Shown here: in pieces, positions 1 through 42,076 of the stretch | Numbering within the stretch: the first letter of the stretch is position 1 | Layout of the letters: the number at the start of each line of letters is the position of its first letter | From: a virus | IMG/VR virus record: IMGVR_UViG_3300009182_000119 | Span: 1-42,076 of that record | Length of the DNA: 42,076 nucleotides | Direction: 5' to 3' (one strand) | The notes under the pieces: model-generated | What the model saw: only the letters and a program-made list of their open reading frames with translations | What the model was told of the DNA's origin: nothing | Database searches by the model: none | Made by a program: the position numbers and the translations under genes

Positions 1-3
1 GGC

Positions 4-1272
4 ATGAGTGTGGCTGACGTTAGTAAATCTATTGCTCAATCTTTAGAAGGGCAGCAGATGGACGTTCAAGCAGCCGCTTCTGCGTATAGACAAGCATTAG
101 GTAGAAATCCAGAACCAGCAGGTCTTCAATATTGGATGTCTGTAGCACAAGACCAAGGGTTAACAGCACAACAGTTAAAAGATAGTATTAAAGCGGCGGC
201 TGTAAAAGAGCAAACTACCCGAAATATTACTGAACCGTTTACTAATATGCAGTTAAATTCATTAGAGTCTGATCCTTATGCTGGCTATTACTCTAACCAA
301 AGCATTTACGATATAGCACCTGATGCACAGAATGTGTCAATGATAGGTGGTAGAAAAGCTCAATTTACAACTCCTGTAACGCAGCAAGCAGTTGTAAGTA
401 ACTTTATAAATGGCGTTTACACCGCTAATTCTGGAAAAGATGCTTATACAGCTACCCCAGGCAAAGATATATTAAATATGCCGCACATACAGGCAGCTAT
501 TAATACTGCTCGTGATAATGGAACGCTAAGTGCATCAGACTTTAGCAATTTAACATCTAGCTTAAACGCTGCAAAAACTCCAGAACAAATAAGAACAGCA
601 CTTGCAAATCCAAAAGGACAAGTTGTTATTGATGCTATTTATGGTCAACAAATTGGTGAAGCTAAAACTATGGAAGCGGCTAAAGCAGAAGCGGCGGGGC
701 GTCAAGCAGTGTTAAGCAAGCAAGATCCTGGTTATTACCAAAGTAATAGAGTTCTAACCGATGCGTATCAAAAAGCAGGTTTAACAGTGCCGTTTAATTA
801 TGCTAATTATAATGGTGTTGATACTCGTGACCGCACATCAAATTTGTTAACTCCAGAAAATTTAATTCAAAAACGTACTGACTTAGTAAATACCCTAAAT
901 AGGGATAACCCATACAGGGTAGCGTATACGCCAACTAATCGTGGTATTGCTAATATGCCAGATTCTGTGCAAGATCCTTATTCAGATGCAGGTTTACAAT
1001 TCTTGTATGGTCAGATGATGAATCAATATGCTCCACCACCAGCTAATTTTGTTAACCCAGCTACCTTTACATCTGAACCGTATAGATATACACCACCGCC
1101 GCAAAATAATTTAGTTTTGAATACTCCAGTTGCTGATGCATCAAAACCTGTTACCCCCGTTGCTGATACTGCGGTAACTGGACGATTTGCACCAACTGTT
1201 GCTGATGGTCCTTCTGGTGATCGGGCTGGTGGCTTGATGTCCATAAACCGCAAAAAACATAAAAGAGGGTAG
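4..1272 (+). CDS. Putative virion structural protein, probably 5'-truncated
   Basis: This open frame of 422 residues starts three bases from the window edge, has no visible ribosome site and stays open to the first base, so the real start may lie upstream. Residues about 20-65 (AYRQALGRNPEPAGLQYW and following) resemble the DUF4214-type helical unit found in surface and phage structural proteins; this is a weak motif match. The middle is rich in Ala, Gln, Asn and Thr. The C-terminal 100 residues are Pro-rich and end in a basic tail (NRKKHKRG). It heads a + strand series of virion genes and is followed after 12 bp by the next one. A tail or internal virion role is inferred from position only. 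Confidence 0.6.
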   Translation: MSVADVSKSIAQSLEGQQMDVQAAASAYRQALGRNPEPAGLQYWMSVAQDQGLTAQQLKDSIKAAAVKEQTTRNITEPFTNMQLNSLESDPYAGYYSNQSIYDIAPDAQNVSMIGGRKAQFTTPVTQQAVVSNFINGVYTANSGKDAYTATPGKDILNMPHIQAAINTARDNGTLSASDFSNLTSSLNAAKTPEQIRTALANPKGQVVIDAIYGQQIGEAKTMEAAKAEAAGRQAVLSKQDPGYYQSNRVLTDAYQKAGLTVPFNYANYNGVDTRDRTSNLLTPENLIQKRTDLVNTLNRDNPYRVAYTPTNRGIANMPDSVQDPYSDAGLQFLYGQMMNQYAPPPANFVNPATFTSEPYRYTPPPQNNLVLNTPVADASKPVTPVADTAVTGRFAPTVADGPSGDRAGGLMSINRKKHKRG

Positions 1273-1284
1273 TAATAACACTAA

Positions 1285-1698
1285 ATGATTGAGGTTTCTT
1301 TAGTTCCAACACAGTTTATTGATACTTGCTGGGCGCAAATAGAACCCTTTATGAAGAGGGCAGCAAAGTATACTTATGGTAGGTATACAAGTGACGATAT
1401 TTATGACTCAATAGTAGAGCATGATTACCAATTGTGGGTTGCTTTTGATGCAACAGGTATAAAAGGTGCAGTAGTAACTAATATAGGTATTTACCCAAAA
1501 CGTAAATTGTTAACTATGGCGTTTTGTGGTGGGCATGATTTAAAAGAATGGAAAGCTCCGATGTTAAGTTTGTTGCAAAGGTTTGCAAAAGACATGGGGT
1601 GTGACGGAATTGAATCTACAGCCAGAGCTGGCTGGGCTAAAATATTTAGTAATGATGGATATAAACAACATTGGGTGACTTTCGAGTTGCCAGTATAA
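1285..1698 (+). CDS. Small virion-cluster protein with GNAT-like features
   Basis: A 137-residue protein without a recognised named family. The order of segments (N-terminal helix, a central strand around VWVAFD/AVVTNIGIYPKRKLLTMAF, then a helix and a terminal 'SNDGYKQHWVTFELPV' strand) resembles a degenerate GNAT acetyltransferase fold. A GNAT-like protein is also found among the head and internal core genes of T7 (gene 13), which makes the position plausible. It sits 12 bp after the previous gene and 9 bp before the large structural protein, so it is in the same late operon. The acetyl-CoA loop is not clear, so it may be structural and not catalytic. Confidence 0.6.
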   Translation: MIEVSLVPTQFIDTCWAQIEPFMKRAAKYTYGRYTSDDIYDSIVEHDYQLWVAFDATGIKGAVVTNIGIYPKRKLLTMAFCGGHDLKEWKAPMLSLLQRFAKDMGCDGIESTARAGWAKIFSNDGYKQHWVTFELPV

Positions 1699-1707
1699 GG
1701 AGCAGAT

Positions 1708-3987
1708 ATGGGTAAAAGCGGCGGAGGGACTCCTGGTCCATCTCAAAACACTACGGTAACCTCAAATATTCCTGAGTATGCGAAGCCGTATGTAACGAAC
1801 ATGTTTGAGGCTACCCAGCAGCAGTTGTTTAATGGTACTAAAGGAACAGACGGTAGCTATAACATTACTGGGTTTAAAGGGTATCAGCCTTATAGCACCG
1901 ATGTTAACAACTACTATGCTGGATTTTCTCCGCTTCAACAGCAAGCTCAGTTTGATGCTGGTGCAATGCAGCAACCAGGACAGTTTGCTTTAGGTAGTGG
2001 GCTAACAGGCGCATCTGGTATTAGATCGCTTCAGGCTGGAAATCAGTATGCTCAAAACATAACAAATAAACAAAGAGTAGACAGTGCTGGCAACCCTATG
2101 TTTGACCAATATAATAATCCTGTATTTGACGCATCAAATACAACACAGTCCTATATGTCGCCTTATCAACAAAATGTTACCGATTTTGCTAAAGCTTCAG
2201 CAGTTCGTGAAGCACAGATGGCTCAACAGGCACAAAACTTAGGCGCAGCACGTCAAGGTACTTATGGTGGGGCTAGAAATCTTCTTGCTAATACTGAGCG
2301 GGAACGCAACTTACTAACTAATCTGTCTAATATCCAAACTCAAGGTTCACAATCAGCTTACGACAAAGCCATACAGTCACAACAATATGCCGCTAATCTA
2401 GGTATGCAAGGGTACGGAGCGGCAATGGGTGCTGGTGCTCAGCTAGGTCAACTTGGGGCTAGTCAACAAGCTACTGATATTGCTCGTCAAAATCAAATGG
2501 CGACAATGGGTCAACAGCAACAAGGACTCGAACAATCTAAGATTAATCAAGCTATCCAAGATTACGCTACACAACAGCAGTACCCATTAATGCAGTTAGG
2601 CTTTATGTCTAATATGTTGCGTGGCTTACCTATGCAAGCAGCAACTACTCAATCTTATCAAGCAGCGCCTTCTCCGATTACGCAAGGTCTTGGTCTTTTG
2701 GCTGGTGCAGCTGGTGCTAAGCAAGCTGGTTTGTTTGCAGAAGGGGGAACTATCAAGGGTCTAGCCGCTGGTGGCGTTACAGGCTACGCTAATAGAGGTA
2801 TGGTTCAAGCTAACCCTAATAGCGGAGTAGTGCAAGGCATTCGTCAGAAGTTAGAAATGATGCCAGCTCAGCAGTTAGCACAAGTTGCAAAGACTAGTTC
2901 TAGCGAAGAAGTACGTGCTATGGCATTAGAAATATTGCGTGAAAAACAAATGAGAGAACAAGCTGAAACACAAGCTCAGCAGTCTATTATGCAAGACCAA
3001 CAACGTGGTTTGCCGACTCCTGTAACTGAAAGGGCTGGATTACCTGCGGCTCCTGCTGGCGCAATGGATACATTAAATGCCGCTAGTGGTGGCATTGTGG
3101 CTTTTGCCGATGAAGGACAAGTTGAGTTAGACCCAGAAGAAGCAGCCCGCATGCAACAAGACTTTATGGCTCGTCAAAAAGCTGTTGAGTTTGCTAAAAA
3201 ACAACGTGAAGCCGCTGGTGTTGGTGCGCCTAAAGCTGCGTTATCTGATTATTACGCTCAAGAAAAAGCTGATATAGAACAAGCTAGAAAGCAAAAGGGT
3301 GGTTATAACTTACTAGACTATGGACTTAATTTAGCTACTCAAGCAGGCCCATTAGCTTACGCAGCAGCTAAAGCAGGAAAAAATACATTGCCTGGAATGA
3401 TTGCCCGTGAAGAAGACCTTAGAGGTCGTCAAGGTAATTTAGCAAAAGGTCTAGCTGAAGTTGCTGAGGGTGAGCGGCTAATGAAAGCAGGTGACATTAC
3501 TGCTGGTAATGCTATGCACGAAAAAGGGCAAGAGCGCATCAATAAGTTAGAAATAGCAAATATAAGAGCTGATGTAGCAGACAGAGCAAATAATCATGCT
3601 AAAGGTTATTTAGCAGATGCAAGGGCTAAGGGTGATAATAGACCTGAGGAAATTATTCTTCTTGAAGGTAGAAATGATTATCTAAATAAAGTACAACAAG
3701 CACAAATGGCACGTGCAGGAGTTGCACAACAACAAGTAAATGTTACTGGAGCAAACCTTACTAGAGATGATGCTAATAAAGAGATTGCTACAGTTAACAC
3801 TCCTGGATACAAAGAATATAAAGCCAGAATGAAAGCGCGTAAAGCAGAGTCTGATTGGAATAAATTAACTCCTGCAGAGAAAAAAACAGAGGATGCAAGA
3901 ATTAGCGGAGAGGTAAGGGATCAAATAATGAATAAAAATCAATCTGGTGGGGGCGGCAGCAAGCCAAAAGTAATTAAACTAGATTAA
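1708..3987 (+). CDS. Large Gln/Ala-rich virion protein
   Basis: A 759-residue protein preceded by AAGGAGCAGAT, a strong ribosome site. Residues 1-330 are rich in Gln, Ala, Gly and Asn and look like extended helical or coiled structure. Around 325-365 there are Gly/Ala-rich hydrophobic stretches (GLGLLAGAAGAKQAG, AAGGVTGYANRG). Around 380-430 there is a charged coiled-coil-like stretch, followed by a second GGIVAFADEG-type segment near 460 and a charged C-terminal half ending in a Gly-rich linker. No enzymatic motif is visible. Its place directly before a 2172-residue protein suggests a tail-tube or ejected internal virion protein; this is inferred from context. Confidence 0.65.
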   Translation: MGKSGGGTPGPSQNTTVTSNIPEYAKPYVTNMFEATQQQLFNGTKGTDGSYNITGFKGYQPYSTDVNNYYAGFSPLQQQAQFDAGAMQQPGQFALGSGLTGASGIRSLQAGNQYAQNITNKQRVDSAGNPMFDQYNNPVFDASNTTQSYMSPYQQNVTDFAKASAVREAQMAQQAQNLGAARQGTYGGARNLLANTERERNLLTNLSNIQTQGSQSAYDKAIQSQQYAANLGMQGYGAAMGAGAQLGQLGASQQATDIARQNQMATMGQQQQGLEQSKINQAIQDYATQQQYPLMQLGFMSNMLRGLPMQAATTQSYQAAPSPITQGLGLLAGAAGAKQAGLFAEGGTIKGLAAGGVTGYANRGMVQANPNSGVVQGIRQKLEMMPAQQLAQVAKTSSSEEVRAMALEILREKQMREQAETQAQQSIMQDQQRGLPTPVTERAGLPAAPAGAMDTLNAASGGIVAFADEGQVELDPEEAARMQQDFMARQKAVEFAKKQREAAGVGAPKAALSDYYAQEKADIEQARKQKGGYNLLDYGLNLATQAGPLAYAAAKAGKNTLPGMIAREEDLRGRQGNLAKGLAEVAEGERLMKAGDITAGNAMHEKGQERINKLEIANIRADVADRANNHAKGYLADARAKGDNRPEEIILLEGRNDYLNKVQQAQMARAGVAQQQVNVTGANLTRDDANKEIATVNTPGYKEYKARMKARKAESDWNKLTPAEKKTEDARISGEVRDQIMNKNQSGGGGSKPKVIKLD

Positions 3988-3998
3988 GGCTGTATAAA

Positions 3999-6900
3999 AT
4001 GCCTATTTATGAATATCAAGGTCAGCAGTACGACATTGCGGATGCAGACCCAACGGTAGCAAAAAACAAAATACTAACTTACCTTGGTAAGCAAGCAGTG
4101 CCTACGGCTGCCCCAACTACTACAGCTGCTCCAGTAGCAGATGAAAAGGGTAGGTCTGACGCTAAGAAGCAACCTCGTACACCTGCAGTAGCTGCTGAGC
4201 CTACATTAAGTCCAGAAGAACAAGTATCTTCTCAAGTAGGTGCGCCTTCAACCGAAGTAAGCAAAGGTTTAACTGAGCAACAAAAGCGTCAATTAGCGGA
4301 AGCAACTGCAAAGTACGAAGCAGAGACTCCGTTTATGCAGCGTGTTACTGACCCATTAAAAGCGGGTTATGCAAGTGCTAAGGGTATCTTGCCTGGGTTA
4401 CGAGTTGCTAACTTTCAAAAAGAAATTAATACCCTTAAAGAAGGCACTGCTAAAGATGCCTTGGGTAGACCGTTAACTCCAGAAGCAACAAAAGCTAGAC
4501 TAGAAGAACTTCAAAAGTTCCAATCAGAAGATTTAAAAGCTCAGGCAGCGTCTCAAACTGAAGCCGCTTCATATAAACAAAGACCTACAGTATCTGCATT
4601 AGATAATGTAGAAACTGCAAAACAAGCATTTCAAACGTTCCAAGTTGACCCAATGGGGGTTATGGCTAGCGTATCTTTAGAAAGTATCCCTCAAATAGTC
4701 CCTGCACTTATATTAGGTGCTGTAACACGCAATCCTAGAGTCGGTGCAATGGCTATGGGTAGTACCAGTTTTGCTAGCGAGTTATCTTCTGGTATTACAG
4801 AATACTTTCAAGAGCAAGGGGTTAACACCAAAGACCCTGTTGCAGTTAACAAAGCTCTAAACGACCCTACAATGTTTGCCAAAGCATACGAGCATGCAAT
4901 GACTCGGGCTTCTATTATTGGTGTTGCAGATACAGCCGCTGCTGGTTTAGCTAGTAAAATGCTTGTGCCTAAGGGCATGATAAAAAATCAATTAGCAAAA
5001 GAAGCGGTCAATATCGGTGTAGCTCAACCAGCTGCACAGATGATTAGTGGAGGTGGCGGTGAAGCTGTTGCTCAACTTGTTACTGAAGGGGAGATTAAAA
5101 AACCTGGACAAGTCATAAAAGAAATGGCTGGTGAAGGTCCTTCTAGCGTACTAGAGACAGCTGTATTTGGTGGACAACAAGCATACGAGCGCCTACCTTC
5201 TACTATTGCAAAAAGAGAAGAAGAAGCAAAAACTATTGAGAGCCAAAAGAAAACTCTCGAAATGCTTAACAAACCTGGGGCTATAGATGCTTTGGGTAAA
5301 CAATTTAATGATGAAGTTGAGAAGTTAAAAGCTTCTATAAACCCCAAGACAAAGCAGCCGTATACTGAAGAAGAGGCTTTTTCTATTGCTGGTGACGCCA
5401 TATTGCAGGAAGGTGGATTAGATGGACTTGAATCAATTATCGGTGGAACAGATCAATCAAGCGTTTCTGTGCCTAGTGGATCAAGCGGAACCGACACAGG
5501 AACTACGGACACTACCCAAGGAAACGTGGCAGCAACTGGCACGACTACTGATACTGCTGGAAGCGGAGAAGGAACTGAACTCAATACATTAGTCGCAGAA
5601 TTAAAAGCTAAGTATCCTCAGTTAACAGATGAACAAGCATTAAAGAATGCCCAAGAAAGCCTACGTCAAAAACAAATGGCATCTGGCATGGGTACTACAA
5701 CTACCGTACCTCAAAACTTAAAAGAACCAATAGTGTCCGAAAAAGGGGCGTTTATACCTTCTGAAGTCAAAGATGAACCTGCTAAAGCTTCTGCTGGTTT
5801 TAAAACTCTTGATGCAGATAATGACCTATCAAGCGACCTTGCTGGGGCTACGCTTATAACTGGCATGGATGTTACCGACAGAAACAAAGGTACAGGAACT
5901 AAACTTTTAAACTCAATTACAAATTGGGCCGATCAAAACGGAAAAACGTTAGCTCTTATTCCAGCTGCGCAACCAGACGAAGCGCTTGGCGGTTTAGACC
6001 AACAACAGTTAAGGGATTGGTATACAAAAAATGGGTTTGAAGATCGTGTTGATTACATGGTTAGAACACCTAAAAATGCTAAACCTACTAATACAAAACC
6101 CCCAGTTAAGATGGGCAAGCCTCGTGGTAGGCCAAAGGCCGACAAGACTCCAGAGCAAATAGCCGCTGCCGCTGCATATCGTAAGGGACGTCAGGAAGTA
6201 GGTCGTAATGCTATTACTGATATTACTAAAGCCGAAAAGATTCTAGGCAAAGTAGTTGATGAGCAAGCTATTATTGAGAACTCTGGTACTGAGAAAGAAG
6301 CTCAGGATACTTTGTATGGATTAAGAGAAGAGCGCATAGGCGCACTCGAGACTGCATATAGTTTATCTGTTGATCCAGACCAAAAGAATAAAGCTGCAGG
6401 TAAAAGAGCCACTGCTTTATTACAAAAAGCTAACCCCCAAGAACGTGAGCTTGGTAAGCAAAGACACGAAGCTAAGCAAAAAATAGGCGCACCTAGCCGT
6501 GCCCAAATTAGTGAATCCACTAATGGACAGGATAACACGGCATTTGAGAAGTTTGATTTTGCTAAAGGTGCGGTTAACCATATAGCTCGAAATGGCAATC
6601 CTTTTGAACGACTACTAGCTAAACGTTTATTGCCTTTCCTTAACGGTGTTGAGTTTGTTGTAGTAGATGGTCCAGACGATATGCCTACTACATTCCTACG
6701 GGACAAAATGGAAGGGGCAGCAGGTTTATATGTTCCTGATAGAAAAACTATTTATGTAATGCGTGAAGGCGGTATTAATAATACTGTTGTGTTACACGAA
6801 GCTTTACACGCTGCAACCGTTGCTCGTATTGATGCTTACTTCAGATTAAGTGAGTTAAAAGAAGGATACACACCTGTACCTCGGTCCTTAACTGTGCCGA

Positions 6901-9900
6901 TGCTTGAGCTTATGTATCTTATGGATTCAGCCAAACAAAACTATGATCGCCTTAAAGCTGAAGCATTAGAATCAGGCAATCTAGGCGTACTAACTGAGGA
7001 CATGTTAAACATTCCTGATGATGCGTTTACTGATATTAAAGAATTTGTAGCCTACGGCATGTCTTTACCTGCCATGCAAGAGTTTCTTATTATTACTCCT
7101 GGCAACCCAGAACTAACCTATGCAGGTGAAGCACCTGGGTTTATTGATCGACTATTTACTAGGTTTGTACAGAGCATACGTCAATTATTTGATATGGACG
7201 AGAGCCACATGTCTGCTCTCCAAGACTTGATTATTGTTACTGATAAGCTGTTATCTGCACCTTTACCAGAGATGGCAGCTGAGTCTAGTGAGCCGTCAGC
7301 GGCTAAAGCTAAACAACCTAAAGCACCTAAGCCACCCAAAGCGCCTAAGCAGTTAAAGATGGTAGAGACCACACTCAGAAAGCTTAGGTTGTCTCATAGT
7401 AGTACTGATATGAATACTTCAATTGGTCAACTAATGATGCAGACTAGAAATGCTAGTGATGCTATCCGACTAATGAAGGCTGTGTATAACACTATAAGTG
7501 TAAAAAGATTAAAACTTGTAATGCGGGCCTTTACAACAGATGATATTACTCGTATAGCAGGAGACAAGATTAATAATATAAAAGTTATTAACGGCGCTGT
7601 AAATGATATGGCTGGTATGCGCACTCGTATGATTCGTGAGTTAGCAGAAAAAGTACCTGCTTGGATTAACTTTAATCAAAAATACAAACAAGGTGGCAAA
7701 GCACTAGCTGATGTAATAAATGCAGCTACATTGCTACAAGTTGACCCTGCTAAGCACCCTGATATGGCAACTGCTATAAAAAATGATCCAGCCTTACAAA
7801 GAATAGAAAACGATATTCTTAACCCCTCTACAGACCCTAAGACTTTGCCTAACCTTAAAAAGCAGAGGACTGAACGTACCGCAGCTATAAAACTATTGTA
7901 CGAAGGTGGTGTTTTAGATAATCCTATTACAGGTGAAAAATTTACCATGCTTGGTTGGGATGCTTTAGGTAAGTTTGGAAAAGGTGAAGGGCATGATATA
8001 TACAAAATGGCTAGGGATAGCTACAAGCAGACGTTTGACCTGCATGAAAAGCTACTAAAAGAAAAAATTGCATCTTCTAACGTACCTGGAGATATTAACG
8101 ATGCGTCTACTCCAAAAGGTAAGCTAATTGCGGCTATTACTAAGACGTTCCAAGAAGCTCGATTGTTAGATATTTATTTCCCGTTAATGCGTTATGGTAA
8201 CTTCTGGTTTAGCAAAGGTAAGGGCAAGAGCGGTGAGTTCTACATGTTTGAGAGCGCTACCGCCCGTAATGCTGCAGTTGAAACTCGTGTTGCTGAGCTT
8301 AATAAAGCTAATGGTACTAATCGTAGCCTAGATCAAATGATTGCCGATGGGGATATAGATGTTGGGGATGACATTCGCAAACTAAGAGAGAAGCATGTGG
8401 AGTCAAGCGACATGCTCAAAGAAATCTTTGCAATGCTTGATAGCAATAAAGCAGCTGCAGACATGGATGCAATTAAAGATAACATCTATCAGATGTATTT
8501 GATGACGTTACCTGATAAAGACATCCGTCGCAAATTTGTACACCGCCAAGGTAAGACTGGTTTTAGTGCCGATGCAATCCGCAACTTTATTACTAGCCAG
8601 CATACAGCCGCTAATCAACTAGCTCGTCTAAGCTACGCAGATAAGATTCGTAATGGCATAGCAGCTGCATATGCGGAGATAGCGCAGAACCCAGATAAGC
8701 TAAAACTAGCTGTGCTTATTAGAGAAATTAGTGCTAGAGCACTTGATGAGATTACACCTAGCGTCCCTGATGAAGGCATAGACTGGAATAAAGTTGCAGC
8801 AGCAGGTAACAAGTTTGTGTTCTATTGGTTGCTAACCTCTCCTAAATCCGCACTAATACAGATGACACAGTTGCCAATAGTGGGTTTACCAACTTTAGGG
8901 GCTGAATTTGGTGTAACAAAAGCAGGTGTAACTGCCCTTAGGTATAGTGCCTTGTGGAATAAATTTAGCACAACTAAAACAGATGCTAACGGGAATATAA
9001 CTACTGAATGGGGTCAACCTTCTATTGGTGACTCTAAGTATGTTAATGAGCATCCAGACCCAGCGTATAGAAAAGCGTTAAAAGATGCTTGGAATTTTGC
9101 TAACGATAAAGATATTTTTATGTCTACCTATGCGGGAGATATGACCGCAATGTCTGCAGTGCCTACTGCGCAGTACCACAACATGATTAGTAGAGGAACT
9201 AGAGGTGTATTTAATTTTATGGGTGGTGCATTTCATCACGCTGAGCGTATCTCCCGTGAAATTATGTTTATGTCGTCCTTTGAACTAGCCTACGCTGATT
9301 ACAAGCAAAAAGGTATGGATGATAAAGCCGCTTTTGATGCTGCTACTGAAAAAGCTTTACAGTTAACTTACGACGCTCTATTTAACTACACACAGTACAA
9401 CAAGCCTAGATTGATGAAAGGTAGCCCAGGAGCTAAGTTAGCTACACAATTCTTGACTTACCCTCTACAGATGACATCGTACTTGGTGCGTAACTTCTAT
9501 GGCATGTTGCCATTCCTAAATAAAGACGAAAAGAAAGAAGCAGCAATTAAGTTCTTTGGTACTCTAGGCATGACTGGCTTATTTGCTGGTGTTACAGGGT
9601 TCCCGTTATATAGTTTTATCATGGGTGTATCAGAAGGCATACGTGAATTAATGCGTGATGACGACGAAGACTATGATGAGGACGATGAAGATAATCCCCT
9701 TGGTAAACGCAATCTAGACTTATGGTTTAGAAATTCATTTATTCCTAGTTATTTTGGCCCCGATAGTAACTTAGCTAGCGCTTTAGGATTAACTGAAGAA
9801 GACGCTGCAACCTTAGCCCGTGGTGTTGAAATGGGTCCGCTATCCGCAGTTACAGGTTTAAATCTTGGTGCATCTACTTCGTTAGATGGTTTGTGGTTTA

Positions 9901-10517
9901 GAGACGATAGCCCTGGAAATACCTCTCGTGAAGCTTTCCAAAACTTTATATTTGGTTTTAGTGGTCCTATAGGTAGCATAGGCTCAAATATTGCGGGTGC
10001 TTTTGATGATTTTAATAATGGGCAAATAAATAGAGGTTTTGAAAAACTTGCCCCAGCATGGCTTAGAGGTAGTTTGACTGCGTATAGGTTAGGCACAGAA
10101 GGTGCTACCACTACTAGAGGCGATGAGATTGTAGATGCAGAGTTTTATACAACAGGCAAATTAGCTGCGCAAGCTTTAGGGTTTGGAAATACTGAAGTAG
10201 CACAAATACAGAAATCTAACTTTATGGCTAAACAAATAGTTACAAAGATAGAAAAAGAAAAAGCTACTCTACTTAATCGTTTAGATGTGGCAGTACGTAA
10301 TGAAGACGACGACAAAGTTGATTCAATACTAGAACAAGTAGACAAATTTAATACCAAAAACTCTATGTTACCTATTAGTGGTGAAACAATTAGCAAGTCC
10401 CTACAGTCTCGTGAAGAGCGCCGTGGCAAATCATCTCAAGGTTTATCTGTAACAGATGCACAAGCTCCATTTGTTTATCCTTTGGTTGAAGGTACTCGTT
10501 CTGTAGACAAAAGATAA
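3999..10517 (+). CDS. Giant polyvalent virion protein with GNAT-like and HExxH metallopeptidase domains
   Basis: This 2172-residue protein is of the size and mosaic make-up seen in 'large polyvalent' phage proteins injected with the DNA. Visible parts, in order: a short N-terminal motif (MPIYEYQGQQYD); low-complexity Pro/Ala/Thr linkers; an Ala/Gly-rich hydrophobic region near 220-260; a GNAT-like segment at about 600-690 (KGTGTKLLNSI, then RDWYTKNGFED); a zincin signature VVLHEALHAATV with H933, E934 and H937; a Lys/Pro-rich linker near 1110; and a long helical C-terminal half. The last part holds hydrophobic segments (LGMTGLFAGVTGFPLYSFIM) and an acidic tract (RDDDEDYDEDDEDN). Lytic or protease activity during entry is inferred. 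It is the last + strand gene before the convergent terminator. Confidence 0.75.
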   Translation: MPIYEYQGQQYDIADADPTVAKNKILTYLGKQAVPTAAPTTTAAPVADEKGRSDAKKQPRTPAVAAEPTLSPEEQVSSQVGAPSTEVSKGLTEQQKRQLAEATAKYEAETPFMQRVTDPLKAGYASAKGILPGLRVANFQKEINTLKEGTAKDALGRPLTPEATKARLEELQKFQSEDLKAQAASQTEAASYKQRPTVSALDNVETAKQAFQTFQVDPMGVMASVSLESIPQIVPALILGAVTRNPRVGAMAMGSTSFASELSSGITEYFQEQGVNTKDPVAVNKALNDPTMFAKAYEHAMTRASIIGVADTAAAGLASKMLVPKGMIKNQLAKEAVNIGVAQPAAQMISGGGGEAVAQLVTEGEIKKPGQVIKEMAGEGPSSVLETAVFGGQQAYERLPSTIAKREEEAKTIESQKKTLEMLNKPGAIDALGKQFNDEVEKLKASINPKTKQPYTEEEAFSIAGDAILQEGGLDGLESIIGGTDQSSVSVPSGSSGTDTGTTDTTQGNVAATGTTTDTAGSGEGTELNTLVAELKAKYPQLTDEQALKNAQESLRQKQMASGMGTTTTVPQNLKEPIVSEKGAFIPSEVKDEPAKASAGFKTLDADNDLSSDLAGATLITGMDVTDRNKGTGTKLLNSITNWADQNGKTLALIPAAQPDEALGGLDQQQLRDWYTKNGFEDRVDYMVRTPKNAKPTNTKPPVKMGKPRGRPKADKTPEQIAAAAAYRKGRQEVGRNAITDITKAEKILGKVVDEQAIIENSGTEKEAQDTLYGLREERIGALETAYSLSVDPDQKNKAAGKRATALLQKANPQERELGKQRHEAKQKIGAPSRAQISESTNGQDNTAFEKFDFAKGAVNHIARNGNPFERLLAKRLLPFLNGVEFVVVDGPDDMPTTFLRDKMEGAAGLYVPDRKTIYVMREGGINNTVVLHEALHAATVARIDAYFRLSELKEGYTPVPRSLTVPMLELMYLMDSAKQNYDRLKAEALESGNLGVLTEDMLNIPDDAFTDIKEFVAYGMSLPAMQEFLIITPGNPELTYAGEAPGFIDRLFTRFVQSIRQLFDMDESHMSALQDLIIVTDKLLSAPLPEMAAESSEPSAAKAKQPKAPKPPKAPKQLKMVETTLRKLRLSHSSTDMNTSIGQLMMQTRNASDAIRLMKAVYNTISVKRLKLVMRAFTTDDITRIAGDKINNIKVINGAVNDMAGMRTRMIRELAEKVPAWINFNQKYKQGGKALADVINAATLLQVDPAKHPDMATAIKNDPALQRIENDILNPSTDPKTLPNLKKQRTERTAAIKLLYEGGVLDNPITGEKFTMLGWDALGKFGKGEGHDIYKMARDSYKQTFDLHEKLLKEKIASSNVPGDINDASTPKGKLIAAITKTFQEARLLDIYFPLMRYGNFWFSKGKGKSGEFYMFESATARNAAVETRVAELNKANGTNRSLDQMIADGDIDVGDDIRKLREKHVESSDMLKEIFAMLDSNKAAADMDAIKDNIYQMYLMTLPDKDIRRKFVHRQGKTGFSADAIRNFITSQHTAANQLARLSYADKIRNGIAAAYAEIAQNPDKLKLAVLIREISARALDEITPSVPDEGIDWNKVAAAGNKFVFYWLLTSPKSALIQMTQLPIVGLPTLGAEFGVTKAGVTALRYSALWNKFSTTKTDANGNITTEWGQPSIGDSKYVNEHPDPAYRKALKDAWNFANDKDIFMSTYAGDMTAMSAVPTAQYHNMISRGTRGVFNFMGGAFHHAERISREIMFMSSFELAYADYKQKGMDDKAAFDAATEKALQLTYDALFNYTQYNKPRLMKGSPGAKLATQFLTYPLQMTSYLVRNFYGMLPFLNKDEKKEAAIKFFGTLGMTGLFAGVTGFPLYSFIMGVSEGIRELMRDDDEDYDEDDEDNPLGKRNLDLWFRNSFIPSYFGPDSNLASALGLTEEDAATLARGVEMGPLSAVTGLNLGASTSLDGLWFRDDSPGNTSREAFQNFIFGFSGPIGSIGSNIAGAFDDFNNGQINRGFEKLAPAWLRGSLTAYRLGTEGATTTRGDEIVDAEFYTTGKLAAQALGFGNTEVAQIQKSNFMAKQIVTKIEKEKATLLNRLDVAVRNEDDDKVDSILEQVDKFNTKNSMLPISGETISKSLQSREERRGKSSQGLSVTDAQAPFVYPLVEGTRSVDKR

Positions 10518-10542
10518 AAAAGACCCCGCACTAGGCGGGGTT
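10516..10542 (-). terminator. Rho-independent terminator of the leftward early operon
   Basis: On the - strand a 7-bp G/C-rich stem (ACCCCGC/GCGGGGT, loop CTAGT) is followed at once by six T residues. On the + strand the hairpin has no T tract (it is followed by TTCAAG), so it mainly stops leftward transcription. It sits only 1 bp past the end of the rightward giant gene, as expected for a convergent junction. Confidence 0.85.
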
Positions 10543-10610
10543 CAAGAGAGTTGGAAGGAGCTAACTTCCGAGGAGAAACAACAAGGAGTTGTTCTACGCT
10601 CAAGTATAAG

Positions 10611-10805
10611 TTAAATTCTCCAGATGCGTAAGCCCCTTACTCCTTCTTCAATAACCAGTTTTGTAATTACTTCTATCTTCAGTCTTTTCGTAACACGTAG
10701 GATATCTTTCTTAGCAGCGCTGGCATCAATGCAGGGTATGAAAATCGAATACCCCACTTTGAAGTTTCTCCAGTTAACGTTGTAACTAATCTTCTCTACT
10801 AGCAT
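10611..10805 (-). CDS. Small conserved phage protein (64 aa), function unknown
   Basis: This 64-residue protein starts at the ATG at 10805, inside the last codons of the primase gene (20-nt overlap, different frame), and is the final gene of the leftward operon. It is compact, with a hydrophobic stretch (FKVGYSIFIPCID), a basic helix (AAKKDILRVTKRLKIEV) and a C-terminal EEGVRGLRIWRI. That looks like a short alpha/beta DNA-binding or adaptor protein, but I do not recognise a named family. A 6-residue longer form would need a TTG start and is less likely. A role linked to replication is inferred from translational coupling to the primase-helicase. Confidence 0.65.
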   Translation of the reverse strand: MLVEKISYNVNWRNFKVGYSIFIPCIDASAAKKDILRVTKRLKIEVITKLVIEEGVRGLRIWRI

Positions 10806-13626
10806 TCTCAACTATAGGTGCAACCATCGCATCTATATCAATAAAGTCTGCCACAGAACAATCAAATATCAACGCATAGACCCCAGGGGATGTGACCCGC
10901 ATGCCTTTAGACATCTGCTTGGTATCACCTTTTAAGAATATGCCCTTGGCCTTAAGCTCATGCAAGGTGTCTTTGTACGATGCTTGCGACTCCACGCAAT
11001 CCTTTTTGAAGTGCTTGGCAACGATATACATTAGCTTTGTATCAGGCTCGTAACGGACATACAACTCACCCCGTGGCTCTTGTATCGGCAATGAGTGCAT
11101 GTGAGTGCGCTTGTCCGTCTCATTGTTTACAACCAGCATGTTTTGTATATGGCGATTAAGGTAGTCACCAATTACAGAAGAAGAGTTATTAGCTGGCGGT
11201 GCAATGTCTTGACGTACTGTAGTTAACATCTGCATAGACCATGCGTAGATAGCTTTCATATCGTAGTCATGCAAACCTAGCATACGGGCAATCAAACCCC
11301 CTGTTAGGTTACAAGCAATAACTGCAGACCAGAAACGCTCCTTGTTGGTTAGGCGCATCTCCTTATCAATTTTCTGTTGGATAGCTAACATGTTGCTCTT
11401 AGCATCTTCTAGGTTATTGACTAAGTAGGAGCAATAAATATCCCCAGCATGACCGTAGTTCTCTTTAAGCTGGTGGTCAAACATGTGCTTAGCTACATGA
11501 GTCGGAATGATATTACTTGGGTGAATTTGGTACTCTAACAAGCGCATCATCTCGCCATCAGGACTATTCTTATGTACACCCATTTTCTCGTAGAAGCTAG
11601 CGTTTGAACTAGCTAAAGACATAGTCTGCCAAGTAGTCTTGTTAATACGCATCTCGTTCTTGTCTGACCTAGATCTGTTTGCACCACGACCTTGTGACAT
11701 GCTATACGCTAGGGTGGAAAAGTCCGCAGGGGTAAGGTTGGTAATCTCATCCACAGTAAACGGTAGGTTATTCATAATGCCTAGGTGCAGTACCTTAGCC
11801 GCTAGGGTATCTTTCCAAATAGCCGCTAGTCTATCAGGGTGCCCGTACACGCTGTTACACATATACAACGCAGTAGACTTACCTGTGCCTGAGTCCTTGT
11901 GGATCAGGTTTATGATTGCTCCGCTATGACCAGTGAACTTAAGAAGCGGCGCGCCAAACGCAGTAAGCGCAGCGAACGCATGGGGTTCTAGACCAGGTGC
12001 CCCATACATATTAAATACTTCTTTCCACTTCTCCAGCGTACCCATAGGGTGCATGCTTTCTGCAAACTGTTGTGTAACTGTGGATGGGGGGCTATGGAAT
12101 ACACCATCCTTGTTAATTTCTCTATCACCAATAATAAACTTGCTCTCTTTATCAACCCAGCCAAATTGTGTCCTCATAAGTTCCGCTTTCTTTTTGTATT
12201 GCAATTCTTTAATGAACGTCATTAAGAACGCCATTAATTGATCCATTTGTTTTGGCATCCCTGCCACACCCTTAGTAGAAAGAGCTTCACGCAATCTTTC
12301 TTTAACCGCTACCGTAGAGAGAGGTATTGTAAATTCTCGTACACCGTCTTGGGGTAAATGCAAACGTAACAATACTAATTCACCTACAGAAGGGTCAGGG
12401 TCATTCATGCGCTTTACTACATACAAGTCATGCTCGTATACGCAAATAGGTTCTGTTTCTTCATCGCTACTAACAGTTATGTAAATACCACCGTTCTTGC
12501 CACGGAAATAAGGGTATGGGTAAGACGGTATTTTGTGTGTTGCAAACGCATCTATCTCTTCGGTCTCGTGAACCTCAGTTTCTTCCGCCTTTACTATTTC
12601 TCTACCCAATGCAATCGGAGAACCGATACGACCTTTCCACTGGCAACCATCACAACCTCCTGGGTTATTTTTCTCAAACGTAGCGCATCGTTGTGCGAAC
12701 GCAGTGTGGCTAGCCTTGTTCTCTGTATCTTCGGGTGAATAATCAGGATGCCGTTCTGAAATCTTGTGAATTGCAGTTTCTCTATCTACGCAACGATGTG
12801 CAATAGATAAGGCATTGAACCACATAGGTTCAGATACAGAGTCTTGGTTTTGAAACTGATACAACAACTGTGCGCAGCCTTCGTTGTTAGCGCTGCGAAT
12901 CATAATCTTACTAAACCGTGATACGGTATTAGCAGCCATAGCTTTTTGTAACTCACTTAATTCTTTTGGTGCAGAAGGTTTTGTTGGCGCTTCTTTTACG
13001 CCTAGTAAATTTTTAAATGTTTCGTATTCTACATCTGGTGCATCACTGATTAGCTCTACTGGCTTAGGTGGATTATCTTTAAAATTCAGTGTGCCTGGTA
13101 CTCTAAGAACACGGGCTATTTCAAATACGCTTGCATCGACATAAAGGTTGTGCAATACACACAGCTCGTTCAAACGATTAGCAACTGGCTCCCACTCCTC
13201 CCTACTTACAGGATTAACAAGGGGCCAATACGCATGGATGCCTCTACCTGAGTTAACAAGTAATGGCTTAGGTAATCCGATTAGTTTGCAAAACTTTTGT
13301 AGTTCTTGTAATCCAGTAGGCTGGTCAATGTATCCATCGGGGCGACCTGTCTTTGGGTTTACTACTGCCTTGGACTTGCCACAATCTAAATCAATCCAAA
13401 AAGATTTGAGGTCTTTTACATTTTCCTTTTTGCGGTTTAGATTGGTTTCAAACTTAGCTACACCAAAATAAACATCCCTACCTTTTTCTAAAAACTCTGC
13501 TACATACTTATCGAATTCTTCCCGTGTTTGAACAAGCTCTTGTATAGCAGACTTACCCTTTAAGCCAAGCACAGTCAGCCACCCATCGGGGCTTTGCACT
13601 CTGTTTAATAGGTCAATATTTGCCAT
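10786..13626 (-). CDS. Primase-helicase (AEP-type primase fused to a P-loop helicase)
   Basis: A 946-residue two-part replication enzyme. The N-terminal part looks like an archaeo-eukaryotic-type primase/RepB domain: the acidic metal motif WIDLD at about 77-81 and the NSGRGIHAYW motif at about 125-134 are typical. A middle Cys cluster (CATFEKNNPGGCDGC) may bind zinc. The C-terminal half has a Walker A motif DSGTGKST near 575 and a Walker B-like LPFTVDEITN, as in DUF927/SF3-like phage helicases. It would prime and unwind DNA at the fork. I chose the ATG at 13626 because the longer frame uses TTG and runs through a strong terminator hairpin. No strong Shine-Dalgarno is visible before the ATG. 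Confidence 0.85.
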   Translation of the reverse strand: MANIDLLNRVQSPDGWLTVLGLKGKSAIQELVQTREEFDKYVAEFLEKGRDVYFGVAKFETNLNRKKENVKDLKSFWIDLDCGKSKAVVNPKTGRPDGYIDQPTGLQELQKFCKLIGLPKPLLVNSGRGIHAYWPLVNPVSREEWEPVANRLNELCVLHNLYVDASVFEIARVLRVPGTLNFKDNPPKPVELISDAPDVEYETFKNLLGVKEAPTKPSAPKELSELQKAMAANTVSRFSKIMIRSANNEGCAQLLYQFQNQDSVSEPMWFNALSIAHRCVDRETAIHKISERHPDYSPEDTENKASHTAFAQRCATFEKNNPGGCDGCQWKGRIGSPIALGREIVKAEETEVHETEEIDAFATHKIPSYPYPYFRGKNGGIYITVSSDEETEPICVYEHDLYVVKRMNDPDPSVGELVLLRLHLPQDGVREFTIPLSTVAVKERLREALSTKGVAGMPKQMDQLMAFLMTFIKELQYKKKAELMRTQFGWVDKESKFIIGDREINKDGVFHSPPSTVTQQFAESMHPMGTLEKWKEVFNMYGAPGLEPHAFAALTAFGAPLLKFTGHSGAIINLIHKDSGTGKSTALYMCNSVYGHPDRLAAIWKDTLAAKVLHLGIMNNLPFTVDEITNLTPADFSTLAYSMSQGRGANRSRSDKNEMRINKTTWQTMSLASSNASFYEKMGVHKNSPDGEMMRLLEYQIHPSNIIPTHVAKHMFDHQLKENYGHAGDIYCSYLVNNLEDAKSNMLAIQQKIDKEMRLTNKERFWSAVIACNLTGGLIARMLGLHDYDMKAIYAWSMQMLTTVRQDIAPPANNSSSVIGDYLNRHIQNMLVVNNETDKRTHMHSLPIQEPRGELYVRYEPDTKLMYIVAKHFKKDCVESQASYKDTLHELKAKGIFLKGDTKQMSKGMRVTSPGVYALIFDCSVADFIDIDAMVAPIVENASRED

Positions 13627-13644
13627 CGTTGTCTCGTTGTTGAG

Positions 13645-13670
13645 GAAAAAAGGGGGGACTACTCCCCCCA
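13645..13670 (-). terminator. Rho-independent terminator before the primase gene
   Basis: On the - strand a 7-bp stem of G6A pairing with TC6 (loop GTAG) is followed by six T residues, a textbook intrinsic terminator. It lies between the HTH gene, which stops at 13689, and the primase ATG at 13626. It may attenuate expression of the primase relative to the upstream genes. It also argues against the longer TTG-started primase frame. Confidence 0.75.
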
Positions 13671-13688
13671 AACCTTCCTTGATAGGTT

Positions 13689-13946
13689 TTATTTAAACTT
13701 TGATTCTTTGATGTGCTTGTTAAAACTATTGAGTAATCTAGTTACGTCTTTAGTAACATTGCCCCTTGGTGTGTACAACCCAATGAACCAGTTATAGACG
13801 GTCTGACGGCTAACACTAAGTGTAAGGGCTACATCTGCAACCGATACACCTAGTTTAATAGCCGCCCTACCCAACGCAACTCCAAGCCCATTGCTATCGG
13901 CTCTTTTGTTTAACTGAATAGTCTTGGCACTATAGCCGTAACTCAT
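13689..13946 (-). CDS. HTH (XRE/Cro-like) regulatory protein
   Basis: A small 85-residue protein with a clear helix-turn-helix at about residues 30-60 (LGVSVADVALTLSVSRQTVYNW), preceded by an Ala/Leu-rich helix and followed by a Lys-rich tail. In this type of protein the second helix, SRQTVYNW, reads DNA bases. It starts 3 bp after the end of the upstream zinc-cysteine gene. A strong terminator follows it. It is one candidate, not proven, for a regulator acting on the phage's own operator sites. Confidence 0.75.
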   Translation of the reverse strand: MSYGYSAKTIQLNKRADSNGLGVALGRAAIKLGVSVADVALTLSVSRQTVYNWFIGLYTPRGNVTKDVTRLLNSFNKHIKESKFK

Positions 13947-13948
13947 TA

Positions 13949-14815
13949 TTAACTATCCGACCAAGCACTGACAACGTCAGCTAAATTTGCTTTTGATGCT
14001 GCAGGGGGCGCTTCAGCTTTCTTAGACCGTTTAACTACAGGCTCTTCGATAACTTCTTCAACCTCAGCTTTAGCCGCTGGTGGTAATTTAACAACTCCAT
14101 CTTGCTGAGCTACAGTCAACTGAATTACAGTCTTAGATTCTTGTGTTGCCTGAGCAGCTTCTACTACATCAATCTCTTCATCAGTTAAATGACGTACAGG
14201 AGTAAACTTCAATACATCAGCAGTCTCGTTCTCATCAAACGCAATCTGAGTAACAATGCGGTCAATGCTTTCTCCGTTAGCTGGCAAAAACTTAATGTAG
14301 CTTTCAAATGGGTGTGTGTTACCAACACCTTTACCAAACAATGACTTAGCTGGGATGTTGAACTGGTAGATGTCACCACTCATATCATTTTCGAGTACAA
14401 CTGCTACACGACGATTAAAACGACATGCACGACCTTTGCCGTTATTACCTGAGCCATCAATATTCTGTGGGCAGCTAGCGCAGCTTGCTGATTGTGCATT
14501 AGCAGCTTTAGGGTCAGGTACATCACCTAGGTTAGACCAGCAGTCTGGCAGGGTAGGAGCCGCATCAGGATCAAATGCGGTTGCATAGAATTGACGGGAT
14601 ACTTTAGGTAAAGCATTGATAACGATGACGTTCATGTGACCGTCTTTAATCTTACCCGCTTCTTTGCCGTTAACAATACGACGGAATACACCCTTAGACA
14701 TAGTGATACGACGGGATGTACTACTGTTTGCACCTGCTAGTGACTTAGATAACTCACTAACTTCACGACCTGTTACTGGTGCTGTTTTTTGTTGAAAAAT
14801 AGAAATGTTACTCAT
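13949..14815 (-). CDS. Putative ssDNA-binding/zinc-cysteine replication protein
   Basis: A 288-residue protein that I do not match to a named family with confidence. It has a compact core with a Cys cluster (CASCPQN about 20 residues after DCWSNLG, then a further Cys in GRACRFNRR) that could bind zinc. The C-terminal 90 residues are an acidic and Ala/Lys-rich flexible tail ending in VVSAWSDS. A folded core with an acidic tail, next to helicase, primase and polymerase genes, suggests a single-stranded DNA-binding protein; this is inference. The start is supported by GGAGCAAGTAATG, and its ATG overlaps the upstream stop by one base (TAATG). Confidence 0.6.
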   Translation of the reverse strand: MSNISIFQQKTAPVTGREVSELSKSLAGANSSTSRRITMSKGVFRRIVNGKEAGKIKDGHMNVIVINALPKVSRQFYATAFDPDAAPTLPDCWSNLGDVPDPKAANAQSASCASCPQNIDGSGNNGKGRACRFNRRVAVVLENDMSGDIYQFNIPAKSLFGKGVGNTHPFESYIKFLPANGESIDRIVTQIAFDENETADVLKFTPVRHLTDEEIDVVEAAQATQESKTVIQLTVAQQDGVVKLPPAAKAEVEEVIEEPVVKRSKKAEAPPAASKANLADVVSAWSDS

Positions 14816-15210
14816 TACTTGCTCCTTCTAACGACCACGGTGTATTTTCTGTCTGCTTGTAAACCAGCAGGTAACAGTTCGGGATTCTCTTCGAGAAACT
14901 GCTTAAGATTGGTTTGATGCAATCTTTTCTCGAGCAGGGGGTATGCATCGTGTTCTTCAATGAACTGATACATAGAATCCCAATCCGTCGTCCAGTACCG
15001 TGTATCCACTTTACGAATGATTGTCCCTGCTGGTGTTTTAATACTGTCAGCGTTGTTGTCCCTACATATATCTAGCATCTTATCTGCTAGCAGTTCTTGT
15101 TGGGCTTTCAAGCCTTCGTCTTGTGCTTCATACTGCTCTTTTAATTCTGCTCGTTTATCACGAATTTTTATGTAAACTTCGGCGAGTTTATCTGTTGTAA
15201 AATCTTGCAT
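14815..15210 (-). CDS. Hypothetical coiled-coil protein, Gam/Gp157-like features
   Basis: A 131-residue protein starting at the second of two adjacent ATGs (AAGGAGCTAATGATG). Residues 1-50 form a charged helix typical of a coiled coil (DKRAELKEQYEAQDEGLKAQ). This is followed by an 'SIKTPAGTIIRKVDTRYW' strand region and a second helical part. The helical arm plus 'TPAG-TI' strand resembles phage Gam or Gp157 proteins, which bind DNA ends or aid recombination. The similarity is by eye, so a function should not be assumed. It is driven by its own promoter just upstream and is coupled by a TAATG junction to the next gene. Confidence 0.6.
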   Translation of the reverse strand: MQDFTTDKLAEVYIKIRDKRAELKEQYEAQDEGLKAQQELLADKMLDICRDNNADSIKTPAGTIIRKVDTRYWTTDWDSMYQFIEEHDAYPLLEKRLHQTNLKQFLEENPELLPAGLQADRKYTVVVRRSK

Positions 15211-15238
15211 CATTAGCTCCTTCTTGTTACGAACTACT

Positions 15239-15266
15239 AGTATACCAACCACTTTGACATTGTCAA
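15239..15266 (-). promoter_or_regulatory. Sigma-70-type promoter
   Basis: On the - strand TTGACA (15266-15261) and TATACT (15244-15239) are separated by 16 bp. The predicted start of transcription would be near 15232, leaving a short leader that contains the AAGGAG ribosome site of the gene starting at 15210. It lies in one of the few small gaps of the replication operon. Confidence 0.6.
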
Positions 15267-16657
15267 GCTATATCTTCAATCTCTTGTCGATATAAGTCAA
15301 TTATTTTTGTATGGTTATCTATATTGTTACTTAGCATTTTGTATAGCTTTGCTTCTACTTCACTTCCTTTGATATGCACAATAGTCATAGGGTTCTTTTG
15401 CCCTGGTCTGTTAATACGAGCATTGGCTTGTAGATATGTTTCTACACTGGTCATAGGAGCATACCAAATGATTACGTTAGCGGCTGTTAGTGTTAACCCG
15501 TGCGATGCCGCCTGAGGTTGGATGATAAGCACACGGATGTTTTCTGTTGTTTGAAAGTCGTTGATTATGTCATGCCTTCTGTTTACAGGAACTTGTCCAT
15601 TAATAACCGCACAGGGTATATTAGCTGCGGTTAAATGTTTGTTTAGTAGTTCTATAGTATGAGTAAATGGAACAAAGACCAGGACTTTGTGTGATGCTTC
15701 ATTAATAACTTCTTCTATAACCCGTAATCGATTGGATACATCAAACTCTATGACTTCTCTAGTATCGGTATACACCGCACCGCCAGATATCTGTAGTAAC
15801 TTATTGAGGTTAGTAGCTGCATTTACAGAAGTTACTTGCTCCCCATCTGCCGACATAGTCATCTGCCGTTTGAGCAATTTGTAATACTTCATCTGCTGAG
15901 CAGTTAAAGGTGCATCTCGTTCGACAAAGGTAACGTCAGGTAAGTCTAGGCATTGATCTTTCTCAAACCGAATAGCTGGTTGTAACACTTTATGTATGGT
16001 GTCTTGAGCAGTAGGTTTAGGTAGCCAACGATACATGCCGACTTTGTACATAACTTGGTCACGGAATTGACCGTAGAATTTGGGTGTGCCAGTTGGGTTA
16101 ATAAGTTTAGCTAAGCCAAACGCATCTACAGGCGATTGTGCTGCTGGAGTACCAGTAAGCATCCACATACCCTTAACTTGAGCCGCAATGTCTCTAAGGG
16201 TTTTCCAACGGGTTGTTTGTGCATTTTTATAAGCACTTGCTTCGTCTACTACGATTAGGTCAAAGCCCCCGTTCAAGATGTCTTGTTTAACAATATCTAC
16301 ACCATCAAAGTTGATGATGACAAACTCAGCATCGTTAGCAATTATCTTTTTGCGTTGAGCTGAACTACCGTGGGCTACGTCGCATGTACGGTGAATAGCA
16401 AACTTAAATAAGTCTTGTTGCCATGCTGACTTCATAATAGATAGGGGGCATATAACCAGCACACGACGGACTACACCCAACTTCATTAGGTAGTCTGTTG
16501 CCCATATCACGCTAGCTGTTTTACCAGTACCCTGCTCGTTAAAGCAAAATGCTTTACGGTTTAAGGTTAAGAACTCAGAGGTTAACTTTTGATGGTCAAA
16601 CGGCTTAAATTTTCCAGGCCAATTATAGTCCGTTAGGATGCTATTTTTTCGGGGCAT
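15263..16657 (-). CDS. SNF2/DEAD-type helicase
   Basis: A superfamily 2 helicase of 464 residues. Motif I is NEQGTGKTAS near residue 35. Motif II is VVDEAS (a DEAD-box variant), and motif III is LTGTPAAQS. A C-terminal RecA-like lobe carries motif V/VI with QANARINRPGQ, the arginine-finger motif typical of SNF2-family enzymes. Phage proteins of this kind remodel DNA or branch-migrate during replication and recombination. The start is set at the ATG at 16657 (MPRKNS), which overlaps the HNH gene by 17 bp; the longer frame runs through the HNH gene and is unlikely. The ribosome site is weak, so the exact start is uncertain. Confidence 0.8.
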   Translation of the reverse strand: MPRKNSILTDYNWPGKFKPFDHQKLTSEFLTLNRKAFCFNEQGTGKTASVIWATDYLMKLGVVRRVLVICPLSIMKSAWQQDLFKFAIHRTCDVAHGSSAQRKKIIANDAEFVIINFDGVDIVKQDILNGGFDLIVVDEASAYKNAQTTRWKTLRDIAAQVKGMWMLTGTPAAQSPVDAFGLAKLINPTGTPKFYGQFRDQVMYKVGMYRWLPKPTAQDTIHKVLQPAIRFEKDQCLDLPDVTFVERDAPLTAQQMKYYKLLKRQMTMSADGEQVTSVNAATNLNKLLQISGGAVYTDTREVIEFDVSNRLRVIEEVINEASHKVLVFVPFTHTIELLNKHLTAANIPCAVINGQVPVNRRHDIINDFQTTENIRVLIIQPQAASHGLTLTAANVIIWYAPMTSVETYLQANARINRPGQKNPMTIVHIKGSEVEAKLYKMLSNNIDNHTKIIDLYRQEIEDIA

Positions 16658-16925
16658 TCCGCTTGACCGTGTGGTCTGAGTTTCTGCTGAACGATCTGTT
16701 GTTGCTAGCAGTTTTAACTTTGAGATTGCTCTTAGCACCAGTCCCCCCTTTGCTGAGGGGCTTTGTGTGGTCAACGTCTTTTCCATCTCCTTTTGATACC
16801 CTTCCATCTTTCATTAGCTCCGCACGGGCACTATTACGCTTTGCCCTGTTTTTTATTTGTTCGGGTTTACCCTGATACTGTTCGTATTCTTTTTTGTATG
16901 GTCTAGGTTTGTTTACGTATGGCAT
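16641..16925 (-). CDS. HNH endonuclease-like protein (94 aa)
   Basis: A very basic 94-residue protein with an HNH core: KDVDHTKPLSKGG provides the first His, and the following SNLKVKTASNNRSF the Asn-containing part of the motif, typical of small phage HNH nucleases that nick DNA. A good ribosome site (AAGGAG, 8 nt before the ATG) supports the start. It lies between the RecB-like nuclease and the helicase. It could be a standalone homing-type nuclease or a nuclease used in packaging or recombination; the location favours recombination. Confidence 0.75.
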   Translation of the reverse strand: MPYVNKPRPYKKEYEQYQGKPEQIKNRAKRNSARAELMKDGRVSKGDGKDVDHTKPLSKGGTGAKSNLKVKTASNNRSFSRNSDHTVKRNAPKK

Positions 16926-16946
16926 TTAGGTTCTCCTTGTGTACCA

Positions 16947-17618
16947 TTATTTTCTTCTTTCTCTATAGTTATGGCAAGTCTTAACAGGACACCAACCGCA
17001 TAAGGGACCTGCTACTGCGTTCCATACCCCCGTCTCCATAGCCTTCTCTAGCCGCTCTAAGTCAAATCGCACATGCTCAAAGTAAGCCAGCCTGTGATGC
17101 GCACTGTGTTCTTTTTTGACAAACTCGTTACTAACTACGAATATTAAAGCAGACTTAAGACTTTTAACCTCGGGGAAGTGAGTGAACACCGCCGCCGCTA
17201 ATAAATCTAATTGTTTTAAGTCTGCGTACTTGGCATTTTTACTACTTTTGTAGTCAACCAAATATCCTTCATCGCCGTTAATAATTAGTAAATCCGCAAT
17301 ACCCCGATACCACGCATTCTTATCATTAAAACCGCAAGCACTAAGCTTGCCATTATTGTTAGCTACACCTAGTTCAATTTCAGTATGCTTCTCACCTGGG
17401 ATATTCTTAAGCGCATCTATGGTCTTTTGGATAAAAGCAAACTGTGGGGGTATTGGTACGTTATCACGTACGTAATCTTCAGCCGCTTTATGTAATTCTT
17501 TGCCATACACAGTAGCTTCACTACCATCATCTACAATATCCTTAGCAACCTTTAAGTGGTAATACTTCTTAGGGCATTGTTGGAATGTCTTGAGACTACT
17601 ATATGACCATGCACTCAT
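16947..17618 (-). CDS. RecB/Cas4-like PD-(D/E)XK exonuclease with Fe-S cysteines
   Basis: A 223-residue nuclease. The N-terminal SYSSLKTFQQCPKKYY is the usual start of the Cas4/AddB family, supplying the first Cys. YRGIADLLII and GYLVDYKSSK hold the catalytic Asp and D-x-K residues, and QLDLLA is the motif QxxxY-like region. CGWCPVKTC near the end supplies three more Cys for a likely 4Fe-4S cluster. Such enzymes digest DNA ends for recombination. The gene overlaps the preceding 39-residue gene by 4 nt (ATGA), and its ribosome site (CTGGAG) is inside that gene. Confidence 0.85.
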   Translation of the reverse strand: MSAWSYSSLKTFQQCPKKYYHLKVAKDIVDDGSEATVYGKELHKAAEDYVRDNVPIPPQFAFIQKTIDALKNIPGEKHTEIELGVANNNGKLSACGFNDKNAWYRGIADLLIINGDEGYLVDYKSSKNAKYADLKQLDLLAAAVFTHFPEVKSLKSALIFVVSNEFVKKEHSAHHRLAYFEHVRFDLERLEKAMETGVWNAVAGPLCGWCPVKTCHNYRERRK

Positions 17619-17734
17619 TTATTTCTCCAGTATCTATCTTTAGGATTTGCCAACATAGATTTTAACAGATCGTCAATAGTACTGAACCAATGGGTTTCTT
17701 TCATGCCATCATGCCGCATGATTGTAAAGCTCAT
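17615..17734 (-). CDS. Small protein (39 aa), unknown function
   Basis: A tiny open frame of 39 residues (MSFTIMRHDGMKETHWFSTI and on). It is joined by 4-nt ATGA overlaps to genes on both sides, with a purine-rich AAGAGAA before the start. The double coupling is strong evidence that it is translated. It has no recognisable domain. It fills a gap that would otherwise be empty in a tightly packed operon. Confidence 0.6.
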   Translation of the reverse strand: MSFTIMRHDGMKETHWFSTIDDLLKSMLANPKDRYWRNK

Positions 17735-17889
17735 TTCTCTTGCACTTCTTTCGTAGCCATATAAACTTTGGCAATTACTCTTAAAACGTATTGCATATCG
17801 TCAGGAGTCAACTGTCCCATCAATTGAAGTATCTTTATAACCGCAACATCATTGTCTAGTGGTTGAGGTTTAACTATTGCTTCTAGCAT
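17731..17889 (-). CDS. Small protein (52 aa), unknown function
   Basis: A 52-residue frame starting MLEAIVKPQPLDND with one long amphipathic helix (VAVIKILQLMGQLTPDD). Its ATG lies within the last bases of the upstream gene, and its stop overlaps the next start as ATGA. A GGAAGAAAAA purine tract precedes the start. Its length, tight coupling and lack of alternatives support it as a real gene. No family is recognised; the helix suggests a protein-protein interaction role. Confidence 0.6.
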   Translation of the reverse strand: MLEAIVKPQPLDNDVAVIKILQLMGQLTPDDMQYVLRVIAKVYMATKEVQEK

Positions 17890-18110
17890 TTTTTCTTCCT
17901 TGTCGTTTTTTTGGCAACTGTTCTTTTAGACTTGGGTTGAATAGATACCTCAGCATCATCGGATCTAACTTTGTATTCATCAACTGCTTTGGTAAGCATA
18001 GCCACAATCCCCCATTGGACAAGCGTTTCGAGTCCTTCTTTATCGTATCTAACGATAGCATCAGCCGAACCATCTTTATTTTCCTTAATAATTTTTACGT
18101 TTATATTCAT
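17883..18110 (-). CDS. Small protein (75 aa), unknown function
   Basis: The start is the ATG at 18110 (MNINVKIIKENKDGSADAI), which overlaps the upstream lipoprotein stop as ATGA, with GAGG about 10 nt before it. The seven-codon longer frame is therefore not preferred. Short beta-strand-like N-terminal residues are followed by a helix and a strongly basic C-terminus (KSKRTVAKKTTRKKKC) that could bind nucleic acid. It resembles small phage proteins of unknown function near replication genes. Confidence 0.65.
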   Translation of the reverse strand: MNINVKIIKENKDGSADAIVRYDKEGLETLVQWGIVAMLTKAVDEYKVRSDDAEVSIQPKSKRTVAKKTTRKKKC

Positions 18111-18367
18111 TTTCCATACCTCGGGGAACAAGTTACATCGACTGGAACATCTGACAAGTAGCCATTAATTTTACGTCTAGACATTACCATGACGGGTCTA
18201 AGACCGCTAGACTCGCACTCTTGAACCGCTATTATTACTTGGTTTCGGCTCATTTGTGTAAGTTCTTTCTCTACCAATAACGTAGTATCAGGTAGTTTAG
18301 AGTTGTCTATATAAGGGGATGACGAGCATGCCCCTAGCAACCCTGTAAGCAACAATATTTTCTTCAT
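18107..18367 (-). CDS. Small lipoprotein (86 aa)
   Basis: The N-terminus MKKILLLTGLLGACSSS is a lipoprotein signal peptide: basic start, hydrophobic core and a lipobox LGAC, so Cys-14 should be lipidated and the mature protein membrane anchored. The remaining 72 residues are polar. The gene overlaps the upstream gene by 4 nt. Its position among early replication genes is unusual for a lysis-type (o-spanin) lipoprotein. A superinfection-exclusion or host-envelope role is possible but is only inference. Confidence 0.75.
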   Translation of the reverse strand: MKKILLLTGLLGACSSSPYIDNSKLPDTTLLVEKELTQMSRNQVIIAVQECESSGLRPVMVMSRRKINGYLSDVPVDVTCSPRYGK

Positions 18368-18504
18368 CCTCTTCTCCTTCGGGGTACTTTACCTATTGTG
18401 TAAGTTACATCTGTTATTCCATCAAACTTCGGTATTACATACTTCTGTACAAGTAACGGTAGCACTTCATCCATCACTTCATTTATGGTAAGTTTTGCGG
18501 ACAT
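18364..18504 (-). CDS. Small protein (46 aa), unknown function
   Basis: The start at 18504 (MSAKLTINEVMDEVL) is chosen because AGAGG lies 6 nt before it. The 14-codon longer version would overlap the previous gene by 68 bp and lacks a better ribosome site. The gene ends with a basic RRRRG tail and overlaps the lipoprotein start by 4 nt. No family is recognised. Confidence 0.55.
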   Translation of the reverse strand: MSAKLTINEVMDEVLPLLVQKYVIPKFDGITDVTYTIGKVPRRRRG

Positions 18505-18688
18505 ACTGCCTCTTTGTTTTAACCGCTGCGATACCAAGTTCTTCATCTACTTCTTTCCTTGCTTCTAACATTTCATCGGCATATTTATAAGCTAATACTG
18601 CTGGACTTTCTCCAACATCGTAATTGCAAGACAAAATACCGTTCAATGCAAACATAGCAAAACAATCTCTTAAGTCCTTCTCATTCAA
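18479..18688 (-). CDS. Small protein (69 aa), unknown function
   Basis: A 69-residue frame, mostly helical, with an acidic segment (YKYADEMLEARKEVDEE) followed by a basic C-terminus (KTKRQYVRKTYHK). It begins 4 nt inside the end of the upstream 152-residue gene (ATGA overlap), with AAGGAGC upstream. Several phage proteins of similar size carry this acidic-then-basic layout, but I cannot name the family. Confidence 0.6.
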   Translation of the reverse strand: MNEKDLRDCFAMFALNGILSCNYDVGESPAVLAYKYADEMLEARKEVDEELGIAAVKTKRQYVRKTYHK

Positions 18689-19143
18689 AATAAAAGCTCC
18701 TTAAATTCATTTTTTAATTCTTCTATTGGTTTAAAAGTTTCTTTAGGTATAACTACTACCTCTTCAGTTCGCATTTCGCCATTGCGTTGCATGACTTGGA
18801 CTGCTGGAGTTCCTTCAATGCAGAAATAATAAAAGCCGTCATCAAACTCTACAAACATAAAAGCTGGAGTCTTTTGGAACACGCTTGTACCCCGCATGTT
18901 ATCAAACTTGTGCTTACTAAATTGAAAGTCAGGATACTTGTCTAGGTTATTAAACCTACGACGATACTCGCCAATAGCAATAGTCTTGCCATCTTTTTCA
19001 AACTCCCAATCCCATGTAGAAAAGTTGTCCATTGTAGCAACGTTGATACATAGTAAATCTTCTAATTGTTGCCGAGCCTTCTCCTGATTGTCCGTATCTT
19101 GGGCAATCTGATCTTTGTCTTTACGAAACAGACCTTTTTCCAT
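18685..19143 (-). CDS. Hypothetical protein (152 aa)
   Basis: The start at 19143 (MEKGLFRKDKDQ) is supported by AAGGAGATAACG and a one-base TAATG overlap with the upstream HTH gene. The protein has a charged helical N-terminus, then a strand-rich core: WDWEFEKDG, TIAIGEYRRRF, FMFVEFDDGFYYFCI and VVVIPKETFK. The E-x-R motif within strands is faintly reminiscent of the restriction-endonuclease fold, but the catalytic Asp/Glu/Lys set cannot be assigned. Function unknown; it lies just after the polymerase and HTH genes. Confidence 0.65.
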   Translation of the reverse strand: MEKGLFRKDKDQIAQDTDNQEKARQQLEDLLCINVATMDNFSTWDWEFEKDGKTIAIGEYRRRFNNLDKYPDFQFSKHKFDNMRGTSVFQKTPAFMFVEFDDGFYYFCIEGTPAVQVMQRNGEMRTEEVVVIPKETFKPIEELKNEFKELLF

Positions 19144-19382
19144 TATTTCGTTATCTCCTTCAGTTCTTCCAACATGGGTTCTAAGCGCCAAAACAACCAG
19201 CCTGTCATTTCATTCTTTTTTAACCAACGCTCACGTTTACGGCATGCTTTCTGATATATCTTGCCAGCTCTTGCTCCTGTGTAGCCCAGTAACTCTCCTA
19301 TTTCTCTATATGTCATACCTGATTCACGATATAGAATTGCTTTTATTTCTCTTGGGGTTAAACAGTCATGTATCTCATGCAT
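19143..19382 (-). CDS. Sigma-region-4-like HTH protein (79 aa)
   Basis: A 79-residue DNA-binding protein. LTPREIKAILYRESGMTYREIGELLG followed by TGARAGKIYQKACRKRERWL matches the layout of sigma factor region 4: helix, turn, recognition helix, then a basic helix. The start at 19382 is preferred over 19388 because GGAGA stands 7 nt before it; it overlaps the polymerase stop by one base. It may bind DNA or touch the host RNA polymerase, which is an inference from the fold. It follows polA directly. Confidence 0.7.
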   Translation of the reverse strand: MHEIHDCLTPREIKAILYRESGMTYREIGELLGYTGARAGKIYQKACRKRERWLKKNEMTGWLFWRLEPMLEELKEITK

Positions 19383-21220
19383 TAACATTCTCCATAAGAA
19401 TTACCAACACCTGACTCGCAACTTAGAGGCAACTCTAGTGCCCACTTAGGTCGCATCTTCATGCACATCTCAACATACTCTTGAGCTGTCTCTGCCTCCG
19501 CCTCAGGTACTACGCAAGCAATCGCATCATGTACAGTCATTACTATTTTATATTTCTTTGCTACTTGGAGCATCTGCTCACCGATGATGATTCGGGCTAG
19601 GGCTTGGCAGACATTCTCAATAACCTTGCCGCCATATATCCTGTTAGGTATAACGGCTTTACCCTTCTTGGTATCGTACACATACTCATCTTTACCCTGC
19701 TCATTGCGTATCTTGCGTAGGTTTGGATACTTCATGTACAACCCATTTGGTAGGCGAATACCTTTAGTGCCTTCAACTTGTAAAACTTTACCTTTACCTA
19801 AATACATAGTTTGATTGTTAATGATGGCATCTAAAGCTAATCCTGCTTTTCTCCAAAGTTGAGGTATCCAATCATAAGTTTCCCGATAGACTTTGATAAT
19901 ACGATTGGCTTCCCCATCCTCAATTTCCACATTGAAAGCCTTGAGTTGTGCTTGGAATTTCGCACTCCCCATGCCGTAGCCACATCCCAATATTGTTGTC
20001 TTGCCAACGAACCTCTCATCTTTGCTAATTTCTTCTTGCGCCTTAACATAGATAGACGATGCCATGATTTTGTATACATCCTCACCCCTTTCAAATGCGT
20101 CAACCAAATCGTTCTGCTCAGCCAACCACGCTAATGTTCTAGCCTCAATCTGTGATGAATCGCTATCAATAATCTTGTAACCACTAGGGGCACGAATAGC
20201 ATACTTAAGTTCACTGCCTCTTGGTAAGTTCTGTAAATTAACTTTGTCATCTCCACCCCACCTACCTGTATGAGCCGCATAGTAGCGTAGTGGTATGGGT
20301 AGTAAACCCCGATCCGCTATCTCAATAAAACGCTGAGTTCTTGTTTCTTCTAGAGTAGACTTAACACCGAGACGCGCTGCCGCTAAGAGTTGTACCCCAT
20401 CCATAGGGTGTTCAAGCAATGCTTTAAAGCCTTCATCCGTTTTAGCGAATGCCCAGGTTTCCTTTCCTGTGGCTGGACTTACTTTAGTAGGTGGTGTTAC
20501 CCCCATAAACTTTAGCAACTCAGCAAACTTATCATTACTCATGACTTGTTCTTTGTCTGCCTCAACGCTAGCCATGAACGCTTCTTTCTTTTGCTTTATT
20601 GTTTCAAGGTGATCTATAAGGCGCATGGTATCTAACTCAAGTGTAGGCTCAGTAAACATACGGATGGTCAGGTCTATCAGCCGTAGCTCAATAGGAGGAA
20701 AGCCTGCACTTAGATGCTTGAACAAGTCCATCGTAAGAACCACGTCGTTCTTACAGTACTCCCCATACTTGGCTAGGTCTTCAGCGTTGAAATCTATGCG
20801 ATGTTTGCCAAGCGCATTTAACACCTCTGTGCCCTTGACCCCTAAGTTATAGTATTCAGCTAACTTAGCTAAGCTACCGCCAACTTCCGTGCCATGTATT
20901 GCTCTTGCCATAGATAGCGTATCTACAATGGCTTTAGGTCTTATATCAAATACAAAACTAAGGATAGCCATGTCAAACATAGCGTTGTGCGCAATGACCA
21001 AGTTTTTATCGAGTTCATATTTATCTAGGGCTTTCTTTAACTGTGCTTTAGTACCGCTATACCAATAAGGTTCCCCACCTTCTTCTTGCCTTGAATGGCA
21101 TTGAATAGCAAAGCCAATCACCTCAAACTCAGAGCCACGGATGTATTCTTCCGTAGTCATTTTGCTAAGTGAGTAAGTCTGAGAGTAGTAAGTCTCAAAG
21201 TCTATGCAAAATATTTTCAA
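19382..21220 (-). CDS. polA: Family A DNA polymerase with 3'-5' exonuclease domain
   Basis: A 612-residue replicative polymerase. The proofreading domain has ExoI (FCIDFETYY), ExoII (IAHNAMFDMAIL) and ExoIII (YCKNDVVLTMDLF). The polymerase part has motif A DSDSSQIEAR (about 350), motif B KTTILGCGYG (about 405) and motif C VHDA (about 563-566, the catalytic Asp kept, the usual third residue Glu replaced by Ala). In motif B the position equal to E. coli Phe762 is Leu. The gene lies in the leftward operon, its first codon overlapping the end of the upstream gene by 4 nt. It surely copies the phage genome. Confidence 0.93.
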   Translation of the reverse strand: MKIFCIDFETYYSQTYSLSKMTTEEYIRGSEFEVIGFAIQCHSRQEEGGEPYWYSGTKAQLKKALDKYELDKNLVIAHNAMFDMAILSFVFDIRPKAIVDTLSMARAIHGTEVGGSLAKLAEYYNLGVKGTEVLNALGKHRIDFNAEDLAKYGEYCKNDVVLTMDLFKHLSAGFPPIELRLIDLTIRMFTEPTLELDTMRLIDHLETIKQKKEAFMASVEADKEQVMSNDKFAELLKFMGVTPPTKVSPATGKETWAFAKTDEGFKALLEHPMDGVQLLAAARLGVKSTLEETRTQRFIEIADRGLLPIPLRYYAAHTGRWGGDDKVNLQNLPRGSELKYAIRAPSGYKIIDSDSSQIEARTLAWLAEQNDLVDAFERGEDVYKIMASSIYVKAQEEISKDERFVGKTTILGCGYGMGSAKFQAQLKAFNVEIEDGEANRIIKVYRETYDWIPQLWRKAGLALDAIINNQTMYLGKGKVLQVEGTKGIRLPNGLYMKYPNLRKIRNEQGKDEYVYDTKKGKAVIPNRIYGGKVIENVCQALARIIIGEQMLQVAKKYKIVMTVHDAIACVVPEAEAETAQEYVEMCMKMRPKWALELPLSCESGVGNSYGEC

Positions 21221-21627
21221 AATTTTCCTTTGGGGCTACCGCCTGCAACTTGCCGAGAAAGCGATGATAGTTCTTTAGCAATTTGTTCTTTAGTAATAGT
21301 AAAAGGGGGAGGGACTAGGACAGTAGGTACATCTGATGGATGGAATTCATGAGCGTCTTGTAGCAAGGTATCCATAACTTGTTTAGTAAACAAATCCCCT
21401 CGTAAGCTCTGCATCTTTTCCCATAGGACTTTGACTTCTTTGTCAGTCAGGAACGCTAATTGATCTCTATAGTCCTTACCCCCATTGACTCGCATCTCAA
21501 CAGAGAGAAGAATGTTTCGCCACTTCTGTGAATACCCATCTCGTAGCGTAGGAACAAACTCATCAGGGTTACTACTCATGCGTTCAAGTAATATCTGAAC
21601 ACCTTTATTCATTTCAACATCTGCCAT
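21217..21627 (-). CDS. Hypothetical protein (136 aa)
   Basis: The start at 21627 (MADVEMNKGVQ) is favoured by GGGAG seven nt upstream and a one-base TAATG overlap with the nuclease stop. It is followed by the polymerase at a 4-nt overlap. The protein is mainly helical with charged residues (TDKEVKVLWEKMQSLRGD) and a Pro-rich loop (VPTVLVPPPFTITKEQ). No domain is recognised. Placed between a VRR nuclease and the polymerase, it may be a replication accessory protein. Confidence 0.6.
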   Translation of the reverse strand: MADVEMNKGVQILLERMSSNPDEFVPTLRDGYSQKWRNILLSVEMRVNGGKDYRDQLAFLTDKEVKVLWEKMQSLRGDLFTKQVMDTLLQDAHEFHPSDVPTVLVPPPFTITKEQIAKELSSLSRQVAGGSPKGKF

Positions 21628-21941
21628 TAGCATCTCCCATCCAAGTCAAAATCTTCATCCGTAATCCAACGCTCTAACAATGTTAGGTTGGTTTCATTGA
21701 TAACAAAGGTCACTCCCCCTGCTTTACGGATGTCTGCCATTTCTTTTTCTTGTAGTGCAGTAGGCTTATTAGTTCCAGCCTTGCACTCTATGGCGATGAA
21801 CTTACCCTTAGCACAGCATATGATATCGGGCACACCTGAGCGCCCAAAGCCATGGGTTGCAGGAAAGAAGTAATAGATACCATGTTGCTTTAGTATCTTT
21901 ACGACTTTATCTTTTACTTTCTTTTCGGGAGTTTGTGCCAT
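21627..21941 (-). CDS. VRR-NUC domain nuclease
   Basis: A 104-residue single-domain nuclease of the VRR-NUC (PD-(D/E)XK) family. SGVPDIICCAKGKFIAIECKAG is split by the classic order GVPD (acidic residue), then ExK in IECKAG. Length and layout fit phage VRR-NUC proteins that cut branched DNA. The gene carries the site CTAACAATGTTAG inside it (read as Leu-Thr-Leu-Leu), the leftmost of the series. A promoter-like pair overlaps the start region, and no Shine-Dalgarno is visible, so the transcript may be leaderless. Confidence 0.85.
   Translation of the reverse strand: MAQTPEKKVKDKVVKILKQHGIYYFFPATHGFGRSGVPDIICCAKGKFIAIECKAGTNKPTALQEKEMADIRKAGGVTFVINETNLTLLERWITDEDFDLDGRC
21674..21686. repeat. 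Palindrome site 1, CTAACAATGTTAG
   Basis: Leftmost copy of the dispersed 13-bp near-palindrome. It lies inside the VRR-nuclease gene, where the - strand reads it as Thr-Leu-Leu codons. No copy was noticed further left. Confidence 0.9.
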
Positions 21942-21947
21942 GCCACC

Positions 21948-21975
21948 ATGATAACATGGTGTTGGACTTTGTCAA
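21948..21975 (-). promoter_or_regulatory. Candidate sigma-70 promoter for the VRR-nuclease/polA operon
   Basis: TTGACA (21975-21970) and TATCAT (21953-21948) are 16 bp apart on the - strand. The expected start point is about 21941, the first base of the nuclease ATG, so the transcript would be leaderless. The -10 box is not a perfect TATAAT, which lowers confidence. Confidence 0.45.
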
Positions 21976-22115
21976 GGGAGAGTTGGGTGGATATGTAGAT
22001 TCTCTGCCACCCTCAGAGTTTGGATTCAGCTAGCCAAGGAAATCTCGGGGCAACTAGCTGATGATAAAATCGTTTGCATCTACAAGGCTAATAGGTTCTA
22101 TCGTAATCAAATGCC
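21976..22115. other. Non-coding gap with inverted repeats
   Basis: The gap between the VRR-nuclease promoter and the DUF3310 gene holds two possible hairpins. One pairs GGGTGG with CCACCC near 21984-22014. The other pairs TCAGCTAG with CTAGCTGA near 22027-22064. There is no T tract after either, so they are not clear terminators. I see no coding frame. Confidence 0.45.
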
Positions 22116-22116
22116 C

Positions 22117-22129
22117 CTAACATTGTTAG
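22117..22129. repeat. Palindrome site 2, CTAACATTGTTAG
   Basis: The TAA stop codon of the HTH-DUF3310 gene (22126-22128) is part of this copy. The 15-bp form with outer C and G is intact. Confidence 0.95.
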
Positions 22130-22578
22130 GTCTTGCTTAAGTTTTCCACCGCACGATTGAGATACCATTGCGCCTTCTTAAGGTTCTCTAGCTTAGTGTC
22201 TTTGAACTCAGCACGACTAATGTACTTAACCACATTACCTAAATGGTAGTCCAACTGCTTAGCTTCGATAAAGTCGATAGTCTCAATACCACCCACCTTA
22301 TAGTGGCTCGGGCTATTCACCTTGTCATCCGCATATACTGCCATTGACATTACTGCGTTAGGTACAAGCGTTGAAGGTTTCTGGCGCATACTCTTATTGC
22401 TTGTCCCCACCCATGTGGTTTTCCAATCATCTTTAGTCGCTGCCAATCTTGTCTTATTCCTACGCTGATATATGCTAGCCACACTAACACCAAACTTCTT
22501 GGCAACTTCGCTAGCCTTTGCATCAGGGTTGCTCTCCATGTATGCGTTAATCCTCTTGCTTTTGGTTGATGCTTTCAT
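22126..22578 (-). CDS. HTH + DUF3310 protein
   Basis: A 150-residue protein with two parts. Residues 1-45 form a helix-turn-helix (SEVAKKFGVSVASIYQRRNK). Residues about 85-150 match DUF3310: VNSPSHYKVGG, IETIDFIEAK, GNVVKYISRAEFKD and LKKAQWYLNRA. That family is often called a phage nucleotide-kinase-like domain, though no function is proved. The fusion of an HTH to DUF3310 is not the usual form. The stop codon is inside a palindrome site. The ribosome site is AAGGAGAAG. Confidence 0.8.
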   Translation of the reverse strand: MKASTKSKRINAYMESNPDAKASEVAKKFGVSVASIYQRRNKTRLAATKDDWKTTWVGTSNKSMRQKPSTLVPNAVMSMAVYADDKVNSPSHYKVGGIETIDFIEAKQLDYHLGNVVKYISRAEFKDTKLENLKKAQWYLNRAVENLSKT

Positions 22579-22750
22579 TTACTTCTCCTTGTTGTTGAAT
22601 ATAACTAGCTAACACTTCCCTAATCTTTGCACTCTTGTTAGGGTATTTATTAAAAAAATCTGCTACTTCTTGGCTGATACGAATAGGTAGGTAAACCATT
22701 GCAGGCTTTGCCCCTCTACCCCTACCTTTCTTTAGGGTTACTTCACTCAT
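22547..22750 (-). CDS. Ribbon-helix-helix DNA-binding protein
   Basis: A 67-residue basic protein. MVYLPIRISQEVADFFNKYP has the strand-then-helix order of a ribbon-helix-helix (CopG/Arc-like) repressor, followed by SAKIREVLASYIQQ as helix 2. The start at MSEVTL, the second of two tandem ATGs, is backed by AAAGAGAT. The longer frame overlaps the upstream gene. It overlaps the next gene by 32 nt. RHH dimers bind short palindromes, so it is another candidate binder for the 13-bp sites. Confidence 0.7.
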   Translation of the reverse strand: MSEVTLKKGRGRGAKPAMVYLPIRISQEVADFFNKYPNKSAKIREVLASYIQQQGEVNESINQKQED

Positions 22751-22961
22751 CATTATCTCTTTGGTTAGCTTCTCTGTTAAGTTTAAATAAGTAATCATTC
22801 CGATACTCGGTTGGTGGGACAAACCCAAACTTCTTAAAAGTTTTTAACACATCAGAACCGCCTGTGTATACGAACTTAGAATTAGTATCAATAGCCATTG
22901 CTGGTATCCTTTCCTTAGGTTTAGGTTCAACTACATTTAACTTGCGTTTAAATAAACTCAT
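22743..22961 (-). CDS. Hypothetical protein (72 aa)
   Basis: This 72-residue protein starts MSLFKRKLNVVEPKPKERIP, with AAGGGGGAAGT upstream, 9 bp after the end of the 277-residue gene. The second half (SDVLKTFKKFGFVPPTEYRN) looks helical. Its stop overlaps the RHH start by 8 nt, so the two are coupled. No family is recognised. Confidence 0.6.
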   Translation of the reverse strand: MSLFKRKLNVVEPKPKERIPAMAIDTNSKFVYTGGSDVLKTFKKFGFVPPTEYRNDYLFKLNREANQRDNDE

Positions 22962-22970
22962 ACTTCCCCC

Positions 22971-23804
22971 TTAGCTAACATTGTTAGGCATTACCAAGAA
23001 AGTCGTTTCGTTTGCACGAACACCGACACCATCTATTACTTGGTTATCTTCAACTAGCTTAAGTAGCCCTACTGCCCTTCGCATAAAGTCGGGCAACTCT
23101 TCACTCGTTTTTATTTCTAAAGGGTCTTTGCCCTTTTGTATAGAATAGTTTAACCCATCTATGAACACAATGTAAGCGTCTCCTTTACGCAACGCATCTT
23201 GCATTACATCAACTGAACAAAACTCAGCTATAACAGACGGCAACTTCTCTACACTAGCACTTACTGAAGTATCCGTAATTGAACTAACAAACTGCGCATA
23301 GTTTTCATAAATAAACTTTTGCGTATGCTCTCGCAACGCATCCCATTTATGTGACAAGTCCCATCTTTTCTGATTGTGTACATTACCTAAAACATTAATG
23401 ATTACTCCACTAGCCTCAGTAAACTTCTCATTCACATTCTTCTTACCAAAGAACTTACCTATATGTTTGATAGCTTTATCTTCGTGGATTGTTTTCATAC
23501 CGCTACCACGCTCTCGCATGCTACTGATACGATGGTTGTCTACGCAATACCGCCATCCAACATTGCTCGTATAATCTTTGTCGATTGTGCCTAGTACTTC
23601 TCTCTTATCCACAATGTTAAAACGATACGCTTCATAAGTCTTAGTAGAGTGGTTAGCCGTGTTATACACTTCCTCGAATGTCCATTGTGGATACTTGAGT
23701 GCTAGCTTCTCTATAAAACTTTTGAGGAATGGGTCGATAACTGATTCCTTCTCGCCCTCCCCAAACTTGTCATGCTTTTTTAATTTGATGTTCTCGTATG
23801 TCAT
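22971..23804 (-). CDS. Hypothetical protein (277 aa)
   Basis: The start is the ATG at 23804 (MTYENIKLKKHDKFG), which has GGGGGAGAAG in front and follows the stop of a tiny membrane gene by 4 nt. The protein is mixed alpha/beta with no motif I can name; it contains an acidic/hydrophobic stretch (GDAYIVFIDGLNY). The last codons (PNNVS) are written by a palindrome site, so its C-terminus is set by the DNA site. It lies next to the DUF3150/VWA/MoxR genes and may belong with them. Confidence 0.65.
   Translation of the reverse strand: MTYENIKLKKHDKFGEGEKESVIDPFLKSFIEKLALKYPQWTFEEVYNTANHSTKTYEAYRFNIVDKREVLGTIDKDYTSNVGWRYCVDNHRISSMRERGSGMKTIHEDKAIKHIGKFFGKKNVNEKFTEASGVIINVLGNVHNQKRWDLSHKWDALREHTQKFIYENYAQFVSSITDTSVSASVEKLPSVIAEFCSVDVMQDALRKGDAYIVFIDGLNYSIQKGKDPLEIKTSEELPDFMRRAVGLLKLVEDNQVIDGVGVRANETTFLVMPNNVS
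22975..22987. repeat. Palindrome site 3, CTAACATTGTTAG
   Basis: This copy sits in the last five codons of the 277-residue gene and is read as Asn-Asn-Val. It is extended by a G/C pair outside the core. Confidence 0.95.
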
Positions 23805-23808
23805 CTGA

Positions 23809-23907
23809 TTACTTCTCCCCCAAATAAATAGTAAATAAAACATATAAAGCAAAAGCCCATGTAAGCGCCCCTGTTAAAGCAAGTACTGTTACTAATACAG
23901 TAAACAT
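23809..23907 (-). CDS. Tiny membrane protein (32 aa)
   Basis: A 32-residue frame, MFTVLVTVLALTGALTWAFA and on, which is almost all one transmembrane helix ending in a short LGEK tail. AAGGGGG stands 5 nt before the ATG, and the gene fills exactly the gap between two genes (4 nt before the next start). Ribosome site, packing and hydrophobicity support it as real. The job is unknown; small phage membrane proteins can act in exclusion or host control. Confidence 0.65.
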   Translation of the reverse strand: MFTVLVTVLALTGALTWAFALYVLFTIYLGEK

Positions 23908-23916
23908 ATATCCCCC

Positions 23917-24774
23917 TTACCAATCAAACTTCTTAAGAATATCATCGACCTTAGACTTCACAGATTGCCGAACTTCTGCATGTTCTTTGATGTCCTCGAT
24001 GTCAACCCCTAACATTGTTAGCTCAAGGGAACGGCGGGCATTCTCAAGCAATGGGTCTTTCGTTATGTTCAAGTGCGTAAGTAAACCGCATAGCTCCTGC
24101 GCATTCGTAATCAGGGTATCGTGATACCTCTTCTTAGTATCTTCGTCACCCTCTACATCAGTTAGCTTTTCTGAGATATGCACAAGGTTCTTATGCAACT
24201 TCTCCCAAGGTTCACGCATGGCATCTTTGAGTCTGTCGTTGAATGCCAACTCATACTTGTCTTGCATCTCCACCATGTCCTGTTGCGGAATGTCCAAGCG
24301 GAAGTCACCACTCTCAGGTAACGGAGAGAATACTAATCGGAATCCGAACTTGTTACGCAACTCCTCGATACTAGGATAGTCGTAAGGGTTGAACAATGCG
24401 CCCATGTGATGTTTCGCTAGGTCGATCAGGTCTGCATAGTTTGCATAGAAGTCCTCGATCATGGTAGTCATGTTGCTCTGATACACATTCATGTTTTGTT
24501 TGTAGTCCATGAACAGGCTTGTGGGTAGTAGCCTTGCACCTTTGTCTGACCACGACAGCGTAGTCTGATTATGGTAGAGCCTAGCCCTAGCAGCGTAGTC
24601 AGCTATCTTCTTACGCTTATCTGTACCAGCCATTAAGTTCTTACGCACTTGTGCCGAACCACTACTTGCACTATTACTTACAAGCACACTATCGGTTGCA
24701 CCCTTATCCAACTTGTTGGCAGTCCATACACTAATGTTTAGTTCTACCAATACTGCACTAGACGATATACTCAT
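23917..24774 (-). CDS. DUF3150-like protein of the MoxR/VWA set
   Basis: A 285-residue, largely helical protein. The pattern of an early 'SVWTANKLDKGAT' segment, KKIADYAARARLYHNQTTLSWSD and FPxxDY-like FNPYDYPSIEELRNKFGF resembles the DUF3150 family. That family is commonly found beside MoxR ATPases and VWA proteins, exactly the neighbours here. The exact biochemical role is not known. It contains a palindrome site read as Leu-Thr-Met-Leu. The start codon overlaps nothing and is preceded by AGGAGAAGTA. Confidence 0.7.
   Translation of the reverse strand: MSISSSAVLVELNISVWTANKLDKGATDSVLVSNSASSGSAQVRKNLMAGTDKRKKIADYAARARLYHNQTTLSWSDKGARLLPTSLFMDYKQNMNVYQSNMTTMIEDFYANYADLIDLAKHHMGALFNPYDYPSIEELRNKFGFRLVFSPLPESGDFRLDIPQQDMVEMQDKYELAFNDRLKDAMREPWEKLHKNLVHISEKLTDVEGDEDTKKRYHDTLITNAQELCGLLTHLNITKDPLLENARRSLELTMLGVDIEDIKEHAEVRQSVKSKVDDILKKFDW
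24009..24021. repeat. Palindrome site 4, CTAACATTGTTAG
   Basis: This copy lies inside the DUF3150-like gene and is read as Leu-Thr-Met-Leu-Gly. Confidence 0.95.
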
Positions 24775-24776
24775 GA

Positions 24777-25019
24777 TTACTTCTCCTCAGGTTTGCCAGC
24801 TAACTTCGCTAGGTTATACATACCACCGCTCAATACACGCATGTCACACAACAACTTGTCTTGGGGGAAGATATGAAAGGTACTACCCCCTTGCTCTGCA
24901 CTTTGATACTTCTCGGTATACATCTCTGCATCTTTGAGAAGGTCTAACATTGTTAGGGCTTTGTCAGCATCCATAACAAACTCCTTGTTCCACCCCATGT
25001 TTACTATTACTTTGTTCAT
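24777..25019 (-). CDS. Hypothetical protein (80 aa) in the MoxR/VWA set
   Basis: The start at 25019 (MNKVIVNMGWNKEF) is favoured by AAGGAC eight nt upstream, at the end of the VWA gene. The longer frame overlaps the VWA gene heavily. The protein is small with an N-terminal strand region and an LDLLKDAEMYTEKYQ helix. A palindrome site is read in it as Leu-Thr-Met-Leu-Asp. It lies between the VWA and DUF3150-like genes and is probably part of the same unit. No family is recognised. Confidence 0.65.
   Translation of the reverse strand: MNKVIVNMGWNKEFVMDADKALTMLDLLKDAEMYTEKYQSAEQGGSTFHIFPQDKLLCDMRVLSGGMYNLAKLAGKPEEK
24944..24956. repeat. Palindrome site 5, CTAACATTGTTAG
   Basis: This copy lies inside the 80-residue gene and is read as Leu-Thr-Met-Leu-Asp. 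Confidence 0.95.
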
Positions 25020-25023
25020 ATGA

Positions 25024-26232
25024 TTAGTCCTTAACATGTATTGTCTTACCCACAGAGGCAACAGATTTATTACCTCCCACAATAGTCCATAGAATCGGTG
25101 CATCCCAATCATCTCCCCACTCCCCCACATATCCGTCAGTCAGCATGATGATTGCTTCGGGCTTAATCACCTTCTCTTTCAAGTAACGCATTACGCAAGT
25201 AGGGTCAGTACCACCACCCCCCTTAGGTTGAGTAGAGCTAACAATGTTATCCACTTGGGAAGAGTCATACTCCTCATGTCCTGCAACTGCACCATCCCAA
25301 TAGATCAAATCAACTTTGTCAGGGTGAACATCCTTAGCAATGCCTTGCACCTCAGATAAGAACTCTGCTAATTCTTTACCACCTACTGAGCCACTCGTAT
25401 CAATACCAATCACAAGATGACCTACACGCTCACCTATTAGAGTAGGCATATAGATATCTTGACCTAGGTATCTACGATTTACTCTGCGCCATGAACTTGT
25501 ATCTTTCGCATTACATGTAGAGCGAACAAACTCCTTGAGCAACTCTCTCCAATCCACCTTGGGTTCAAGCAACTCTTGCAACTCTCGAGATAGTCCACCG
25601 CCACCTTGCCCTGCAAGTTTCTGCTGAGCAATTACACCTTGCCTAATAGCCTGATCGATGTCACGCTCCAGCTCTTTCTTGGATTCTTCATCCAATGCTT
25701 TTGCACCTTCCCAATCATGGTCATCAAAGCCTTCACCACCGCCACCACCACCGCCTTCTTCCTCTTCTTCTTTCAGAATATCGAATACTTGCTTAGCATT
25801 CATCCCTCGGAATCGTTCATCGACTGCACCTATCGCCTTACCATTACGCTGAGGCATTGCTACTAGCAGTTCATCCTTATCCATATCCTTTAGCTGAAGG
25901 TTGATTACATAGTCACATGCTAGGTTTGCAAGATGAGGGTTCTCATCGTTGAGTTTCTTCCATGTAAACAGATGACGATAAGCCTTGTGCAATGTCTCAT
26001 GTAAGACTACGAATGCCAACTCCTTATCATCTAAGGACTTAACGAACTCACGACCATAGCGTTCATCTCTACCATTAGTACATGCGGTTGGAGTATCTTC
26101 ATCTACACTTGTTCTACCCACAGTCATCAAGCCTGACCATAATGCGAACTTCGGGTTACGCATAATGCTGATCTTAACTTTGCTTAATCTGCGTTCTTCT
26201 TTGTCTTTGACTACTTGAATATCACCTAACAT
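25024..26232 (-). CDS. VWA domain protein with zincin-like motif
   Basis: A 402-residue protein. Near residues 65-75, FVVLHETLHKAYRHL supplies an HExxH motif, as in the DUF2201-type putative metallopeptidase domain. A Gly/Glu-rich linker (EEEEEGGGGGGGEG) follows. The C-terminal VWA-like domain has the MIDAS motif GIDTSGSVGG (DxSxS) and a later GGGGTDP metal loop. It probably acts as the metal-binding partner of the MoxR ATPase. The ATG is inside the palindrome at 26226-26238, 2 nt after the stop of the upstream gene, with GAAAGG as ribosome site. Confidence 0.85.
   Translation of the reverse strand: MLGDIQVVKDKEERRLSKVKISIMRNPKFALWSGLMTVGRTSVDEDTPTACTNGRDERYGREFVKSLDDKELAFVVLHETLHKAYRHLFTWKKLNDENPHLANLACDYVINLQLKDMDKDELLVAMPQRNGKAIGAVDERFRGMNAKQVFDILKEEEEEGGGGGGGEGFDDHDWEGAKALDEESKKELERDIDQAIRQGVIAQQKLAGQGGGGLSRELQELLEPKVDWRELLKEFVRSTCNAKDTSSWRRVNRRYLGQDIYMPTLIGERVGHLVIGIDTSGSVGGKELAEFLSEVQGIAKDVHPDKVDLIYWDGAVAGHEEYDSSQVDNIVSSTQPKGGGGTDPTCVMRYLKEKVIKPEAIIMLTDGYVGEWGDDWDAPILWTIVGGNKSVASVGKTIHVKD
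25238..25250. repeat. Palindrome site 6, CTAACAATGTTAT
   Basis: This copy differs in the last base (T for G) and lies inside the VWA gene, where it is read as Asn-Ile-Val. Confidence 0.85.
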
Positions 26233-26238
26233 TGTTAG
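26226..26238. repeat. Palindrome site 7 at a stop/start junction
   Basis: On the - strand CTAACAATGTTAG supplies both the TAA stop of the mini-sigma gene (26237-26235) and the ATG of the VWA gene (26232-26230), as TAACAATG. Confidence 0.95.
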
Positions 26239-26405
26239 CCTTTCTTTTTTGAATCATCGAAAAAATCCTCGAACTTATACCCCTTGGCATACATCAGCTT
26301 GCGTAACTTACCTAGCGCCCGCTCTTGTATCTGCCTTATTCTTTCTCTACTAATAGTAGGGTTCTTAATTTGGGCGTAAACAACATCCTTATTCTTCTTA
26401 GTCAT
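26235..26405 (-). CDS. Mini protein with sigma-70 region 4.2 helix (56 aa)
   Basis: The core TISRERIRQIQERALGKLRKL is nearly the recognition-helix segment of sigma-70 region 4.2 (bacterial form: TRERIRQIEAKALRKLR), the part that reads the -35 box. At 56 residues it lacks regions 2 and 3, so it cannot be a full sigma factor. The start at 26405 (MTKKNKD) overlaps the upstream stop by 8 nt; the longer frame is less likely. It could compete for or alter host RNA polymerase recognition of promoters. It sits between MoxR and VWA genes. Confidence 0.7.
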   Translation of the reverse strand: MTKKNKDVVYAQIKNPTISRERIRQIQERALGKLRKLMYAKGYKFEDFFDDSKKKG

Positions 26406-26583
26406 GGTGTTCGCCTGTCCTATCAAAGTATTCTTCGGCATACTCCAATACCTCTTGCCTAAATAAATCAAGCGGGTACTTACCATTAGCCAAATCACAT
26501 AACAAATCTAGGAATGAATCGGGGTCGAGATTATCGCTACCAATCCAATCTTCCATCATGCTTTTAGTTATCGTCTTGCTCAT
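26398..26583 (-). CDS. Small acidic protein (61 aa)
   Basis: The start at 26583 (MSKTITKSMMEDWIG) overlaps the MoxR stop as ATGA, so it is translated with it. It is rich in Asp and Glu with a helical C-terminal half (FRQEVLEYAEEYFDR). Nothing in it identifies a family. Its location in the MoxR/VWA unit suggests an adaptor, but this is only positional. Confidence 0.6.
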   Translation of the reverse strand: MSKTITKSMMEDWIGSDNLDPDSFLDLLCDLANGKYPLDLFRQEVLEYAEEYFDRTGEHHD

Positions 26584-27647
26584 AGTAAGTCCTCGTTCTT
26601 CTGAACCCAATCAGCGAACTTACTACTAGAGAATGCAATAGACTGTTTGCTTGGTGACTTAGCAATATTGATAGCAAAGCATGCTTGCCACTCGGGTTGA
26701 AACCGCTCAATGTATTCCATGAACTTAGGCATACTCTGCTTGTCCATCTTACTGATAGCACCGAACACAATAATTGCACATGCACCTGCACTCTCAGGAA
26801 CTAAGGCAGTCTTAGGATTAGCAATCACCGACTCCCATGTTGGAAGCTGGTCTGAGAACTCTATGTATGCTTGCATATCCCTAGATGCCGCTTCACCAAC
26901 CGCACCACTCATTGCACATATCAAGCTATCCGTATCTAACTGTGACCGCACCCTAACAATGTTAGATACTCTCTCCAATGAACGAGGCGATACGAATGCT
27001 GACTGCATCTTCTTTGGATTGAAAATGTATGGGTTGTCTGCTTGCCCTTCATCTAAGTAGCTAGCCATTGCATGAGGGAATTGTCTAACCCACGCAATAA
27101 TCTCAGGCGCAATATCATTCTCGATTGCCCATGCCATCCACTCATCAGCATCAGGCTTTCTTACATGTAGCGGAATAATACGATTCATACTATGCGCTTT
27201 CAGGGAATCACCCACACCATCTGAACTGAGGTTGCCTGTCAGAAAAGTAATAGACTGAGGGTGCAATGCAATATCACCGAGCCGAGGGTTTGCCACCTCA
27301 AGCATTGGGTGCAACATGTTCTTGATTGGGTCTGCACCTTTCGTATACTCATCTAACATTGTTATGACGGGTTTACCCAGATGCAATTTGAATCTACTGT
27401 TAGGGTAGTAGGCAGTAGTCTTTGTCTCCCTGTCGATAACGGGCATTGCGATATCACCCAAATCCATGTTGGGTACATCAATGTAAGACACCTCATGATC
27501 GGGTAGCTTTGCTGATAGCGACTTAAGCAGAGACGATTTGCCAATTCCTGGCTCGCCACGCAAAAAGTAGCGATTCATTGGGGTTGAAAGAATAATGTTT
27601 GATGCTTGTGCTAGTGTTACTGTTTTACCGAAGTTAATTTCAGCCAT
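26580..27647 (-). CDS. MoxR-type AAA+ ATPase
   Basis: A 355-residue AAA+ ATPase. Walker A is LRGEPGIGKSSLL near residue 33. Walker B is VITMLDEYTKG near 97. Sensor-1 is ITFLTGNLSS, and a later PRSLERVSNIVRV region fits the sensor-2 area. This is the ATP motor of the set with VWA and DUF3150-like partners; MoxR-VWA pairs usually act as chaperone-like remodelers. Ribosome site AAGGAG is 10 nt before the ATG. Two palindrome sites lie inside, one over the Walker B codons. Promoter P1 lies 130 bp upstream. Confidence 0.85.
   Translation of the reverse strand: MAEINFGKTVTLAQASNIILSTPMNRYFLRGEPGIGKSSLLKSLSAKLPDHEVSYIDVPNMDLGDIAMPVIDRETKTTAYYPNSRFKLHLGKPVITMLDEYTKGADPIKNMLHPMLEVANPRLGDIALHPQSITFLTGNLSSDGVGDSLKAHSMNRIIPLHVRKPDADEWMAWAIENDIAPEIIAWVRQFPHAMASYLDEGQADNPYIFNPKKMQSAFVSPRSLERVSNIVRVRSQLDTDSLICAMSGAVGEAASRDMQAYIEFSDQLPTWESVIANPKTALVPESAGACAIIVFGAISKMDKQSMPKFMEYIERFQPEWQACFAINIAKSPSKQSIAFSSSKFADWVQKNEDLL
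26953..26965. repeat. Palindrome site 8, CTAACAATGTTAG
   Basis: This copy is inside the MoxR gene and is read as Asn-Ile-Val-Arg. Confidence 0.95.
27353..27365. repeat. Palindrome site 9, CTAACATTGTTAT
   Basis: The last base differs from the consensus. The copy covers the Walker B codons of MoxR (ITMLDE). Confidence 0.85.
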
Positions 27648-27720
27648 GCTTTGTTTCTCCTTGTTGATTAGTGGTACTTATTGCTGCCAATTAAAACTAC
27701 TTACTACTACTGCGTTAGAC

Positions 27721-27733
27721 CTAACATTGTTAG
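27721..27733. repeat. Palindrome site 10, CTAACATTGTTAG
   Basis: This copy is in the leader between promoter P1 and the MoxR start, 43 bp downstream of the -10 box. The gap 27648-27840 otherwise holds only P1 and an inverted repeat. Confidence 0.95.
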
Positions 27734-27775
27734 GGGGGTTGAAAACCTTAACACTTATTATTTAATATATACTAT

Positions 27776-27804
27776 ATTATAACACATAATACTAGACAGA
27801 TCAA
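27776..27804 (-). promoter_or_regulatory. Sigma-70-type promoter P1
   Basis: TTGATC (27804-27799) and TATAAT (27781-27776) lie 17 bp apart on the - strand, and an AT-rich stretch with a TTCCGAA inverted repeat follows upstream (27811-27836). It drives MoxR and the genes after it. The spacer begins TGTCTAGTATT, shared with P2. Confidence 0.85.
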
Positions 27805-27840
27805 GTATTCTTCCGAAAAATATAAATAATTCGGAATGAC

Positions 27841-27853
27841 CTAACATTGTTAT
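27841..27853. repeat. Palindrome site 11, CTAACATTGTTAT
   Basis: The TAA stop of the 311-residue gene (27852-27850) is part of this copy. It lies just upstream of P1, so P1 is bracketed by sites 10 and 11. Confidence 0.85.
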
Positions 27854-28785
27854 GCGGTATGCAATCTGCGCCATCCGTCTCTAAAGTATTTGCCATTGCT
27901 ATCTCTGCGAGCCACACCTATGGGTACTTCCTTCTGCACAAGCACCTCATCTCTATGGAATCCCACGATCAGATCGTCAAGGGCTACCTTGATCTTCTTC
28001 TCTGTCACCACATAGCCTTCGGGTTCTCTATACATATGGTTGCCATATGACTTTGCTAGTAGCAGTAAAGCCTTGTAGAAATCGTCATGCTGACTCTCAC
28101 CTTCTGAGTTCATCAGGGTAAATAGATTCTTAACTCCATCAGTCCACTTGTCATAGGCACGATTGCTTAACTCGATGCCCATATCAAGCGCATTAGGGGA
28201 CTTAGGGTGAGGGAACACCCGAACCATCTCCGAATGTAAGTAAGGGTCGTTGCCTTTGAGTCTGCACATACGACTAGCGTAATCAAGGAACGGCTTGTAC
28301 TTTGCCCTAACATTGTTAGCTTTCTTGCGGTCTATCGCATGCACATACTTGGGTTCTAGCTTGTCAGTCTTAACTTCAAGGTTGCCTTGCCCATTCATGC
28401 GTAGCCATATACCCTCACCACCCAAAGCAAACTCACCCTGTATAGTCTTGATATACAGATCGTTGTTATAGATGCGACTGCGTACACCACTCCCACATAG
28501 AATCTCGTCTATGAAGTTGCAAGTCGATACACTATTCCAATCATCGTTCTTAATGCGGATATCACCGTCTGTAAAGAAGGTTACTACTGCTGTGTTATAC
28601 AGAACACAAGCCACACCCCCCTCGGGTAGCACCTCGATCTTGTATTGGTCAGCTTGCCGTCTGTTGCCAAGCGGTCTTACATCTACACCCCTACCACGAA
28701 TAGGCTTGGTATTCTCCCACTTGTGGATTGCTTCGTTGTAGTTTGCAAGGGCATGAATCCCCGAATTCCTATGATGTCCGTACAC
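27850..28785 (-). CDS. Hypothetical protein (311 aa)
   Basis: The start is a GTG at 28785 with a strong GGAGGAG five nt before it. The protein has a mix of strands and helices, with charged segments (KIEVLPEGG, NNDLYIKTIQGEFALGGEG) and a basic last part. I do not recognise a domain. It ends inside a palindrome site and contains another (ANNVRA). It follows a possible 48-residue gene by 2 nt. It may be an accessory early protein. Confidence 0.65.
   Translation of the reverse strand: MYGHHRNSGIHALANYNEAIHKWENTKPIRGRGVDVRPLGNRRQADQYKIEVLPEGGVACVLYNTAVVTFFTDGDIRIKNDDWNSVSTCNFIDEILCGSGVRSRIYNNDLYIKTIQGEFALGGEGIWLRMNGQGNLEVKTDKLEPKYVHAIDRKKANNVRAKYKPFLDYASRMCRLKGNDPYLHSEMVRVFPHPKSPNALDMGIELSNRAYDKWTDGVKNLFTLMNSEGESQHDDFYKALLLLAKSYGNHMYREPEGYVVTEKKIKVALDDLIVGFHRDEVLVQKEVPIGVARRDSNGKYFRDGWRRLHTA
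28307..28319. repeat. Palindrome site 12, CTAACATTGTTAG
   Basis: This copy is inside the 311-residue gene and is read as Asn-Asn-Val-Arg. Confidence 0.95.
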
Positions 28786-28787
28786 GA

Positions 28788-28934
28788 TTACTCCTCCATT
28801 ATGTTTACTTGCTTAGTCCTAACATTGTTAGGCTTATACCTGTGCTTACCACTATTACGCTTGGGTTGCATGATTAGCGCCCGAACAATCGGGTTGCGTT
28901 GTAGCGGTATCTTCTTTCTTGGTCTTTTCTTCAT
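28788..28934 (-). CDS. Possible small basic protein (48 aa), overlapping upstream gene
   Basis: The frame starts MKKRPRKKIPLQRNP and is strongly basic. AAGGAG stands 7 nt before the ATG, and the stop is followed 2 nt later by the GTG of the 311-residue gene. It overlaps the end of the 172-residue gene by 80 bp in another frame, which is the main reason for doubt. A palindrome site within is read as Asn-Asn-Val. If real it would be nucleic-acid binding by charge. Confidence 0.5.
   Translation of the reverse strand: MKKRPRKKIPLQRNPIVRALIMQPKRNSGKHRYKPNNVRTKQVNIMEE
28819..28831. repeat. Palindrome site 13, CTAACATTGTTAG
   Basis: This copy lies between the stop of the 172-residue gene and the GTG of the 311-residue gene, inside the possible 48-residue frame. 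Confidence 0.95.
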
Positions 28935-29373
28935 CTGAAAACTCCTTATCAATATCTCCATTACCAAATACCTCACCCATTACCTCGCAATACATGCCTG
29001 AGTATGGTTGAAACGCTTCAAAGTCAGGCTCATCACCAAAGTCCTCTTGCACTATGTCAGCAGTTTCTTCGCCCACCCTGCAAAAGTACCCACTTATACC
29101 CTCTACCTCTTGCATGCTAGCCCACAACTTATCCCACGCTTGTACCACCTCATATTGGGGATACCACTTCCAATCTTGGGCATAAAAGTAAAACGAGCCA
29201 GCCCTCCAACCGATACAGTCTTTATCTTCCTCTTGCATAATTCTGTAGAACTCGGATAGCTTGATGAACCCAATCATCTCCTTGTACTTTAGTTTGTACT
29301 TAGCAATATCTTCGGGTTCACCATTCCACCCATCGACACTAAATACTCCACCCACTTGACTTCGATACCCCAT
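28855..29373 (-). CDS. Hypothetical phage protein (172 aa)
   Basis: The protein begins MGYRSQVGGVFSVDGW and is rich in Tyr, Trp and acidic residues (WRAGSFYFYAQDWKWYPQY, EDFGDEPDFEAFQPY), suggesting a compact strand-rich fold. The C-terminal 35 residues are acidic and polar. It starts in TAATG, overlapping the upstream stop by one base. No named domain is recognised; proteins with a 'MGYRS' start occur in several phages, but that is from memory. Confidence 0.65.
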   Translation of the reverse strand: MGYRSQVGGVFSVDGWNGEPEDIAKYKLKYKEMIGFIKLSEFYRIMQEEDKDCIGWRAGSFYFYAQDWKWYPQYEVVQAWDKLWASMQEVEGISGYFCRVGEETADIVQEDFGDEPDFEAFQPYSGMYCEVMGEVFGNGDIDKEFSDEEKTKKEDTATTQPDCSGANHATQA

Positions 29374-29579
29374 TACTTTTCCCCCTCTAACATTGTTAGG
29401 GTTGCTTTACGCATCGCTTCCATGCCCTGATTGAATCCTTCGACAAACAACATGCGGTCATCATCATCAAAGATATTGCCTTGCTCTTCGTCAAAGGCAT
29501 AGAACGCATCGGTTGCATCTAGTGTTACATCTTCAATCTTCTCTGCGTTAATGCGGTCATCTGTTGTAAATGTAGTCAT
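29373..29579 (-). CDS. Small acidic protein (68 aa)
   Basis: A 68-residue acidic protein (EEQGNIFDDDDRMLFVEGF). The ATG at 29579 has AAGGAGAATAGT upstream. It is one of a chain of small genes coupled by short gaps. The end is read through a palindrome site (TLTMLEGEK). No family is recognised. Confidence 0.6.
   Translation of the reverse strand: MTTFTTDDRINAEKIEDVTLDATDAFYAFDEEQGNIFDDDDRMLFVEGFNQGMEAMRKATLTMLEGEK
29387..29399. repeat. Palindrome site 14, CTAACATTGTTAG
   Basis: This copy is four codons before the stop of the 68-residue gene and is read as Leu-Thr-Met-Leu. Confidence 0.95.
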
Positions 29580-29580
29580 A

Positions 29581-29763
29581 CTATTCTCCTTGTAATGCGG
29601 TTAGTTTTGCCTTTGCTATTGCTAGCGTAGCCCTTGCTTCCATCGATCTTTCTGTTAGTGCCTCGTTCTCATAGTCGTCATAACTATTTTCCAAGGCTCT
29701 GCTCAACTTCTCTATCTGCTTGAGCAACTCACTAATGCGTTGCCCTTTGTAAAACTTAGTCAT
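29581..29763 (-). CDS. Small coiled-coil protein (60 aa)
   Basis: A 60-residue protein almost wholly made of heptad-like helix (ISELLKQIEKLSRALENSYD, then RATLAIAKAKLTALQ), so it probably forms a coiled coil. The ATG has GAGGAG seven nt ahead and overlaps the upstream stop by 8 nt. Function is not known. Confidence 0.65.
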   Translation of the reverse strand: MTKFYKGQRISELLKQIEKLSRALENSYDDYENEALTERSMEARATLAIAKAKLTALQGE

Positions 29764-30022
29764 AAAACTCCTCTAATTTATAAGTCCCATCTTCTTCCAA
29801 CATAGCTTGCAAGTCCAACCACAAGTCCATCGCTTGGTCTATCCGTAACACATTAATAGCAGATAAGTCCATGCCAAACCTATCTGTATACTTCTCTACA
29901 TCTTTCCAAAGAACTTTCCATCCTTCATCCCAATCGGTCATGTCGTAGTCGCCTAAAACTCCTGTGCCATCTTCGCTTGCACTTACTACGCAGAACCTAA
30001 CAATGTTAGGTTTATCAGCCAT
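29756..30022 (-). CDS. Hypothetical protein (88 aa)
   Basis: The start at 30022 (MADKPNIVRFCVVS) has GGGGGG upstream; the 19-residue longer frame has no better site. The protein looks alpha/beta, with an acidic central part (DYDMTDWDEGWKVLWKD). Residues 5-9 (PNIVR) are written by a palindrome site, so its N-terminus is set by that DNA. Overlaps of 8 nt with both neighbours mark it as part of the operon. Confidence 0.6.
   Translation of the reverse strand: MADKPNIVRFCVVSASEDGTGVLGDYDMTDWDEGWKVLWKDVEKYTDRFGMDLSAINVLRIDQAMDLWLDLQAMLEEDGTYKLEEFYD
29997..30009. repeat. Palindrome site 15, CTAACAATGTTAG
   Basis: This copy is in the first codons of the 88-residue gene and is read as Asn-Ile-Val-Arg. 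Confidence 0.95.
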
Positions 30023-30281
30023 TGAATCCCCCCATTCTGTAAGCCACACCATCAAGAAACCCTTGCACATACGCATCACACGCTATGCCTTCTTTGGCTA
30101 GCTTGGTATTCTGCCCACTCTCTGCATACTCGTAGGCTTTACCCAATGCGTAGTCAAAAATAGTCCCTCGGTCTTTCGGTTGCATGTCGTCTAGCAGGGC
30201 TAAGACTTTCTTCTTCTCCTCGTGGCTCATGCTAAATAGCGCATCGCATAATTCGTAGTAATCCCTGTCCTTTACTTTCAT
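30015..30281 (-). CDS. Hypothetical helical protein (88 aa)
   Basis: The start at 30281 (MKVKDRDYYELCDAL) has CGGAG eight nt upstream and overlaps the stop of the 20-residue frame as ATGA. It is helical throughout (SHEEKKKVLALLDDMQP, FDYALGKAYEYAESG). No family is recognised. It precedes the 88-residue gene with an 8-nt overlap. Confidence 0.6.
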   Translation of the reverse strand: MKVKDRDYYELCDALFSMSHEEKKKVLALLDDMQPKDRGTIFDYALGKAYEYAESGQNTKLAKEGIACDAYVQGFLDGVAYRMGGFNG

Positions 30282-30340
30282 TGCTTTTCTCCGTTTATCC
30301 ATCTAATTAAGTCTTGCCACTCTTGTTCGGTCAAAGTCAT
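30278..30340 (-). CDS. Tiny protein (20 aa)
   Basis: The 20-residue frame starts MTLTEQEWQDLIRW. It overlaps both neighbours by exactly 4 nt (ATGA at each end) and has AGAGG before its ATG. That organisation is what real coupled genes show and is unlikely by accident, but the length is near the limit of what can be judged. It may instead act only to couple translation. Confidence 0.5.
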   Translation of the reverse strand: MTLTEQEWQDLIRWINGEKQ

Positions 30341-30540
30341 GTTGTCCTCTTTGGGTTGGTAAAGCACAACTCTTGTGGGTTATGGATATATTGGTAAGCA
30401 CCCTTTGAGTAGGGAATCTGCACAATATGCTTTACACCTTTTGCCACTTTGTCGCCACACTTAAGGCATGTCGTATACCCTAGGTCTAGTCTGCCAATCG
30501 GTATCTCCAAGCCACATTCACAATCCATGCCATATAACAT
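30337..30540 (-). CDS. Small zinc-ribbon-like protein (67 aa)
   Basis: The protein has Cys pairs MDCECG and CLKCG that would form a zinc ribbon. The start at 30540 (MLYGMDCE) is in the palindrome, 2 nt after the stop of the 25-residue membrane frame, with GGGGAG ten nt before it. A 6-codon longer frame (MGSDLT) has no ribosome site. The role is unknown; zinc ribbons in phages often bind DNA or RNA polymerase. Confidence 0.6.
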   Translation of the reverse strand: MLYGMDCECGLEIPIGRLDLGYTTCLKCGDKVAKGVKHIVQIPYSKGAYQYIHNPQELCFTNPKRTT

Positions 30541-30546
30541 TGTTAG
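30534..30546. repeat. Palindrome site 16, ATAACATTGTTAG, at a stop/start junction
   Basis: On the - strand TAACAATG gives the stop of the 25-residue membrane gene (30545-30543) and the start of the zinc-ribbon gene (30540-30538), as at site 7. The first base differs from the consensus. Confidence 0.85.
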
Positions 30547-30620
30547 ATCACTCCCCATATCAGATTAACCATAAAGACTACCAAAGCAATGCCGAGCAAA
30601 ATGTCCCATATATCTTTCAT
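30543..30620 (-). CDS. Tiny membrane protein (25 aa)
   Basis: A 25-residue frame, MKDIWDILLGIALVVFMVNL and on, is a single transmembrane helix. Its ATG overlaps the stop of the 57-residue gene as ATGA, and its stop is within a palindrome site. Hydrophobicity and tight coupling support it. The role is unknown. Confidence 0.6.
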   Translation of the reverse strand: MKDIWDILLGIALVVFMVNLIWGVI

Positions 30621-30790
30621 ACAGTCCTCGCTTCGATCTCTGCAATAACACGATAGTGGTCATAATCAACATACCCACCGACTACATCTCGGAACTGCTT
30701 AGCATCCTTCTCGGTAAAGAAGAACTCAGTAAGTAAGTTGTCCTTGTTGTCGAAATACTCTACATACCATCTGCCTACTGATTTACGCAT
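30617..30790 (-). CDS. Small protein (57 aa), first gene after promoter P2
   Basis: This 57-residue protein begins MRKSVGRWYVEYFDNKDN, with strand-like and helical parts and a VDYDHYRVIAEIEAR end. GGAGG stands 8 nt before the ATG at 30790. It is the first gene of the P2 transcript and leads a chain of small, coupled genes. No family is recognised. Confidence 0.65.
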   Translation of the reverse strand: MRKSVGRWYVEYFDNKDNLLTEFFFTEKDAKQFRDVVGGYVDYDHYRVIAEIEARTV

Positions 30791-30811
30791 AGTGACTACC
30801 TCCGTATAGAC

Positions 30812-30824
30812 CTAACATTGTTAG
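30812..30824. repeat. Palindrome site 17, CTAACATTGTTAG
   Basis: This copy is in the leader 55 bp downstream of the P2 -10 box and 22 bp before the start codon of the 57-residue gene. Confidence 0.95.
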
Positions 30825-30878
30825 GGGTTGAACAAAATATAAAATGAGGGCGAATCTTTATTCTCATATATATCTTAT

Positions 30879-30907
30879 ATTATAACATAAAATACTAGAC
30901 AGATCAA
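30879..30907 (-). promoter_or_regulatory. Sigma-70-type promoter P2
   Basis: TTGATC (30907-30902) and TATAAT (30884-30879) lie 17 bp apart on the - strand, and the -35 and first spacer half match P1 closely (TGTCTAGTATT). It heads the 30.8 to 27.85 kb gene chain. Confidence 0.85.
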
Positions 30908-30961
30908 GTTTTTTGGCCAGAAATAGACTCTCATTCCGATGCGCTTTTGGGGATATTCCCC

Positions 30962-31012
30962 TTGGGCTACCACCCCTCTGAGAACTGTCATTTCCCAAAA
31001 TGACAAAAGGGC
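30962..31012. repeat. Hairpin repeat R1
   Basis: First of three related elements starting TTGGGCTACCAC, continuing with TCTGAGAACTGTCATT and closed by an 8-bp stem TGTCATTT/AAATGACA (loop CCCA). It is in non-coding DNA between P2 and site 18. There is no T tract, so it is not a terminator. Confidence 0.75.
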
Positions 31013-31031
31013 AAGCCGAATGGCAAAAGAC

Positions 31032-31044
31032 CTAACATTGTTAG
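31032..31044. repeat. Palindrome site 18, extended by GAC/GTC
   Basis: The flanks make a 19-bp palindrome, GACCTAACATTGTTAGGTC, at 31029-31047, between P2/R1 and the terminator of the 176-residue gene. Confidence 0.95.
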
Positions 31045-31053
31045 GTCATGGAC

Positions 31054-31082
31054 AAAAAAATACCCTGCCTAGTGCAGGGTAT
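31054..31082 (-). terminator. Rho-independent terminator of the 176-aa gene
   Basis: On the - strand a 9-bp stem ATACCCTGC/GCAGGGTAT (loop ACTAG) is followed by seven T residues, 21 bp after the gene's stop codon. The gene is thus a single-gene transcript between P3 and this terminator. Confidence 0.85.
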
Positions 31083-31102
31083 CTAAGGGGAAGGGCAGGG
31101 GT

Positions 31103-31633
31103 TTAGTCTGCAATCATTCCGATATCAACTCCCATCTCAGCCAAAGCCTCAGCGATTTTCTGCTGAACTTTAGTCAACTTAGGGGACAGAGATTCCTGTC
31201 TGCGGTTGAACTTATAGAGGACAGTCAATTCCTCAAGATTACGCAACTCAGGAGAACGATTGTGCTTTGCGTCATCTGAACCCTCAGCGACTTCTTCCCC
31301 GTCTGCACCTTCTTCGCTAGGCACAACTGCTTTGCCATAACGATTCTCCAAACCATAATCACGCACATCTTTCCAAACTTTGGAAGGGTTAGAGTGCCCG
31401 ATTTCTTTCAAGCCTACAAAGAACAATTCCTTTTCTTTGCGGACTGCTTTGCCCTCATCCGAAGAATCGGTATGACTTACTGCGAACCAATCGAATGAAT
31501 CGAACTTCAGATTCAGAGCCTTTGCGTATTCCACATTAGCACCATAAGAGGACTTCTGAGCTTCGATTGCACCTTGACGCTTTTCAGCAACGATTGCATC
31601 TACATCCACACCATACACATTTAATTGAACCAT
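31103..31633 (-). CDS. Paralogous early protein A (176 aa)
   Basis: The protein is a clear paralogue of the 174-residue protein at 32900-33424. Shared blocks include YGANVEYAK, SDEGKAV, RYGKAVV, DAKHNRSPELRN, KFNRRQESLS and MGVDIGMI. The two N-termini differ. It has an acidic middle linker (EEGADGEEVAEGSDD) and a helical C-terminus. The start has GGAGTAGTCAAA upstream. It is a single-gene unit with its own promoter P3 and terminator, suggesting strong expression. The family is not recognised. Confidence 0.75.
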   Translation of the reverse strand: MVQLNVYGVDVDAIVAEKRQGAIEAQKSSYGANVEYAKALNLKFDSFDWFAVSHTDSSDEGKAVRKEKELFFVGLKEIGHSNPSKVWKDVRDYGLENRYGKAVVPSEEGADGEEVAEGSDDAKHNRSPELRNLEELTVLYKFNRRQESLSPKLTKVQQKIAEALAEMGVDIGMIAD

Positions 31634-31645
31634 TTTGACTACTCC

Positions 31646-31658
31646 ATAACAATGTTAG
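31646..31658. repeat. Palindrome site 19, ATAACAATGTTAG
   Basis: This copy is in the leader of the 176-residue gene, 53 bp downstream of the P3 -10 box. The first base differs from the consensus. Confidence 0.85.
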
Positions 31659-31710
31659 GTTAAATAGAGAACCCAACTAACTCTTTGACGCTTTTTGATT
31701 CTATACCTAA

Positions 31711-31739
31711 AGTATAACACAATATAAGAGACAGTTCAA
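31711..31739 (-). promoter_or_regulatory. Sigma-70-type promoter P3
   Basis: TTGAAC (31739-31734) and TATACT (31716-31711) lie 17 bp apart on the - strand, in the same pattern as P1 and P2 (TTGA-C-TGTCT spacer start). It drives the 176-residue gene. Confidence 0.8.
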
Positions 31740-31777
31740 GTATTTTGCAGAAATATTTTAAATTTTCGGAATGGGGG

Positions 31778-32134
31778 TAATATTAGAAAATAAGGGTAAT
31801 ATTAGAAAAGTGAGGGTTTTTCTAATGCATTTTCTAATAATATAAAAGTCAATAAGCATAAGGCTTAGCGAGGAGAAAATTAGGTAATATTAGAAAATAA
31901 GACTTTTTAAGAAATTATATACCCCCTGGGGAATCTCTCTGCCATTGTAAGATTTTGCACTGCGCTAAAGGCTCTCTTTAGAAGTTCGTGTACAACTTTT
32001 GCACTTTTTCTAATAATACCCCAAAAACGCCTGTAAGTCCTTAATTACAAAGGCTTTTGTATTATAAGAACTTGACATTGCTTTTCTAATAATACACGCA
32101 AGTCCTTGATTTATAAGGATGCAATATTAGAAAA
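31778..32134. repeat. Iteron-like array (8 copies), candidate replication origin
   Basis: Four direct copies of (T/C)AATATTAGAAAA start at 31778, 31797, 31885 and 32122; the first two are a 19-bp tandem. Four inverted TTTTCTAAT(AATA)-type copies start at 31818, 31830, 32006 and 32082. They sit in an AT-rich, gene-free stretch between P3 and site 20. Repeated short motifs plus AT-rich DNA are the usual mark of an iteron origin, but no initiator is identified. An array for a regulator is the other possibility. Confidence 0.7.
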
Positions 32135-32152
32135 CTCTTTTTTGGCCAATGC

Positions 32153-32165
32153 CTAACATTGTTAG
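32153..32165. repeat. Palindrome site 20, CTAACATTGTTAG
   Basis: This copy lies in non-coding DNA, 19 bp beyond the iteron-like array and just before repeat R2. The outer GC/GGC bases lengthen the symmetry. Confidence 0.95.
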
Positions 32166-32172
32166 GGCACTA

Positions 32173-32218
32173 TGGGCTTCCACTCCTCTGAGAACTGTCA
32201 TTCCCAGCATGACAAAAT
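32173..32218. repeat. Hairpin repeat R2
   Basis: Second copy: TGGGCTTCCACTCCTCTGAG, then AACTGTCATT and ATGACA pairing with TGTCAT. The hairpin is imperfect compared with R1 but the same layout is kept. Confidence 0.7.
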
Positions 32219-32233
32219 CTTGTCTCCGAGGCT

Positions 32234-32288
32234 TTGGGCTTCCACCCTCCTAAGAACTATCATTTCCAAAACTTCTTAAAAATGATGG
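32234..32288. repeat. Hairpin repeat R3
   Basis: Third copy: TTGGGCTTCCACC, then TAAGAACTATCATTT, with a longer loop before AAATGAT closes the stem. It is adjacent to R2 and ends 14 bp before site 21. Confidence 0.65.
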
Positions 32289-32301
32289 AAACAAAAAAAC
32301 C

Positions 32302-32314
32302 CTAACATTGTTAG
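32302..32314. repeat. Palindrome site 21, CTAACATTGTTAG
   Basis: This copy lies just beyond the terminator of the 56-residue gene; outer CC and GG give a 17-bp palindrome (32300-32316). Confidence 0.95.
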
Positions 32315-32322
32315 GGCATGGG

Positions 32323-32349
32323 CAAAAGAAAATCCCCTTTCGGGGATTT
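32323..32349 (-). terminator. Rho-independent terminator of the 32.3-33.4 kb unit
   Basis: On the - strand an 8-bp stem AAATCCCC/GGGGATTT (loop GAAA) is followed by a T-rich TCTTTT tail, 3 bp beyond the last stop codon. Confidence 0.8.
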
Positions 32350-32351
32350 GT

Positions 32352-32522
32352 CTACATCAGGTCAAACATGTAATCGGGTTCTAATCCAAACTCATAGTGT
32401 AGTATCTCTTCGATATCTCCACCATCTGCGACCAACTGCTTTGCCTCTTCAATCATCTCGAGGGCTTCGGATTTTTCCATGCCATCACGGCGCATTAAAA
32501 CTTCCAAGATAGATAATTCCAT
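32352..32522 (-). CDS. Small acidic protein (56 aa)
   Basis: The start at 32522 (MELSILEVLMRRDGM) has GGAGTAATCATA ahead; the 21-codon longer frame does not. The protein is helical and acidic (EKSEALEMIEEAKQLVADGG), with a LEPDYMFD end. It follows the 96-residue gene by 19 bp, and both carry the same leader (TAACCCTA, then TGGAGTAAT). It is the last gene of the P4 transcript. No family is recognised. Confidence 0.6.
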   Translation of the reverse strand: MELSILEVLMRRDGMEKSEALEMIEEAKQLVADGGDIEEILHYEFGLEPDYMFDLM

Positions 32523-32541
32523 TATGATTACTCCAGTAGGG

Positions 32542-32832
32542 TTAAGAGATTTGTTCACGATACACATATACTGAATCTGCGCCATGACTATTCTGAGATA
32601 GGTAAGCAGAGATACATTCCTGCGCCATAGTGTGATCTGAGAAAATTGTAGGTTTGCCGTTTTCCTGCCCTAAGTAAGTAAAGCGAACCAAATATTTTCC
32701 GTCTTGCAAAGTATCAATAGATGCAGAGAATTTAGGGAATAGCTCCATTTGTCTCCATGCATCACCTTGAATCGAATCTAAATGCTTATAAAAGGTGGTT
32801 TCTACTTTTTTGGTTTTATAAAATACTGGCAT
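32542..32832 (-). CDS. Hypothetical protein (96 aa)
   Basis: The ATG at 32832 has GGAGTAATAAC upstream. The 96-residue protein has a strand-rich core (FSASIDTLQDGKYLVRFTYL, GADSVYVYREQ) with a basic N-terminus (YKTKKVETTFYKH). No family is recognised. Its leader shares CTTAACCCTA and TGGAGTAAT with that of the next gene, so the two leaders look duplicated. It belongs to the P4 transcript. Confidence 0.6.
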   Translation of the reverse strand: MPVFYKTKKVETTFYKHLDSIQGDAWRQMELFPKFSASIDTLQDGKYLVRFTYLGQENGKPTIFSDHTMAQECISAYLSQNSHGADSVYVYREQIS

Positions 32833-32871
32833 GTTATTACTCCATTAGGGTTAAGGGTTTCGGAGGATACC

Positions 32872-32884
32872 CTAACAATGTTAG
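32872..32884. repeat. Palindrome site 22 within a 27-bp perfect palindrome
   Basis: Flanks GGATACC and GGTATCC extend the symmetry to 27 bp (32865-32891), giving a 12-bp stem with a 3-nt loop. It is 9 bp past the 174-residue gene and has no T tract. Confidence 0.95.
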
Positions 32885-32899
32885 GGTATCCAATCCTAC

Positions 32900-33424
32900 T
32901 TAGTCGCCGATCATTCCAATATCAACACCCATTGACTCTAGGGCTTTGATAATGTTGCGTTGACAATCTTTGAGGTTATCGCTCAATGACTCTTGGCGAC
33001 GGTTGAATTTAAACAATACTGTTAGCTCCTCAATATTGCGTAACTCAGGTGAGCGATTATGCTTAGCGTCACCAGTTGATTCACCTTCGCCACCTTCGCC
33101 ACCTTCGGCACTCTCTACTACGGCTTTACCATACCGATCGGTGCGAGCATGATCCCTGATTTGTTTCCATGCTTGACTAGGGTTTTTATGCCAATCCTTG
33201 ATACCCTTACGGAAACGATCGCCTTCACCTTTTACCGCTTTACCTTCATCACTGGTATCAGTGTGCTTTAATTCGAACCAGTCAAACTCAGACCATTTTG
33301 CATTGAGTAACTTCGCATACTCGACATTTGCGCCGTATGTTGACTCATATTGAGCGATTACTTTATTGCGGGCTTCATCAATTAACTGCTCTAATGATTT
33401 GCCGTTTTCGATCATATCTAACAT
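32900..33424 (-). CDS. Paralogous early protein B (174 aa)
   Basis: Paralogue of the 176-residue protein at 31103-31633 (same blocks, including DAKHNRSPELRN and MGVDIGMI); the middle linker differs and has a Gly/Glu repeat (GGEGGEGES). The linker DNA is a tandem 9-bp repeat (CACCTTCGC, three times, about 33082-33108). GGAGTAATCAAT precedes the ATG. It is the first gene after P4. Similar parallel expression and flanking of the iteron-like array suggest a linked role; function unknown. Confidence 0.75.
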   Translation of the reverse strand: MLDMIENGKSLEQLIDEARNKVIAQYESTYGANVEYAKLLNAKWSEFDWFELKHTDTSDEGKAVKGEGDRFRKGIKDWHKNPSQAWKQIRDHARTDRYGKAVVESAEGGEGGEGESTGDAKHNRSPELRNIEELTVLFKFNRRQESLSDNLKDCQRNIIKALESMGVDIGMIGD

Positions 33425-33494
33425 ATTGATTACTCCATTTAAATACCTAGATCTGCTAGGTCAGATGCAAACCATTCTCTGTTTGCATAGGTTT

Positions 33495-33524
33495 ATTATA
33501 CTCTATTTGTAACACTAAATGCAA
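33495..33524 (-). promoter_or_regulatory. Sigma-70-type promoter P4
   Basis: TTGCAT (33524-33519) and TATAAT (33500-33495) lie 18 bp apart on the - strand. It heads the leftward transcript of the 174-, 96- and 56-residue genes. The flanks differ from P1-P3. Confidence 0.65.
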
Positions 33525-33552
33525 GTTATCAGAAACAATAAATAGCCCTACC

Positions 33553-33565
33553 CTAACAATGTTAG
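33553..33565. repeat. Palindrome site 23, CTAACAATGTTAG
   Basis: Rightmost copy, upstream of P4. No copy was noticed to the right. Confidence 0.95.
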
Positions 33566-33884
33566 GCTAGTAAAAACCAAGCATACCCACACCCCCATTT
33601 TAAAAAGTAGGAGTCCCCCACAGCCTATACTCACTAATTTGCACAAGAGATACAACGATTTAAAATATGGCTTCTTAAGCGACATGGCCCGCTAAGCCCC
33701 GCACCCTGTGACCCCTTAGTTGTAACACAACAACACCTTAACCCCCCTCCCCCTATTAAAGTATCCACAGACTTCCGCCAAAACGTACCTTAAGAACCCA
33801 CCCCCTATGTTTTTTATTCCGCAACCCCCAGGGGGATATATTTTTTGTAAAATATCTGAAACACTTAGAGAGTAGGGTGGGGCT

Positions 33885-34373
33885 ATGAAATTCACTATAA
33901 AAAAGGTCGACCTACGAAACCCGTCTCTGATAACGCTTATCTGCTATTTACAAAAAAAGATTCTGCCAAGCGACAACATCTACAAACCAGAACGGGGCCA
34001 TTGGTGGATTGCGTATGCACAGGATGGAAAGCCTGTCGGCTTTGCGGGTTTGGTCCGTTCGATCAAGTGGACCGACACAGGTTACTTATGTAGAGCAGGT
34101 GTGCTCGATGGCTATACAGGCAACGGGTTGCAAAAAAGATTAATCCAAGCTCGCATCAAGCAAGCCAGAAAACTTGGGTGGAACTGGTGCATCACCGATA
34201 CTACTAATAACCCTGCAAGCGCTAACTCCTTGATTAATGCGGGATTTAAGATATATACTCCAGGACAGCCATGGTCGTTCCGTAACGCAATCTACTGGAA
34301 ATATAAGGTGCAGCCTGATGCCGTACAAAGACGCGAACGTAAAAAAGTTAAAGCATGCGGAGTACAGCCGTGA
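33885..34373 (+). CDS. GNAT-family acetyltransferase
   Basis: A 162-residue protein. The acetyl-CoA loop is visible as GVLDGYTGNGLQKRLIQARI near residues 70-90, followed by strand-helix WCITDTTNNPASANSLINAGF, typical of motif B. It should transfer acetyl from acetyl-CoA to an amine of an unknown substrate. It is the first gene of the rightward region, with AGGGTGGGG ahead of the ATG. The HNH gene overlaps its end by 56 bp in another frame. It could modify a host protein, which is not shown. Confidence 0.8.
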   Translation: MKFTIKKVDLRNPSLITLICYLQKKILPSDNIYKPERGHWWIAYAQDGKPVGFAGLVRSIKWTDTGYLCRAGVLDGYTGNGLQKRLIQARIKQARKLGWNWCITDTTNNPASANSLINAGFKIYTPGQPWSFRNAIYWKYKVQPDAVQRRERKKVKACGVQP

Positions 34374-34701
34374 CTACTATGAGAAGAATGGTGAGAAGGT
34401 TCGCAAACGAGCAGCAGAGCTAAAACGGATTAAACGCAAAGAATGGTATGAGTTTAAAGGTACATTTAAATGTACAAATTGCGGGTTTTCTCATTCAGCG
34501 GCTATGGACTTTCATCATGTAGACCGAACAAACTATAGGTCTGTTAACGAGCTAGCGCAAAACGGTAACTATAAAGCGGCAAGAGAAGAGATTAAAAAGT
34601 GCATAGCTCTATGCGCTAATTGCCACAGGATTCACCACCACGAAGAACGCCTAAAGAAGAAAAAGAAACTCAAAGGCAAGAAAAAGAAATCTAACCCGTA
34701 G
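34318..34701 (+). CDS. HNH endonuclease with zinc-binding cysteines
   Basis: A 127-residue basic protein. The Cys pair KCTNCGF and the second pair ALCANCH bind zinc, MDFHHVDRT is the first part of the HNH core, and CHRIHHHEE gives the final His. A very Lys-rich tail (KKKKKLKGKKKKSNP) would help DNA contact. HNH enzymes near terminases often cut DNA during packaging. The start at 34318 (MPYKD) overlaps the GNAT gene; AAGGTG is upstream. Confidence 0.8.
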   Translation: MPYKDANVKKLKHAEYSRDYYEKNGEKVRKRAAELKRIKRKEWYEFKGTFKCTNCGFSHSAAMDFHHVDRTNYRSVNELAQNGNYKAAREEIKKCIALCANCHRIHHHEERLKKKKKLKGKKKKSNP

Positions 34702-34931
34702 GTATAAAAAGTGCATGAAATTTCAATAAAAAATATACAAGTACTTATATAAGTAAAAAAGATAAACCTACATAACATGTATATAAAACCGCAAAATCTA
34801 TACACATCCAAAAAACATGTATAATTGATGCACCGCAACAAATTGTTTCGTATAATGTACAAAAATTATTAAATGGGGTACACTACTTCTGAGCGCTTTT
34901 GCTCATACACACAACACACAGGAGCTTTATT
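34702..34931 (+). promoter_or_regulatory. AT-rich intergenic region with weak promoter-like elements
   Basis: Two TATAAT-like boxes are at 34820-34825 and 34851-34856; TTGATG at 34825-34830 is 20 bp before the second, longer than the usual spacing. GAGCGCTTTTGCTC is a small hairpin near 34888. It may contain a rightward promoter for the packaging genes, but nothing is decisive. Confidence 0.35.
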
Positions 34932-35120
34932 ATGAATCCATATGAACTACGCTATCAGTTACTTGAGTCCGCTAAAAGCATGCTATACGGGCAGTTTCAC
35001 GCCACAATGCAACTTTGGGATTTAATGGGTAAAGCGGGTGAACCCCCTAAGTTTCCTTCCTATCAAGAGGTACTTGAGAGAGCTGCGGAAATGAATAAGT
35101 TTATTAGCGAAAGCAAGTAA
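34932..35120 (+). CDS. Small protein (62 aa) before the terminase
   Basis: The ATG at 34932 (MNPYELRYQLLESAK) has AGGAGC eight nt before it; the longer frame is not favoured. It is helical, ending in ERAAEMNKFISESK. No family is recognised. The place just before the small terminase is common for small packaging-associated proteins. Confidence 0.65.
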   Translation: MNPYELRYQLLESAKSMLYGQFHATMQLWDLMGKAGEPPKFPSYQEVLERAAEMNKFISESK

Positions 35121-35241
35121 ACTAACCTCACTCTTCACGTGAGTCGCGTCAGGGGTGTACGTGCAAACAAACACCCCACCAAAAAAGTTTGTGGTATAGT
35201 TCAAAAAACTGGAGCGCCACACACTTGCATTTCGCCCTGCA
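35121..35241 (+). other. Short non-coding leader before the small terminase
   Basis: A hairpin pairing GGGGTGT with ACACCCC lies at about 35152-35177 and has no T tract. TATAGT near 35193 is a possible -10 box without a clear -35. No strong ribosome site is seen before the small terminase ATG. Confidence 0.3.
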
Positions 35242-35841
35242 ATGACAATTAATATTGAGCCTACTAAGGACATCCCACCTCCGTATGATTTGACGGACGC
35301 CCAAACTTCGTCTTTTGCTGAAGAACTGGCGGTGGTATCAAATACCCAAGACGTACTAGAACAACTTGGTCCTCCCCCTGAGATGGACAAGGAAGACGCT
35401 ATTAAAACGGCAAGTCTCTTGGAAAGTGCAGTCAAAAAACAAGACAAGGGAGCACTCTCTTCACCGCCTGTAGCATTTGCGGCACGGGAGTTTTTGCGGG
35501 TGTACAGCTCACGGATAGCTGCCGAGATGACAGACGTCAGGTCAGCCCTTACTAATAAGCTATTAGAACTAGCCAATTGCGGAGACGCCAGGTACGAGCT
35601 AAAGGCTATTGAGTTACTGGGTAAGCACTCAGATATAGCGCTGTTCACTGAACGCTCCGAAGTGACCATTAACTATAAAGACTCTACCGATTTAGAAACG
35701 GCAATCAAGGAGCGGATCAAGCGCCTACTAAATGCCAAGGATGTTACCCCCGAGAGAGATGCTATGAGTAATCTGGACGACGCGCTAGGTATAGTAGATA
35801 TGGGTACGCCAGTAGAGGTAAGCAAAGATAATGCTAGCTAA
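35242..35841 (+). CDS. Small terminase subunit (likely)
   Basis: A 199-residue protein, helical, with an acidic N-terminus and a C-terminus that runs into the large subunit gene (11-nt overlap). The central part (ALTNKLLELANCGDARYELKAIELLGKHSDIALF) resembles the small-terminase core with its repeated helix-hairpin. It would bind the packaging start on phage DNA and regulate the large subunit. The ribosome site is unclear, so the start could be different. The gene order small-large-portal supports it. Confidence 0.75.
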   Translation: MTINIEPTKDIPPPYDLTDAQTSSFAEELAVVSNTQDVLEQLGPPPEMDKEDAIKTASLLESAVKKQDKGALSSPPVAFAAREFLRVYSSRIAAEMTDVRSALTNKLLELANCGDARYELKAIELLGKHSDIALFTERSEVTINYKDSTDLETAIKERIKRLLNAKDVTPERDAMSNLDDALGIVDMGTPVEVSKDNAS

Positions 35842-37372
35842 AGAAGTCATACAGAACGTTAGCTTAGAAGATATCCCTAGTATTCTTCATCTCCTGCCTG
35901 AAGCAGAACAGCTCAAGCTATTAGAAGACTTAGATATTCTAGGTAAGTTAAAGAGTAAAGAGCAGGCCCAAGTTAAGTTCATGGAGTTTGTTAAAAAGGT
36001 TTGGCCCACATTCATAGCAGGAAAACATCATGCAGATATGGCAGAAGCATTTGAAGCAGTCGCTAACGGCACTTGCAAACGGCTTATTATTAATATGCCT
36101 CCCCGTCATACAAAGAGCGAATTTGCGTCTTACTTGCTTCCTGCTTGGTTTCTGGGTAAGTTCCCACAGAAAAAGATTATCGAAACAGCCCATACTGCAG
36201 AGCTTGCTGTTGGGTTTGGACGAAAAGTACGTAATCTTGTCGACTCAGAGGTATATAAGTCTATATTCCCAGGTGTTGGACTGCAGTCTGACAGTAAAGC
36301 GGCTGGAAGGTGGGCGACCAACCATGGTGGAGACTATTTTGCTATTGGTGTTGGGGGCGCTGTCACGGGTAAGGGAGCGGACGTCCTCATTATTGACGAC
36401 CCTCACTCAGAGCAAGAGGCAACTCTAGCCGAAACTAACTCGGATATTTACGATAAAACGTACGAGTGGTACACCTCAGGACCTCGTCAGCGTCTACAGC
36501 CAGGTGGGGCAATCATTATCGTTATGACAAGATGGTCCAAAAAGGACCTTACTGGTCAGGTATTAAAGTCAGACGCCCAAAGGGATGGAGAGGGGTGGAG
36601 ACTGATTGAGTTTCCAGCACTATTTGACGATGACACCCCGCTTTGGCCTGAGTTTTGGAGCCAAAAAGAGCTATTTGCACTGCGGGAAGAACTCCCAGTT
36701 AGTAAATGGCAGGCTCAATATATGCAGCAGCCGACCTCTGAGGTCTCTGCAATCATCAAAAGAGAGTGGTGGCAGATTTGGGAAGATGAAACCCCACCTG
36801 CCTGTGAGTTTACTATCCAGTCTTGGGATACGGCATTCCTTAAAACTGAGCGATCAGACTATTCTGCGTGTACAACATGGGGGGTTTTCTATCAAGATGA
36901 CGATACAGGGCGCTCACAAGCTAACATTATCTTGCTTAATTCGTTCAAAAGACGGATGGAGTTTCCTGAACTAAAGCAAAAAGCGGTGGAACAATACAAA
37001 GAATGGGAGCCAGATAGCTTAATAGTTGAGGCAAAAGCGTCAGGTGCGCCACTTGTTTTTGAATTAAGAGCGATGGGGCTACCTGTACAGGAGTACACTC
37101 CATCAAAGGGTAATGATAAAATTTCTCGTTTAAATGCAGTTGCAGATATATTTGCATCTGGTAGAGTATGGGTACCAGGTACTCGTTGGGCCGATGAGCT
37201 AGTTGAGGAAGTTGCTAGTTTTCCATCAGGCGAACACGATGACTTGGTTGACTCGATGAGCCAAGCCTTACTAAGATTTAGGCGTGGTGGATTTATTAGA
37301 TTAGATAGTGATGAAGAAGATGAGCCTATGGCGTTTAGGTCACGTAGGCAAAAAGGATACTACAACGTATAA
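35831..37372 (+). CDS. Large terminase subunit
   Basis: A 513-residue packaging motor. Its ATPase part has a Walker A variant NMPPRHTKSEF, Walker B VLIIDDPHSE and a coupling motif VMTRWSKKDLTGQ. The nuclease part has the RNase H-like acidic residues in QSWDTAF, IVEAKASG and EHDDLVDSM. It cuts and pumps DNA into the capsid. It overlaps the small subunit gene by 11 nt and precedes the portal by 8 nt. The length fits the family. Confidence 0.95.
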   Translation: MLAKEVIQNVSLEDIPSILHLLPEAEQLKLLEDLDILGKLKSKEQAQVKFMEFVKKVWPTFIAGKHHADMAEAFEAVANGTCKRLIINMPPRHTKSEFASYLLPAWFLGKFPQKKIIETAHTAELAVGFGRKVRNLVDSEVYKSIFPGVGLQSDSKAAGRWATNHGGDYFAIGVGGAVTGKGADVLIIDDPHSEQEATLAETNSDIYDKTYEWYTSGPRQRLQPGGAIIIVMTRWSKKDLTGQVLKSDAQRDGEGWRLIEFPALFDDDTPLWPEFWSQKELFALREELPVSKWQAQYMQQPTSEVSAIIKREWWQIWEDETPPACEFTIQSWDTAFLKTERSDYSACTTWGVFYQDDDTGRSQANIILLNSFKRRMEFPELKQKAVEQYKEWEPDSLIVEAKASGAPLVFELRAMGLPVQEYTPSKGNDKISRLNAVADIFASGRVWVPGTRWADELVEEVASFPSGEHDDLVDSMSQALLRFRRGGFIRLDSDEEDEPMAFRSRRQKGYYNV

Positions 37373-37380
37373 GGCAAATT

Positions 37381-39858
37381 ATGGCAATTGAAAAAGGATT
37401 ATACGCAGCCCCTATGGGTATGGAGCAGTTAGCCATGCAGGAAGAGCCTCTTGAAATTACTATTGAGGATCCTGAGTCAGTTGAAATTGGTATTGATGGG
37501 CTAGCAATTCGGATAGAACCAGATGACGAAGAAGAAGATGACTTTTCTGCAAACCTTGCAGAGGACATGGATGAGCGAGAGCTTCAGGCTATAGCTTCGG
37601 ATTTAATTGGTGAGTTTGATGAGGACATTAGCTCACGCAAAGACTGGATGCAGACTTACGTTGATGGTCTAGAACTCCTAGGTATGAAGATTGAAGAGCG
37701 CACTGAACCGTGGGAAGGCGCTTGCGGTGTTTATCATCCGCTATTGTCTGAAGCATTAGTAAAATTCCAATCTGAGACCATGATGGAGACGTTTCCAGCA
37801 GCAGGTCCAGTAAAAATTGAGATTATTGGTAAAGAGACAACAGAGAAAAAAGATGCAGCGGAGCGTGTCAGAGATGACATGAACCACCAGCTAACAGATG
37901 TGATGAAAGAATATCGTCCTGAGCACGAGCGTATGCTTTGGGGTTTGGGTTTATCAGGTAATGCCTTCAAAAAAGTTTATTACGATCCAGGTTTAGAGCG
38001 TCAAGCCTCTATATTTATTCCTGCGGAAGATATTGTTGTGCCTTATGGCGCTAGCAATATTGAAACTTCTGAGCGTGTTACGCATGTGATGCGTAAAACT
38101 AAGAACGAGGTAATTAAATTACAAGTAGCAGGTTTTTATCGTGATATTGACCTTGCTGAACCTGTTAATTCGCTAGATGAAGTAGAAAAAAAGATTGCTG
38201 AGAAGATGGGCTTTAGAGCTACGTCAGATGATCGCTTCAAACTTCTTGAAATGCATGTCAATTTAGACCTTCCTGGCTACGAACATAAAGATAAAAAAGG
38301 CAGACCCACTGGTATTGCTCTTCCTTACGTAATAACTATTGAAAAAGGCACAAGTAATGTCCTTGCAATTCGACGGAACTGGGAACCAGACGACAAAACA
38401 CACGCAAAACGCAACCATTTCGTCCATTATGGTTATATTCCAGGTTTTGGTTTTTATTGCTTTGGTCTTATCCACCTTATTGGCGCTTTTGCTAAGTCAG
38501 GCACTAGTATTCTCCGACAATTGGTTGACGCAGGAACCCTTAGCAACCTGCCAGGTGGCTTTAAGACCCGTGGATTGCGAATCAAAGGCGATGACACACC
38601 GATAAGCCCTGGAGAATTCCGTGATGTAGACGTTCCAAGCGGAACAATGCGAGATAACATCCTACCGTTACCGTATAAAGAGCCAAGTCAGACCTTATAT
38701 CAGTTAATGAATCAAATTATTGACGAAGGTCGTCGTTTTGCAGCCGCTGCGGATATGAAAGTGTCCGATATGTCTGCTAATTCGCCAGTAGGAACTACTT
38801 TAGCTATATTAGAGCGTACTTTGAAGGTGATGAGCGCAGTACAGGCTCGTATTCACTATGCAATGAAGCAAGAATTCCGCTTATTAAAGAAAATTATCGC
38901 TGATTACACTCCTGAAGAGTATAGCTATGAGCCTATTGAAGGCAGTCGTAGGGCTAAAAAGTCAGATTATGACCAAGTAAATGTCATACCTGTAAGTGAT
39001 CCTAATGCGGCTACTATGTCTCAAAAGGTAGTGCAGTATCAAGCGGCCCTGCAATTGGCTCAATCTGCTCCACAACTCTACGATCTCCCACTTCTACATC
39101 GTCAGATGTTAGACGTGTTGGGCATTAAAAACTACCAAAAATTAGTACCAACACAAGATGATAGAAAACCAGTTGACCCAGTTACTGAGAACCAAAACAT
39201 TTTGATGATGAAGCCAGTTAAAGCTTTCCTCTACCAAGACCATCAGGCTCATATTGCAGTGCACATGTCAGCCATGCAAGATCCTAAGATTATGCAACTT
39301 GTCCAGCAAAGCCCAATGGCACAGGCAATTGGTGCGGCTATGTCTGCTCACATTGCTGAGCATATTGGCTATGAGTATCGCAAGCAGATGGAAATGCGGA
39401 TGGGCATGGAACTTCCACCCGATAACAAACAATACGAAGATGAAGGCATTCCAGAACATTTGGAAGTCAGAATCTCGCAACTCGCTGCTAAAGCAGCGCA
39501 ACAACTGTTGCAGCAGAACCAACAAGAGGCTCAAGCTCAACAAAACGCACAAGCGCAACAAGACCCACTGGTCCAAATGCAACAGCAAGAATTACAGCTC
39601 AAGCAACAGGACATGCAACTTAAGCAGCAAAAACTTCAAATTGATGCAGCAGCTAAAGCTGACCAGATTCGTGTAGAAGAAAGCCGAATCGAATCTCAGA
39701 AAGAAATTGCTGGTATGCAAGTTGGAGCAAAAATAGCCAAAGATAAAGCCCAACTTGAAGCTAAGATGGAATTAGAAGGTTTAAAAATTGGCACAGACAT
39801 CGCCCATAAAAAGGCGCAACTCAACGTACCAAAAGGGACGCAAAATAAAGGTGATTAA
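37381..39858 (+). CDS. Portal protein
   Basis: An 825-residue portal of the podovirus kind. The N-terminal DWMQTYVDGLELLG, then RTEPWEGACGVYHPLLSEAL, is a typical start; the middle DIVVPYGASNIETSERVTHV and the PSGTMRDNILPLPYKEPS part fit the portal core. The last 150 residues are a Gln/Ala-rich coiled coil (QQELQLKQQDMQLKQQ). It forms the ring through which DNA enters and leaves. AAGGCAAATT precedes the ATG. The next gene starts at the last base of the stop codon. Confidence 0.9.
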   Translation: MAIEKGLYAAPMGMEQLAMQEEPLEITIEDPESVEIGIDGLAIRIEPDDEEEDDFSANLAEDMDERELQAIASDLIGEFDEDISSRKDWMQTYVDGLELLGMKIEERTEPWEGACGVYHPLLSEALVKFQSETMMETFPAAGPVKIEIIGKETTEKKDAAERVRDDMNHQLTDVMKEYRPEHERMLWGLGLSGNAFKKVYYDPGLERQASIFIPAEDIVVPYGASNIETSERVTHVMRKTKNEVIKLQVAGFYRDIDLAEPVNSLDEVEKKIAEKMGFRATSDDRFKLLEMHVNLDLPGYEHKDKKGRPTGIALPYVITIEKGTSNVLAIRRNWEPDDKTHAKRNHFVHYGYIPGFGFYCFGLIHLIGAFAKSGTSILRQLVDAGTLSNLPGGFKTRGLRIKGDDTPISPGEFRDVDVPSGTMRDNILPLPYKEPSQTLYQLMNQIIDEGRRFAAAADMKVSDMSANSPVGTTLAILERTLKVMSAVQARIHYAMKQEFRLLKKIIADYTPEEYSYEPIEGSRRAKKSDYDQVNVIPVSDPNAATMSQKVVQYQAALQLAQSAPQLYDLPLLHRQMLDVLGIKNYQKLVPTQDDRKPVDPVTENQNILMMKPVKAFLYQDHQAHIAVHMSAMQDPKIMQLVQQSPMAQAIGAAMSAHIAEHIGYEYRKQMEMRMGMELPPDNKQYEDEGIPEHLEVRISQLAAKAAQQLLQQNQQEAQAQQNAQAQQDPLVQMQQQELQLKQQDMQLKQQKLQIDAAAKADQIRVEESRIESQKEIAGMQVGAKIAKDKAQLEAKMELEGLKIGTDIAHKKAQLNVPKGTQNKGD

Positions 39859-40049
39859 TGGATAGAACGCTTGAGGTACTGCTTGAACAGTACAGAAATA
39901 AGCGCAGTCAAATAGCTGATGCCGTTTCCAGTGGCGCAGCTAAGGATTACGCGGAATACCGCGCACTTTGTGGTGAGATTCGAGGACTGCTCACTGCCGA
40001 GATGTATTTAACAGACCTTGCAAAAAACCTGGAGAATTCTGATGACTAA
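39858..40049 (+). CDS. Small protein (63 aa) between portal and GroES-like gene
   Basis: A mostly helical 63-residue protein (VLLEQYRNKRSQIADAVSSG, ALCGEIRGLLTAEMYLTDLA). It starts one base inside the portal stop (TTAATGG) and ends 8 nt inside the next gene. Small helical proteins in this place are usually structural accessories, but its role is not known. Confidence 0.7.
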   Translation: MDRTLEVLLEQYRNKRSQIADAVSSGAAKDYAEYRALCGEIRGLLTAEMYLTDLAKNLENSDD

Positions 40050-40452
40050 CGTCGTTGATTTAAACAAAGCAGTAGATTTAGGTGCAGTTTTGCACCAAGA
40101 AGCAGAAGATAGAGCCAAGCAACTCCCTACCCCCCGAGGGTATAGGATACTTTGCGCAATTCCAGAAGCTGAAGAAGCATATGACAGCGGCATCATTAAA
40201 TCAGATGAAACCCGTAGACACGATGAGTTACTAACTACTGTGCTATTTGTAGTGGAGCTAGGTGAGGATTGTTACAAGGATCCAGCAAGGTTCCCTAATG
40301 GTCCATGGTGTAAAAAAGGTGATTTTATTTTGGTACGCCCTAATGCAGGTACACGGCTAGTTATTCATGACCGTGAATTTCGCATTATTAATGATGACTC
40401 GGTGGAGGCTGTAGTTCAAGATCCCCGTGGAATTAAACGTAAATTTATTTAA
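40042..40452 (+). CDS. GroES-like co-chaperonin
   Basis: A 136-residue protein with the Cpn10 layout: a start LPTPRGYRILCAIPEAEE, a loop region with ESG-like SGIIKSDET, then VLFVVELGEDCYKDP and GDFILVRPNAGTRLVI. Phage GroES-like proteins help the host GroEL fold the capsid protein, and this gene lies directly before scaffold and capsid-region genes. The start at 40042 has GGAGAATTCTG upstream. The mobile loop that touches GroEL is not fully canonical. Confidence 0.75.
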   Translation: MTNVVDLNKAVDLGAVLHQEAEDRAKQLPTPRGYRILCAIPEAEEAYDSGIIKSDETRRHDELLTTVLFVVELGEDCYKDPARFPNGPWCKKGDFILVRPNAGTRLVIHDREFRIINDDSVEAVVQDPRGIKRKFI

Positions 40453-40463
40453 GGAGATAAAAC

Positions 40464-41444
40464 ATGGCTGAAATGGACAAAGACGAATTTAAGTTTCCTG
40501 ATGAAATTCAAGAAGAAACTAAGGGTAAACCCGTAGAAACTGAAGAATTTTCCGTAGAAATTGAAGACGATACCCCAGTAGCAGATCGTCAAGCTAAGCC
40601 TTTACCTGATGATGTAAAGGAAGAACTTGAAAAAGACAACCTTATGGATTACTCCAATAAGGTCAAAATGCGTCTTGAGCAGATGAAAAAGGCTTGGCAT
40701 GATGAGCGTCGGGTTAAAGAAGCAGCGGAAAGAGAAAAAGACGAAGCAGTTCGTTTTGCTCAGAAAATTGCCCAAGAAAATCAAAGACTTAAGTCTACGC
40801 TGTCTGAGGGTGAAAGACAGTATGTTTCAACAATCCAGAATGCGGCTGAAACTGAATTAGAAATGGCAAAACGAGTTTATCGTGATGCTTATGACTCAGG
40901 AGATTCAGAGCGAATTGTTGAAGCTCAGCAAAAACTTACTCAAGCTAGTTTGAACCAAGATAAAGCTAAAAACTTTAGACCCTCTTTACAAAACCAAGAA
41001 AATGAGTTACAAACGTATCAACAACCGACTCAGGCTCAGCAAAATCCTAAGATCGACCCGTTAACTTCTAAGTGGCTCGAAAGTAACACTTGGTACGGAC
41101 CCGATGAAGAGATGACTGCTTTGGCTTTGGGTACGCATGCAAAGCTTGAAAAAGAATTTGGTAAAGGTTATATTGGTACCGAAGAGTATTTTAAACGCAT
41201 AGATAACACTATGCGCAAAAGATTTCCCGAAAATTTTTTGGACGAATTAGAAGTAGAAACGCAGTCTGGGGGCGACAAGCCCAGTCAGCGCACTGAAGCT
41301 AGATCAGCACCAGTAGTTGCACCAGCAACGCGAAGCACGGCGTCTAAACGAATTGTGCTAAAAGCAAGCCAGGTGGCGTTAGCCAAAAAACTTGGTTTGA
41401 CCCCTGAGCAATATGCTCGTGAAATGCAAAAACTGGAGGCTTAA
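40464..41444 (+). CDS. Scaffold-like protein
   Basis: A 326-residue, strongly acidic and helical protein, with long charged coiled-coil parts (AEREKDEAVRFAQKIAQENQ, AKRVYRDAYDSGDSERIVE) and a Gln-rich linker. It has a small C-terminal domain (KASQVALAKKLGLTPEQYAR) as a likely capsid-binding helix. This make-up and its position before the capsid-region genes suggest a scaffold for head assembly. AAGGAGATAAAAC precedes the start. Confidence 0.75.
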   Translation: MAEMDKDEFKFPDEIQEETKGKPVETEEFSVEIEDDTPVADRQAKPLPDDVKEELEKDNLMDYSNKVKMRLEQMKKAWHDERRVKEAAEREKDEAVRFAQKIAQENQRLKSTLSEGERQYVSTIQNAAETELEMAKRVYRDAYDSGDSERIVEAQQKLTQASLNQDKAKNFRPSLQNQENELQTYQQPTQAQQNPKIDPLTSKWLESNTWYGPDEEMTALALGTHAKLEKEFGKGYIGTEEYFKRIDNTMRKRFPENFLDELEVETQSGGDKPSQRTEARSAPVVAPATRSTASKRIVLKASQVALAKKLGLTPEQYAREMQKLEA

Positions 41445-41448
41445 AAAG

Positions 41449-41895
41449 ATGGCTACAAATAAACTTGCTCGCGAATTAGATACCCGTGCAACCAGCGAAC
41501 GTCCCAAGCAGTGGGCGCCAGCAGAATTGCTCCCTGAGCCTGATAAAGAGGCTGGGTATGCGTATAGATGGATTCGTATTTCAACATTGAATCAAGCGGA
41601 TCCTCGCAATCTCTCTGGGAAACTAAGAGAAGGTTGGGAGCCTGTACGTATTGAAGAACAACCAAAGTTTCAACTGCTAGTTGACCCCAATAGTCGTTTT
41701 AAAGACAACATTGAGGTTGGCGGATTGTTGCTTTGCAAAACTCCAGAAGAGTTCGTTGAACAACGTAATAACCATTATCAAGTTCAAGCCGAAAATCAGA
41801 TGGATGCTGTAGACAATAATCTTATGCGCCAAAATGACCCAAGGATGCCTCTCTTTAACGAGAAAAAATCTTCGGTGACTTTTGGTAAAGGTTAA
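41449..41895 (+). CDS. Hypothetical capsid-region protein (148 aa)
   Basis: The start at 41449 (MATNKLARELDTRA) follows GGAGG by 11 nt, 4 bp after the scaffold-like gene. The protein has strand-like parts (YRWIRISTL, EVGGLLLCKTPEEF) and an Arg/Asn-rich end. I cannot name a family; it sits between scaffold and the next structural gene and is probably a minor virion protein. Confidence 0.65.
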   Translation: MATNKLARELDTRATSERPKQWAPAELLPEPDKEAGYAYRWIRISTLNQADPRNLSGKLREGWEPVRIEEQPKFQLLVDPNSRFKDNIEVGGLLLCKTPEEFVEQRNNHYQVQAENQMDAVDNNLMRQNDPRMPLFNEKKSSVTFGKG

Positions 41896-41914
41896 TTTTA
41901 ATTAGGAGTTATAA

Positions 41915-42076
41915 ATGGCTTATCCTACCGTTTCAGGCCCATACGGGTTTCAGCCGATCAATTTGATCGGTGGTCAGGTATTTGCTGGTTCAACTCGCTT
42001 AATCCCCATTGCTCAAAACTCTGGCACATCAATTTTTTACGGTGATGTCGTGCGTTTAAACACTGGTGGCACTCTA
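41915..42076 (+). CDS. Capsid-region structural protein, 3' end outside the window
   Basis: Only the first 54 residues are present: MAYPTVSGPYGFQPINLIGG, then QVFAGSTRLIPIAQ and FYGDVVRL. TTAGGAGTTATAA precedes the ATG. The frame runs open to the last base of the window, so it is cut by the edge. A major capsid protein or a decoration protein is likely from position after the scaffold gene. The fold cannot be judged from such a short piece. Confidence 0.65.
   Translation, partial: MAYPTVSGPYGFQPINLIGGQVFAGSTRLIPIAQNSGTSIFYGDVVRLNTGGTL

Follow-up and report, generated by a model that had tools for sequence, protein, structure and literature searches.

The window considered here, the full 42,076 nucleotides (42 kb) of the IMG/VR virus record IMGVR_UViG_3300009182_000119, carries an array of short near-palindromic sites in its early block. 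Between 21675, where the first starts, and 33564, where the last ends, there are 23 exact copies of TAACAWTGTTA; the perfect form, CTAACAWTGTTAG, accounts for 18 of them, and one outer base is off in the other five (25239, 27354, 27842, 30535 and 31647). The rest of the record holds no copy, and single-mismatch 11-mers of the motif are absent from the whole of it. Dinucleotide shuffles give an expectation of 0.03 copies, and codon-preserving shuffles (n=300) a mean of 0.40 and a maximum of 2. The sites lie 539 bp apart on average (CV 0.47), an evenness matched by none of 2000 random placements, and the dyad reaches into the flanks (aCCTAACA-N-TGTTAGGt). Pattern search of the whole record and the dinucleotide shuffles thus confirm the array, which an earlier note on this DNA had described as 23 sites, 18 of them perfect 13-mers, with none outside their span and a chance expectation well under one per 42 kb.

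The early operon runs leftward, and its promoters (all consensus predictions, on the minus strand) provide the frame in which the sites, given here without strand, can be read. At its head stands a probable first-early-gene promoter (33495..33524, TTGCAT-N18-TATAAT), with site 1 (33554..33564) about 29 bp upstream of the -35, as in the first-gene class of relatives. Site 2 (32873..32883), within a longer perfect inverted repeat, separates the first early gene (32900..33424, minus strand, 174 aa) from 32542-32832; site 3 (32303..32313) lies directly past a terminator, is followed by a T run and is terminator-like itself; and site 4 (32154..32164) is intergenic. A paralogue of the first gene (31103..31633, minus strand, 176 aa; 57% identical to copy 1) follows a secondary early promoter (31711..31739, TTGAAC-N17-TATACT), with site 5 (31647..31657) in its leader at about +46 and site 6 (31033..31043) directly past its terminator. 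Site 7 (30813..30823) occupies a leader at about +48 from another secondary early promoter (30879..30907, TTGATC-N17-TATAAT), site 8 (30535..30545) spans the start codon of 30337-30558, site 9 (29998..30008) lies in the start region of 29756-30079, and site 10 (29388..29398) at the 3' end of 29373-29579. Ahead of 27850-28785 is the intergenic site 11 (28820..28830), within that gene site 12 (28308..28318), and across its stop codon site 13 (27842..27852), at about -83 from the secondary early promoter before the ATPase gene (27776..27804, TTGATC-N17-TATAAT); site 14 (27722..27732), in the ATPase leader, is at about +36 from the same promoter. Sites 15 (27354..27364) and 16 (26954..26964) fall within the ATPase gene, site 17 (26227..26237) at the stop/start junction of 26235-26498 and 25024-26232, site 18 (25239..25249) within 25024-26232, site 19 (24945..24955) within 24777-25130, site 20 (24010..24020) within 23917-24774, and site 21 (22976..22986) at the 3' end of 22971-23852. 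Site 22 (22118..22128) overlaps the end of 22126-22578 and is the last before the replication-block (endonuclease/DNA polymerase) promoter (21948..21975, TTGACA-N16-TATCAT), and site 23 (21675..21685) lies within 21627-21941.

Arrays of this kind are kept in more than 150 related loci of uncultured aquatic phages, with 10-25 copies per relative, always in the early block, which lies between the genes for terminase and DNA polymerase; in the long relatives examined they are limited to that block. The positions of sites 15 and 16 are both occupied in relatives G002 and G014, and site 18 survives as a relic in L235. Lineages differ in motif (TAACA halves with a spacer of 1, 2 or 3 bp; TGACA; TCACA; CTGATACGTATCAG), and two types occur within single genomes (L290, L293, L169/L170), while eight records of cultured phages hold 0-1 copies. 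The earlier note had named a similar motif density outside the region or in codon-keeping shuffles, or loss in closely related phages, as grounds for abandoning the motif; none of these was found, the motif being either retained in relatives or replaced in concert. Across the loci a site starts at +20..+90 of secondary early promoters (n=135) in 92% of cases, against about 8% by chance (computed for +20..+80), typically some 45 bases behind the promoter, and further sites lie at early gene junctions. A classical operator covering the -35 and -10 was rejected, as sites overlap 2% or fewer of the predicted promoters (2% of the secondary early ones).

Among close relatives the motif tracks a single gene, the one that opens the early operon. 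In 120 pairs of loci with VWA genes at least 80% identical (related loci that are not independent, the exchanges amounting to about four contrasts), first genes are 14-35% identical where motifs differ and 47-100% identical in 102 of the 103 pairs sharing a motif, the exception being L174/L178 (23%); identities of the ATPase, VWA, g23917 and RHH genes fail to split the two kinds of pair. Between L251 (2-bp spacer) and L246 (1-bp spacer) the main downstream genes are 92-98% identical, and the first gene of L251 has no match in L246 and shares 98% identity with its L243 (2-bp) counterpart; L235 and L236 share RHH proteins 98-100% identical, and have different motifs and unrelated first genes. 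Orthologous sites are rewritten, by a 1-bp insertion between L251 and L246, and as different palindromes within conserved flanks in L235 and L236. The first-gene tree requires 5 changes of motif type, the backbone tree 9 and the RHH tree 11. A first gene of the window type is present in 32 of 37 1-bp loci versus 3 of 24 2-bp loci, and no other tested early ORF differing between exchanged genomes gives a comparable split; both first-gene subtypes are found with both spacers, and in some exchange pairs short ORFs linked to the first gene swap along with it.

These comparisons exclude two of the three binders that the earlier note suggested, the third being the HTH protein at 13689-13946. The RHH protein (22547-22750) is rejected because L235 and L236 have it in common and not the motif, and those of L246 and L251 are 94% identical yet the spacers differ; the HTH-DUF3310 protein (22126-22578) is 95% identical in L246 and L251, whose motifs differ. 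The RHH protein had been attractive initially, that of G007 being closer to those of 2-bp-spacer phages. The first early gene is a candidate that the earlier reading had left unnamed. Of the 68 loci that reach the array start, 66 have a member of its family (L183/G029, a single contig, combines a 1-bp array with no detectable member), and no member was found in 50,697 phage records. The family has no counterpart in Pfam or PHROG, nor does any PDB entry match it in sequence or fold; the AlphaFold2 model of the 31103-31633 product has two confident helical domains (mean pLDDT 85), with which fold searches returned nothing significant and identified no DNA-binding domain. The first-gene product is the best candidate for the regulator, and would represent a family without described relatives.

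We hypothesize, and consider it probable, that a phage regulator belonging to an undescribed family binds these sites and shuts off early genes by blocking elongation. The regulator would be the product of the gene that opens the leftward early operon, present here in two copies (32900-33424 and 31103-31633), would probably be dimeric, and would occupy sites within early genes, at their junctions and, behind each secondary early promoter, at about +45. There it would most likely block the elongating host RNA polymerase and so close down the host-takeover (early) block. The replication operon, with a promoter of its own starting at the array end, would remain open, as would the late genes.

Other explanations have been weighed against this elongation block. 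The sites might form hairpins in early mRNA (CUAAC-AWU-GUUAG) as targets of a phage protein with control over translation or antitermination, since some lie in leaders shortly before start codons or span them. At the four flank positions, however, the arms show no compensatory change within genomes (if anything the reverse), a pooled -1/+1 excess disappearing within genomes and reflecting lineage preferences; the outer pair is mismatched at 5 of the 23 window sites, the centre is A or T about equally (168:157 among coding sites), spacers of 1, 2 and 3 occur without constraint on the loop, one site precedes the first promoter, and the window has no Rfam match. As half-sites vary independently, the motif is a DNA dyad and not an RNA hairpin, and the hairpin alternative of the earlier note becomes extremely unlikely; its claim that nucleotide sequence (DNA or RNA) rather than peptide is being kept is supported, with DNA as the target of selection. 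Partition, organisation or marking of phage DNA without a role in transcription (parS-, matS- or Noc-like) would suit a near-invariant, regularly spaced dyad, likened here to the matS sites of MatP, which are also 13 bp. Against this, the array is limited to the early block, sites are held tightly at +20..+90 of early promoters and occur behind none of the replication-block promoters (0/62), and no ParA-type ATPase (PF13614) was found in 20 relatives; such a function, ParS-like partition included, is disfavoured and seems very unlikely.

A dual switch is improbable, though less so: sites at -60 to -100 would activate the first-gene and replication promoters while those at +45 repress the other early promoters. 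A site lies 50-110 bp upstream of 73% of the replication-block promoters (n=62) and 71% of the first-gene promoters, and the former never have one just downstream; but the distances, between -54 and -102, show no helical phasing, each promoter type has the look of a complete promoter (TTGACA and TATNAT), and insulation against read-through accounts for upstream sites equally well. The model is phi29 p4/p6, where an early protein switches on a later promoter and represses the early ones (PMC3100819); it works within a single compact promoter region and not through an array of 10-25 sites. It is unlikely, if conceivable, that regulator and sites serve mainly for immunity-like exclusion, the first early protein of a resident silencing the early genes of any co-infecting phage that shares its motif, and this conflict driving the swaps of regulator and sites. 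Motif specificity does differ, and the array is rewritten, among phages otherwise 90-98% identical, as in the heteroimmune cluster A mycobacteriophages (PMC6550527). Yet no tyrosine integrase, large serine recombinase or ParA (PF00589, PF07508, PF13614) was found in 20 relatives of 43-68 kb, whose records may be incomplete; a genome scan for host prophages found none, giving only phage-like MAG-bin contigs (44-48%) or distant cellular homologues; and immunity in a lytic phage would matter solely during co-infection.

The proposed regulator and its sites may best be read as resembling mycobacteriophage stoperators; they differ in the symmetry of the sites, in the unrelated protein and in the lack of evident lysogeny, and the analogy drawn in the earlier note is supported to that extent. 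Cluster A phages such as L5 and Bxb1 carry 20-30 stoperators per genome with a 13-bp consensus. A single phage repressor binds these sites, most of which lie outside promoters, and blocks elongation there; their sequence diverges in step with the repressor (PMC6550527, PMC9283540). The sites described here are likewise many, short, near-identical and dispersed (23 in the window), and mostly clear of predicted promoters. Stoperators, however, are asymmetric, oriented with transcription and spread genome-wide, whereas these sites are symmetric in core and flanks and confined to the early block; and the stoperator binder is a monomeric repressor of temperate phages with HTH and stoperator domains, to whose family (L5 gp71, TipsytheTRex) the candidate first early gene is unrelated in sequence, no lysogeny gene having been found in the same 20, possibly incomplete, relatives. 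The temperate phage phiC31 offers a similar arrangement, its c repressor binding conserved inverted repeats that serve as dispersed operators over the early region; repressor and motif are, as far as known, unrelated to those here. T7 Gp5.7, from a lytic podovirus, is like the proposed regulator a small DNA-binding protein that silences early promoters of the host polymerase (PMC5569994), but it works at initiation (-42 to -24 of the A1 promoter), binds RNA polymerase as well, and uses no dispersed palindrome.

What emerges is an operator array anchored to promoters, along with a named candidate for its regulator, from a large clade of uncultured phages almost none of whose early genes have an assigned function, and natural swaps show in what way some 20 sites change together with that regulator. 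Tentatively, such a family of early regulators, with its dispersed operators, may constitute in lytic phages an interchangeable specificity system, in which the regulator is swapped between lineages and the array rewritten site by site, driven by co-infection conflict. If the proposed mechanism is true, it would let a phage shut off its early genes without an RNA polymerase of its own, and the family would be a source of new sequence-specific DNA-binding proteins with a spacer code of 0, 1, 2 or 3 bp.

The window, a 42-kb IMG/VR virus record, is of tailed-phage type: its terminase large subunit shares 50-57% identity with those of Pelagibacter phages HTVC027P/HTVC023P and phage DSL-LC04, and its DNA polymerase 37% with that of Rhizobium phages RHph_TM. 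A leftward block extends from the terminase region (about 33.5 kb) as far as the primase (10.8 kb), and only its upstream part, up to the start of the endonuclease/DNA polymerase (replication) genes, carries the near-palindrome TAACAWTGTTA. Searching the whole record returned the counts of the earlier note: 23 exact sites, all within 21675-33564 and none in the remainder, 18 of them full 13-mers. Chance accounts for well under one site, as that note had claimed (0.03 in dinucleotide shuffles; 0.4, maximum 2, in the codon-preserving shuffles it had suggested). No 11-mer one base off the motif occurs in the record, so that the site set is nearly all-or-none, and inter-site distances (mean 539 bp, CV 0.47) are more regular than chance.

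Within the same block, PHROGs label 25024-26232 an HNH endonuclease, but Pfam matches it to a DUF2201 metallopeptidase/VWA (E 3e-28 and 3e-16); it adjoins an AAA ATPase (26580-27647) in a MoxR/VWA-type pair strongly conserved in the phage clade. The product of 22126-22578, a nucleotide kinase by PHROGs annotation, is an HTH domain fused to DUF3310. An element of ~40 nt (TCAT..GGAAATGACAGTTCTCAGAGGRGTGGAAGCCCA), present three times in early leaders (31000-30940, 32270-32215 and 32200-32165, minus strand), folds no better than shuffles and is found elsewhere only in the closest relative, L103.

DNA-polymerase and VWA-gene queries gathered >230 related loci, in which arrays of 10-25 sites invariably occupy the same block, except for single outlier sites in the helicase or primase gene (G008, G015, G021, G028). 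Motif type is lineage-dependent: TAACA halves are separated by 1 bp (79 loci), 2 bp (53), 3 bp (3) or 0 bp (1), and other loci carry TGACA halves 2 bp apart (6), TCACA halves 1 bp apart (5) or CTGATACGTATCAG (3). Some loci hold two motif types; L290, L293 and L169/L170, where the 1-bp type often lies inside genes and the other type at gene junctions, look as if caught mid-replacement. Distant relatives (L197, L202, L216, L219, L222, L228-L232) have different repeated palindromes (half-site and spacer: ATACA-4, GTAAC-4, CTTAAC-4, GTAGTG-3, TAATGTC-1, TACTGTC-1, TTAGGC-3), and some (L197, L202, L216) have homologues of the first gene of the leftward early operon. Known isolates contain 0-1 motif copies.

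The earlier note held that DNA or RNA sequence, not peptide, is kept, and listed RNA hairpins as an alternative. In 655 one-base-spacer and 415 two-base-spacer sites, pooled, the flanks lengthen the dyad to aCCTAACA..TGTTAGGt to the same extent on either strand; within genomes, covariation between left and right flank bases is absent, and coding sites use A and T equally at the centre (168:157). This is as expected of a symmetric dimer on DNA, and argues that the sites act as DNA and not as RNA hairpins.

All promoters considered here are predictions. At 92% of 135 secondary early promoters (78 loci) a site starts at +20..+90, most commonly at +43..+50 (a site at +20..+80 has a chance of about 8%), and at 2% a site overlaps the promoter. 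In the window, sites lie at about +46, +48 and +36 of such promoters at 31739, 30907 and 27804 (all minus strand). None of 62 endonuclease/polymerase-block promoters (61 loci) has a site at +20..+90, and 73% have one 54-102 bp upstream. An upstream site is found at 71% of first-gene promoters (n=17), including that of the window (33524, minus strand). The replication promoter (21975, minus strand) lies past site 22118, and one more site, 21675, is downstream of it within the endonuclease gene. Sites at gene junctions overlap stop and start codons. In many loci (e.g. L208 2784, L272 5986) the secondary early promoters share a conserved spacer and an extended -10, TAAC(A/T)NTGTGGTATAAT, resembling half an operator regardless of site spacer.

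The simplest reading of this placement would be an elongation roadblock, in which symmetric dimers of a candidate regulator occupy the DNA sites, silencing the early block and sparing the replication operon. Possibly the upstream site activates the replication promoter, as its frequency at replication-block promoters might suggest; the upstream distances, however, show no phasing. Integrase, serine recombinase and ParA were all absent from 20 relatives, whose records may be incomplete, and we therefore prefer early shut-off in a lytic phage to lysogenic repression.

As binder, the ribbon-helix-helix (RHH) protein (22547-22750) proposed in the earlier note was promising at first, but it is identical in L235 and L236, whose motifs differ. 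On sequence comparison, the first early-operon gene behaves as a cognate protein should, making it the candidate binder. L251 (spacer 2) and L246 (spacer 1) are 92-98% identical in their main downstream genes; nothing in L246, by contrast, matches the first gene of L251, which shares 98% identity with its L243 (spacer 2) counterpart. Over 120 close pairs, among which related loci are not independent and the exchanges amount to about four contrasts, first-gene identity is 14-35% if motifs differ and 47-100% if they are the same, with L174/L178 (same motif, 23%) the sole exception; identities of the ATPase, VWA, g23917 and RHH genes fail to distinguish same-motif from different-motif pairs. Motif type changes 5 times on the first-gene tree versus 9-11 times on other trees. 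Of 37 spacer-1 loci, 32 have a window-type and 6 an L251-type first gene; among 24 spacer-2 loci the counts are 3 and 19. Of the 68 loci covering the array start, 66 have a member of the family (in L235, an unrelated first gene instead), and the two exceptions are one contig (L183/G029) with a 1-bp-spacer array and no recognisable homologue. In some swaps, small ORFs move together with the first gene.

The gene is duplicated in L160, L239, L197 and the window, where the copies (32900-33424 and 31103-31633, minus strand) are 57% identical. The family has no Pfam family, PDB match, significant fold match or relative among cultured phages, and only single weak PHROG matches. In a confident AlphaFold2 model (pLDDT 85), a flexible linker joins a four-helix N-terminal domain to a two-helix C-terminal domain; a conserved helix of the N-terminal domain, NPSxxWxRVR (or TxDxYWQRVKEASG), may be the recognition helix.

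Orthologous junctions of L251 and L246 differ by one extra base within the site, with unchanged flanks (atcgacagcaacTAACAAATGTTAggtaacaaagga vs atcgacagcaacTAACAATGTTAggcaacaaagga), and L235 has TGATACGTATCA where L236 has TAACAWTGTTA, with similar flanks; intragenic sites, unable to accept an extra base, are gone or left as a relic (L235 11002). Selection thus appears to keep the sites matched to their regulator. T7 Gp5.7, a small DNA-binding protein silencing early promoters (PMC5569994), provides a lytic-phage precedent. Cluster A stoperators, the analogue named in the earlier note, comprise 20-30 sites diverging along with the repressor (PMC6550527); they are asymmetric, and the protein that binds them is a monomer carrying HTH and stoperator domains (PMC9283540), whereas the window sites are symmetric. 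The window system belongs to neither, but we propose that it works in the same way as cluster A stoperators.
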